From NCBI GenBank assembly GCA_963681505.1, contig OY811990.1, forward strand, positions 113,767 through 177,766: a DNA stretch of 64,000 nucleotides, in the 5' to 3' direction. Positions within the stretch are counted from its first letter, which is position 1. Each line of letters starts with the position of its first letter. Origin of the DNA: Eunapius fragilis. Taxonomy: Eukaryota > Porifera > Demospongiae > Spongillida > Spongillidae. Positions 1 to 64,000 of this stretch are shown here, piece by piece. The notes beneath the pieces are model-generated. The model made no database searches. It saw only the letters and a list, made by a program, of their open reading frames with translations, and was not told the origin of the DNA. The translations under genes and the position numbers were made by a program.

Positions 1-313
1 TCCCCTGCGACGTTCATCATTTTAGTTTGCAATTGGCTAAGTCTATTAGTTCAGTTTAAACATTTTATGTGCAGGATCAAGTGGGGTAACAAGTTGGAAT
101 GAAATCCTGTTGCCTCTACAGTTACAATGGGTAACAGCTGGAAATCAAACATTGTTTTTATCCGCGTGGTAGAAACTGTCTCCAAGAAAGGGAGTGCATC
201 GTGGCAGGGTAATAGTCATAGCAATCATCCCATACTTTGTTTTGATAGCAATACGCATCTTTCACGCATTTTCCTTCAAGTGTTAACACATACAGTCGTT
301 AATTTCACAGAAG

Positions 314-789
314 ATGGCACTTGTTCCGATTCAGAAACTTCAAACTACAAATGGAGACAAGGTAAAAGTTGGACAACGCTGCGATCGTCGGTATGTCGTA
401 ATTATAAAAGAGTCAATTTTTTTGCTGACATCCCACTAGGATCGTTAACCGATATGCAGGGCACTATAGATGGAGCTTAGCAACTTGGACAGCGAATCGA
501 TTGCTGAAATTTGCAACAACAGTGATGAGGACGATAAGAAAACTGAAAATGGGAGATACGCTACTGAATCCAAGAGATCAGCTGCCTTCGAGAAATCTAG
601 AGCAGGTATTTTTTGTGCATGCATTAGCTATTTATTTGTTGTTGTTCTACATATGTAGACACCAAGAAAAAAACGGAAGCAAAAGGACAGAAAAAGCATA
701 TTGGAGTATTTTTTAAGCAAAAGGGAAGTATCAAAAAAGGGAAGTATCAAAGCACTGGCATTCAAGCCTCACAAGCTGACAGCAACTGA
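314..789 (+). CDS. Putative three-exon small gene, unknown function (left arm)
   Basis: I do not recognise this protein. A consistent splice model is exon 1 at 314-390 (ATG start, donor GTATGT), exon 2 at 481-605 (acceptor TTAG, donor GTATTT) and exon 3 at 659-789 (acceptor TGTAG, stop TGA). Phases match at both junctions, giving 110 codons. The product would start MALVPIQKLQ, then have an acidic patch (NNSDEDDKK) and a lysine-rich tail (TKKKTEAKGQKKH), suggesting a soluble nucleic-acid-associated or nuclear protein, but that is a guess from composition. Other splice choices are possible: an upstream frame starting at 127 could join at 311 through a phase-compatible intron, and another acceptor at 439 gives a different frame. 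The same arrangement recurs in the right arm. Confidence 0.35.
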
Positions 790-2367
790 GCTCTTCTAAG
801 ACTGTTCTGTTTTGTATTACACATTTGTATTTTGATAACTGAAAAAGGTTTATTATGGCAACTTATAAATTTAATTAACAACATTATAGTGCTTTTTAAG
901 CGTCGAGGTTCAACGCGCTTTAACACCTTTTTAACGCATTAAGGTGACAGGGTACCCTCCTGGATTTTGAAAAAAAAAATCATATTAGCCTGTAGCCTGA
1001 GAGCATCTTAGAGGACCGTATCATTTTGACAGTTATTAGATGAGCAGTAAAAATAGTACAAATTAAACTTTATAATTGGTTTGTTGAAAACTGTAGTGCT
1101 TAAAAATCACCATATTTATGAAATAAGACCTTCTTTCGTTTGGTGCATTCGTTTCGAAACAGAGCAGTAGGTTTTGTGCCAAAGCTTACACTAACCATCA
1201 TTTCAGAGTGAACTAATTGGGCTACTCATGGGTTACTCCTGCTGGACATTCCAGAACAGCTAGTTTATCATGAATACACGTTCTACATTACTTAATTGTC
1301 TTTTTGGTGCATCGATAACATTACTATCCTTTTCCACAAATTTACAGTAATGTTTTACAAAGTAATGCATCCCTGGATACAATATTTGTACCTTGAAATT
1401 GAAATAATACTAATAGATAGATTTTCGGTTTTCAGCTATTTAGAAAAAAGTAACTTATTTAGAAAACAAGGACAAGAGATTTTCCTACACGTACGCTCTT
1501 CATGGTGCTTAGCTCCTATCATAATAATATGCTCAACACTCAATCATAAGGTCTGTTGTCCTGAATGTACAGGAAAAGAGTTTTTGCCGTTCGTATTTCA
1601 AGGTGCTAAAACAAGCCGTGCTAGTGTTTCTGCGCGTTATTCAAATGCTATCAAGGTGGCATATCTTAAACAATAAGGTGGATTCTCTCCGAATTATATA
1701 CGGTACTTGAACAGAACTACCATTTTTTGATGACATTTTTAAATAATTCAGACCCCAAAAAACATGGCGGACTCAAACTGCGCATGCATGCGCGAATTAA
1801 AAGATGGAGGATGCGAAAATTCAAGGCATGCGCTCGGTTAAATACGTTACTTACCCAAATGGTATCAAGGTGGCATATCTTAACAATAAGGTGGATCTTA
1901 CCAAATTTTTTCCAAAAAAACATTGTTATGGGTACAACTACCTTAAGTCAACAACGCTTGACAATGCATTCTATCATCTATCAACGCATTATTATGTATC
2001 ACAATTTATCGGCTATCGTGCTCTCATGTGCCATTCTGACGCAATTCAGAGCGATTCAATGCACCTAATCACAGTAATTTTATTGGCACTGATGTTAATC
2101 ACCAGTGCTTTAGTCGCGATAAGCGAGTCATACTGGTCAGCGCTATTTTTCACTCGGGCCCACACTCTTCAACATCTGGGCACCCCCCTCTTACATAGAT
2201 GTCGCACTTCCATGTTGGAATCTGACCCTCCACTCTCCCCTTTTCCATCCAGTAGAGATCTCCCGATGGAGCCCCACCTCCTCCACATTGTCCCCCCTCC
2301 TAAACTGTGCATCTTTCACGTCACACAAAAAATAAATTGCACATCTTCCAAGACAGAGGTACAAATG
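790..2367. other. Intergenic, no convincing gene
   Basis: AT-rich. An imperfect direct duplication of about 45 bases, containing ATCAAGGTGGCATATCTTAA, is present near 1650-1690 and 1860-1905. The phrase AAAACAAGCCGTGCTAGTG near 1607 recurs near 12967. The longest frame (1804-2454) runs into a CA microsatellite and has no recognisable domain, so it is not called. Confidence 0.5.
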
Positions 2368-2368
<1 letters not shown>

Positions 2369-2416
<48 letters not shown>

Positions 2417-2429
2417 TAACACACACACA
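2369..2429. repeat. CA microsatellite
   Basis: (CA)n with interruptions. The right-arm copy (about 40354-40422) is 4 bases longer, so this is one of the length differences between the arms. Confidence 0.95.
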
Positions 2430-2767
2430 ACATGGAAAGTCCAGTGCTACTTAGGATTAGTGGTAAGGATGGCTGTTATGTTTGCTATGACCAAATGCAA
2501 TGTCTATGGATGTCACCAGTAACATGTTTGGAAGAGGTCACTATGGTCCAAATATGTACTAAAAATGACACCAGTGCCTCATTATTTGCAGAGTACTACA
2601 CATAAAGTCATGAGCTATTAGCTGGCCTACCTGATTTCAACACCAGAACCACTAAATCCAAGTAGCACTGGTGTATATATATGTGTGTATGTATGTGTGT
2701 AGCATTATGCATGGCTTCTTTCTAGGAAGCCGTGCAGTTTATTTTTATGATACCTGTAGATCCTCTC

Positions 2768-3266
2768 CAGCGGCGGATACAGGTTTTGGGGGGGGGGGGG
2801 GGCACGGATGGTGGGTGTGGCTGGGGGTGGGGTCGGCTTCTGGCCCGATACGAAAAGCGGGGGGGGGGGGGGGGGGTGCTGTCGGTTTATGGCCCGATAC
2901 GAGGAGCGGGGGGGGGGGGGGGGGGGGTGCTGTCGGTTTATGGCCCGATACGAGGAGCGGGGGGGGGGGGGGGGGGGGGGGTGCTGTCAGATTCTGGCCC
3001 AAAACGAAGAGCGGGGGGGGGGGGGGGGGGGGTGCTGTTGGTTTCTGGCCCGATACGAAGGGCGGGGGGGGGGGGAGTATGATCGCGTATCGGGGGGCCC
3101 GGGATATAGTACAGTAGTAGAGTTCATGCGTGCGGATATCAATAGACAGCGCAATCGTGCAGCTATATTATAAAATGCGGCCCGAAAAGTTATGAATTTA
3201 TTAATGAAGGGGGGGGGGGGGGGGGGGGCACGTGCCCCGAGTGCCCCCCCCCTGGATCCGCCGCTG
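2768..3266. mobile_element. 499-bp MITE with poly-G tandem array, left arm only
   Basis: The termini are CAGCGGCGGATACAGG at the left and the complement of CAGCGGCGGATCCAGG at the right. A 5-bp target duplication CTCTC lies at 2763-2767 and 3267-3271. The interior is four or five tandem units of roughly 55-60 bases, each joining a run of G to a phrase containing GGCCCGATACGA. The right arm has the empty site with a single CTCTC (40008-40012, read on the opposite strand). The short duplication and the CAGNGGCGGAT end resemble hAT-type MITEs, some of which make 5-bp duplications. Open frames through the G runs are artefacts. Confidence 0.9.
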
Positions 3267-3644
3267 CTCTCTGAAAGAAGACCTACTTTAGTAGACCAAC
3301 TTTTACTGGTATTGAAGCCCACCAGGAATATTGTTCCTGTTGTATCCCAAATGGTTGAGAACTGGGGCCTGGAAATTTTATATAACAGTCAGACTGAGAA
3401 GGTAATTCCTAAGTCATTTTACACCTCTCAATGGTGCACAGTGAGTTTGAGCATACGTAGTGAATGGCATGGGATAGGTGTGAGTGGGTATGAGTGTGTG
3501 TGAGTGTGTGTGTGGTATGTGTGGTGGTCAATTTTATATATCTGGGTGCAAACTTATGGGATACTAGCATGTAATGAATATGGGCCATGAGCAATGGTTC
3601 ACCATCATGTGGCAGGTGCTGTGAGACAGGAACATATACTCAAG

Positions 3645-3865
3645 TACATAGAACACACCAGTCCAGTATATACAACACACCAGTCCAGTACATACAACAC
3701 ATCAGTCCAGTACATACAACTACGGTAGGCGTGTGTGTGAGGGGAGGGGGCAATGCCCCCCCTCTGATAAAAGTGCAATTGTCCCCACAGCCTCCATGCT
3801 CTTATATCACTGACTCAATTACATGGAACACATCAGTCCAGTTACATGCGTGAAAAACACATCAG
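3645..3865. repeat. Minisatellite, CCAGTCCAGTACATACAACA type
   Basis: About 21-base units with the core CAGTCCAGTACATACAAC repeat three times in tandem (3655-3722) and again loosely near 3835-3860. The complementary phrase is the unit of the larger array at 48270-48730. The right-arm copy is near 39414-39634. Confidence 0.75.
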
Positions 3866-4019
3866 CGACATAGAGACCATTGGACATGACCATGTAGATG
3901 AGACCATGGGATATGAGCATACAGTGAAGGGCTTGAGTGCATTATTGGAAGGTATGAGATATGGGTAACCAGAAAAGACATACTACCATTTTTGTGCAGA
4001 TACAATTATGACCACTAAA

Positions 4020-4930
4020 GAAATAAGAAGGTAATGAAGTTTATTTGCACATGTACATGTACAATGTAGGACCAAACATAAAGAGAATGAATCTGAATTT
4101 AAACATTGCAAAAATAGTTGTGAAAGAGGTAATATAGGCCAACTTAACCAAAGACAAAGTATTTTTTTTTTCAAATTGTAGCACACAACATAACAATTTA
4201 CAGGGTATATAAAGTAAGGGGGGAAAAGAATAGTGTCATATGGTGGAAAGAGTATGTATACGTGTGACATGAGTCGTGTGTGTGTGTGTGAGTGTGTGTG
4301 TGTGTGTGTGGTGTGTGGTGTGTGCGCGTGCACATTCATGTGCGTTACATACAAATAGCTGCAAGTGGGTATGCCAGCCATGCAGATGAAATGAAAAACG
4401 GTGGGTAGTTGAAATAATATGAGCCAGCAGGATGCAAATTCCAACAATAAGGAAAGGGTTACATGTGTTTCAGCCCAGCTGCGCTGTGGCTTTGACCCAA
4501 CCATGCCTCTCCCCCAGCTGATACACCATGCATTTTATCTCATGGCTCTGATTACTGTTAGCGCTGTGAGCTTATAAATGGCCACGCAATGAAGAGTTTG
4601 ACCGAATAGACAAGCACTAGATTTCTACACGATGTTGTGCATGCCTATCGGTATTGGTAGTATGTACAGTGTTGTGTATGGTGATGGTGGCTGAATCCAT
4701 GTGTTTCGATCGCTTAATGAATCTTGTTCGCTATAGAAGAGGAAAGAGAAACACTGACATTTGTAAGAAGCGAAAAGAAGTGGTCTTTCCAGTTATATGT
4801 GTTATCATGGCATGGGCCCAGGGCTGTACAGTATATTCATGTGCTCGGAGTAACCCGAACCAGGTCGTAATAGGTTAATGGTGCGATATGAATGAGAAAT
4901 GTGCAATTACTTTGCACAGTTGTATGTCCG
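4020..4930 (+). repeat. Dispersed repeat unit, copy A (left arm)
   Basis: Includes a TG microsatellite (4275-4325), a block beginning near 4575 with GAGTTTGACCGAATAGACAA, and an end near 4930 with GTGCAATTACTTTGCA. The same order of blocks is found at 42880-43690, and the later blocks are found on the minus strand at 63340-63720. No terminal repeats or target duplications were found. The short frame at 4654-4878 shares residues with frames in the other copies (for example FDRLxNLVRYRR), so the unit may derive from a coding sequence, but it is not identified. Confidence 0.6.
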
Positions 4931-5269
4931 TAATGGATCAAGCAAAAAAACTAACGAACATATCAATTCAATAGGTACAGGATCTCTCTACATATAAACC
5001 AAATTTGAATGAATTGAATTTTCCTACCAAAAGATATGGTGGTTTGAACCACAAGGGGTATTGGACATTGCAACACCAATACAAAGCATATGAAAGAGCC
5101 CAAAAAGGATTCTACCAGAGAGAAATGATGTAGTGCATACAACAGGAGCTGCTATACATAAGTGATTTGACGCTAACAAAGGCCTTGGACAAAATTCCTT
5201 CAATAGAGGCTGTCTAAAGTACTCAGTATACGGGAGCTTTAAAATCCTACAACAGAAGCTAAACCTGAG

Positions 5270-5990
5270 GATGCAGCTGCCTATAGAGTGTTCCCCTCCA
5301 AGAACGGCAGCTGTTACAGATGTGGGGGGATGGGCCACTTGGCATCTTCATGCTTTCAAAAGGATAAAACCTGCAATTCCAGTGGAAAACTGGGACACTT
5401 ATCCCAAGTATGTAGAGGCAAGTTGTCAGCAGGACGTCAATGCACATCATCCAGCTCGATAAGTACATTTGGTGGAACCAGATTTGGACCTCAGTGACTG
5501 CCAAAGCAGTGATGAGGAGCACCAGTATGTGTACATAGGGTAGCTAATAGGGATAGATATCCCAAGCTAAACTGGATATCAATGGTAGTGTAGTAAAATT
5601 TGAGGTCGATACAGGTGCAGACGTATCCACAATTCAAGCAAAAAACGTACAGAACAAATTAGCGTGCAACCAATGTCAGGAGTGCTCTATCAATACGATG
5701 GAACCATCCTTCCTACCGTGGGGAAGGTCTGAGCAAAGGTTTTGATGAAAAACCAGTCGGCAGAAGGCTGCTTCATCATTGTGGAGTATGCTGACAAGCA
5801 TCTTCCATTGCCGAGCTGTGATTTTCTGTGTAAGCTCCGTTTGGACAGATCTAAAATGCTAAGGAGTAATACTACAGATGGTCCCAGGATACATGCTATC
5901 CACAGTGTAAACTTGTTGAATGAGTTCCCTGATGTGATGGATGAAAAGTTGGGACTACTTAAGGGAACCAAGGCTGAAATTCAGCTTTAA
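5270..5990 (+). pseudogene. Gypsy-type retroelement: gag zinc knuckle, protease and start of RT (decayed, left arm)
   Basis: Near 5310 a frame encodes a CCHC zinc knuckle (CYRCGGMGHLASSC), followed by a second knuckle that has lost a cysteine (CNSSGKLGHLSQVC). Near 5570-5640, in another frame, an aspartic protease active site is readable (VDTGADVST). At 5742-5990 a third frame has the spacer that precedes Gypsy reverse transcriptase (NEFPDVMDEKLG). These features occur in the order expected for Gypsy gag-pol. Several frameshifts and stops separate them, and the reverse transcriptase is cut off at about 6015 by an inserted element. It resumes at 7216. Confidence 0.8.
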
Positions 5991-6015
5991 GAGGGCATAG
6001 TGCCAGTGTTCTGCA

Positions 6016-7213
6016 CAGGGTTTGTACATATATTTATGTGGTCAAAATAAGACTTTTTAATGCCTTTATAATGTAAAATACATAATAGATGTACATGTAC
6101 ATGCAAATGGACATTGGAGTCAGGGTTCCACCAGCTAAGATTAGCTAGCCAGTAGCCACTCCTTAGCCAGGGATAAATTGTAGCTATTAACAAATAGCCA
6201 CTTAGCCAACAATGAACATAAATTCATTACCACGTGATTGCTTGCGGTTCAACTGGTGAATCAGAACAAAGTGCTAGTACAAAACTGATGCAATTTTCTT
6301 AATGAATGGTCTCTGAGTTACTTTTTTAAAAACCTTGTATCTAACAAAGCATACTATATCTGCAATCTTAAGCACATGCTTTGATGTGGTGCAGATAGAG
6401 ATTGTGGAACTACATGTACATACTGTATGACCACTGAACCTGCAAACCTTTGTTACCATCGTAAAATGCGCATGGTTTAGAAGCCCCTTTGTAACTGAAA
6501 GAACTGGTAATTCTAGCAAATGATAACAAAATTCAAAACAGATTGGCCTCGACGACAATGATATATACCTGCATTATTTGTACTACGTATTAAGCTGTTG
6601 TGCTAGCTGTCTCTGAAGGGAGCTGAACGGTTATTCTCAACTAAGGACCTCTTATTATGTACTTTCACCAGTATCTCCAATCACAACTAAAGCACTCATC
6701 CTCACCCGCTGGAACCACGATTTGGTGAAAAGGCAGTATGTTAGAGAGTTCCCAATGGATGTACAAGATGTTGAGTTTGATGAAAAGACGTGTTTATTCC
6801 ACTTTTGTCCTCATGTGCTTTATGTTATATGGTGTAAAAGCAATACTATATATTAGCCAGCTAGCCAATAAATTTTGAAATAGCCAGCTTGCCTCAATAG
6901 CTACATAGCCAGTGGAGCCCAGGTTGGAGCACAATATTCAGTCTTACCAATAGCTCATACACCTCCATCACACTATCTCATTCCCAGGCCAGCACGGGCA
7001 TGTAGTACACCACAATGTACATGTCGCTATACATCTGGGATGCAATGCATCCAGGTTTTCTCGTTATTTGGGGATGCAGTTAAAAGACAAGAGAGACATG
7101 GGGCAAAATTAAATGCCTTTTTAATAGCCATATTGGCGCTTTATCAATAAATATACAAGACTTAATGCCCTTTTTAATAGCATTTACTGATTTAATGCCT
7201 TTTCAATACCCTG
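6016..7213. mobile_element. hAT-like insertion splitting the Gypsy relic (left arm)
   Basis: The insertion begins CAGGGT (6016) and ends ACCCTG (7213). Its last ~115 bases contain repeated phrases such as AATGCCTTTTTAATAG. It interrupts Gypsy pol between the codons for PVFC and YKPVPFALKEP. No clean target duplication was found, so the exact ends are approximate. No transposase frame is visible. The CAGGGT ends are common in hAT families. A further element (6120-6923) sits inside it. Confidence 0.55.
6120..6923. mobile_element. Nested 804-bp MITE with 6-bp target duplication (left arm)
   Basis: Imperfect inverted ends (TCAGGGTTCCACCAGC against the complement of CCTGGGCTCCACTGGC) are flanked by TTGGAG at 6114-6119 and 6924-6929. 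Just inside each end are runs of TAGCCA/TTAGCC repeats. No coding sequence is seen. It lies wholly inside the hAT-like insertion, giving three nested levels. Confidence 0.7.
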
Positions 7214-7215
7214 TA

Positions 7216-7730
7216 AGAACTCTGTTTGTAAGTACAAACCAGTGCCATTTGCATTAAAGGAACCAGTGGAAGAGACAATAAGGCAACAAGTCAAGGAAGG
7301 AGGAGCTGGAGCCAGTGGAGCGAAGTGACTGGACAGCCGAATATGTGCTGATTTCAAAATTACTACTAATCCACATCTCTGCCCTAAGACCTTTTGCTTG
7401 CCTACTGTGGACGAAATTTTCTCTAGAACATGAAATGAAAATAGAATGCCCTTGCCATTATTTTTGCTGTAAAAAAGCTCCATCAGCATGTATGTGGCAA
7501 AGAGTTTGTGTTGGTTACAGACCATAAACCATTGTTGGGCATGACAATGGAATTCCAACACAAGCTGTAGTATGAGTGGATTGAGTGCAGAGATGGGGAT
7601 AATATATTGGGGGCATATCAATATAAAATTGAGTATGTCCCAGGGTCAGAAAATGTGTGCCTACTGTAGTTGCAGTTGCCAGTTCAAACGACAGTAGCTG
7701 TGGCAATGACATCTTAGCTATGGATATGGC
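7216..7730 (+). pseudogene. Gypsy-type retroelement: RT start fused to RNase H (decayed, left arm)
   Basis: The reverse transcriptase resumes with YKPVPFALKEPVEETIRQQV (about 7230), then IxCADFKITTNPHLCPKTFC and LPTVDEIFS (to about 7420). It then jumps directly to RNase H: LAIIFAVKKLH (about 7455), VTDHKPLLGM (about 7525) and IEYVPGSENVC (about 7630). The catalytic palm of the reverse transcriptase is missing, so a large internal deletion has occurred, and several frameshifts are present. It is the downstream half of the relic at 5270-5990. Confidence 0.75.
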
Positions 7731-8929
7731 TTCATTACCAGTGACTGCTAAGATATTTCTAAGGGCACTGGAACAGAAAAAGATATACCAACTGTACTCC
7801 AATTTGTTCGCCATGGTAAATGGCCTTTGTCTCTAGCAGGAAAGTTGCAAACCATATCACAGGAGGCAGATTGAGTTGAGCTGTCAGGATAATTGTTTGC
7901 TGTGAGGTCGACGGATGATTATACTAACATCTTTGTACCATACACTACTTTAATTACATTTATGTCAAATGCCCTGGGTGTACTCTGTGGAGCACGTTTG
8001 TACATCATGGCTACGCGAAACAAAGCTTTTTTTTCGTTCTGCCATTACGGCATTCTAGCGATATTTGACAGTTGCCATGTTGTACAGGTCCTTATCTGTT
8101 TGGGCCGACAGAAAGCCTAAGACCTTCTGCTACTCTTACAGCAATGCTCATAGCAGAGGTATCCGGTACCGTGCGTAACACATGTGAACTTAAAAAACAA
8201 CCCAGAGTCAGAGATAACTTTAAGTGGCCATATGTATAACTTTTTTTATTGAACACGGTACCTTCAATAATTTGGACAGTAGCTAGCTGCTAATGTGAAA
8301 ATTTTAAAACATACATGTATACACTGCAAGGCAAATGCATATACACATGTGTGACTTAATTTTGCCAAATTATTTGAATGGTGAATGGAGTCATCTGTAG
8401 GGCATGGCTATTAGTATAATGCCATGTTTTTATTTTATTATTATAGGGCATGTCACATGCCATTACGAAGAATGACGTTTTCAGAAACTAACATGCCGCC
8501 TAAAAAATGACAATTCCCAAATGAAATTCAAAGGCAGAGAGGGGGTTATCGAAAGAGTCGTAAATGAAGGCAACACTATAAGTTCCCAGTCCTGTTCCAA
8601 GGGGTAGGTTACGCACTTGTCAGCACACTAATCGGCGAATTTATAATCGGTTTAGGTGAATTTGCAGCCTTATCACTAGATAGCTGGATGAATTTATGTG
8701 TTGTAGTGACATTGAAGGGACTGTTTTTGAAACGTTTTTCTTTATAGGATTCAGCTCCACACAGTCACTTCCAGGGCAATTGTGTGATCCTGCATTCATA
8801 CTCCATTCACCACAAGAAATGCAACAAGCTTTTCTTGCTGCACGTACCCCTATTTTGATACTGACTCTGTATGGTGTGTAGGTGCACATGTGTACTTGTG
8901 TGGCATGTGTGAGGTGCACGTGCGATGTA
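7731..8929. other. Intergenic, no gene recognised
   Basis: The frames here (for example 7893-8120 and 8641-8919) are short and show no recognisable domain. The first part may still be decayed Gypsy sequence downstream of RNase H, but I could not find integrase motifs. Confidence 0.4.
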
Positions 8930-9262
8930 CAGTACTGCTCGCAAGTAAGCTGAAAGAACTCGCACGTAGAGTTTTCGTTTCGTGCAACTCGTTGGCGTCG
9001 TGTGAGTAATGTGTGTGTGAAGTATTAGTAGGGTTAGTCTGTTACCTATGGTGTGAACGAGACGGTACTCGCAAACTAACTTGCGAGTAAGGTTCGTGCG
9101 AACAATACGGCAATCGTGTGGTTACTCGTTTATGTTTGCGTGCGTGTGCGTATCGGTACTTGCTTGTGCTTCGTATGCAAACGAGTGGGATACATGCATG
9201 CTCTTGAGTGGGACATGTGTGTTTCACTCGAGTGTTCCTCAACGTACTCGTGGGCAGTACTG
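8930..9262. mobile_element. 333-bp Tc1/mariner-type MITE (left arm)
   Basis: Bounded by TA dinucleotides (8928-8929 and 9263-9264), with ends CAGTACTGCTCGCAAGTA and the complement of CAGTACTGCCCACGAGTA. TA duplication and CAGT termini fit Tc1/mariner. The interior is rich in CGTGCG/ACTCG phrases and has no coding capacity. Confidence 0.8.
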
Positions 9263-9296
9263 TACGGGTGACATGATATGTGTATGTGCAGTGTGC

Positions 9297-9326
9297 GATT
9301 ACGTTAGCCTATAGGCTAACGTAATC
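9297..9326. repeat. Perfect 30-base palindrome (left arm)
   Basis: GATTACGTTAGCCTA is followed at once by its exact reverse complement with no loop. It lies 35 bases beyond the end of the mariner MITE. It may be the remnant of a very short inverted-repeat element or a protein-binding palindrome. Nothing else in the sequence distinguishes these. Confidence 0.9.
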
Positions 9327-10147
9327 CTGCAGGACAGCTCGCGTGCCGATAGTATCTAGCATTATTCACACTCACTTCCGTTCAATGGACGCTTTTCTGT
9401 TCAAATGCGATCTCTTCAAAAGGTTGAGCTGCTGCCTGAAGAAGACACGTGCAATGCGATCAGATGATGCGGTTAGATGTGGTAGCGTATGAATTTTCCA
9501 ACGATAGATAATTGCCATCGAACTAAATCAACATTTTCCACGCAGGCAACTTCTTCAGCATGGCATTGAATGAATAACATTATTCGAATTAACAACACAT
9601 ATCCAAAACTGAAGTGGTTCAGGAGCCACACACCACAATTGAAGAGTTCAATAGGGTGGTAAATGGCTGACAGTACAAAGACCATGTACAACAAAGACTG
9701 ACCATAGTTAAGAGAAACTGATTCTACAGCATGCAAAACCATAATAAGATAATGAGTACATATGGATCTTTATATATAAGAGCAGTAATTGTTTTGTACA
9801 CAACCATTACAGCAGGACCAAGTTCAACGAAGGTTGTAAAGAAAGGGGGTGAAGCAATCATGCACAACTTCTTGGACTTCACAACTTCTTGGACTCTAAT
9901 TATATATGATCTTCATGTATCCTATTCAAGGATATGAAGATTAACACTTTAATGTCCCTTTTGTGTGTGTTTTACATCAGGTCATGATGAGGCACCAGGT
10001 TCACTTTGCAACTTGCTGAAAAGATGCTGGCACATTGTAAGTTCAAAAATAGATTTTCATGGGTAGCAGATTCCATGTAATATTTTCCAACTTGAAACAC
10101 CATAGTCAGTAATGATTAATACAGGGAGAAGATTGCTCTAAGAGTAA

Positions 10148-10255
10148 CAGTGGCGGATCCAGCATATTTTAGGTTCATTAAAACCGGGCAATTATGGGCC
10201 CGTGCCCGTAATTGCCCGGTTTTAATGAGCCTAAAATATGCCTGGATCGCCACTG
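10148..10255. mobile_element. 108-bp hairpin MITE, CAGTGGCGGATCCAG type (left arm)
   Basis: An almost complete foldback: the first half runs CAGTGGCGGATCCAGCATAT and the second half is its complement, meeting near GGGCCCGTGCCC. A 5-bp duplication AGTAA flanks it (10143-10147 and 10256-10260). The ends match the families at 2768-3266 and 11202-11389. Confidence 0.9.
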
Positions 10256-11201
10256 AGTAAGGTTCTTTTAAACTAAGCCATGACTTTGCAACTATAACAT
10301 TCATGCAGCAGGTACCATCCACAGAAGCATCATCAGCATACCAGATCGTTTCCTTTGACAGCGCTTGCCAAACTGTCTCAAAAAGGACTTACATGTAAAA
10401 GGGACCCTCTATCAACGGTGTTGTATGACACTGAATTACTTACTGCGAACAGTGCCATTATAGAGGGTTACCTTGGTAGCACCATGTTTATTGTATGCAT
10501 GGTACGTATAGGGTGTTCTTTCCGACAACTTTATTACATGTACTCATTTTTGTGGATAAATTGTTTGGCTTGCAAATCCGGTAGCAAACCCAAACTGACC
10601 GCATTCTGCACCACAAAGTCTTTTGTGTTGAACGCACAAAGTGTTCTGCTGCTAGGGCCTATATATAATTATATGTTGGCGTGTAGCAAGTACCTGCATA
10701 GGTACAGCTGAGACGGTTCCAGTTCATCTTCTAAAAGTGAGTCCGGTATATTGCCCAATTGTGTATTCATAGGCAGTATATCCCGCTATTCAAATGTCAT
10801 GAAGTCATCCTTAGCGTAATACGCTTTTTTGTTGTTAATGTTATTGCTGTTGGGACTCATCTCGCTAGTTACATTTAACGAATGGCACGTTGTACTACAA
10901 ATCATTAAAGATTCTAATAGCAGCACGCTGCATACTAGTTGAGCTATCCGCATGTTTTTTTTTTCACAGCACGCAATGGATATATTATTTTCACGTGCCA
11001 CGTTAGTGCTTGTAAACAATGCATGTTTTGGAGGTAGAGAGCTGAGTGGGTGACTTCCACGGGAATGCACACCTCATGTCTCACTGAACCACTACCAATC
11101 ACGAAGTGTGAACAAAGTGCAGAATTTTCAATTGGCACTTGCAGAACTGGTCAACCTGGAATTGGGGCCACGCTGCCTGTCAGCTTTTGGCAGCAGGGCA
11201 G

Positions 11202-11389
11202 CAGGGGCGGACGTACGAAGGAGGCGTGGCAGATAAAGAGGGGGGGGGGAGGGGGGGGGGGGTTAATGATTTATTCATGCAGATTGCCTAATTTTCTGCT
11301 ATGAATAATATTATCCAAGGGCTGGAAGGGAGGGGGTTGAACCCCCCCACCCCCCCCCCCCCCCCCCCCCTCGCCTACATCCGCTACAG
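11202..11389. mobile_element. 188-bp MITE with internal poly-G and poly-C (left arm)
   Basis: Ends CAGGGGCGGACGTA and the complement of CTGTAGCGGATGTA, with a 5-bp duplication GGCAG at 11197-11201 and 11390-11394. It contains a G run near 11240 and a C run near 11350, which could pair with each other. The C run differs by 6 bases between the arms. Same end type and duplication length as the elements at 2768 and 10148. Confidence 0.75.
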
Positions 11390-11394
11390 GGCAG

Positions 11395-13612
11395 GTACAA
11401 TGTCTTGAACCTTTACAATATGATGATAGATCTATCGTGTGCTGTACTGAGGTACTTGCCACCTTTTGTCGGCCACACTTTTCATATGCAGAATCCCTGT
11501 TATTGCCAACGAATTCGTCATCCCTAGTCCTTTTTTGATGACAACGACATATACTACTTTGTCGTTTAGAGTGAATTTTTAATTACTTCATCACGCTTAC
11601 AGTTACCATTCAGCCTCATAATTAGATAAGCGCCATTTAAACATATCGGATAGATAACTATCATTGCGTATCAGAGTGGGTGTGTCACACGAAGCGGTCT
11701 AATTAATTATAATAAGCAAGGCTTTTATTGACATCTTCCAGTCGCGTTTTTGAATCAATTAAGGTATATGCGCGGTAGAGATTCTTAGGATGCGTAATGC
11801 CACTTCATCATATTATAATCAGAATGATTTTGGTCAACCTGAGTTTGATAATAAAAGACAAGATGTCGGCCTATGTATGACCATTTCTGGATATGTCGAA
11901 TAAAGGAAACATGGCAATCTGTTATATATTTTGCATAAGAATAACATTTTATAGCATGCAAAAGCGCTAGAGAAAGACCTTATCTATTAGAGACGCACAG
12001 ACATGCATAGTTGGATGTGTAATCGAGACCGTGATAGCTACGTGGGCTTTTGCTTCTGTCTTTCAATATTTATGTTTATTCGGCACAAATTAAATTTTCT
12101 TCCGCTCTTGCATGTCTGACGGCATCATGAATGAAGAGTATACGATAGTCCTGAATATACTGTATATAAAAAAAAAACAAATGACAATAGAGATATAACA
12201 TCTATGAAATGTGCATGTCTCGAATACAAGTATACTGTAAATAGCATAACGAAAAGCACGATATGGGGTAAATTATAGTCCTAAACAAATGGCAATAAAG
12301 ACAAAACAACTTCGAAAAGTGTACATGACTACATGTTTCCCCTCTCACATGTACACATTTAATCTCGCAAAAATTCATCTTGCATCTTTAATTTATTATA
12401 ACCACAATGGTAATGGCCTAAAACGCATTATAGAAGTTACTCCCCCGCTTCATCACACAAAGAGGAGCTGCCATCAGTAAGAAATATTTTTGAAGCGTGA
12501 CGACAATCGTATATTGTGGCCAATTGCGGTAAAAATATAACCTCGTCATATAAGTCACAAAGCCAAGTGATCTATTTTATATTCCTAAGCCTGAAGCATA
12601 TCTACATATTTTCGAAGACACCTTTACATTCACAGGGCTTATCCAATATGTTCCGCGCGCTACATCGAACGTGCTGCTAAGGAAGGTATATAAAAGCACT
12701 GTACGTTTCAAGTATACATTTGAACGGTATAGTAAATAGAACGCTAAAAACTTTTCCCCCTGTAAATCCGGGTGTAAATTTGTAACCCCGGGTGGAAAAT
12801 AGGCATTACCCGTCAGCCTGCATAAAGTAATAACCGCTAAAAAAAAAAGTTTGCCTTTCGGCTTTCAAGGGATCTAGTTACAATGAATGAATGCTACTGA
12901 CACGTAGTACACGTCGTTTTAGGATTGGGCCGAGATAGCTATTTAAGCCATCGTTTTGGTACTTGTAAAACAAGCCGTGCTAGTGGACCTATCCATTTCG
13001 TTTCGCGCGGTACGACGAACGTACTAAGGAACGTTTATAGCTACATGCGCACGTGAACAGCAAATAGTTGTTTTAATGATTACTAGGTTTACTTCTCTCC
13101 AAAGCTAAGCTAAGGCTAAAATTTTCGGCGGTCAGCTATGGATCTTTGTTGGATGACAGAGGACTGTGAACCTTTGCGAATGAACACAATGAAGTATATT
13201 CATACACCCGAAGTGACAATTCAGCCCAAGAATAAAATCTATAATACATGCGTCAGTGCCCAGCAAAATCACCCTTCTGGGTAGTTTTTCAAGTTTTTTC
13301 ATTTTCATTTTCTTAGAGTCATAATTATAAACCATTTTCACAAAGTTTCATACAGTTTTTATAATGCTCTAGAAGGAATATGTTATTTTAATAAGTCTGT
13401 ATCTCTTACTCGATAACGCTAGAACCACTCAACTATGCAATGACGTTTCGAGCCAATGGTATGTCTGTTTGAGATAGCAAAAATGCAATATGCCTCATAA
13501 TGGTACATGTATAGTGAAATCTCCACTCAAAACCATGCAGGTCTATCTAGAGGAAGTTAATCAGCCCCAAAATAGACTACGTATCTCGTGGATGCGATGT
13601 TAAATTGGCTCT
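11395..13612. other. Intergenic, no gene recognised
   Basis: AT-rich sequence with no domain-bearing frame on either strand. The phrase AAAACAAGCCGTGCTAGTG near 12967 also occurs near 1607. The frame at 13132-13341 (minus) is short and lysine-rich, with no recognisable family. Confidence 0.45.
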
Positions 13613-13768
13613 GGGGCTGTTCATAAATTACGACACGCTGAAGGGGGGGAGGCGTTGTGTCGATGTATACATTAAGCATACATGAGTATGGGATGATGTG
13701 TGACGAGGGGTGGGGGGGGGGGGGGGGGGGGTCCATAATATAGCGTGACGTAATTTATGAACGGCCCC
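13613..13768. mobile_element. 156-bp MITE with GGGGCTGTTCATAAATTACG ends (left arm)
   Basis: The left end is GGGGCTGTTCATAAATTACG and the right end is the complement of GGGGCCGTTCATAAATTACG. A run of about 20 G lies near 13710. Target duplication is not clear. Similar foldback ends occur widely in invertebrate MITEs, but no superfamily is assigned. Confidence 0.75.
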
Positions 13769-14274
13769 TCAGTTTCTTTGGATGTCATTACCGCGCCAAT
13801 CTATTGATTTGTGGTTCCCGGCAGCATACTGAGATGTAGTCATGTGTTATGGCCAAGAACCAACGCAAAATGGTTCACATTTGTGTTATCGTTCAATTAA
13901 GGCTTGAAACCTGTTAGTTTGGAAAAACCGGCTGTAATAGGTTATTAAAATTAAAAAAAAAAAAACCCTAGGGGATAGTAAATTAACCGGTCGGTTGTTC
14001 TTTTTTTCATAACTGGTTAACAACCTGTTATTTCCGGTTTAACAATTAATTATCGTTTATTTATGCATAATTCGATGGGACCAAAAGCTAAAGTAGCACA
14101 ATATCGGATTTTGCCACAAGGCAAAAAGGGTGGTCCACGACGTCAGTACCCCTAAGCATGTTGCGGATCCCGTCGCGTACAAAGACATCTACTTGTTGAT
14201 ATTTGCGAATACTGCCAATTGCAAGTGCTGACAAGTTATAGTTATAACGTAACTTCTTTAATTGAAGCACTTCA

Positions 14275-14405
14275 ATTACCGTCACGAGCAGACGCCCGCT
14301 TTTGTTCAGGATCAGCAATGTACCGAACGCGCGAGGATTCTAACTCGTCGTCTCGACTTCGGAGGTATTCCTCTCGTCGGTTAGCTCTCCTCTTTTGTTG
14401 ACGTG
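14275..14405 (-). pseudogene. Arginine-rich repeat-protein fragment, probably transposon-derived (left arm)
   Basis: Read on the minus strand, one frame gives RRANRREEYLRSRDDELESS and then YIADPEQKRASARD. Arg/Glu-rich repeats of this kind are common in multi-copy sponge and cnidarian proteins linked to large transposons. The fragment is about 40 codons long with no flanking continuation, so the assignment is tentative. Confidence 0.3.
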
Positions 14406-15746
14406 AAGGTATTTTGAAAAAACAACATCGCTAGCCAAGAATGTGAACAAAACTGCGATCAAATATATCCCACCTGTTTATATCACTGTTAATGTCGCCA
14501 TGGGAACGTTTACTCCATATTACGTAATGATGGCGTATATCAGCTTCATGCGATACCCGAGTCCTTCCAGGAGATTTAGTATAAATTGCGCTCTTTAAAA
14601 CCATTCCTATACTGAGTTGAGAAGACGACGACGACGGAGAAGAATTGGCCTGCGGACGAGAACCAACACGAGTATTTTTGTTCTCTTAAGGTGAACAGTT
14701 ATAACACTGGAACAAAACATTTAAATGACCGTCTTTGCCTTCTGGTTCGATAGCAGCAAACAGCTACACTATATATCCGTTTCTTGGTACGCGAGTTATA
14801 CGCGGGTAGTGTTTTTTTTTTTTTTTTAATGATTTCACGACCGTGTATAGAAACTACTACCGTAGTTCCTGATAATTAAAAAGGAAAAGCATCCCTCTAT
14901 ATACATGGAATACTGTATGATAGGCAACTGAAATTATAAGTTTGTATTTGACAGAAAAACAACCTACAATCTATCTATGCTGTAAATCATATCACATACT
15001 TGAAGAAGGCACAAAAGGAATAAAAACACATGCATTATCAATTTCTGGTATGGTTATGTCACGCAAAAATTGATCCGGGTAAAAAGTGATCCGGCCGGAT
15101 CATTTTTTACTGCAATAATTGATCCGGCCGGATCACTTTCGGTTGCAAAAAGTGATCCGTCTCTGCAAAAAGTGATCCGGGTACAAATTCTCGTCAATAC
15201 CAGTTTGTTTTGATGATCTTAGCAATGCTCTAAAGGGCCGGGCTCCATTCCACCTGTTGTTGTTCACTTCTCTATATAGGGAGACAATCCATTACGTATC
15301 GATCCTGACGGAAAACGGCATGCATGCATCCTTTTCAGTTCTGCCAATACATGAACACGAGACAGGTCCATTAGCATGCGTTGCCCGCGGATCACCTTTT
15401 GCTGCCAAAACTGATCCGGACCTGGTAATTTACGTATGCATGTATATGTATAAGGTACGCCCGGATACCTTTGTGCAGCCAAAACTGACCAGGGTAGTAT
15501 AGTAGTATACATGCATATGCAAAAGTTATGCATGAGGTACGCCGGGATCAACAACATAATGACAATAAAGGGAACTTCATCAAAACATTTTAATGTGACT
15601 CGCAAGTCATATACCGAATTTAGCTTAATTAGATTGGTTATTTTAACGTGGTTGTTTTACGTGAGAATGGATGAATTGAACGGCGCGGCTAGTCTGAATG
15701 AATCAAGTTTGATCGACGACACCTTTCTCGGTATCTAACAGAGCAT

Positions 15747-16010
15747 AAGTATCCTAGTCAGTCTAGTGAATTACAGAAGCGAGTGATCAGAAATAAAGCT
15801 AGAAGGTTTTTCGTCCATGATGGAGTAATGTACTTGAAGAAGACTGCGAAAGGAAAGGTCTGTACATGTGTATGCATGCTTATCCAATACATACTAGCAA
15901 TTATATTGCATTACATAATGCACAGATTACTGAGGTGCGATGTGTCAGGACAACTTCAAATTCTTGCAGCCTGCCATATTGACCCCTCTGCGGGACACGT
16001 GTATTAATTG
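15747..16010 (+). pseudogene. Integrase H2C2 zinc-finger portion of the Ginger-like element (left arm)
   Basis: A frame beginning near 15737 reads TEHKYPSQSSELQKRVIRN and then ARRFFVHDGVMYLKKTAKGK. After a likely intron (donor GTCTGT at about 15860, acceptor CACAG at about 15924) it continues DVSGQLQILAACHIDPSAGH. The paired histidines and the CHIDPSAGH phrase are typical of the integrase zinc-binding domain. The cysteine half of the finger and the D,D,E core that should follow are not found. Confidence 0.65.
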
Positions 16011-16029
16011 CACCTTGTTTCTTATGATT

Positions 16030-16590
16030 TTACAGTCAAATAGTCTTGATGAGTGTTCTAACCAGGATGAGTACTTAGACACTTATGTTTATGCATACAA
16101 CACTTCTGTTCATGATTCGACAACCTTTTCTCCATTTGAAGTAATGCTTGGTCGAAAAGCAATTCTTCCTATTGATATCAACATTGATGAAAAGGAACCA
16201 GATATGATGTTAATGAACCAAGAAGAGCCAGCAATTGCTGAATTTATTGATGTTATGAGTGAGCAGTGTCTAAAAGTTCTTGAGTTTGTGAAGCAAAGTA
16301 TACAGCAAGCTCAGATAAAACAGAAGCAGGCATATGATAAGAAGCATGCAAGTAAGCATTCATTTGAAGTTGGATACTTCAGGAGAGGAAAGCGAGCTGG
16401 ACACACCTTTTGTAGGCCCGTACATTATTGTCATGTGTCATGGCAAGGGGCTATATTGTCTTCAATTAGCCAGCAATGCTGCTGAATTTGTTTAAAGGGT
16501 TTGTGGAGCATACTTGAAACCATATCAAAAGCCAAAAGAAGAAGCTATAGAGAAAAATATGGAAGAAAAAACAGATGAGCAAAATGATGA
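16030..16590 (+). pseudogene. Integrase late core and GPY/F module of the Ginger-like element (left arm)
   Basis: The frame at 15940-16485 includes YAYNTSVHDSTTFSPFEVML and GRKAILP, the classic end of a Gypsy-type integrase core, followed by an alpha-helical stretch rich in Gln and Lys. A frameshift near 16390 moves the GPY/F module (LDTPFVGPYIIV, about 16395-16430) into another frame. An Asp/Glu/Lys-rich tail follows. The upstream catalytic core is deleted. Confidence 0.75.
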
Positions 16591-17349
16591 ACAACCATTA
16601 ATGATAATTATGAAAATGTACATTTCGAAGTGTGTAGTAAACAAATCAACTGTACACACTTGCGTCATTTGTGACGATCAGGAGCCCATGCATTGCACTG
16701 CAGGGGAGAAGAAGATGATGACGGATTTGACGTAATACATGCATATGTTAAAGATCTTTTCAATTCTGCAGGACATATAATTACATTTAAAGCAATGAGA
16801 ATATACTCTAAGCAAAGATATTGATGTTGTTCTGTGGGTAGACTACCATTCATACTATGGAGAAGCGCCACTATAAGAGAGATGTATGGAGGAGATTTAT
16901 TAATTGAATGAAGGTCCAAATAATGAGTTTGACCTTTTTAAAAGAAAATTCATCTCTTACCAGGATGATGCATTGAGAATGGTGAGATCAATTGATCTAT
17001 TCAATTTTTGGATCAGGGAAAGCAATGTCTCAGTGCAGTCACTTCAGGCACATGAGAACACATACTACCTATGTCACCATTTAATCTGGATGACTATTGC
17101 CAGTGGGTCCTAGATGCAAAAAAATTAGCCTGCCACTCAGAATACTCTACAACGTTTCAGAGAACAGCATCTAGATCAAACTGCCACCACTTCATGTTTG
17201 GAAATTGTGATAGTGGTAGAAATGGAAAATATAAGCTGGTATGTAATGATTGGCAAGAGGAGAGATGTCATATGTTAGGAATCAAATTTGTTGTTGGCAA
17301 ACATTGTCATCATAGTGACCCATCCATTATGAAGGCCTCACAAGCTCCA
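16591..17349 (+). other. Unassigned internal part of the Ginger-like element (left arm)
   Basis: Short frames (16514-16735, 16904-17113, 17071-17358) overlap or follow one another and contain several Cys/His pairs such as CNDWQEERCH and KHCHH. They probably derive from one broken protein of the element. No family is recognised. Confidence 0.35.
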
Positions 17350-17767
17350 GCATTGTAACTGAATGAATCAAGGATGATGGAAATTGTTTTTTTTTTTTTC
17401 TCGGTCAATTGCCCTGGCTGTAACTGGATCCCAACAGGATCACCAAGAATTCCACCTCCTTATTACATCCTACATGATACATAATGCATCATCTCCCAAG
17501 CTGGCGTGCATTTTGGCCCAAAATGAGTCAACAGAACAATACATGAAACGTACAAATATGCAATTGCTCGGCACATGGGCCACAGAATTTGAAATAATTG
17601 CAGCAACATCTTTACTCAGAACAACAATATATGTTTTTGCACCTGTAGGAGCAACCTACAAATGGCTAAAGCATTCACCTGTAAAGTTTAATAATGACAA
17701 ACATCAGAACGAGTCCATTTTTGTTACCAATATTAGCAATCACTTTGAAACTGTTAAGAAGCTATAA
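17350..17767 (+). pseudogene. OTU-like cysteine protease remnant of the Ginger-like element (left arm)
   Basis: The nucleophile motif DDGNC is readable at about 17373-17387. It is separated by a run of 13 T from RSIALAVTGSQQDH, which lies in another frame, so the T run has probably expanded and broken the gene. Downstream the frame is open to 17767 and includes IYVFAPVG and NHFETV, the expected position of the catalytic histidine. OTU proteases cleave ubiquitin or related chains. The motif order supports the family, but the role in the transposon is inferred. The same T-run break is present in the right arm. Confidence 0.65.
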
Positions 17768-18752
17768 TAAATTTATCACCCATAGGCCTATATCAGTGAC
17801 TGAGATATTATTTTACAGCAAATTAAACTGTTTGGATATAAACACATTGATGAAATATATACGTCTGAAGGGTATACATGCATAATTATATGGGGAATCA
17901 TATCCCTTTGTAGTCAAAAAGATTAATAACCGTAAAACGTGTATATAATTACGGCTGGAGGAACCATACTTATATGTGACCCACGTAGGTACACGTGTGT
18001 ATATGGACAAAATTATTATGCTTTGGTAGCATTCATATTTGTATGCTTACCGAAGTGGGGTCTGGAAACAAGGTTACAGACTACAGCAGTATTTCTAAAT
18101 GTAGAATGCAGATTATCCACTACACATCGAATCAGTAAAGTGATCCGCGGCGTTATGCAAACATACATATATTATCCGGATCAGTTTTGGCTGCAAAAAA
18201 TGATCCACTTACATGCATTTTATACGTATACTATCCCCGGATAAATTTTTCCGGGAAAAAGGTGATCCGGGCGTACCTTCCATGTTCACTTTCATACGGG
18301 ATCAGTTTTGGCTGCAAAAAGTGATCCGGGCGTACCTTATACATACATGCATACGTAAATTACCAGGTCCGGATCAGTTATGGCAGCAAAAGGTGATCCG
18401 CGGGCAACGCATGCTAATGGACCTGTCTCGTGTTCATGTATTGGCAGAACTGCATGAAAAGGATGTTTTTTCATCATGCATGCATGCCGTTTTCCGTCAG
18501 GATCGATACGTAATGGATTGTCTCTCTATATAGAGAAGTGAACAACAACAGGTGGAATGGAGCCCGGCCCTTTAGAGCATTGCTAAGATCATCAAAACAA
18601 ACTGGTATTGACGAGAATTTGTACCCGGATCACTTTTTGCAGAGGCGGATCACTTTTTGCAACCAAAAGTGATCCGGCCGGATCAATTATTGCAGTAAAA
18701 AATGATCCGGCCGGATCACTTTTTACCCGGATCAATTATTGCGTGACAGTTA

Positions 18753-19066
18753 TCCTAAAACAAATTGGCACAAAAGATTAGAACATGCAGCTGGCAAGGT
18801 CATATAATTAGACATACAAATGGCAAGCATCAGAGCAACGATGCTAAGTGCTCTGAGCTTGGTTGGAGTTGTCTTCCCTTAGCAGTTGAGACTAATGGTA
18901 ATTGGGGGAAGGAGGCGGTCAATACATTTGCGCTACTGGCCCGCCGAATAGCCATGCATTTAGGGTATGCGAGGAGCAAGGTCACCCATACCTATACAGC
19001 AAGATGAACCTCACCTTGAAAAGGTCCATTGCTCGAGCTATCCTAGTTAGGGGTCTTGGTGTGTGA
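18753..19066 (+). pseudogene. 3' end of a non-LTR retrotransposon reverse transcriptase (left arm)
   Basis: The frame 18765-19007 includes CSELGWSCLPLAVETNGNWG and KEAVNTFALLA, which resembles the conserved C-terminal block of multi-copy non-LTR retrotransposon proteins in cnidarians, sponges and fish. After a frameshift near 18998 it continues NLTLKRSIARAILVRG to a stop near 19066. The upstream part is absent: the Ginger-like element abuts it. The receptor gene starts 127 bases downstream. Confidence 0.6.
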
Positions 19067-19192
19067 ACTTTAGCTTGAACATAAATACGTGCATGCAGAT
19101 TTGTGTAATGTAGTGTAATATAATGCATATAATATAATTTTAATTTTCATCCCATTGTAATAAATATTGCTGTTAATTGTTCCAAAATAGCT

Positions 19193-20216
19193 ATGGAATC
19201 TAATGAAACAAATTCAAGCTCACTAGACATATTTCTGATTGGTGTAAGCATTACTCACCTCATATTGGTTTGGATACCATCTGTAATACTTGGAACAGCT
19301 GCAATTATTTTCATCTCTAAGCTCATGAAAGTGAAACGGAGATTACAGATAAATTCTACACTACTGTTGTACATTGTGATGATTTCTCTCAGTATTTCTG
19401 GTCCTTCGACTTATGGGATTTTCTGGGATGTCAGTCTGATCATTGGTGCCCCTCATATATGCAAGTACTATCCATCAGGTTCAGCTGGTACCCTAGCATT
19501 CATCATATTTCATACACTGCTGTCCAGTGTTATTGGACTGACATCAGTCATTCAATTTATGATACTGAAATATGGGAAGCGAATTACACTGAAAGCAACT
19601 ATTTTAGCACTTATAGTTGTCACTGCAGTTAGTGTGATAATTCCTTGTGCTGTTATTTTTAACGAATATGAATATATTGAAATACGGGGAGGTCATTGTA
19701 TGTCAGATCCAAACACAACTCAACTCCACCTAGCCATTCTGCTCATCTTTGGGTATCTTCCCTCGCTTGTTATCACTATAGCTGCTACTCTCATCACTCA
19801 CTTTAAGCTGAAGCGGAGTATTGTTGAAAAGAAAAAATCCGCAATAGTACGATCTGTACTAGCAATTAATATATTCAATATAGTACAATTCAACATATCA
19901 GAGCCGCAGCTGTAATTTTATTTTACATTGGTGTGTCAGTGTCACCCAAAGATGATTTAACAATATTCAAGCTACTTACAGTGGTTGGTCGATATATTGC
20001 TGATTTCAGTTATCCTGTTACGATCAGCTCAATTTTATTGGTGCATACAAGTATTCGTTCTATGTTATTTGGGTGCCTATGTAGCATGAAAAACAAGAGA
20101 AAACAATTACATATGCAGCTCTCAAAGTCATCAGGCCTGACTGTAACTTCACTGACTGAACAGGAACCAAGATTGCATGAAACTGTTGTTCCTGATTTGT
20201 GCAAAGTTGCTAATTG
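19193..20216 (+). pseudogene. 7TM receptor gene, left-arm copy, broken by a 1-base deletion
   Basis: The sequence is nearly identical to the intact gene at 23105-24094 but lacks one T at about 19897 (CATATCAG against CATATTCAG). The frame therefore stops at 19915 after 240 residues, within transmembrane segment 6. The rest of the receptor is still readable in the next frame from 19933 (SPKDDLTIFKLL and on through TM7). The 3' end also differs from the right arm by one A, which gives a longer tail ending CKVAN. Either this copy is a pseudogene or allele, or the missing base is a sequencing error. The start follows an AATAG that could be a splice acceptor. Confidence 0.85.
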
Positions 20217-21023
20217 ATACATGTCAGCATTACACGAGTCTTTTATTATTAAAAATGAATCATACACTTGAGAACAATGATTTGTATTTTTTATGTTTTG
20301 GACATATTTTTTCATGAAATTAAAACTGGCCGGATGCATTGAATAATATGGTTAATAATAGTTTATCACCTTAATGGATAAGGATCACTTTGTAAGCACA
20401 TAATTGAGGGGGAACAGAATTACAGCTATGACTATAGACCGATAAAACAATTTTATATTATGGTCACGAAGGCCCAAATTGAATGTGCTCTGGTTTGGAA
20501 CAGGCTAGCATGCACCTATATTTAGCATACTGTAAGACATGGATTGTAACATACTGGTAAACATAGGTATATTTCATTTTTCTATCTTGTTCGTGTGCTT
20601 TATACACAACCAATGTCTTTGAATTCTATATACCATCAACTTTCTGGTATAGAGAGTGCTTTATTTCAGGTGGTCTTTTCTTCATAAAATGATACATAGA
20701 TAGAACGTCATGGCTAGTAAAAAAAAAAAACATTAGTGATGCTTGTTATTCATCATCCTCACCCTCCTAGCTGCAATGTGCAGGAACTACTTATGTAAAC
20801 ACCCGTATTCACAAAAACAGTATACACCAGCACTTACAGGAGGTGTTCGCACAAGGTTGTCAAGTGATGATTTAAGCAAAATGCATGCTCACCAGAAAAA
20901 AAAAGTAACCGGTACGTTGTAAAAAGAACCAGTTGAAGCAGTTATTAATTCCTGTGAGAACCGGTTGAAGCTGTTATTGATTCCTCGGTACCGATTAACC
21001 TTAGGTTAACTGGTTTACCGTTA
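20217..21023. other. Intergenic, no gene recognised; short tandem duplication
   Basis: No domain-bearing frame was found. A ~32-base tandem pair, AGAACCAGTTGAAGCAGTTA and AGAACCGGTTGAAGCTGTTA plus following bases, lies at about 20925-20990. The same tract is mirrored at about 22290-22355. Confidence 0.5.
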
Positions 21024-21300
21024 TGCACCTATCAATGGTAACTGCAACCCCCCCCATCCGGGACATAGGGGGATTTGACATTTATTAAATCAAATGCCCC
21101 ACTGTTGGGGACTAATAACTGGTCAAATGACCCTCCTCGACCCAGTCCCGTTACTTGTTTGATACCTTTTATAACCTACGGTTTCGTTCCTGCTATTCAA
21201 AACGAACGCGCGTTAGCCTTTGTAGGTATACAGCTGATATTGTGCCGCTATAAGAGTTGTAGTTATAATTGTACTAGTAGTTTGGTAAAGCGCATGTTCT
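21024..21300. mobile_element. Left-arm copy of the 540-bp TIR element, truncated by the gap
   Basis: It starts with TGCACCTATCAATGGTAACT after TTA (21021-21023) and runs into the N run. It matches the outer half of the element at 21718-22257. The other half must be inside the gap or absent. Confidence 0.7.
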
Positions 21301-21500
21301 NNNNNNNNNNNNNNNNNNNNNNNNNNNNNNNNNNNNNNNNNNNNNNNNNNNNNNNNNNNNNNNNNNNNNNNNNNNNNNNNNNNNNNNNNNNNNNNNNNNN
21401 NNNNNNNNNNNNNNNNNNNNNNNNNNNNNNNNNNNNNNNNNNNNNNNNNNNNNNNNNNNNNNNNNNNNNNNNNNNNNNNNNNNNNNNNNNNNNNNNNNNN
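21301..21500. other. Assembly gap, 200 N
   Basis: This is exactly 200 unknown bases at the inner end of the left arm, inside an element whose complete copy is at 21718-22257. The missing half of that element is about 260 bases, so 200 is probably a placeholder length and not a measured one. Confidence 1.
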
Positions 21501-21717
21501 TTGAGACCTTTTCAAACTTTGAGAAATATACGAGTCCAGTTTTTGACGTAGTTTATATGGACCCACTTAAGCGATTCATCCAAGTACTATATATGGTAAT
21601 ACCTGAGGAGTGATCAGAACATATGCTCGCTAGATGGAAACTTAAATACTAAACTAAGATAGGGCGTGAGTAGCCATCCACAGACTGAATTATGGCCGAA
21701 GCTGGTTGTGTCGGTAA
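21501..21717. other. Unique spacer at the palindrome centre
   Basis: This readable stretch lies between the N gap and the terminal-inverted-repeat element at 21718. I found no matching copy elsewhere in the window and no credible coding frame. Its partner, if any, would fall inside the gap. Confidence 0.6.
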
Positions 21718-22257
21718 TGCACCTATCAATGGTAACTGCAACCCCCCCCCATCCGGGACATATAGGGATTAGTGGGGGATTTGACCGGCTAATCAGATTA
21801 TTGCGGCGCATTTGACCGTACACGGGGATTTGACCTCGACCGCGAAAATGAATATTAATCGTATAACAGCTTGTGACCTCCCCCTATCGGCGTGTTTTGC
21901 AGCTCAAAACTTGTGACGACCTTGGCACATTCACGGTACGTACGCAACATCATACCTAGCCTGTACCTCACCGGATACAAGAACATGCGCTTTACCAACT
22001 ACTAGTACAATTATAACTACAACTCTTATAGCGGCACAATATCAGCTGTATACCTACAAAGGCTAACGCGCGTTCGTTTTGAATAGCAGGAACGAAACCG
22101 TAGGTTATAAAAGGTATCAAACAAGTAACGGGACTGGGTCGAGGAGGGGTCATTTGACCAGTTATTAGTCCCCAACAGTGGGGCATTTGATTTAATAAAT
22201 GTCAAATCCCCCTATGTCCCGGATGGGGGGGGGTTGCAGTTACCATTGATAGGTGCA
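21718..22257. mobile_element. 540-bp non-autonomous TIR element, possible Harbinger type
   Basis: Both ends carry an inverted repeat of about 45 bases beginning TGCACCTATCAATGGTAACT. The element is flanked on both sides by TAA (21715-21717 and 22258-22260), the 3-bp duplication typical of PIF/Harbinger elements. It spans the inner boundary of the right arm: its outer half (21980-22257) is shared with the left arm, and its inner half (21718-21979) has no visible partner because of the N gap. No coding capacity is seen. Family assignment rests only on the duplication length and sequence. Confidence 0.7.
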
Positions 22258-23104
22258 TAACGGTAAACCAGTTAACCTAAGGTTAATCGGTACCGAGGAA
22301 TCAATAACAGCTTCAACCGGTTCTCACAGGAATTAATAACTGCTTCAACTGGTTCTTTTTACAACGTACCGGTTACTTTTTTTTTCTGGTGAGCATGCAT
22401 TTTGCTTAAATCATCACTTGACAACCTTGTGCGAACACCTCCTGTAAGTGCTGGTGTATACTGTTTTTGTGAATACGGGTGTTTACATAAGTAGTTCCTG
22501 CACATTGCAGCTAGGAGGGTGAGGATGATGAATAACAAGCATCACTAATGTTTTTTTTTTTTTACTAGCCATGACGTTCTATCTATGTATCATTTTATGA
22601 AGAAAAGACCACCTGAAATAAAAGCACTCTCTATACCAGAAAGTTGATGGTATATAGAATTCAAAGACATTGGTTGTGTATAAAGCACACGAACAAGATA
22701 GAAAAATGAAATATACCTATGTTTACCAGTATGTTACAATCCATGTCTTACAGTTATGCTAAATATAGGTGCATGCTAGCCTGTTCCAAACCAGAGCACA
22801 TTCAATTTGGGCCTTCGTGACCATAATATAAAATTGTTTTTATCGGTCTATAGTCATAGCTGTAATTCTGTTCCCCCTCAATTATGTGCTTACAAAGTGA
22901 TCCTTATCCATTAAGGTGATAAACTATTATTAACCATATTATTCAATGCATCCGGCCAGTTTTTAATTTCATGAAAAAATATGTCCAAAACATAAAAAAT
23001 ACAAATCATTGTTCTCATGTGTATGATTCATTTTTAATAATAAAAGACTCGTGTAATGCTACATGTATCAATTAGCAACTTTGCACAAATCAGGAACAAC
23101 AGTT

Positions 23105-24094
23105 TCATGCAATCTTTGGTTCCTGTTCAGTCAGTGAAGTTACAGTCAGGCCTGATGACTTTGAGAGCTGCATATGTAATTGTTTTCTCTTGTTTTTCAT
23201 GCTACATAGGCACCCAAATAACATAGAACGAATACTTGTATGCACCAATAAAATTGAGCTGATCGTAACAGGATAACTGAAATCAGCAATATATCGACCA
23301 ACCACTGTAAGTAGCTTGAATATTGTTAAATCATCTTTGGGTGACACTGACACACCAATGTAAAATAAAATTACAGCTGCGGCTCTGAATATGTTGAATT
23401 GTACTATATTGAATATATTAATTGCTAGTACAGATCGTACTATTGCGGATTTTTTCTTTTCAACAATACTCCGCTTCAGCTTAAAGTGAGTGATGAGAGT
23501 AGCAGCTATAGTGATAACAAGCGAGGGAAGATACCCAAAGATGAGCAGAATGGCTAGGTGGAGTTGAGTTGTGTTTGGATCTGACATACAATGACCTCCC
23601 CGTATTTCAATATATTCATATTCGTTAAAAATAACAGCACAAGGAATTATCACACTAACTGCAGTGACAACTATAAGTGCTAAAATAGTTGCTTTCAGTG
23701 TAATTCGCTTCCCATATTTCAGTATCATAAATTGAATGACTGATGTCAGTCCAATAACACTGGACAGCAGTGTATGAAATATGATGAATGCTAGGGTACC
23801 AGCTGAACCTGATGGATAGTACTTGCATATATGAGGGGCACCAATGATCAGACTGACATCCCAGAAAATCCCATAAGTCGAAGGACCAGAAATACTGAGA
23901 GAAATCATCACAATGTACAACAGTAGTGTAGAATTTATCTGTAATCTCCGTTTCACTTTCATGAGCTTAGAGATGAAAATAATTGCAGCTGTTCCAAGTA
24001 TTACAGATGGTATCCAAACCAATATGAGGTGAGTAATGCTTACACCAATCAGAAATATGTCTAGTGAGCTTGAATTTGTTTCATTAGATTCCAT
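23105..24094 (-). CDS. Seven-transmembrane receptor, rhodopsin-like, intact (right arm)
   Basis: A 329-residue membrane protein that should act at the cell surface, coupling an unknown ligand to G proteins. Two N-glycosylation sequons (N4-E-T, N7-S-S) sit in a short N-terminus. Seven hydrophobic segments fall at roughly residues 18-43, 55-78, 95-127, 133-157, 177-205, 217-250 and 260-295. A cysteine before TM3 (HICKYYPS) and one in the second extracellular loop (GGHCMSD) could form the usual disulfide. TM3 ends in KYGKRIT instead of DRY, and TM7 has SYPVTISS instead of NPxxY. The family fold is therefore rhodopsin-like, but the signature motifs are lost, as in lineage-specific orphan receptors. 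The tail is Ser/Thr-rich. A paralog is at 44039-45025, and a frameshifted copy is in the left arm. Confidence 0.85.
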   Translation of the reverse strand: MESNETNSSSLDIFLIGVSITHLILVWIPSVILGTAAIIFISKLMKVKRRLQINSTLLLYIVMISLSISGPSTYGIFWDVSLIIGAPHICKYYPSGSAGTLAFIIFHTLLSSVIGLTSVIQFMILKYGKRITLKATILALIVVTAVSVIIPCAVIFNEYEYIEIRGGHCMSDPNTTQLHLAILLIFGYLPSLVITIAATLITHFKLKRSIVEKKKSAIVRSVLAINIFNIVQFNIFRAAAVILFYIGVSVSPKDDLTIFKLLTVVGRYIADFSYPVTISSILLVHTSIRSMLFGCLCSMKNKRKQLHMQLSKSSGLTVTSLTEQEPKIA

Positions 24095-24220
24095 AGCTAT
24101 TTTGGAACAATTAACAGCAATATTTATTACAATGGGATGAAAATTAAAATTATATTATATGCATTATATTACACTACATTACACAAATCTGCATGCACGT
24201 ATTTATGTTCAAGCTAAAGT

Positions 24221-24534
24221 TCACACACCAAGACCCCTAACTAGGATAGCTCGAGCAATGGACCTTTTCAAGGTGAGGTTCATCTTGCTGTATAGGTATG
24301 GGTGACCTTGCTCCTCGCATACCCTAAATGCATGGCTATTCGGCGGGCCAGTAGCGCAAATGTATTGACCGCCTCCTTCCCCCAATTACCATTAGTCTCA
24401 ACTGCTAAGGGAAGACAACTCCAACCAAGCTCAGAGCACTTAGCATCGTTGCTCTGATGCTTGCCATTTGTATGTCTAATTATATGACCTTGCCAGCTGC
24501 ATGTTCTAATCTTTTGTGCCAATTTGTTTTAGGA
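24221..24534 (-). pseudogene. 3' end of a non-LTR retrotransposon reverse transcriptase (right arm)
   Basis: Mirror copy of 18753-19066 with the same internal frameshift, between the Ginger-like element and the receptor gene. Confidence 0.6.
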
Positions 24535-25518
24535 TAACTGTCACGCAATAATTGATCCGGGTAAAAAGTGATCCGGCCGGATCATTTTTTACTGCAATAA
24601 TTGATCCGGCCGGATCACTTTTGGTTGCAAAAAGTGATCCGCCTCTGCAAAAAGTGATCCGGGTACAAATTCTCGTCAATACCAGTTTGTTTTGATGATC
24701 TTAGCAATGCTCTAAAGGGCCGGGCTCCATTCCACCTGTTGTTGTTCACTTCTCTATATAGAGAGACAATCCATTACGTATCGATCCTGACGGAAAACGG
24801 CATGCATGCATGATGAAAAAACATCCTTTTCATGCAGTTCTGCCAATACATGAACACGAGACAGGTCCATTAGCATGCGTTGCCCGCGGATCACCTTTTG
24901 CTGCCATAACTGATCCGGACCTGGTAATTTACGTATGCATGTATGTATAAGGTACGCCCGGATCACTTTTTGCAGCCAAAACTGATCCCGTATGAAAGTG
25001 AACATGGAAGGTACGCCCGGATCACCTTTTTCCGGAAAAATTTATCCGGGGATAGTATACGTATAAATGCATGTAAGTGGATCATTTTTTGCAGCCAAAA
25101 CTGATCCGGATAATATATGTATGTTTGCATAACGCCGCGGATCACTTTACTGATTCGATGTGTAGTGGATAATCTGCATTCTACATTTAGAAATACTGCT
25201 GTAGTCTGTAACCTTGTTTCCAGACCCCACTTCGGTAAGCATACAAATATGAATGCTACCAAAGCATAATAATTTTGTCCATATACACACGTGTACCTAC
25301 GTGGGTCACATATAAGTATGGTTCCTCCAGCCGTAATTATATACACGTTTTACGGTTATTAATCTTTTTGACTACAAAAGGGATATGATTCCCCATATAA
25401 TTATGCATGTATACCCTTCAGACGTATATATTTCATCAATGTGTTTATATCCAAACAGTTTAATTTGCTGTAAAATAATATCTCAGTCACTGATATAGGC
25501 CTATGGGTGATAAATTTA

Positions 25519-25936
25519 TTATAGCTTCTTAACAGTTTCAAAGTGATTGCTAATATTGGTAACAAAAATGGACTCGTTCTGATGTTTGTCATTATTAAAC
25601 TTTACAGGTGAATGCTTTAGCCATTTGTAGGTTGCTCCTACAGGTGCAAAAACATATATTGTTGTTCTGAGTAAAGATGTTGCTGCAATTATTTCAAATT
25701 CTGTGGCCCATGTGCCGAGCAATTGCATATTTGTACGTTTCATGTATTGTTCTGTTGACTCATTTTGGGCCAAAATGCACGCCAGCTTGGGAGATGATGC
25801 ATTATGTATCATGTAGGATGTAATAAGGAGGTGGAATTCTTGGTGATCCTGTTGGGATCCAGTTACAGCCAGGGCAATTGACCGAGAAAAAAAAAAAAAC
25901 AATTTCCATCATCCTTGATTCATTCAGTTACAATGC
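25519..25936 (-). pseudogene. OTU-like cysteine protease remnant (right arm)
   Basis: Mirror copy of 17350-17767, with the same 13-base homopolymer separating DDGNC from RSIALAV. Confidence 0.65.
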
Positions 25937-26695
25937 TGGAGCTTGTGAGGCCTTCATAATGGATGGGTCACTATGATGACAATGTTTGCCAACAACAAAT
26001 TTGATTCCTAACATATGACATCTCTCCTCTTGCCAATCATTACATACCAGCTTATATTTTCCATTTCTACCACTATCACAATTTCCAAACATGAAGTGGT
26101 GGCAGTTTGATCTAGATGCTGTTCTCTGAAACGTTGTAGAGTATTCTGAGTGGCAGGCTAATTTTTTTGCATCTAGGACCCACTGGCAATAGTCATCCAG
26201 ATTAAATGGTGACATAGGTAGTATGTGTTCTCATGTGCCTGAAGTGACTGCACTGAGACATTGCTTTCCCTGATCCAAAAATTGAATAGATCAATTGATC
26301 TCACCATTCTCAATGCATCATCCTGGTAAGAGATGAATTTTCTTTTAAAAAGGTCAAACTCATTATTTGGACCTTCATTCAATTAATAAATCTCCTCCAT
26401 ACATCTCTCTTATAGTGGCGCTTCTCCATAGTATGAATGGTAGTCTACCCACAGAACAACATCAATATCTTTGCTTAGAGTATATTCTCATTGCTTTAAA
26501 TGTAATTATATGTCCTGCAGAATTGAAAAGATCTTTAACATATGCATGTATTACGTCAAATCCGTCATCATCTTCTTCTCCCCTGCAGTGCAATGCATGG
26601 GCTCCTGATCGTCACAAATGACGCAAGTGTGTACAGTTGATTTGTTTACTACACACTTCGAAATGTACATTTTCATAATTATCATTAATGGTTGT

Positions 26696-27256
26696 TCATC
26701 ATTTTGCTCATCTGTTTTTTCTTCCATATTTTTCTCTATAGCTTCTTCTTTTGGCTTTTGATATGGTTTCAAGTATGCTCCACAAACCCTTTAAACAAAT
26801 TCAGCAGCATTGCTGGCTAATTGAAGACAATATAGCCCCTTGCCATGACACATGACAATAATGTACGGGCCTACAAAAGGTGTGTCCAGCTCGCTTTCCT
26901 CTCCTGAAGTATCCAACTTCAAATGAATGCTTACTTGCATGCTTCTTATCATATGCCTGCTTCTGTTTTATCTGAGCTTGCTGTATACTTTGCTTCACAA
27001 ACTCAAGAACTTTTAGACACTGCTCACTCATAACATCAATAAATTCAGCAATTGCTGGCTCTTCTTGGTTCATTAACATCATATCTGGTTCCTTTTCATC
27101 AATGTTGATATCAATAGGAAGAATTGCTTTTCGACCAAGCATTACTTCAAATGGAGAAAAGGTTGTCGAATCATGAACAGAAGTGTTGTATGCATAAACA
27201 TAAGTGTCTAAGTACTCATCCTGGTTAGAACACTCATCAAGACTATTTGACTGTAA
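26696..27256 (-). pseudogene. Integrase late core and GPY/F module (right arm)
   Basis: Mirror copy of 16030-16590, with the same internal frameshift before the GPY/F module. Confidence 0.75.
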
Positions 27257-27275
27257 AATCATAAGAAACAAGGTG

Positions 27276-27539
27276 CAATTAATACACGTGTCCCGCAGAG
27301 GGGTCAATATGGCAGGCTGCAAGAATTTGAAGTTGTCCTGACACATCGCACCTCAGTAATCTGTGCATTATGTAATGCAATATAATTGCTAGTATGTATT
27401 GGATAAGCATGCATACACATGTACAGACCTTTCCTTTCGCAGTCTTCTTCAAGTACATTACTCCATCATGGACGAAAAACCTTCTAGCTTTATTTCTGAT
27501 CACTCGCTTCTGTAATTCACTAGACTGACTAGGATACTT
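27276..27539 (-). pseudogene. Integrase H2C2 portion (right arm)
   Basis: Mirror copy of 15747-16010. Confidence 0.65.
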
Positions 27540-28880
27540 ATGCTCTGTTAGATACCGAGAAAGGTGTCGTCGATCAAACTTGATTCATTCAGACTAGCCG
27601 CGCCGTTCAATTCATCCATTCTCACGTAAAACAACCACGTTAAAATAACCAATCTAATTAAGCTAAATTCGGTATATGACTTGCGAGTCACATTAAAATG
27701 TTTTGATGAAGTTCCCTTTATTGTCATTATGTTGTTGATCCCGGCGTACCTCATGCATAACTTTTGCATATGCATGTATACTACTATACTACCCTGGTCA
27801 GTTTTGGCTGCACAAAGGTATCCGGGCGTACCTTATACATATACATGCATACGTAAATTACCAGGTCCGGATCAGTTTTGGCAGCAAAAGGTGATCCGCG
27901 GGCAACGCATGCTAATGGACCTGTCTCGTGTTCATGTATTGGCAGAACTGAAAAGGATGCATGCATGCCGTTTTCCGTCAGGATCGATACGTAATGGATT
28001 GTCTCCCTATATAGAGAAGTGAACAACAACAGGTGGAATGGAGCCCGGCCCTTTAGAGCATTGCTAAGATCATCAAAACAAACTGGTATTGACGAGAATT
28101 TGTACCCGGATCACTTTTTGCAGAGACGGATCACTTTTTGCAACCGAAAGTGATCCGGCCGGATCAATTATTGCAGTAAAAAATGATCCGGCCGGATCAC
28201 TTTTTACCCGGATCAATTTTTGCGTGACATAACCATACCAGAAATTGATAATGCATGTGTTTTTATTCCTTTTGTGCCTTCTTCAAGTATGTGATATGAT
28301 TTACAGCATAGATAGATTGTAGGTTGTTTTTCTGTCAAATACAAACTTATAATTTCAGTTGCCTATCATACAGTATTCCATGTATATAGAGGGATGCTTT
28401 TCCTTTTTAATTATCAGGAACTACGGTAGTAGTTTCTATACACGGTCGTGAAATCATTAAAAAAAAAAAAAAAACACTACCCGCGTATAACTCGCGTACC
28501 AAGAAACGGATATATAGTGTAGCTGTTTGCTGCTATCGAACCAGAAGGCAAAGACGGTCATTTAAATGTTTTGTTCCAGTGTTATAACTGTTCACCTTAA
28601 GAGAACAAAAATACTCGTGTTGGTTCTCGTCCGCAGGCCAATTCTTCTCCGTCGTCGTCGTCTTCTCAACTCAGTATAGGAATGGTTTTAAAGAGCGCAA
28701 TTTATACTAAATCTCCTGGAAGGACTCGGGTATCGCATGAAGCTGATATACGCCATCATTACGTAATATGGAGTAAACGTTCCCATGGCGACATTAACAG
28801 TGATATAAACAGGTGGGATATATTTGATCGCAGTTTTGTTCACATTCTTGGCTAGCGATGTTGTTTTTTCAAAATACCTT

Positions 28881-29011
28881 CACGTCAACAAAAGAGGAGA
28901 GCTAACCGACGAGAGGAATACCTCCGAAGTCGAGACGACGAGTTAGAATCCTCGCGCGTTCGGTACATTGCTGATCCTGAACAAAAGCGGGCGTCTGCTC
29001 GTGACGGTAAT
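28881..29011 (+). pseudogene. Arginine-rich repeat-protein fragment (right arm)
   Basis: Mirror copy of 14275-14405. Here the frame RRANRREEYLRSRDDELESS reads on the plus strand. Confidence 0.3.
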
Positions 29012-29517
29012 TGAAGTGCTTCAATTAAAGAAGTTACGTTATAACTATAACTTGTCAGCACTTGCAATTGGCAGTATTCGCAAATATCAACAAGTAGATG
29101 TCTTTGTACGCGACGGGATCCGCAACATGCTTAGGGGTACTGACGTCGTGGACCACCCTTTTTGCCTTGTGGCAAAATCCGATATTGTGCTACTTTAGCT
29201 TTTGGTCCCATCGAATTATGCATAAATAAACGATAATTAATTGTTAAACCGGAAATAACAGGTTGTTAACCAGTTATGAAAAAAAGAACAACCGACCGGT
29301 TAATTTACTATCCCCTAGGGTTTTTTTTTTTTTAATTTTAATAACCTATTACAGCCGGTTTTTCCAAACTAACAGGTTTCAAGCCTTAATTGAACGATAA
29401 CACAAATGTGAACCATTTTGCGTTGGTTCTTGGCCATAACACATGACTACATCTCAGTATGCTGCCGGGAACCACAAATCAATAGATTGGCGCGGTAATG
29501 ACATCCAAAGAAACTGA

Positions 29518-29672
29518 GGGGCCGTTCATAAATTACGTCACGCTATATTATGGACCCCCCCCCCCCCCCCCCCACCCCTCGTCACACATCATCCCATACT
29601 CATGTATGCTTAATGTATACATCGACACAACGCCTCCCCCCCTTCAGCGTGTCGTAATTTATGAACAGCCCC
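29518..29672. mobile_element. MITE with GGGGCCGTTCATAAATTACG ends (right arm)
   Basis: Mirror copy of 13613-13768. The homopolymer is one base shorter. Confidence 0.75.
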
Positions 29673-31895
29673 AGAGCCAATTTAACATCGCATCCACGAG
29701 ATACGTAGTCTATTTTGGGGCTGATTAACTTCCTCTAGATAGACCTGCATGGTTTTGAGTGGAGATTTCACTATACATGTACCATTATGAGGCATATTGC
29801 ATTTTTGCTATCTCAAACAGACATACCATTGGCTCGAAACGTCATTGCATAGTTGAGTGGTTCTAGCGTTATCGAGTAAGAGATACAGACTTATTAAAAT
29901 AACATATTCCTTCTAGAGCATTATAAAAACTGTATGAAACTTTGTGAAAATGGTTTATAATTATGACTCTAAGAAAATGAAAATGAAAAAACTTGAAAAA
30001 CTACCCAGAAGGGTGATTTTGCTGGGCACTGACGCATGTATTATAGATTTTATTCTTGGGCTGAATTGTCACTTCGGGTGTATGAATATACTTCATTGTG
30101 TTCATTCGCAAAGGTTCACAGTCCTCTGTCATCCAACAAAGATCCATAGCTGACCGCCGAAAATTTTAGCCTTAGCTTAGCTTTGGAGAGAAGTAAACCT
30201 AGTAATCATTAAAACAACTATTTGCTGTTCACGTGCGCATGTAGCTATAAACGTTCCTTAGTACGTTCGTCGTACCGCGCGAAACGAAATGGATAGGTCC
30301 ACTAGCACGGCTTGTTTTACAAGTACCAAAACGATGGCTTAAATAGCTATCTCGGCCCAATCCTAAAACGACGTGTACTACGTGTCAGTAGCATTCATTC
30401 ATTGTAACTAGATCCCTTGAAAGCCGAAAGGCAAACTTTTTTTTTTAGCGGTTATTACTTTATGCAGGCTGACGGGTAATGCCTATTTTCCACCCGGGGT
30501 TACAAATTTACACCCGGATTTACAGGGGGAAAAGTTTTTAGCGTTCTATTTACTATACCGTTCAAATGTATACTTGAAACGTACAGTGCTTTTATATACC
30601 TTCCTTAGCAGCACGTTCGATGTAGCGCGCGGAACATATTGGATAAGCCCTGTGAATGTAAAGGTGTCTTCGAAAATATGTAGATATGCTTCAGGCTTAG
30701 GAATATAAAATAGATCACTTGGCTTTGTGACTTATATGACGAGGTTATATTTTTACCGCAATTGGCCACAATATACGATTGTCGTCACGCTTCAAAAATA
30801 TTTCTTACTGATGGCAGCTCCTCTTTGTGTGATGAAGCGGGGGAGTAACTTCTATAATGCGTTTTAGGCCATTACCATTGTGGTTATAATAAATTAAAGA
30901 TGCAAGATGAATTTTTGCGAGATTAAATGTGTACATGTGAGAGGGGAAACATGTAGTCATGTACACTTTTCGAAGTTGTTTTGTCTTTATTGCCATTTGT
31001 TTAGGACTATAATTTACCCCATATCGTGCTTTTCGTTATGCTATTTACAGTATACTTGTATTCGAGACATGCACATTTCATAGATGTTATATCTCTATTG
31101 TCATTTGTTTTTTTTTTATATACAGTATATTCAGGACTATCGTATACTCTTCATTCATGATGCCGTCAGACATGCAAGAGCGGAAGAAAATTTAATTTGT
31201 GCCGAATAAACATAAATATTGAAAGACAGAAGCAAAAGCCCACGTAGCTATCACGGTCTCGATTACACATCCAACTATGCATGTCTGTGCGTCTCTAATA
31301 GATAAGGTCTTTCTCTAGCGCTTTTGCATGCTATAAAATGTTATTCTTATGCAAAATATATAACAGATTGCCATGTTTCCTTTATTCGACATATCCAGAA
31401 ATGGTCATACATAGGCCGACATCTTGTCTTTTATTATCAAACTCAGGTTGACCAAAATCATTCTGATTATAATATGATGAAGTGGCATTACGCATCCTAA
31501 GAATCTCTACCGCGCATATACCTTAATTGATTCAAAAACGCGACTGGAAGATGTCAATAAAAGCCTTGCTTATTATAATTAATTAGACCGCTTCGTGTGA
31601 CACACCCACTCTGATACGCAATGATAGTTATCTATCCGATATGTTTAAATGGCGCTTATCTAATTATGAGGCTGAATGGTAACTGTAAGCGTGATGAAGT
31701 AATTAAAAATTCACTCTAAACGACAAAGTAGTATATGTCGTTGTCATCAAAAAAGGACTAGGGATGACGAATTCGTTGGCAATAACAGGGATTCTGCATA
31801 TGAAAAGTGTGGCCGACAAAAGGTGGCAAGTACCTCAGTACAGCACACGATAGATCTATCATCATATTGTAAAGGTTCAAGACATTGTACCTGCC

Positions 31896-32077
31896 CTGTA
31901 GCGGATGTAGGCGAGGGGGGGGGGGGGGGGGGGGGGGTTCAACCCCCTCCCTTCCAGCCCTTGGATAATATTATTCATAGCAGAAAATTAGGCAATCTGC
32001 ATGAATAAATCATTAACCCCCCCCCCCCTCCCCCCCCCCTCTTTATCTGCCACGCCTCCTTCGTACGTCCGCCCCTG
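31896..32077. mobile_element. MITE with internal poly-G and poly-C (right arm)
   Basis: Mirror copy of 11202-11389, with a homopolymer 6 bases shorter. The flanking duplication CTGCC is at 31891-31895 and 32078-32082. Confidence 0.75.
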
Positions 32078-33023
32078 CTGCCCTGCTGCCAAAAGCTGAC
32101 AGGCAGCGTGGCCCCAATTCCAGGTTGACCAGTTCTGCAAGTGCCAATTGAAAATTCTGCACTTTGTTCACACTTCGTGATTGGTAGTGGTTCAGTGAGA
32201 CATGAGGTGTGCATTCCCGTGGAAGTCACCCACTCAGCTCTCTACCTCCAAAACATGCATTGTTTACAAGCACTAACGTGGCACGTGAAAATAATATATC
32301 CATTGCGTGCTGTGAAAAAAAAAACATGCGGATAGCTCAACTAGTATGCAGCGTGCTGCTATTAGAATCTTTAATGATTTGTAGTACAACGTGCCATTCG
32401 TTAAATGTAACTAGCGAGATGAGTCCCAACAGCAATAACATTAACAACAAAAAAGCGTATTACGCTAAGGATGACTTCATGACATTTGAATAGCGGGATA
32501 TACTGCCTATGAATACACAATTGGGCAATATACCGGACTCACTTTTAGAAGATGAACTGGAACCGTCTCAGCTGTACCTATGCAGGTACTTGCTACACGC
32601 CAACATATAATTATATATAGGCCCTAGCAGCAGAACACTTTGTGCGTTCAACACAAAAGACTTTGTGGTGCAGAATGCGGTCAGTTTGGGTTTGCTACCG
32701 GATTTGCAAGCCAAACAATTTATCCACAAAAATGAGTACATGTAATAAAGTTGTCGGAAAGAACACCCTATACGTACCATGCATACAATAAACATGGTGC
32801 TACCAAGGTAACCCTCTATAATGGCACTGTTCGCAGTAAGTAATTCAGTGTCATACAACACCGTTGATAGAGGGTCCCTTTTACATGTAAGTCCTTTTTG
32901 AGACAGTTTGGCAAGCGCTGTCAAAGGAAACGATCTGGTATGCTGATGATGCTTCTGTGGATGGTACCTGCTGCATGAATGTTATAGTTGCAAAGTCATG
33001 GCTTAGTTTAAAAGAACCTTACT

Positions 33024-33131
33024 CAGTGGCGATCCAGGCATATTTTAGGCTCATTAAAACCGGGCAATTACGGGCACGGGCCCATAATTGCCCGGTTTTA
33101 ATGAACCTAAAATATGCTGGATCCGCCACTG
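33024..33131. mobile_element. 108-bp hairpin MITE (right arm)
   Basis: Mirror copy of 10148-10255, flanked by TTACT. Confidence 0.9.
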
Positions 33132-33952
33132 TTACTCTTAGAGCAATCTTCTCCCTGTATTAATCATTACTGACTATGGTGTTTCAAGTTGGAAAATATT
33201 ACATGGAATCTGCTACCCATGAAAATCTATTTTTGAACTTACAATGTGCCAGCATCTTTTCAGCAAGTTGCAAAGTGAACCTGGTGCCTCATCATGACCT
33301 GATGTAAAACACACACAAAAGGGACATTAAAGTGTTAATCTTCATATCCTTGAATAGGATACATGAAGATCATATATAATTAGAGTCCAAGAAGTTGTGA
33401 AGTCCAAGAAGTTGTGCATGATTGCTTCACCCCCTTTCTTTACAACCTTCGTTGAACTTGGTCCTGCTGTAATGGTTGTGTACAAAACAATTACTGCTCT
33501 TATATATAAAGATCCATATGTACTCATTATCTTATTATGGTTTTGCATGCTGTAGAATCAGTTTCTCTTAACTATGGTCAGTCTTTGTTGTACATGGTCT
33601 TTGTACTGTCAGCCATTTACCACCCTATTGAACTCTTCAATTGTGGTGTGTGGCTCCTGAACCACTTCAGTTTTGGATATGTGTTGTTAATTCGAATAAT
33701 GTTATTCATTCAATGCCATGCTGAAGAAGTTGCCTGCGTGGAAAATGTTGATTTAGTTCGATGGCAATTATCTATCGTTGGAAAATTCATACGCTACCAC
33801 ATCTAACCGCATCATCTGATCGCATTGCACGTGTCTTCTTCAGGCAGCAGCTCAACCTTTTGAAGAGATCGCATTTGAACAGAAAAGCGTCCATTGAACG
33901 GAAGTGAGTGTGAATAATGCTAGATACTATCGGCACGCGAGCTGTCCTGCAG

Positions 33953-33982
33953 GATTACGTTAGCCTATAGGCTAACGTAATC
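33953..33982. repeat. Perfect 30-base palindrome (right arm)
   Basis: Mirror copy of 9297-9326, identical. Confidence 0.9.
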
Positions 33983-34016
33983 GCACACTGCACATACACA
34001 TATCATGTCACCCGTA

Positions 34017-34349
34017 CAGTACTGCCCACGAGTACGTTGAGGAACACTCGAGTGAAACACACATGTCCCACTCAAGAGCATGCATGTATCCCACTCGTTT
34101 GCATACGAAGCACAAGCAAGTACCGATACGCACACGCACGCAAACATAAACGAGTAACCACACGATTGCCGTATTGTTCGCACGAACCTTACTCGCAAGT
34201 TAGTTTGCGAGTACCGTCTCGTTCACACCATAGGTAACAGACTAACCCTACTAATACTTCACACACACATTACTCACACGACGCCAACGAGTTGCACGAA
34301 ACGAAAACTCTACGTGCGAGTTCTTTCAGCTTACTTGCGAGCAGTACTG
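34017..34349. mobile_element. Tc1/mariner-type MITE (right arm)
   Basis: Mirror copy of 8930-9262, with TA on both flanks. Confidence 0.8.
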
Positions 34350-35548
34350 TACATCGCACGTGCACCTCACACATGCCACACAAGTACACATGTGCACCTA
34401 CACACCATACAGAGTCAGTATCAAAATAGGGGTACGTGCAGCAAGAAAAGCTTGTTGCATTTCTTGTGGTGAATGGAGTATGAATGCAGGATCACACAAT
34501 TGCCCTGGAAGTGACTGTGTGGAGCTGAATCCTATAAAGAAAAACGTTTCAAAAACAGTCCCTTCAATGTCACTACAACACATAAATTCATCCAGCTATC
34601 TAGTGATAAGGCTGCAAATTCACCTAAACCGATTATAAATTCGCCGATTAGTGTGCTGACAAGTGCGTAACCTACCCCTTGGAACAGGACTGGGAACTTA
34701 TAGTGTTGCCTTCATTTACGACTCTTTCGATAACCCCCTCTCTGCCTTTGAATTTCATTTGGGAATTGTCATTTTTTAGGCGGCATGTTAGTTTCTGAAA
34801 ACGTCATTCTTCGTAATGGCATGTGACATGCCCTATAATAATAAAATAAAAACATGGCATTATACTAATAGCCATGCCCTACAGATGACTCCATTCACCA
34901 TTCAAATAATTTGGCAAAATTAAGTCACACATGTGTATATGCATTTGCCTTGCAGTGTATACATGTATGTTTTAAAATTTTCACATTAGCAGCTAGCTAC
35001 TGTCCAAATTATTGAAGGTACCGTGTTCAATAAAAAAAGTTATACATATGGCCACTTAAAGTTATCTCTGACTCTGGGTTGTTTTTTAAGTTCACATGTG
35101 TTACGCACGGTACCGGATACCTCTGCTATGAGCATTGCTGTAAGAGTAGCAGAAGGTCTTAGGCTTTCTGTCGGCCCAAACAGATAAGGACCTGTACAAC
35201 ATGGCAACTGTCAAATATCGCTAGAATGCCGTAATGGCAGAACGAAAAAAAAGCTTTGTTTCGCGTAGCCATGATGTACAAACGTGCTCCACAGAGTACA
35301 CCCAGGGCATTTGACATAAATGTAATTAAAGTAGTGTATGGTACAAAGATGTTAGTATAATCATCCGTCGACCTCACAGCAAACAATTATCCTGACAGCT
35401 CAACTCAATCTGCCTCCTGTGATATGGTTTGCAACTTTCCTGCTAGAGACAAAGGCCATTTACCATGGCGAACAAATTGGAGTACAGTTGGTATATCTTT
35501 TTCTGTTCCAGTGCCCTTAGAAATATCTTAGCAGTCACTGGTAATGAA

Positions 35549-36063
35549 GCCATATCCATAGCTAAGATGTCATTGCCACAGCTACTGTCGTTTGAACTGG
35601 CAACTGCAACTACAGTAGGCACACATTTTCTGACCCTGGGACATACTCAATTTTATATTGATATGCCCCCAATATATTATCCCCATCTCTGCACTCAATC
35701 CACTCATACTACAGCTTGTGTTGGAATTCCATTGTCATGCCCAACAATGGTTTATGGTCTGTAACCAACACAAACTCTTTGCCACATACATGCTGATGGA
35801 GCTTTTTTACAGCAAAAATAATGGCAAGGGCATTCTATTTTCATTTCATGTTCTAGAGAAAATTTCGTCCACAGTAGGCAAGCAAAAGGTCTTAGGGCAG
35901 AGATGTGGATTAGTAGTAATTTTGAAATCAGCACATATTCGGCTGTCCAGTCACTTCGCTCCACTGGCTCCAGCTCCTCCTTCCTTGACTTGTTGCCTTA
36001 TTGTCTCTTCCACTGGTTCCTTTAATGCAAATGGCACTGGTTTGTACTTACAAACAGAGTTCT
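35549..36063 (-). pseudogene. Gypsy RT/RNase H relic (right arm)
   Basis: Mirror copy of 7216-7730, with the same deletion of the RT palm. Confidence 0.75.
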
Positions 36064-36065
36064 TA

Positions 36066-37263
36066 CAGGGTATTGAAAAGGCATTAAATCAGTAAATGCT
36101 ATTAAAAAGGGCATTAAGTCTTGTATATTTATTGATAAAGCGCCAATATGGCTATTAAAAAGGCATTTAATTTTGCCCCATGTCTCTCTTGTCTTTTAAC
36201 TGCATCCCCAAATAACGAGAAAACCTGGATGCATTGCATCCCAGATGTATAGCGACATGTACATTGTGGTGTACTACATGCCCGTGCTGGCCTGGGAATG
36301 AGATAGTGTGATGGAGGTGTATGAGCTATTGGTAAGACTGAATATTGTGCTCCAACCTGGGCTCCACTGGCTATGTAGCTATTGAGGCAAGCTGGCTATT
36401 TCAAAATTTATTGGCTAGCTGGCTAATATATAGTATTGCTTTTACACCATATAACATAAAGCACATGAGGACAAAAGTGGAATAAACACGTCTTTTCATC
36501 AAACTCAACATCTTGTACATCCATTGGGAACTCTCTAACATACTGCCTTTTCACCAAATCGTGGTTCCAGCGGGTGAGGATGAGTGCTTTAGTTGTGATT
36601 GGAGATACTGGTGAAAGTACATAATAAGAGGTCCTTAGTTGAGAATAACCGTTCAGCTCCCTTCAGAGACAGCTAGCACAACAGCTTAATACGTAGTACA
36701 AATAATGCAGGTATATATCATTGTCGTCGAGGCCAATCTGTTTTGAATTTTGTTATCATTTGCTAGAATTACCAGTTCTTTCAGTTACAAAGGGGCTTCT
36801 AAACCATGCGCATTTTACGATGGTAACAAAGGTTTGCAGGTTCAGTGGTCATACAGTATGTACATGTAGTTCCACAATCTCTATCTGCACCACATCAAAG
36901 CATGTGCTTAAGATTGCAGATATAGTATGCTTTGTTAGATACAAGGTTTTTAAAAAAGTAACTCAGAGACCATTCATTAAGAAAATTGCATCAGTTTTGT
37001 ACTAGCACTTTGTTCTGATTCACCAGTTGAACCGCAAGCAATCACGTGGTAATGAATTTATGTTCATTGTTGGCTAAGTGGCTATTTGTTAATAGCTACA
37101 ATTTATCCCTGGCTAAGGAGTGGCTACTGGCTAGCTAATCTTAGCTGGTGGAACCCTGACTCCAATGTCCATTTGCATGTACATGTACATCTATTATGTA
37201 TTTTACATTATAAAGGCATTAAAAAGTCTTATTTTGACCACATAAATATATGTACAAACCCTG
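36066..37263. mobile_element. hAT-like insertion splitting the Gypsy relic (right arm)
   Basis: Mirror copy of 6016-7213. Confidence 0.55.
36356..37159. mobile_element. Nested 804-bp MITE (right arm)
   Basis: Mirror copy of 6120-6923, flanked by CTCCAA. Confidence 0.7.
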
Positions 37264-37288
37264 TGCAGAACACTGGCACTATGCCCTC

Positions 37289-38009
37289 TTAAAGCTGAAT
37301 TTCAGCCTTGGTTCCCTTAAGTAGTCCCAACTTTTCATCCATCACATCAGGGAACTCATTCAACAAGTTTACACTGTGGATAGCATGTATCCTGGGACCA
37401 TCTGTAGTATTACTCCTTAGCATTTTAGATCTGTCCAAACGGAGCTTACACAGAAAATCACAGCTCGGCAATGGAAGATGCTTGTCAGCATACTCCACAA
37501 TGATGAAGCAGCCTTCTGCCGACTGGTTTTTCATCAAAACCTTTGCTCAGACCTTCCCCACGGTAGGAAGGATGGTTCCATCGTATTGATAGAGCACTCC
37601 TGACATTGGTTGCACGCTAATTTGTTCTGTACGTTTTTTGCTTGAATTGTGGATACGTCTGCACCTGTATCGACCTCAAATTTTACTACACTACCATTGA
37701 TATCCAGTTTAGCTTGGGATATCTATCCCTATTAGCTACCCTATGTACACATACTGGTGCTCCTCATCACTGCTTTGGCAGTCACTGAGGTCCAAATCTG
37801 GTTCCACCAAATGTACTTATCGAGCTGGATGATGTGCATTGACGTCCTGCTGACAACTTGCCTCTACATACTTGGGATAAGTGTCCCAGTTTTCCACTGG
37901 AATTGCAGGTTTTATCCTTTTGAAAGCATGAAGATGCCAAGTGGCCCATCCCCCCACATCTGTAACAGCTGCCGTTCTTGGAGGGGAACACTCTATAGGC
38001 AGCTGCATC
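37289..38009 (-). pseudogene. Gypsy gag knuckle, protease and RT start (right arm)
   Basis: Mirror copy of 5270-5990, with the same degenerate second zinc knuckle and frameshifts. Confidence 0.8.
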
Positions 38010-38347
38010 CTCAGGTTTAGCTTCTGTTGTAGGATTTTAAAGCTCCCGTATACTGAGTACTTTAGACAGCCTCTATTGAAGGAATTTTGTCCAAGGCCTT
38101 TGTTAGCGTCAAATCACTTATGTATAGCAGCTCCTGTTGTATGCACTACATCATTTCTCTCTGGTAGAATCCTTTTTGGGCTCTTTCATATGCTTTGTAT
38201 TGGTGTTGCAATGTCCAATACCCCTTGTGGTTCAAACCACCATATCTTTTGGTAGGAAAATTCAATTCATTCAAATTTGGTTTATATGTAGAGAGATCCT
38301 GTACCTATTGAATTGATATGTTCGTTAGTTTTTTTGCTTGATCCATT

Positions 38348-39259
38348 ACGGACATACAACTGTGCAAAGTAATTGCACATTTCTCATTCATATCGCACCA
38401 TTAACCTATTAGACCTGGTTCGGGTTACTCCGAGCACATGAATATACTGTACAGCCCTGGGCCCATGCCATGATAACACATATAACTGGAAAGACCACTT
38501 CTTTTCGCTTCTTACAAATGTCAGTGTTTCTCTTTCCTCTTCTATAGCGAACAAGATTCATTAAGCGATCGAAACACATGGATTCAGCCACCATCACCAT
38601 ACACAACACTGTACATACTACCAATACCGATAGGCATGCACAACATCGTGTAGAAATCTAGTGCTTGTCTATTCGGTCAAACTCTTCATTGCGTGGCCAT
38701 TTATAAGCTCACAGCGCTAACAGTAATCAGAGCCATGAGATAAAATGCATGGTGTATCAGCTGGGGGAGAGGCATGGTTGGGTCAAAGCCACAGCGCAGC
38801 TGGGCTGAAACACATGTAACCCTTTCCTTATTGTTGGAATTTGCATCCTGCTGGCTCATATTATTTCAACTACCCACCGTTTTTCATTTCATCTGCATGG
38901 CTGGCATACCCACTTGCAGCTATTTGTATGTAACGCACATGAATGTGCACGCGCACACACCACACACCACACACACACACACACACTCACACACACACAC
39001 ACGACTCATGTCACACGTATACATACTCTTTCCACCATATGACACTATTCTTTTCCCCCCTTACTTTATATACCCTGTAAATTGTTATGTTGTGTGCTAC
39101 AATTTGAAAAAAAAAAATACTTTGTCTTTGGTTAAGTTGGCCTATATTACCTCTTTCACAACTATTTTTGCAATGTTTAAATTCAGATTCATTCTCTTTA
39201 TGTTTGGTCCTACATTGTACATGTACATGTGCAAATAAACTTCATTACCTTCTTATTTC
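38348..39259 (-). repeat. Dispersed repeat unit, mirror of copy A (right arm)
   Basis: Mirror of 4020-4930. It differs from the left copy by single-base indels, for example near 38412 and 39117. Confidence 0.6.
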
Positions 39260-40007
39260 TTTAGTGGTCATAATTGTATCTGCACAAAAATGGTAGTATG
39301 TCTTTTCTGGTTACCCATATCTCATACCTTCCAATAATGCACTCAAGCCCTTCACTGTATGCTCATATCCCATGGTCTCATCTACATGGTCATGTCCAAT
39401 GGTCTCTATGTCGCTGATGTGTTTTTCACGCATGTAACTGGACTGATGTGTTCCATGTAATTGAGTCAGTGATATAAGAGCATGGAGGCTGTGGGGACAA
39501 TTGCACTTTTATCAGAGGGGGGGCATTGCCCCCTCCCCTCACACACACGCCTACCGTAGTTGTATGTACTGGACTGATGTGTTGTATGTACTGGACTGGT
39601 GTGTTGTATATACTGGACTGGTGTGTTCTATGTACTTGAGTATATGTTCCTGTCTCACAGCACCTGCCACATGATGGTGAACCATTGCTCATGGCCCATA
39701 TTCATTACATGCTAGTATCCCATAAGTTTGCACCCAGATATATAAAATTGACCACCACACATACCACACACACACTCACACACACTCATACCCACTCACA
39801 CCTATCCCATGCCATTCACTACGTATGCTCAAACTCACTGTGCACCATTGAGAGGTGTAAAATGACTTAGGAATTACCTTCTCAGTCTGACTGTTATATA
39901 AAATTTCCAGGCCCCAGTTCTCAACCATTTGGGATACAACAGGAACAATATTCCTGGTGGGCTTCAATACCAGTAAAAGTTGGTCTACTAAAGTAGGTCT
40001 TCTTTCA

Positions 40008-40012
40008 GAGAG
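40008..40012. other. Empty target site of the 499-bp MITE (right arm)
   Basis: GAGAG here is a single copy of the CTCTC target duplication, and the flanking sequence on both sides matches the left arm. The element is therefore absent in this arm with no footprint, which points to insertion in the other arm and not loss from this one. Confidence 0.9.
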
Positions 40013-40370
40013 GATCTACAGGTATCATAAAAATAAACTGCACGGCTTCCTAGAAAGAAGCCATGCATAATGCTACACACATACATACACACATATAGAC
40101 ACACATATATATACACCAGTGCTACTTGGATTTAGTGGTTCTGGTGTTGAAATCAGGTAGGCCAGCTAATAGCTCATGACTTTATGTGTAGTACTCTGCA
40201 AATAATGAGGCACTGGTGTCATTTTTAGTACATATTTGGACCATAGTGACCTCTTCCAAACATGTTACTGGTGACATCCATAGACATTGCATTTGGTCAT
40301 AGCAAACATAACAGCCATCCTTACCACTAATCCTAAGTAGCACTGGACTTTCCATGTTGTGTGTGTGTTA

Positions 40371-40423
<53 letters not shown>

Positions 40424-42001
40424 CATTTGTACCTCTGTCTTGGAAGATGTGCAATTTATTTTTTGTGTGACGTGAAAGATGCACAGTTTAGGAGGGGGGA
40501 CAATGTGGAGGAGGTGGGGCTCCATCGGGAGATCTCTACTGGATGGAAAAGGGGAGAGTGGAGGGTCAGATTCCAACATGGAAGTGCGACATCTATGTAA
40601 GAGGGGGGTGCCCAGATGTTGAAGAGTGTGGGCCCGAGTGAAAAATAGCGCTGACCAGTATGACTCGCTTATCGCGACTAAAGCACTGGTGATTAACATC
40701 AGTGCCAATAAAATTACTGTGATTAGGTGCATTGAATCGCTCTGAATTGCGTCAGAATGGCACATGAGAGCACGATAGCCGATAAATTGTGATACATAAT
40801 AACGCGTTGATAGATGATAGAATGCATTGTCAAGCGTTGTTGACTTAAGGTAGTTGTACCCATAACAATGTTTTTTTGGAAAAAATTTGGTAAGATCCAC
40901 CTTATTGTTAAGATATGCCACCTTGATACCATTTGGGTAAGTAACGTATTTAACCGAGCGCATGCCTTGAATTTTCGCATCCTCCATCTTTTAATTCGCG
41001 CATGCATGCGCAGTTTGAGTCCGCCATGTTTTTTGGGGTCTGAATTATTTAAAAATGTCATCAAAAAATGGTAGTTCTGTTCAAGTACCGTATATAATTC
41101 GGAGAGAATCCACCTTATTGTTTAAGATATGCCACCTTGATAGCATTTGAATAACGCGCAGAAACACTAGCACGGCTTGTTTTAGCACCTTGAAATACGA
41201 ACGGCAAAAACTCTTTTCCTGTACATTCAGGACAACAGACCTTATGATTGAGTGTTGAGCATATTATTATGATAGGAGCTAAGCACCATGAAGAGCGTAC
41301 GTGTAGGAAAATCTCTTGTCCTTGTTTTCTAAATAAGTTACTTTTTTCTAAATAGCTGAAAACCGAAAATCTATCTATTAGTATTATTTCAATTTCAAGG
41401 TACAAATATTGTATCCAGGGATGCATTACTTTGTAAAACATTACTGTAAATTTGTGGAAAAGGATAGTAATGTTATCGATGCACCAAAAAGACAATTAAG
41501 TAATGTAGAACGTGTATTCATGATAAACTAGCTGTTCTGGAATGTCCAGCAGGAGTAACCCATGAGTAGCCCAATTAGTTCACTCTGAAATGATGGTTAG
41601 TGTAAGCTTTGGCACAAAACCTACTGCTCTGTTTCGAAACGAATGCACCAAACGAAAGAAGGTCTTATTTCATAAATATGGTGATTTTTAAGCACTACAG
41701 TTTTCAACAAACCAATTATAAAGTTTAATTTGTACTATTTTTACTGCTCATCTAATAACTGTCAAAATGATACGGTCCTCTAAGATGCTCTCAGGCTACA
41801 GGCTAATATGATTTTTTTTTTCAAAATCCAGGAGGGTACCCTGTCACCTTAATGCGTTAAAAAGGTGTTAAAGCGCGTTGAACCTCGACGCTTAAAAAGC
41901 ACTATAATGTTGTTAATTAAATTTATAAGTTGCCATAATAAACCTTTTTCAGTTATCAAAATACAAATGTGTAATACAAAACAGAACAGTCTTAGAAGAG
42001 C

Positions 42002-42477
42002 TCAGTTGCTGTCAGCTTGTGAGGCTTGAATGCCAGTGCTTTGATACTTCCCTTTTTTGATACTTCCCTTTTGCTTAAAAAATACTCCAATATGCTTTTT
42101 CTGTCCTTTTGCTTCCGTTTTTTTCTTGGTGTCTACATATGTAGAACAACAACAAATAAATAGCTAATGCATGCACAAAAAATACCTGCTCTAGATTTCT
42201 CGAAGGCAGCTGATCTCTTGGATTCAGTAGCGTATCTCCCATTTTCAGTTTTCTTATCGTCCTCATCACTGTTGTTGCAAATTTCAGCAATCGATTCGCT
42301 GTCCAAGTTGCTAAGCTCCATCTATAGTGCCCTGCATATCGGTTAACGATCCTAGTGGGATGTCAGCAAAAAAATTGACTCTTTTATAATTACGACATAC
42401 CGACGATCGCAGCGTTGTCCAACTTTTACCTTGTCTCCATTTGTAGTTTGAAGTTTCTGAATCGGAACAAGTGCCAT
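42002..42477 (-). CDS. Putative three-exon small gene, unknown function (right arm)
   Basis: Mirror copy of 314-789: exons at 42401-42477, 42186-42310 and 42002-42132. All splice signals and the reading frame are preserved. Since both arms are nearly identical this adds no independent evidence of selection. Confidence 0.35.
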
Positions 42478-42879
42478 CTTCTGTGAAATTAACGACTGTA
42501 TGTGTTAACACTTGAAGGAAAATGCGTGAAAGATGCGTATTGCTATCAAAACAAAGTATGGGATGATTGCTATGACTATTACCCTGCCACGATGCACTCC
42601 CTTTCTTGGAGACAGTTTCTACCACGCGGATAAAAACAATGTTTGATTTCCAGCTGTTACCCATTGTAACTGTAGAGGCAACAGGATTTCATTCCAACTT
42701 GTTACCCCACTTGATCCTGCACATAAAATGTTTAAACTGAACTAATAGACTTAGCCAATTGCAAACTAAAATGATGAACGTCGCAGGGGAGGATGAGGCT
42801 GATGACAGTGATGAGCCTCCAGTAAAGAAAGCAGCAGTAGAGGTGGAATTAAAAATTGAACTCATGAATCGCGACAAAG

Positions 42880-43690
42880 AGAATGAATCTGAATATAAAC
42901 GTATGAGAAAGAGGTTGTACATGTATATTAGGCCAGTGAAAGCACTGTAACCAAAAGACATAGAAAAAAAAGTTCAAATGGACAAAGCTTATGAGTGAAT
43001 GTATGTAGCACACAACGTAACAATTTAAAGGGTGTACAGCAAGGGGAAAATAAAAGTGTCTTTTGGTGGAATGAGTGTGTATAGGCATGACATGAGGCAT
43101 GTGTATGTGTGTGTGCGTTTGTTCTTGGTTGTGGTTAATGGTTGTGGTTAATGGGTGTGGTGCCAGCCATGCAGATGAAATGAAAAATAGTGAGCGTTTT
43201 ATATTCCTTCAGAACACAAATCCCAACGATTAGGAAGGGTTACATGTGTTCCAACCACGCCTCTCCCCTAGCCTAGCTAATCCACCATGTATTGTATCTC
43301 ATGGCTCTGACGTACTGTTATAGGTTGTGGGCCTAAAAATGGCCACACAATGAGTGGCACTCGAAGAGTTTGACCGAATCGACAGAGACACGATTTCTAC
43401 ATCATGTTGTGCACGCGTATCGGTACTGGTAGTGCGTACCATGTTGTGTATGGTGATGGTACCTGAACCCACGCATTTCGATCGCTTAAAGAATCTTGTT
43501 CGTTATAGAAGAGAACCACTGGCATTTGTAAGAAGTGGAAACACGGTTGTACTTCAGTTGTAATATAGTGGCATGGGCACGGGAGGTTATTGTATATTCA
43601 TGTGCTTGGAGTAGTGGGAACCAGGTTGTAATAGGTTACTGGCGCAAAATGAACGAGAAATGTGCAATTACTTTGCAAAATCGAAGTGAA
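42880..43690 (+). repeat. Dispersed repeat unit, copy B
   Basis: Diverged copy of the unit at 4020-4930. Shared blocks include AAAGAGAATGAATCTGAATA near 42877, GAGTTTGACCGAATCGACAG near 43367, TGTTGTGTATGGTGATGG near 43442, and an end with GTGCAATTACTTTGCA near 43660. A short TG tract is present near 43100. It lies outside the palindrome and just upstream of the second receptor gene. Confidence 0.6.
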
Positions 43691-43895
43691 TTGCGAATGA
43701 TATGGAGCGTTTGAACGCATCAGACATTACACCACTGGCACAAAGCTCATTAATGCAAGACCCCAAAATGTATTTTACCATAGAGAAATGGTGTAGTATG
43801 AAGTGTTGAAAATAAAAAGTAAATAGCGTTTACCATTCAAACATTAAAACTTATGTATATAGCGATGGGTCCTTTTCGCGTGAACTGTTTCATAT

Positions 43896-43910
43896 ATATA
43901 TATATATATG
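43896..43910. repeat. Short AT microsatellite
   Basis: (TA)n of about 15-20 bases about 130 bases upstream of the receptor start. Confidence 0.6.
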
Positions 43911-44038
43911 CGGTGAGCAATTTTCGTGTGAACTGTCCCAACTAATTTACGATCAATTCATGGTGGCAATTTTATCACTTAGCTTGTTGCTGCCAAACTA
44001 ATTACAACAAATAATGTTATTATTTTTTCAGGATACCT

Positions 44039-45025
44039 ATGGAATATAATGAAACAAATTCAAGTTCCCTGGACACAACTCTGGTTGGTCTCGGTATTGC
44101 ACACCTTGTGATAGTCTGCATACCATCTGTGATACTTGGAACAGCTGCTCTTATTTTCATTTGTCAGCTCATAAAAATGAAACAGATATTTATGATCAAT
44201 TCGACAATATTGTTGTACTCCGTAATGATTGTTCTCAGTATTTCTGGGCCTTTCACATATGGTCTATTTTCTGATATTAGCCTGATAATTGGTGCCCCAC
44301 AGATCTGCAAGTACTATCCATCAGGCTTGGCTGGTAACCTTTCATTTAAAATATTTCATACGCTTCTATCTAATGTAATTGGACTTGCATCAGTTCTTCA
44401 ATTCATGATACTAAAATATGGAAAGCGAATTACTCTCAAAGCAACAATTATTGCACTCATATTAGTTGCCACCATAAGTGTGACTATCCCTTGTGCTGTT
44501 ATTTTCAATGAATATGATTACCTAGAAATACGTGGCATTCAATGCACATCAGATCCTGATACAACTCAACTCCACCTAGCCATTCTACTTCTCTTTGGGT
44601 ACATTCCCTCTCTTGTAATCACTATAGCTGCTACCCTTATCACTCATTATAAGTTGAAGAAGAGTATTTTTGACCAGAAAAAGTCTGCAATAGTACGATC
44701 TGTACTAGCCATCAACTTATTCAATATAGTACAATTCAATTTATTCAGGGCTGCTTCAGTAATTTTATTTTACGTTGGCATATCTGTGGCACCTGAAGAT
44801 GATTTAACAATTTTCAAACTACTTGTAGTGGTTGGTCGATACATTGCAGATTTGAGCTATCCTGTAACGACATGTTCTATCATAATGATGCATAAGAGTC
44901 TCCGTTCAATGTTATTGTCATGCCTAAAAACAGTATTTTGCATCGACACACCACAAAAATTGCATTTGGAACTCTCAAAGTCAACAGTTGTTTCAATGAT
45001 TGATCAGCAAGTCATGAAAGACTGA
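44039..45025 (+). CDS. Seven-transmembrane receptor paralog
   Basis: A 328-residue rhodopsin-like 7TM protein, closely related along its whole length to the gene at 23105-24094. Shared blocks include KYGKRITLKATI, PCAVIFNEY, TQLHLAIL and RSVLAIN. The N-terminal sequons (N4, N7), the cysteine before TM3 (QICKYYPS) and the loop cysteine (IQCTSD) are conserved, as are the lost DRY and NPxxY motifs. The frame is intact. The tail diverges after LELSKS. A polypyrimidine tract followed by CAG at 44029-44031, eight bases before the ATG, looks like a splice acceptor, so a 5' untranslated or coding exon may lie upstream. Ligand and coupling are unknown. Confidence 0.85.
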   Translation: MEYNETNSSSLDTTLVGLGIAHLVIVCIPSVILGTAALIFICQLIKMKQIFMINSTILLYSVMIVLSISGPFTYGLFSDISLIIGAPQICKYYPSGLAGNLSFKIFHTLLSNVIGLASVLQFMILKYGKRITLKATIIALILVATISVTIPCAVIFNEYDYLEIRGIQCTSDPDTTQLHLAILLLFGYIPSLVITIAATLITHYKLKKSIFDQKKSAIVRSVLAINLFNIVQFNLFRAASVILFYVGISVAPEDDLTIFKLLVVVGRYIADLSYPVTTCSIIMMHKSLRSMLLSCLKTVFCIDTPQKLHLELSKSTVVSMIDQQVMKD

Positions 45026-45435
45026 AACGATTAGTTATTTGCAGTCATTGATTAATAAGTAAGTGTATATTTTTGATATGATTGCATGTATTCATCAATG
45101 TAATGTAATGTATTGCGTATCTGTAATAGGGTATTGATGAAAACTGATCAATGTTGAAGATTTCGGAATCCGTGTGTGGTACATCAATGGTTATAATAAC
45201 TACCTATGACGACATTTAGCTGACACTGCCAAAAGCAATGGACATACAATATTTCCAAAATAGTGTGATGCTGATTAAATTTTTGTTGCTTGTTCAACTA
45301 CATAGCTCAAGTCCTGAAGACACTATAACTAGTGTAAGTATCTGAGTATAGGGTGGATGGTGTAATGTGAAAGACGTCAAAACCTGTTAACTTGTATCTA
45401 GCAGTTGTACAAGTAAAAAACATTCTCTCTGAGAA

Positions 45436-45632
45436 GGTTGGTGGCATTTAGGATTGGAAGGCGATAGTGGTGTAAAAAGGAAGGAAACAAGGGTCTAATA
45501 ATATGATACAATGTAGTCCTATATTTCGAACACAAACAACATAATTACAAATGCATATAGGACCCAAATGTATTAGACCCTTTTTTGCTTCCCTTTTACG
45601 CCACTATTGCTTTCCAATACTATATGCCACCA
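45436..45632. mobile_element. ~197-bp imperfect inverted repeat, MITE-like
   Basis: The left half begins GTTGGTGGCATTTAGGATTG. The right half ends in the complement of GTTGGTGGCATATAGTATTG. Both continue through GTAAAARGGAAG and AAGGGTCTAATA. A third, single copy of this half-unit lies near 46838-46895. Target duplication is not evident. Confidence 0.55.
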
Positions 45633-46983
45633 ACGACTTGAGATGAGACTAACTAGACTAATAACTAGACTATTTTGAAGTAAAATCTTTAGTGGATTCT
45701 CACGCCTGCAATATAACTGCTACACAGGGTATAATGTGAGGAGAAGGGGGAAGGGGGGTGGCTTCCACTGGTTCACCTACGGAAACTTTGTTGCAACTAT
45801 TAATTCCTCTAAATGATCAAGTTTGATTGACTCCTCAGATGTCTGCCATGACCATGTCCAGTCATCATGGGTCCGATCTGAAGATCTCACTAAACCATTC
45901 AATTGGTAGTAGCGATGGATGATGTGTACAAAGGGCAGGGATGATGATTATGACTGGGAGAGAAAATAATCACTCCCTCGGATTTTCAAGGGCCATATAT
46001 AGAGAGAACATAAAGGACGCCATCAGAAGCGTTGCGCTCTACCGAGCCTGCAACCCTACCTCCTTAATATACTATTTGACAAAATATTCACGATGTGGCT
46101 CTGCATATCTGAATTGATGAAACAATTTTGCTACATGTACCAAACAACCAAACAGGGGTCATTAAAAAATAATTGTATGCAGATTACAAAAATGCCAATG
46201 CCCTGGTTTTACTAATAGATACCACATGTATTGGCAGCATTGTGCCTTGACCATCAACCGGCATAACACTCGGTGAAGAAGAGTATAATTAATTGCAGCC
46301 TTTTTTGAAGCTACACACAATGAGGTAGGTAAGCATAATCAAAGTAGTTGACACCAAGGCATTTTTCATAGCCTGAGTCTTTTATACATTCCTGATAATT
46401 GTGTGACCTTGAGGAGCCATGTATAAGGGAGTTTTGCATTCAGTGGGATCCAGTACATTATTCGAAGTAGTAATGACATAATACTAATAAGCACAACATA
46501 CACCCCTCTACCTATAAGTACTTTTTTTGCTTGCTGGCAATAAAATGAGAGTCATTGGATGATCATAATCAATGTTGCCAATGGTTTTATGTCTGTTTCA
46601 CACAATCTTTTGTTTTCGTCCACATTTTGTAGTAGTCTTAGATATATATCCACTTCAATCTATTCATATCATGGTAAGAGTGCATCATTACAATTAATAT
46701 CACAATAACATTGTGTCTGTCTACCCAGGCACCGCCAGCCATTTGCATGTACATATAGTTACTTTCTCTCATGGATCTCATCTCATGAAAGAAGTAAAAA
46801 TACATGAAACAAGTAATAAAAACATTACTTATGAGAACATTGGTGGCATAAGGATTAAAGGCAATAGTTGTGTGAAAAAACATAAGAGTCTCTGAACCTG
46901 CGGCAGCAGGTTCAATATACAGGGTGGATGATAAATAATAAATAAGGGCACGGTCATCGGGAATTAATCATCATAATTGCGGA

Positions 46984-47048
46984 TGTGTGTGTGTGTGTGT
47001 GTGTGTGTATTGGTGTTTGTATTTCTCTGTATGTGTGTGTGTGTTTGT
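46984..47048. repeat. TG microsatellite
   Basis: Two (TG)n runs with a short interruption. Confidence 0.9.
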
Positions 47049-48269
47049 GTGCGGCATGCATGTGTGTTTTACTGTGTGAAGTAATACTTACCTTCGTCCT
47101 ATTATAGGACGTTTTTCACAAGTATAATGTGTCTAGGTCTTGCATAGTTAATTTCATTGAACGTTGAAAACATTTTATCAGTAGTGGATTTATCTAATTT
47201 ATGGCATACAATGATCCAGATATTGTATTTTGTACGTCTGTCCTATACAACACACGGGTAGATTAGACATTAAACATACTTTTTAGACACATATCATTTT
47301 TGGTGACTGGTTACAAATGTATGTAAGGCCATAAAGATTGGCTAACACATGCACACATCATGGCTACTTATTAAATGGTACTTCTGGTCCTAGCAAATAA
47401 AGCAGCTTATGTGAATGGAAAAAGACGAGGTGTACTGCTATGGCACAGTATTCAAGATTAGTGGTTAAAATTGAGTATCATTATTGTAAGTACGTGTGTA
47501 TCAAGCTGTAACATAACATACTTCTAATTTTGAAGTATATGGGACGTTTTATCACAAAACCAGATTTGTGGATATAAAATAAAACGACTATAAACTAGCA
47601 TCAATTTCAAACCCTCCAAGCTAAACAACACACATCCTTCCTACTTCAGGACTTATTGCCACATCAGTTCTGTATTGTACACACTATGAACCTTTTACAC
47701 TCATCCATACTAACGTTCAGTATCATTCAGGGTTAAGAACATGTAAAACCCAACTAAGGAGTCCTATTGTTTCTGCTGATCATTGAATTTTACTAATTTA
47801 TATTCAAGATATTGATGATGGTAGTGAGAGCAATTTTCCCAGCCATTTCACACCATTCTTTATTTTTGAAGAGATTCCATTCACCTGAGCCATGATGAAA
47901 ATAAAAGACCTACGCCTCCTAATGAAAATCCTTCCTAGCAAAACCTCCTTGACTCCAGGTTGTAGAGTACTGAACTTCATGCCCTGTACTATCTGAAAGA
48001 TGAGTACCCCTGTTCTATGTGGTTGGTGTTTTGGAGTAGGAGGGATGAATTATCGATAGCCTGCCCACACAGTGCAGTGAACTTGAGTAATAATTGGCGT
48101 AGCCATACCGGTAGTATTCCAAATGCAAAAATATTCCTTAGCATCATGAGCTCTAACCAAAAACCAACTGGAAAACCATATACCATGGTCATATAAGTGC
48201 GTGGCAACTTTTGTAGAGCACGGGTTTATCTCTCCATCGCAATAGGCATGCATGCACCTACTCCTGTGG

Positions 48270-48730
48270 TGTGATGTGTGTGCTGGTTTGGTGTGTTGTA
48301 TGTACTAGACTGGTATGGTATGTTGCATGTACTGGTCAGGTGTGTTGGACTGGTGTATTGAATGTTCTGGGTTGTGCACAAGTGTGTTGTATTTACTGGA
48401 TTGGTGTGTTCATAAAGAATTGTAGGTGTGTTGTATGTAGGTGGGACTGGTGTGTTGTATGTACTGGACTCAGGTGTGTTGTACCGGACTGGTGTGTTGC
48501 ATGTTGTGGACTAGGGCCGGTGTGTTTTATGTACTGGTGTGATGTATTTTGTTGACTAGTGTGTTTTACTGCATGGGACTGATGTGCTGTATGTTATGGA
48601 CTAGTTTATGTACTGGACTGATGTGTTATACATGCATGTACTGCACTGGTGTGTTATATTTACTGGATTGGTCCGGTGTTGCATGTACTGGACTGGTGTG
48701 ATGTTACGTACTGGATTGCATGTGACGATA
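48270..48730. repeat. Minisatellite, GTGTGTTGTATGTACTGGAC type
   Basis: About 20 irregular units of 20-25 bases around the core GGTGTGTTGTATGTACTGGA. The unit is the complement of the small array at 3645-3865. The frames at 48271-48799, rich in Cys, Trp and Val, are read-through of the repeat and not genes. Confidence 0.85.
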
Positions 48731-48895
48731 CCTAACGCTCTGATCTCAGGTGGGTGTGTCAATAGTTCCAGAGTCCTACATACAGTACAGAGGCATTAGC
48801 TATTAGCTGGCCTATCTGCTTACCACCACCTCACATATTTATACATTCCATGGTGCTAAATCACTTAAATGGGAGAGGTCATAACAAACATCCTG

Positions 48896-48897
48896 TC

Positions 48898-48929
<32 letters not shown>

Positions 48930-48941
48930 TTTCTGTGTGCT

Positions 48942-48980
<39 letters not shown>
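48896..48980. repeat. TG microsatellite
   Basis: A long (TG)n tract with interruptions. Confidence 0.95.
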
Positions 48981-48983
<3 letters not shown>

Positions 48984-49625
48984 ATCTCCATGTCTTTTTA
49001 CTGGAAGGAAGCCTTGATAGTGTCACTGAATTTATTTCATGCCTATCACAAAAGAATGTAAGGATTGGGCGACTGGAAAGTTTATATGCTGAGCTATACA
49101 CACATGGCTTCTATATAGATAGGGATTGTAAACGGATCACGTGAAATGGCCCATACATCAGCGGTCATCTTGCATTTTATTTCTAATTGAATTCTAAATA
49201 AACTCAAAAAATACTAAAAATTGGTCTGAATTCAAATTTTATTTTTCAGTGCATTATAAGTATGCAACGTTATACAAAAATCAAGACAAAAATTTAATTA
49301 CTATCGCAGGTAATTATAATATTCAACACTGCCATTAGCTTCAATAACTACAATAAGCAGCATTTCGTTAGTAAACTCATATCACTTCGCATGCACCTCA
49401 GGCCAGCCCCACCCCATCCAACGAGGGGTGGATGCGCTTCAAATAGCATATAGACAACCTACCACATTAATTTTTTGTAAAAATTTGGTTATGTACAATT
49501 GCGAATTGTTACGAAGTGCAGAATGGCACATTGCTACTGTTACAGAAGTGGCGGATATGCAACAGTACTATGCTTACAAATAGTGCACGTCATGTTCACC
49601 ATAATACTAGTTGTTCCCAGCCAAA

Positions 49626-49998
49626 AAACCTTGTGGATCTTGGTCAAGATCTTGCTATTCTTGACCATGATCTTGTGCATCATGGCCAAGATTCTTGGCC
49701 ATGGTACACAAGATCTTGTCCAAGATTATATAATGTTCTTGTGGATTTTCATCACAATGGGGCAAAACACTGCGCAATGATTGTAAATGGAACGATTGCA
49801 TCAAGGTACACGATTTCCACACAAGAACTAATGAAAATATAGGTAATAAAAAATAAATACGAATCTTGTCCAAGATTCAGATCTTGACCATGATTCCAAA
49901 AGATCTTGACCAAGGTTCTGAGAATCTTAAACAAGTTTCCAAGAAAGGTTTCAAGAATCTTGTTCAAGATTCCGAACTAAAAATCTTGTCCAAGAAAT
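49626..49998. repeat. Array of self-complementary CAAGATCTTG-type units
   Basis: Two blocks (about 49626-49742 and 49863-49998) are built from variants of CTTGGTCAAGATCTTG and AATCTTGTCCAAGATT. They flank about 120 bases of ordinary sequence that contains short frames. Since each unit is nearly its own reverse complement, either block could fold internally or pair with the other. No target duplication was found. Confidence 0.8.
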
Positions 49999-50637
49999 CT
50001 TAACTCTTATATACATACATATATATGCCAATATACGAAGACTGTAGAAGTATGTTAGTTATCATATATTATTATTGTATATTCATTACTAGATTCGCAA
50101 TCGTTTGTCCAGGATGGTTCTCGTTAGTGCGCTCCGAACTTGTAAAATTTCAAGTGGGTGAGAGGATATGTTTGCTAGAGTTATGAGACATGAGATGTTG
50201 CTCAGAAAATACAACTTCACTTACATGTACATGTATATCTCTTTACTAAGTGTCATTCTAATTTTACCATATATAGATATGTGAATACATATAGGTATGT
50301 GAACAAGGTATGTGAATTTAATAAGAAGTAGATAATATTAATGTAAATATTTAATACACACAAAAATACACAAAAATAATTCCAAAAAGTATTAGCAAAA
50401 ACAATACAACACAGATTACATAATGCATTAATGATGAACAAAAAGGTTCAGCTAAAGGTTCAGCTGCAATATAATTAATCAGTTTCGGAGTGTTTATAGG
50501 TACATGGACACAAAGCTGAATTATAGAACTTGCCATGAATGCAACAACCGTAAAAGCGTTTTAACCTTGGGCATTTATACTGTCCTTTATAAGAGCATCC
50601 ATTTCCTCTTTAGGTAGTATAAATTGCTTACATTTTC

Positions 50638-51000
50638 TCACAATGTCTGGTTGGCGACTTTTGTCCAAATGCTTGATAAATGAGATATTGTTTCTTCGTT
50701 GTTTTCCTTGGGTGTTGCTGCACTATTTAAGGCCTGATGCATCATAAATGACTCTACAAGTTGTGGCAATATATTGCTTGTTCCATGTGCATACTTTCGT
50801 AAGTATCCATAAAGATTCTCAAAGTCACATGTCAGACTCGGCAAGCGACAAGTGATTTGGTTCTGAAAAGAACTGTTTTCGCTGTCAACAACACTACCAA
50901 CGCCCTCAGCCATATTCGAATAACTAGAATATAACTTAAATATTTTAATGTCATTCATTGCAAATGGCTACGCTTTTAAGCCAGATTTCTTTGAAGGCAT
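50638..51000 (-). CDS. Putative two-exon small gene, unknown function
   Basis: I do not recognise this protein. Exon 1 would run from ATG at 51000 to 50972, with a 48-base GT..AG intron (50971-50924), then exon 2 from 50923 to the TGA at 50638. The join is in phase. The product, just over 100 residues, starts MPSKKSGLKAYSNMAEG and has LPSLTCDFENLYGYLRKYA and an acidic helix (KENNEETISHLSSIW). It looks soluble, without a signal peptide or membrane segment. A start at MAEG within exon 2 would also be possible. Very short introns are common in sponges. Confidence 0.45.
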
Positions 51001-51706
51001 TTTGTTAGTGATACACTGCGCATTGGCACAGCAAGAAAGATCTCCAACAATAAAGTACAGGTCGTACTACTCTATCGTAAATTTCTGGGACACAGAAATC
51101 GTGCAAAGCGAAGTTTCTAACCTAACACAAAGCAGTATAAAAAATGGTGTCTGTATCGAAAACGCCGTTTCCTTTTACCGGACTAAAAATCCAACTCGAG
51201 CAAACGATGGGGAAACCACCACTCTTTCTATACATCACGATTCATAACAATTCATAACCAAACAAGAGAGAAATTGACCTAAAACTATAAATGGTAATTT
51301 GTTTACTATCCAAGGTCGTAGTGAAACCAAAAAGTCACGTGATGCACAGTATTTATGAATGCTTATTGGCAAGCAATTATGTAAGAAACGTGCGTTGTCA
51401 GATTTTTATTTCAGTGCATATCAATCAAAAAACATTCAAGCGAACCAAATTCACATCAAGAAAAATTTTAGGATCAAGTACCGTGATTTCCACTGTATAA
51501 TCTTATTACATATCAGCATCAGCTGCCATGCACGTTATACATATAATTGTACCTTAAGCATATCATCGCTAACTCGTAAGAGTTCTTCCAATCTGGATTT
51601 GGTTGTGTTTATTTTGGTTTTAGTAGAAACGACAACACCCATGAAACCAATAGAAAAACATATCAAATGCTAGCTCTTTCTACATGCATATGCACACAGA
51701 TATTAC

Positions 51707-52001
51707 TTCAGCAGTTTGTTCACTTCTCGTCGCCGCACTCACGTCCAGGTGATCAGTAGATTCCACATAGGAATTCGAACTAGCCTTAAGCATTGAACCA
51801 GTCGGTGAAAGCTGCGACGAAATTTGTACCGCTCCATCCATATGCACAAAATATATATATTTGAATCCTACAACGCACACATTGTTAGCGTGAGTCATGA
51901 CAAATTATAACTACAGCACCATATATTTTACCATTGCTAGTAGCACGCATTTCCCTTTGTCGCTTCTCATCTTCGTCATGATCGCTACCGCTGGACTCCA
52001 T
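51707..52001 (-). CDS. Putative 5' exons of a small gene, unknown function
   Basis: Exon 1 runs from ATG at 52001 to 51932 and encodes an acidic N-terminus (MESSGSDHDEDEKRQREMR), followed by a GTAAAA donor. Exon 2 begins at 51867 after GTTGTAG and is in phase. It can end at the strong donor GTGAGT (about 51735) or at GTAATA (51706). Farther along, near 51545-51600, a frame reads RLEELLRVSDDMLK before another GT, which may be a later coiled-coil exon, but the junction phases are uncertain. The family is not recognised. Confidence 0.3.
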
Positions 52002-52739
52002 TTCTAAAGTTACCTGCATTTCACTTGCAGATCCTAAGTATGTAGGCTTGATTAATTATTAAGTGATTAATATCTAATGCTTCCACAGTTGCTGAGTACG
52101 TTCTCTTGTCGGTCCACTTTAGTATAGCGAGTACCAATGTTTGAATCAGTCAACTTAATTTTTTCAAGGGAACAACAGCTTTGCTGTTCTCCACATCAAA
52201 GTGGACGATTGCATGAGTCGGGCCTATTAATTTTTACGTAAATTAGCAACATCGAAACATGCAGAAAAGAAAACATGCATTTATGCTTTATTACCTTTCC
52301 ACATCGCACTTTCTTTGCGTTTCAACATAGTAAATGCACGCACTCTCAAAAGTCCCATGACTGAACACATGTAACTAGAGCAGCTGCAAATTGCATTGAT
52401 GTACATCACTACATGTAGATGTCATGAGTAGATAGGAAAAGGTCAGTTGCGACAGCACAGCGCATGCGCAACATGAAAATTAGAATTCAAAGTTCATGCC
52501 GGGAATGAGTGGCAAACGCAAGAGACAATACCTACAAGACTCTGGATTCAGCACAATTCCTCAGCGAACAAGATCCTGTTATGTTTCAAGAACACTGTTA
52601 CGCGATACAGAGGGATCCGTAGAACATGAAACAACATGAAACCCAGTGAGCCAATATATTTATAAAAGGGGGCCGGGCATAGAAAAAGCAATCCGTGTTT
52701 TAGCTCATGACAGTCCTTGTTAACACATTCTTTTCCCAT

Positions 52740-53200
52740 TTATGTTTCTATTAGAATTGTTCCACGACGCGCTATGTGTGGAAAGGCGGCAGGGGGCGCT
52801 CGTGTTGCTGGCATAACCGGGGCCAAGGGAATGGGTGCTTGAGCTGCTGGATCAGGTACGATGCGCACGCCGGCTACTGGTGGTTCCTCAGCTGCTGGAT
52901 CAGGTAATGTACTGTACAACACCGCATACTGATGATTCATCAGCTGCTGGATCAGGTAATGTACTGTACAACACCGCATACTGATGGTTCATCAGCTGCT
53001 GGATCATGATCAGGTATATGTACGACGCCGGCTACTGGTGGTTCATCAGCTGCTGGATCATGATCAGGTACATGTACGACGCTGGCTACGGGTGGCTCAG
53101 GGACATCAGGTTCTTGAGCTGGTGCCTGTGGAGCAGCTGAGGCCGCCAGAGGTTATCCATTGCGTGTTGTTGCTTTTTACTTCCAATGAAAAGAAACGTT
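52740..53200 (-). pseudogene. Proline/aspartate-rich repeat protein fragment over a minisatellite
   Basis: Five or so tandem units of 54-60 bases encode, on the minus strand, variants of DPAADEPPVAGVVHVPD. Two units of the array are out of frame with the rest because of small length changes, which create internal stops. The last part reads APIPLAPVMPATRAPPAAFP and then ARRGTILIET to a stop at 52740. Composition suggests a disordered linker. It may belong to the retroelement complex downstream or to a host gene that has decayed. Confidence 0.35.
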
Positions 53201-53876
53201 GAGCATTAACCACTTATGATGAGCACGCTTACCTAATCCACGATCCCATTCTTAGTACATTCCAATAAATGCGCAATTTCGATTTACTAAAAATCATTTT
53301 TTAATCACCAACACCATTTGTTATTATTGTTTTAGCTGAGGACAGTGTAATGTAATACCCTTGAGACATATCTAAACAACACTTATTTCGAATTAGTGCT
53401 AAAACCAACCACAAAGAAATTAAAAATGGCGTCTTTCCATTTAACCTTCTGTGGTTCCCAGAACTAGCCGATACTCAGACTTTTTTTGTTAAATGTAAGG
53501 ACAATGAACAGCTTCCGTTTGCGCGAAAAAAAATTTGGAGTATCACCCTGCAAGTGACCTAAATAATGAAAACCGTGCTGTATAAACATTTATTCTTTAA
53601 CCCTTTCGTCTCTTCCATAAAAGTTGGGTTGTACACTAAGAGAGCATCACTGTGATGCCAAAAATAGCCATACCCGTTCTGTGAGTAGGGAGTTATGACT
53701 CTTCATAGTAGAAAACAATTCATTATTCATGACAGTGTTATCTCGTAAACCATTTGCGTTATTAAAAGATTTATAGCGTTAAAGTAACATCCGTATTAGG
53801 TCAAACAAATATGATCAATTACACACAAATCTGAGGGGTGCTGTCCAATTTATTCCTGACAGGCCGTGGAATGACC
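53201..53876. other. Intergenic, no gene recognised
   Basis: AT-rich with no domain-bearing frame. It might include a retroelement terminal region, but no paired repeat was found. Confidence 0.4.
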
Positions 53877-53877
53877 C

Positions 53878-54330
53878 TTGTGTAATGGATTACAGTACGC
53901 TCGTAGTTGTAATGGATTACAGTACGCTCGTAGTAGAGGGACAGCCTATTGCAAGTGCCCAATTGTCCAACAGAAGAGAAGGGCAGCACAGCGCGTCCAC
54001 AACTCTGTCAGCAACCGCTGGGCCAAGCCAGTAACGATTGGCACCCAGTTGGACAGGCTTTACATCTGTTACACATGGCGACCCGTCAAAGTGCACAGCA
54101 AGAAAGGCTATTCCTGCTACTCAAACTCTGAAGATAGCGGTTGCAAACATCACGCAATTTGATGCTGATAAGCCATTATTTGAAAAAAGAGATCAGGTAT
54201 TCGTAAGCATTACTGAAACATCGGCAAACCAACCTAACATACTTGCTGCCGTTTAAGAACAGCTTGGAAACGAGTTTTTTATCATGTCCGCAGATGGATT
54301 CGAAGTTAAAGAGTCCTCTGGTACTCAAGG
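53878..54330 (+). pseudogene. Possible Gypsy gag fragment
   Basis: One frame starts MATRQSAQQE (54077) and, after a frameshift, continues KIAVANITQFDADKPLFEKRDQVF, then stops and resumes SADGFEVKESSGTQG. The order and style (an Asp/Phe-rich phrase near the start of a gag) recall Gypsy gag. An upstream 23-base direct duplication, TGTAATGGATTACAGTACGC and following bases, lies at about 53880-53930. Weak evidence. Confidence 0.35.
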
Positions 54331-54609
54331 TATGTGTGAATTGTATATGTAGACTGGTTGTTAAAAGTTCTTCATGATATAGGGTTGAAGTTTTGAAAAG
54401 CCAGTGCCAGAAAATTCTATGCTGACCTCCAAATGCAACGAGGTCGAAAACAGAGTCGACTATCTGTCACCGCCGCTCTGAACTGTAGTTGCAGTGCCTC
54501 CAACAACACACTAGCTGAGGCAAAGGATGAAATCACCTCAGCCATTGCAAATGTACGAAAAAGATTATGAGCCATTCCCCGATTCCTCTTGGATTAAAAA
54601 AGCTTTTGC

Positions 54610-54820
54610 AAGGTTCGCTTAGGTACCACATTTGCTAAGCAGTCTTGTACATACCTCCAATAGTCATGGCTAAGTGTTGTAAGTCTATATTGGGCTGTAA
54701 GGCATGTGTCAACAGATGGTACTCTGGAGGTGAATGGAGTTGTCAAGTGAACGTATTGCCCTGGAACATCTTCAAACAGATGAGTAAAAAACCTCATATC
54801 TACACTTGCAAAGGTTAGGC
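54610..54820 (+). pseudogene. Degenerate RING-like zinc finger
   Basis: One frame reads YHIC (followed by a stop), then PPIVMAKCCKSILGCKACVN and RWYSG. The spaced cysteines and the CCKSILGCxxCxxxW pattern resemble RING-type fingers in multi-copy cnidarian and sponge proteins. A helical stretch AKDEITSAIANVRKRL precedes it. It is broken by stops and probably transposon-derived. Confidence 0.4.
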
Positions 54821-54889
54821 TCATTGGCTAGGCTGGTGAAGCTGACACTGTAGGGTCACCTATTTGAGTTTTACATGGTGTAGACAACC

Positions 54890-55130
54890 AGAGTCAAATT
54901 CTTGGACTAAAGGCATCCCAGGATCTTGAACTCATCAAGTTGATAATGAACATTGGCTGTCAAAGAATCCTCAGTCAATACAGAAAGGTATTCGAGGGGT
55001 TAGGATGCTTAAGCAAGTCGTACCTCACCAAAGTGGATCCAGAAGTGACACCGGTGTTAGAAACAAAAAAAGGCAGCTCCAAGAAACCAGAAAAAATAGA
55101 GTTCGATCGAAAAAGTGATGGATGATACTG
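54890..55130 (+). pseudogene. Gypsy protease-to-RT junction fragment
   Basis: The frame reads QILGLKASQDLELIKLIM, then SQYRKVFEGLGCLS and YLTKVDPEVTPV. This is the characteristic spacer between protease and reverse transcriptase in Gypsy pol. The downstream RT is lost here. A related RT/RNase H block lies at 58669-59819, so the two could be parts of one element split by later insertions. Confidence 0.65.
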
Positions 55131-55269
55131 CCATGGAATTAGTAATGGGAAACAGGCTAAGCTGGCAGTCTTATGATAGGGCAAGAAAAGCAGAAGGTTA
55201 AGAAAGCCAATATACAAAACCATCAGATAAAGCAGTCCAAAAGTGAATTCATGGATGCAAACTGACTTC

Positions 55270-56050
55270 TGTTCCATTTAACAAAGAAGTTGTTTTGGCA
55301 GAGGCAAGAACATGGAGTGATGGACAGAAAATAAATTGGAGTGACATGGCAAGAAGGCATGGGTTAGTGCAGAAAAATGGAGGACAAATAGTGAAAGAGT
55401 TTTAAGAAGTAAGTAAAATACCATCAGCATGTAGAAGTGGCGAAACAATTCCCAGAGGGCATTACAATACCAATTAAAAAGCCATCAAGCAAATATCCTC
55501 TCAGACGAGGTAAAAAAAGGTTTTATACTAATGGGAGAGGAAGTTGTTAAAAGGAGCAGTGAATCGTTCAAAATAGAAAACGGAATAGTAACCACAGTCA
55601 TCAATAAAACACATGCAGGAAAGATTACATCAGAAAGAAATTACTAGAGAACTTGGAATATTGCGATGTATTACAGAGCACAGTTACACAACAATCAGGC
55701 ACCTTAAAATTTGGCATGACCACTCAAGTGTTAGTGGCCATGGACTATTACTGGCTTTAGTATCACCCAGCTTTATACCTCACCTATGAGGAAGTATTGG
55801 TGCACACAGGAACAAATTTTGATGTACCATCACTGGTTGAATGCCCAGAAGTTCACATTATAGGAAGATCTACATCTAGTATTGAAGACCAGTGGATGTT
55901 CTTAGAATGCAGAAAAGAATGCATCCAGAAAATGGGAACGAAAGTATTCACATCCAAAGGTCTGGAAATAACAGATGTGCTTCGCATTGTACCTTGTGTT
56001 GAGAAAATACGCACCGTTTCGACCATCAAATTTGAAAATTCTAATTAAGT
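55270..56050 (+). pseudogene. Decayed member of a multi-copy cnidarian/sponge protein family
   Basis: Phrases across several frames include INWSDMARRHGLVQKNGGQI (about 55336), IWHDHSSVSGHG (about 55714), and ECPEVHIIGRSTSSIEDQWM in the open frame 55797-56048. The set resembles a large, repetitive protein family seen in corals and sponges that begins with a DNA-binding-like block and has a WHDH motif. I cannot name its function. It lies between Gypsy fragments and has many stops. Confidence 0.4.
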
Positions 56051-56890
56051 TGTGCAATACATAGTGCAATGAATATTAATTACCACAGGTCAAGGGTTAA
56101 ACTCCCCATTCCGTGCTATCACTTTAGATGGCGGTTAAAGTTTCAGTGGCACTGAATATTGTATGTACACTGGTGCTGTCAGTGTGTGCCTGCCAAGTTA
56201 AGAATTCAGTCCCCTCATATATAGTTTTTACATGCCGTCAAATGCAACAGTAGATGTGACAGTTCTGAGCACGACTACTCAAGACGCAATGCTAACTTGT
56301 CCCCTTGAAATGCCGTTCATCTACATGAATGGCACGGAGATAACGGCTTCTGACGGGGATTCATAATCCAAACCACAACCAGCTACATTGAGATCACATT
56401 CAAAGGCACTTCAGCATTCAATACTACTACAGTATTGTGCACACATGGAATTCCACACCAGGTATTTAGTACTTGGTAAGCATGAAGAAAAATGCATGAC
56501 CACGCACCTTTGCATGCACTGAGCATGCATGGGTGTCCAGAGTATTATACAGATGACTACTTCATCCTATTAATTCATGTCTTCTTTGGCATGCACAAGG
56601 CACTCCACTCACACCATACATGGTATTGTCTACCCTAATCTTTGCTGTATTTTTGTCACGCAGCTGTTAAGTTGCCAATCCTGAACTACTTCAGGATTGA
56701 ATCTGGACTAAATTCTTATTGCTACGCATAGACCTAAGGTAGCTATATTAGTATCAGTGATTATACACATTTGCATATTGTTATCTTCAGTTGAATGTGT
56801 TACTTATAGCTTTCTTATACATACATGTACCTATACTATATAACGTCAAACCAGCAGTATCTGAAGTACCCTATTGAGAAGATGGGATGA
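56051..56890. other. Intergenic, no gene recognised
   Basis: No credible frame was found. Frames near 56160-56420 give phrases with Thr/Asn-rich, extracellular-like composition but contain stops. Confidence 0.4.
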
Positions 56891-56929
56891 GCAGTGAGAG
56901 CAGGTAATATATGTAACGCAGTGAAGCAT

Positions 56930-58050
56930 CCAAAGCTTTCCATGTTCCTCGGATGGGTCTTAATCCTATTCTTGGTAAAGTTGAAGAGGATACCTTGGCT
57001 AACTATTCCATCAAACTGTTACAACCATGAAGACTTGCTATCTACAATGATTGAAAGAAGAACCCATTTTCCAAAGACAGGCCTGGATATTGCTGGCATC
57101 ATGCTTTCATGTGCCGCCACCCCCAGTTTACTGAACGTATTCCTGAAAAACTAACTGGTGGAAGAGCAACAGTTACTGAAGCACACATTCGCAAATGGTT
57201 TGCTGATATTAAGACAAGTTGAAGAAAGTTCTGGTGATGTGTTAGAGGATCCCGGAAGAATCTTTAACTGACAGCTTTCAGTTTTCCTTTATTCTGTTTG
57301 CTTTTCTTCTTCTTTTTCTGTCTTTCTTTTTTCCTGATTTGCTTCCTCTTCTTCCTGTAATTTTCTCCTATGCTTACTTGTAAGAGCATAAATTGAAGAT
57401 GACACTGAACATTTCTTTTTATCCCTGTTTGATTCCTTTGATGTAATGAATGCTATCATTCTGAAAGGTGCGTGTTCAAAGCTTCAATGGAAGTTGGAAG
57501 TATGCATTCCTTGCACTTCAATGTTGCTGTTGAATCCACTGGAGTTGCTGAACAACCAAAAAGTTGGGCAGTTAAAGATTCATCATAAGGCCCTTCTTTA
57601 GTGGGTAAACCAGAATACACTGTAGACATTGGTAAACAAGGAGACCCGTTAGAGGGTGGTACACTTGAAGACCCAGACCCTTTAGAAGCCAGTACACTGG
57701 AAATGTTGTTGTACTAGAAGATCCATTGGAGGCTGGAAAATGAAAAGAAGCAGGTACACCAGAAAGTCCATTATAAGCTGCTACAGAAGGAAATAGGATT
57801 CATCAAAGTAAGGGGGAAAAGGTAGCCGATGAAGACTGGATATGCATGGCATGCAACTCAACTTTCCAAGCTGATGTAGAAAATGAAAATGAATTGGATT
57901 GGGCTCAATGTAACATGTGTAAGGTTACATCACATGTGAAATGTATTCCAGCGATTCACCTATAGACTTGTTTTCATTCTAGTCTGATCATGCATGATGA
58001 AGAAGAAGAATACCTGTGTCCAGATTGCCATTTCATTGAGGTGGACTGAG
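56930..58050 (+). pseudogene. Rearranged pogo-like transposase with PHD-like finger
   Basis: Forward frames near 56950-57240 read GLNPILGKVEEDTLANYS, FMCRHPQFTERIPEKLTGG and VTEAHIRKWFADIK, then LEDPGRIFN. These match the N-terminal part of pogo/Tigger-like transposases up to the point before the DDE core. The core is missing. Next, 57282-57780 is readable on the opposite strand (LTSKHRRKLQEEEEANQEKR and a Ser/Pro-rich lead), a lysine-rich region normally near the C-terminus, so it has been inverted. Forward again, 57829-58050 encodes a PHD-like finger (WICMAC, then WAQCNMCKVTSHVKCIP and EEYLCPDC) with one stop inside. The gene is dead but its parts are recognisable. Confidence 0.65.
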
Positions 58051-58668
58051 GACGGCAATTCAGCGGATAGGAAAGCCCTAGATACATGTACACTGTATAG
58101 CATAGGCTTGATTATACCTCCACTGCACGATATCTTAACGCTGGCTAATTCAAGCATCATTATCTGCTTCTGCTGTTGACAATGACTGACTTTAATTTGT
58201 CACTGGATTCAATGTGTCAGAATTATTGCTTCAGCTATGTATCAAGTTGCTATGTGCTGCACTGATTAACACCATATACAAAAAAATTAGAAAACATACA
58301 TTAGCTATAGTAAATAATAAATAAACCTGTGTTCACATTTGCTTTACATATCGATCAAGAAACATGTTTGTGGGTCTGCGTAAAGGGGTGATGAACACTG
58401 CCTATTTGGCATGTCGAAAGACCAATTGCGTTGCCGAACATTGCCAAAAGCATTACGTAATTTGTTTGTAGAATTCTTCCGAATTAGTTCGATACTATAT
58501 TTCCAATACAAAATCATACTTATCGGGAAGGAAGGTAGAAGATACATCTAATATTAAAACACCTTCAGCATTTTGCTAAAAGTTTATTGTCCCCTTTTTC
58601 ATTATGCGCGAGTGCCGAACACTACTTAATCTACCCTACCACTCTCTCAGAGCTCAAGACCATTAACA
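58051..58668. other. Intergenic, no gene recognised
   Basis: No domain-bearing frame was found. The last 60 bases before the RT block may still be decayed pol sequence. Confidence 0.4.
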
Positions 58669-59819
58669 ACATTTATAACCCCTTATGGTCGTTACTGTTT
58701 TAATAAAATGCCATTTGGAATATCAAGTGCTCCAGAACACTTTCAGAAAAGAATGAATCATGAATCATATCTTGGCAGGGCTTAGTGGGGTTCTGTGTTT
58801 GATGGATGACGTTCTGATCTTCGCTAAAGACCAAGCCGAACATGACATACGGCTAGAGGCTGCTCTAACACGCATCCAAGTAGCAGGAGCAACACTTAAC
58901 TTGGAAAAGTGTGAGTTTGGGAAAAGTCAAATAAAATTCCTGGGACATCTAATTGATCAAAAGAGTATCCATCCTGATCCGGAAAAGGTTTCTGCTATTC
59001 TGAATCTCCAAAATCCAGTTAAAATCACAGAACTCAGACGTCTGATGGGTATGATTAACCAATTGGGGAAGTTTTCCAGCTGCCTAGCTGAAATGTCTCA
59101 ACCAATACGTGCTCTGCTAAGCAAAAAACAAGAATGGGTTTGGGGCCCAGATCAAGAAAAAGCCTTTGGTGATGTAAAAAAGGAACTGATATTGCCAACA
59201 GTACTAGTGCCATATAATCTGGAGGCCAGAAACAGCTGATGCGTCATCATATGGCTTGGGGGCAGTCCTGCTTCAGAAATGCGGAACACGGTGGAAACCT
59301 GTTGCTTTTGCTTCCAAGTCCATGACCCAGACTGAACACCATTATGCCCAAATCGAGAAAGAAGCCCTGGCCATAATGTGGGCCTGCGAGAGGTTTTCTG
59401 TATATGTTTTGGGCAGGAGGTTTATTATAGAGACCGACCACAAGCCATTAATACCCTTGCTGGGGTCCAAGAACCTCAATAGCCTACCTTCAAGAGTGCT
59501 TCGGTTTCGTCTGCGTCTGACAAGGTTCGACTACTCCGTTGTCCATGTCCCTGGTAAGCTGCTCTACACGACGGATGCTCTTTCCCGAGCTCCAATGGCA
59601 TCAACCGAGAGCAGCAGCCCATCACGGCAAGATGAAGCGGAGCTTCTGGTTGAGGCTGTCATTGCAGATTTGCCAGCCGGGAAGAATCGCATTAAAGACT
59701 ACAGTGATGCACAAGCTGCTGATCCTGTTTGTTCAGCTGCAGCTTATTATTGCAGAAATGGGTGGCCAGCAGACAAAAAGGGGCTGAGGGCAGAGATTGC
59801 TCCTTATTGGAGTTCATGA
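58669..59819 (+). pseudogene. Gypsy reverse transcriptase and RNase H, three frames
   Basis: The palm begins TFITPYGRYCFNKMPFGISS (58669). A 7-base tandem duplication of GAATCAT near 58752-58766 shifts the frame. The catalytic box is LCLMDDVLIF (about 58795-58825), followed by FLGHLIDQ and the thumb region ending WGPDQEKAF. A second shift at about 59230 leads into RNase H: DASSYGLGAVLLQ, EKEALAIMWACERF, ETDHKPLIPLLG and VHVPGKLLYTTDALSRAP. RNase H is open to the stop at 59817-59819. Integrase is not found. This block is far better preserved than the Gypsy relic in the palindrome arms, suggesting a more recent element. Confidence 0.85.
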
Positions 59820-60000
59820 GGAGAGCTAACTCTGCGGTAATCTGTTGCTTAATTGTGGTTCCAAAGTCCATGCAAATGATAAAAGCACACAAACAACAAA
59901 TAAAATAACTATGACTGAACACCACAAAATCAATGCTGAGCTTGACAGAAAAACTTATATGTTCTCTTCCTCCCAGCTTCTAGACTATGATGAGGGTCAA

Positions 60001-61176
60001 AAAACTGATGACAAGACAGAACAGACTCATTCCAAGAGTGGGGTGGACTCGGAGGGCCTCTCCTGTATGTTTGAAAAGGAGAACATGAGGGTGGTCCAGC
60101 TGTTGGGCCATTTATGCAATGGTGGTACTCCCCAATCTTCCCCAGCTGGAGGTTCCCAGTGTACAGCAGATGCACAATGAGGGACCCCATCCGTCATGGA
60201 TGTCGCTAGACAGAAACTGCAGAAACACATGGCAGACATTAAGAAGTATCTGATTGACATCACTCATGCGAGCCATCACCTAGACCATCTGGCCAAGGCA
60301 GTTGCTACGAACAAGCTCCCCAGGGGACTCATAGTGGAACCCCGGATGATGCTGGTTGATGCAGATGACGAAACTAAAGCAGAATGGAGAGAACAGACAA
60401 GGTTAAACACCCTTGCCTACATACAGATAGCATTATGCCACTACAAGAAGGTCATCACCCGAAAAACTGGGCAAATAGCCAAGAAACAAAAGGCTGTGCT
60501 GGAGTGCATCACAGACACCTCCCTAACAGACAAACAGAAAAGAGCACTAAAATGCTCGTACGAGGGACTGCTGAACAATGCTGAACTGGAGGCTCAGAAG
60601 ATAAAAAAAAGACAGAGATGACGCCTCTCAGTCAAAACTAGAAGAACACCCGGCAAAGCGCCAAAGAACAGAGAGTTACAGGTATGACATTGACCACACA
60701 TGCACTAACCCACCTAAAGATGTTGAACATTTTACAGACATCCTAACCAGGATAGCCACAGACAGAGAAGAGACTCATACAGACCCAGGGGTTATCCCAA
60801 CAGGCCACAACAGACGTGGAGGACCCAAAAGAAAAAATAGAAGACATAAACTGCGATACAAACGTTCTGTATTTCATTGTAACAGTGTGGTTAGAAGCTC
60901 TAATGAAAACTTGCATGACAATGTGGTCAACCTGTCATCATACCCTCTCTCTAATGTGCAATTAAACATACTCTGCAAAGGGTTAAACTTTGTCCCATAT
61001 GCACAGTTCCCAACACAATGCAAAACGGATGAAATATCAGATTTCATTCGTAAACTAAGGCTTAGGTATATTTATAGAGCTACACAGACCAAACCAAACC
61101 CGTTCAGACTAAAGTCTAAAACAGATGACAAGACAGAACAGACTCCTTCCAAGAGTGGGGTGGGCCATTTATGCAA
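60001..61176 (+). mobile_element. Penelope-like element fragment between direct repeats
   Basis: Two 46-base direct repeats with only two differences (60001-60046 and 61118-61163), containing GATGACAAGACAGAACAGAC, bracket a coding stretch. A second short repeat GGGCCATTTATGCAA follows each (60105-60119 and 61162-61176). The bracketed frames match the N-terminal part of Penelope-like retroelements, which often carry direct terminal repeats. Whether these are true terminal repeats is not established. Confidence 0.45.
60196..61115 (+). pseudogene. Penelope-like retroelement ORF, N-terminal part
   Basis: The frame 60196-60621 (MDVARQKLQKHMADIKKYLI through CSYEGLLNNAELEAQKIKK) is predominantly helical. 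At a run of A near 60608 a frameshift moves the reading to the next frame, which continues through basic stretches (RRGGPKRKNRRHKLRYKR) to VVNLSSYPLSNVQLNILCKG and LNFVPYAQFPTQ. The last phrase matches the N-terminal KGLxFxP motif of Penelope-like proteins. The reverse transcriptase and GIY-YIG domains that should follow are absent, so the element is 3'-truncated or deleted. Confidence 0.5.
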
Positions 61177-61862
61177 AAGTATTCAGCAGAACACTCTTGT
61201 ATTTGAGCATGACTGGAACAACACCATGTATTGCTATAATATCTTTTGTACACTTTAATAATAGGTTTCTAATAATAGCGACAACAGGGCAAATAAGAAT
61301 GTTATGAATACAATCATCTAGCACGCTATAAACAGTGCCTTATAAGGAAACCGCATTTCTGGTACGGGGTGTCATCAGTCTGTTCCAAATACGTACAACA
61401 TATATATTAGCGTATGGTGCATCATGCCTCTACATAAGATTTAGTACATGGCTGTTCCGTACATGACATTAGGTTTTGAAATTAGATCATAAGGATCGAA
61501 TTATGGTATATACATAAATGGTCGCCCTAAAGGTCCTTAATTGACACTTAACTTTGGAGATTGCCTATACTTGGCCTTTTGTACCTATGCAAAAACCAAC
61601 AACAAATTTATGATAGTAAACATCTGAAATATCATAGGACTGTTTGCGCAATCGAATACTATAATTACAATGTTGTACTTGTGGCCATGCATGCGGGCTC
61701 TTGTCAAAACTGCCATGTGTTTGGTTTCAAACTGTAAAACATTGCTCTTTTTAAATCGGCTGGTAAACACCGAGAAAAAAGGGACATGATCGGTAAGTCA
61801 TTTAATGAATTCAGCTTCATGCTATGCACTTGCAAACTAGGCTTAAAATCTCTTAGAAAACC
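61177..61862. other. Intergenic, no gene recognised
   Basis: AT-rich with no domain-bearing frame. Confidence 0.4.
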
Positions 61863-62535
61863 ATGAATAATTTACGCCACGAACAATCTACAGTCACAAT
61901 GCAACCCCAACCCAAGAAATTGGATTATTTGTGCCGTTTATGTGGTTGCAAGCCATCTAAATTTCCTAAACAAGCAACAATGCCAACAAAGCAGCACTCT
62001 GTTATGTGGAGTTTCATGAAGAGCTACTGTTGGCCTTTCATATTGACACTCAAAAAGACAGTCCTGAGATCCACCCCCCTAAGTTCTGCAGTGTTCAAGT
62101 CTACATGAAGATGTAACTAGCACCAGCTGCATCACGAAGCCAAACACCTTACAAATGTTTGCTAGAGCCATATGACAAGTGCAGCCATACCATCAATACC
62201 TGCAGGGTATTGTGCAGTACAAAAAATTTATTTACAATTCCTTCTTCTTTCACCATAGGGTTGTAATAGGAATGAACTCTTTTATATGGCTGGGTGGTGG
62301 AAACCTGAAGCACGCGGCAGTACACCAGCTGATACTATTAAGGCTATAGCATCACAAAAATTCATACAAAATCCAAACCAACCACCATTGGCCACTACAC
62401 AGATGCTTTAGATGAGTTGATGTGTCCAATTTGTTTTGATGTGCTAGGACAGTCAATACAACTCCCCTGTGACGGGTTTGTATGCACCACATGCCTAATT
62501 GAGTGGATCCATTTGTCTGCCACATTCATATAGTC
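61863..62535 (+). pseudogene. RAG1 N-terminal-like zinc-binding region (N-RAG type), decayed
   Basis: The first frame begins near 61863 and encodes LDYLCRLCGCKPSKF (about 61917-61962). After a frameshift, 62036 onwards reads FHIDTQKDSPEIHPPKFCS. A C-x2-C pair followed by an IDxxxDxxxIHPxxFC phrase is the arrangement in the N-terminal zinc-binding part of vertebrate RAG1. Near 62295 another frame reads WWKPEARGSTPADTIKAIAS. At 62411 a RING-like finger follows: DELMCPICFDVLGQSIQLPC, then DGFVCTTCLIEWIHLS, with a stop at about 62531. The order (zinc-binding block, linker, RING) matches RAG1's N-terminal half. Similar N-RAG sequences have been reported in mobile elements of invertebrates. There is no RAG1 catalytic core here, and several frameshifts and stops are present. 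Confidence 0.55.
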
Positions 62536-63339
62536 ATGTACGTCCATTATCATTAGATAACCCAAAATGGCGCCATATTCAACTGACGAATATGGACAAA
62601 GTAGAGTAGCTACGTAAAAACTATTTGAAACACAAGATCAAACCCTTTACTTTATTCAAGGTGTTTCTTGTCGAAATATATAAGAGCAATTCTTAGAAAC
62701 ATGAGCACCGTTGACCGCACCCATTTAGATCCCATGACCTTTCGGCAGTGTGGCACGTGTTTGCTAATGTATCATCGCTTGAATTTAGCATAGTTGGATG
62801 GTTAAGTCCTTACTGTATATGCAGGTTGCACTTTAGATATAAACACCGACGGTATCTTCATGTACGTAAGCCTTCTTAAACCTATAGTCGTTGCTATGAA
62901 TGCAATAAGCCATGTTTTTAGGTACTTAATATTCATAGTGGGCACGGACCTGTTGTCCAAATTTCAATGTGATGTAACAGCCGTGAGTATGGATCAGACT
63001 CTGTCAACAATTTGAACCATAACTGTAGAAATATGGAACGTTCTATGCGAAAATGGGTCTTGTGTATTTATATTTATAACATAAAAATCAAATCGATATA
63101 TATGTTCTGAAATATTAACGCTATCGGGTTCCTATTGTTAACACAACATATCACACCATTACAATATATTCAAATCCACTTTGGTGTCTTACATATGCGA
63201 GTTACCGACGTTACAAGGTCTGATACCTCGATGGGTTCACAACGGCCACATCTCCAGGTATAGAGCATCCAAATCAGTTCAAATTTGGAACATTCGTACA
63301 AGGGTCCTGTCGCTATTGATTTGTTCTGTTCGTTAATGT
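62536..63339. other. Intergenic, no gene recognised
   Basis: AT-rich. I found no terminal repeat that would delimit an element including the RAG1-like region. Confidence 0.4.
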
Positions 63340-63720
63340 TTACTTTATCTGTTACGGGGATACAACTGTGCAAAGTAATTGCACATTTTCCGGTCCTTTC
63401 GCGCCATTTACCTATTACGACTGGCATCAAGAATATGTAATTACTTCCTGTTAAATAACTGTGCCTCCGCCCATATATCACCGTCATCTATTTTAAAATA
63501 CAAGTATGGCGTTTTCACTTGTTGCAAACATCTGGTTCTGTAACCCTTCTCGACTTCTTCAATATAGCAAATAGAAGCTAAAGATTCGTAATACCTTGAT
63601 TCAGCTGCCATCAGCATACGCAACACAGTACGTAGGCCTACTAAAAAATATATGCACACATAGAAATCGAGCGTGTTGGTTTGGTCAAACTGCTTGAGTT
63701 CCAATTCATGTATGCATGCA
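63340..63720 (-). repeat. Dispersed repeat unit, copy C (minus strand)
   Basis: Reading in reverse, it matches the last third of the units at 4020-4930 and 42880-43690: a block with GTTTGACCAAACCAACACGC, then a block resembling GTGTTGCGTATGCTGATGGC, and an end with GTGCAATTACTTTGCACAGT. More diverged than copies A and B. Confidence 0.55.
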
Positions 63721-63954
63721 CAATGCTATAGAACATGAAAGTGCACGGTGTCTAGGGCCTGCTTAATCTGAAACGCAACCCAGTACTGCATGTTGGTAAA
63801 TACATGTAGCTACAAGGGCCGGGGTGCATGTTTGATATATCTGTGCATGTGCAAAACTCAAAAAAGGAAGTCTCATTGGCCTACTAAAACCTCTTTCTTG
63901 TTTAATTTATCTTCATTTGTGAACCAATTATATTTGGTTCTACAAAATAAAATT

Positions 63955-64000
63955 CACACATGCACACACACAACACATACACACATGCACACACTCATAC
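63955..64000. repeat. CA microsatellite at the window edge
   Basis: (CA)n with interruptions, running to the end of the window. It may belong to the same unit as copy C, since copies A and B also carry CA/TG tracts on that side. Confidence 0.8.

Follow-up and report, generated by a model that had tools for sequence, protein, structure and literature searches.

The described systems which are closest to the locus studied here are the false duplications of genome assemblies and the palindromes of sex chromosomes. In the excerpts of PMC9516828 and PMC8081667 that deal with heterotype false duplications, allele-like copies lie on one scaffold with a gap between them, and differ by SNPs and by insertion polymorphism. 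The same features are seen here, except that the second copy has the opposite orientation and is spread over two contigs. Homotype false duplications, according to the part of PMC8081667 used here, are often located at contig boundaries and have about the length of a read. The inner 18 kb of the present locus resemble them (one substitution, position at a contig end, a last 1.5 kb rich in indels), but here they are continuous with a diverged outer part. A type that combines homotype and heterotype duplication is described in the legend of Extended Data Fig. 6c of PMC8081667. The palindromes of sex chromosomes, as presented in excerpts of PMC3723533 and PMC8981503, also have long inverted arms with more than 99% identity, whereas here the arms are not joined by any contig and the outer flanks match each other.

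The excerpt of PMC9516828 gives half depth, a gap between the members of the pair, discordant links and 1-copy k-mers as the marks of a false duplication. The one of these four marks that was assessed here, the gap between the pair on one scaffold, is present (window 21301-21500). There is very little doubt that a false heterotype duplication, to which a homotype part may be added at the end of the contig, explains the locus, and that the locus is not a biological palindrome.

The window, which is the whole stretch of 64,000 nucleotides that was analysed, corresponds to C20:113767-177766, where C20 is a scaffold of 6.0 Mb. The sequence compared amounts to 257.8 kb (the window, 113.8 kb to its left and 80 kb to its right), and the genome that was searched for further copies is an assembly of 219 Mb in 24 sequences. 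The sequence-only reading had asked whether the window starts where the scaffold starts; it does not, since 113.8 kb of C20 precede it. Five runs of N are found in the 257.8 kb. Four of them are exactly 200 long (at C20:39829, 63678, 85174 and 135067) and all lie inside the first 135.3 kb of C20, while the fifth, beyond the right edge of the window, is longer and may be a gap. The contigs are as follows:

C20:1-39828, contig a, bounded by a 200-N gap
C20:40029-63677, contig b, between 200-N gaps
C20:63878-85173, contig c, 21,296 bases, between 200-N gaps
C20:85374-135066, contig d, 49.7 kb, which carries the left arm
From C20:135267 (window 21501 onwards), contig e, which starts the right arm

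A literature search on the gap length used by scaffolders gave no match, and no scaffolder is therefore named. Tandem repeats of the telomere type (nine motifs, at least four consecutive copies) were not found in the 257.8 kb, so there is no sign of a telomere fusion point at the centre.

The mirrored part of the window consists of the following elements:

Window 1..21300, minus strand, in-window part of the left arm: the final 21.3 kb of contig d, interpreted as the alternate haplotype and reversed with respect to the right arm
Window 21301..21500, no strand, centre gap: 200 N, as in the three further gaps of the first 135.3 kb
Window 21501..21979, plus strand, unpaired start of contig e: its first 479 bases, without a partner in the left arm
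Window 21714..22261, plus strand, high-copy repeat: about 548 bases, with terminal inverted repeats
Window 21980..59208, plus strand, right arm: the start of contig e, same locus as C20:97396-135066 reversed

In inverted orientation, window 3267-21300 pairs with 21980-40012 at 99.87% identity (18,045 columns, one mismatch, 18 gap openings), and window 1-2767 pairs with 42790-40008 at 99.4% over 2,783 columns. The match is so long that a chance match is excluded. When the flanking sequence is included, the full arms are C20:97396-135066 and 135746-172974, that is, window -16370..21300 and 21980..59208. Each arm thus measures about 37 kb, and the left arm, which is contig d reversed and minus its first 12 kb, extends beyond the window by 16.4 kb on the upstream side. 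Counted along the entire arm, the two copies differ by 57 substitutions (37,138 aligned columns) and by 30 indels.

The mirror symmetry which the sequence-only reading had reported for positions 1 to 42790 is thus real, and so is the 200-N gap that it had placed at the centre, but its right limit has to be moved: position 42790 is the mirror point of the first base of the window, not the end of the symmetry, and the pairing goes on to window 59208. The arms had also been said to be alike except for one transposon, changes in the length of homopolymers and microsatellites, and a few indels. This describes the inner arm well, where most of the differences are length changes, but not the outer 19 kb, which contain ordinary substitutions.

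What separates a palindrome from two haplotypes of one locus is the sequence outside the arms. A palindrome predicts that the symmetry ends at the arm boundaries and that the outer flanks are unrelated. The relevant features on the right side are:

Window 59202..59208, plus strand, empty site in the right arm: in the other version, this position is occupied by an insertion of about 13.2 kb, the flanks of which are on two different contigs
Window 59202..64000, plus strand, outer flank of the right arm: direct match to C20:49595-54394 (contig b), 98.9% identity

The homology of contig d to contig e ends where C20:97396 matches C20:172974, and that of contig b to contig e starts where C20:49595 matches C20:172968. 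Contigs d and b meet contig e at the same 7 bases, one of which differs in b. From there, contig b is collinear with contig e, in direct orientation, over 4,810 columns at 98.9% identity, up to where the window ends, which is as far as the collinearity of d and b with contig e was followed. The left outer flank is therefore continued on another small contig, collinear with the right outer flank. Since the flanks match each other, as is expected of two haplotypes of one locus but not of a palindrome, the locus is almost certainly present as two haplotypes: of the two explanations offered by the sequence-only reading, the head-to-head join of two haplotypes is the one that the flanks support, and the real palindrome is not supported by them.

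Because both flanks are found at the same 7 bases of contig e, contigs d and b belong together, and reversed d followed by b makes up a second version of the contig e locus. Insertion aside, d and b parallel contig e over 42 kb. The two contigs also overlap by 8,342 identical bases within the insertion, an overlap which by itself could also come from a repeat that is present twice. The insertion, which the contig e version of the locus lacks, lies in C20:85374-97395 and 40029-49594; its size of about 13.2 kb was calculated from coordinates, as the overlap plus the private parts of d and b, the pieces not being joined. A stretch of 3,681 insertion bases, taken from the section private to contig d, occurs at four other genomic places with 100% identity and at more places with 95-99% identity. 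At least this 3.7-kb part, which was the part searched, is therefore recently active mobile DNA, and the whole insertion would be one element. The second version, with one large insertion, one small transposon and SNPs, looks like the pattern of two haplotypes. Copies that are collinear including their outer flanks, and that differ by SNPs and by insertions present in one of them only, are what a heterotype duplication should show, and this was observed up to the end of the window.

The divergence between the arms increases outwards. Successive bins of 3 kb, from the centre, contain 1, 0, 0, 0, 0, 0, 1, 3, 16, 10, 8 and 13 substitutions, and the last 1.2 kb contain 5, so that 56 of the 57 substitutions are in the outer 19 kb and one is in the inner 18 kb. 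One microsatellite about 26.9 kb from the centre holds 13 of the 57. At the rate of the outer part (43 substitutions outside this microsatellite in 19.2 kb), about 40 would be expected in the inner 18 kb. The near-identity of the inner part (one substitution instead of about 40) and the outward rise count against an artefact because arm-to-arm conversion that is strongest near the centre of a palindrome would give the same result. This gradient is the best argument for a real palindrome, which would have arms of 37 kb around a short spacer, with gene conversion between the arms, and which the assembler would have broken at the centre; the ends of contigs d and e do lie no more than about 480 bases apart on the sequence that they share. 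The argument is weakened, however, because the rise continues on contig b, outside the mirrored pair (31 substitutions in 4,789 columns, 0.65%), and because heterozygosity with a patchy distribution would look the same. The palindrome also has against it that no sequence connects the arms and that contig d ends in 1.5 kb of indel-rich sequence, in addition to the collinear flanks, and it is extremely improbable. Hardly any weight can be given either to its variant, a young palindrome close to one end of a scaffold of chromosome size in which conversion would fade outwards (1 versus 56 substitutions).

The divergence of up to 0.65% on contig b would also suit a true segmental duplication, in which d and b would be a paralogous copy from elsewhere in the genome that was misplaced here. 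So would the tail of contig b (C20:54395-63677, 9.3 kb): the 75 kb beyond the window, where a long N run and repeats interrupt the comparison, contain no allelic partner for it, and none of the 40 best candidates scored in each genome search is a near-identical copy. The first 10 kb past the N run beyond the right edge of the window are largely repeats. On the contrary, a 3-kb piece of the arm has full-length matches at two places, both in this pair, and no third place among the candidates scored (best 40 of 836), while one substitution in 18 kb would require a very recent duplication, or conversion. Contig a, which repeats a segment of C14, suggests a simpler cause, and a segmental duplication is very unlikely. 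The tail of contig b without a partner, the one of the 7 site bases which differs in b, and contig c, which is not redundant where it was searched, were nevertheless counted against an artefact.

Between 1.5 and 18 kb from the centre, there is no substitution between the arms; this part may for this reason be homozygous, or a single haplotype may have been assembled two times there, as in the homotype pattern of the PMC8081667 excerpt. The inner 18,028 columns contain 17 single-base indels, and 11 of them are in the first 1,500 columns from the end of contig d (binomial p ~1e-8). Judged by eye, 10 of these 11 alter the length of a run of at least two equal bases; in 9 of the 11, bases are lost in contig d. 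An open reading frame (ORF) in this region differs between the arms, and has a paralogue further to the right:

Window 19193..19915, plus strand, membrane-protein-like ORF, left-arm copy, with a frameshift near residue 237
Window 23105..24094, minus strand, membrane-protein-like ORF, right-arm copy, intact, 329 aa
Window 44039-45025, paralogous ORF, intact, 328 aa, 72% identical to the 329-aa ORF at 23105-24094

By eye, the 329- and 328-aa ORFs look like multi-pass membrane proteins. Neither of them matches a Pfam model at 1e-3, and the 329-aa ORF has no PDB sequence match at E 1. The Pfam search covered five of the nine listed ORFs, and the only match among these five was that of the reverse-transcriptase RNase H ORF at 59256. 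The frameshift in the left copy may be a mere consensus error. Together with the cluster of indels, it would reflect a thinly covered and unpolished end of contig d rather than the decay of a pseudogene.

At the centre, the arms are joined by the 200-N gap alone. Contigs d and e both end there, and no contig crosses the centre from one arm to the other. Contig d stops inside the high-copy repeat of about 548 bases, and contig e extends 479 bases further into the gap. These unpaired bases consist of about 210 bases that match only themselves, followed by the left half of the repeat. In the genome search with the 479 bases, the high-copy repeat was the sole match elsewhere, and no second place was found for the first ~210 bases (best 40 of 224 candidates scored in both cases).

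The neighbouring contigs were sampled in parts. Contig a is in register with C14:2756347-2796189, at about 100% identity, in three stretches of 6 kb (the first 6 kb, 20001-26000 and the last 6 kb, or 18,000 of 39,828 bases). It is probably another redundant contig in the same chain, or possibly a real duplication between C14 and C20. The last 6 kb of contig a match equally well a second place of C14 located 17.5 kb further on (2790188 and 2807716), and this doubled segment of C14 is a possible tandem duplication polymorphism. Of the 21,296 bases of contig c, 6,000 were searched, and these are single copy apart from a short dispersed repeat.

The contig structure, the collinearity, the empty sites and the error-rich contig end are observed. 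We infer from them alleles of one diploid, scaffolding based on contacts, and a failure of purging. The sequenced individual would have carried two haplotypes of the locus. One would have been assembled as contig e (window 21501 onwards), and the other as at least two small contigs, d (C20:85374-135066) and b (C20:40029-63677), broken within the insertion of about 13.2 kb which contains multi-copy mobile DNA. Purging would have failed to remove contigs d and b, and the scaffolder would have put them at the end of the scaffold with 200-N gaps, probably through the long-range contacts that allelic contigs share. The larger contig d would have been placed reversed, its inner end facing its own allele.

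As a consequence, the genes in C20:97-173 kb probably enter gene counts of the assembly twice, and the first ~135 kb of scaffold C20 merit review. More generally, looking for a collinear continuation of the outer flank on a further small contig is a cheap test for palindromes which needs sequence only.

The transposon that the sequence-only reading had singled out as distinguishing the arms is confirmed:

Window 2768..3266, minus strand, transposon of 499 bp with terminal inverted repeats and a 5-bp flanking repeat, in the left arm only

Its empty site is at the mirror position, near window 40008, and its presence in one arm and absence from the other, together with the 5-bp flanking repeat, is a second difference of the allele type. 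Other repeats are found within both arms. Window 10148-10255 and 33024-33131 hold a repeat of about 110 bases whose sequence is self-complementary at 91%; among the candidates scored, 33 further places match it at 95-100%. An inverted pair of about 440 bases, 94% identical and 2.8 kb apart (15057-15488 and 18302-18748; in the mirror, 24539-24985 and 27798-28229), possibly corresponds to the ends of one transposon.
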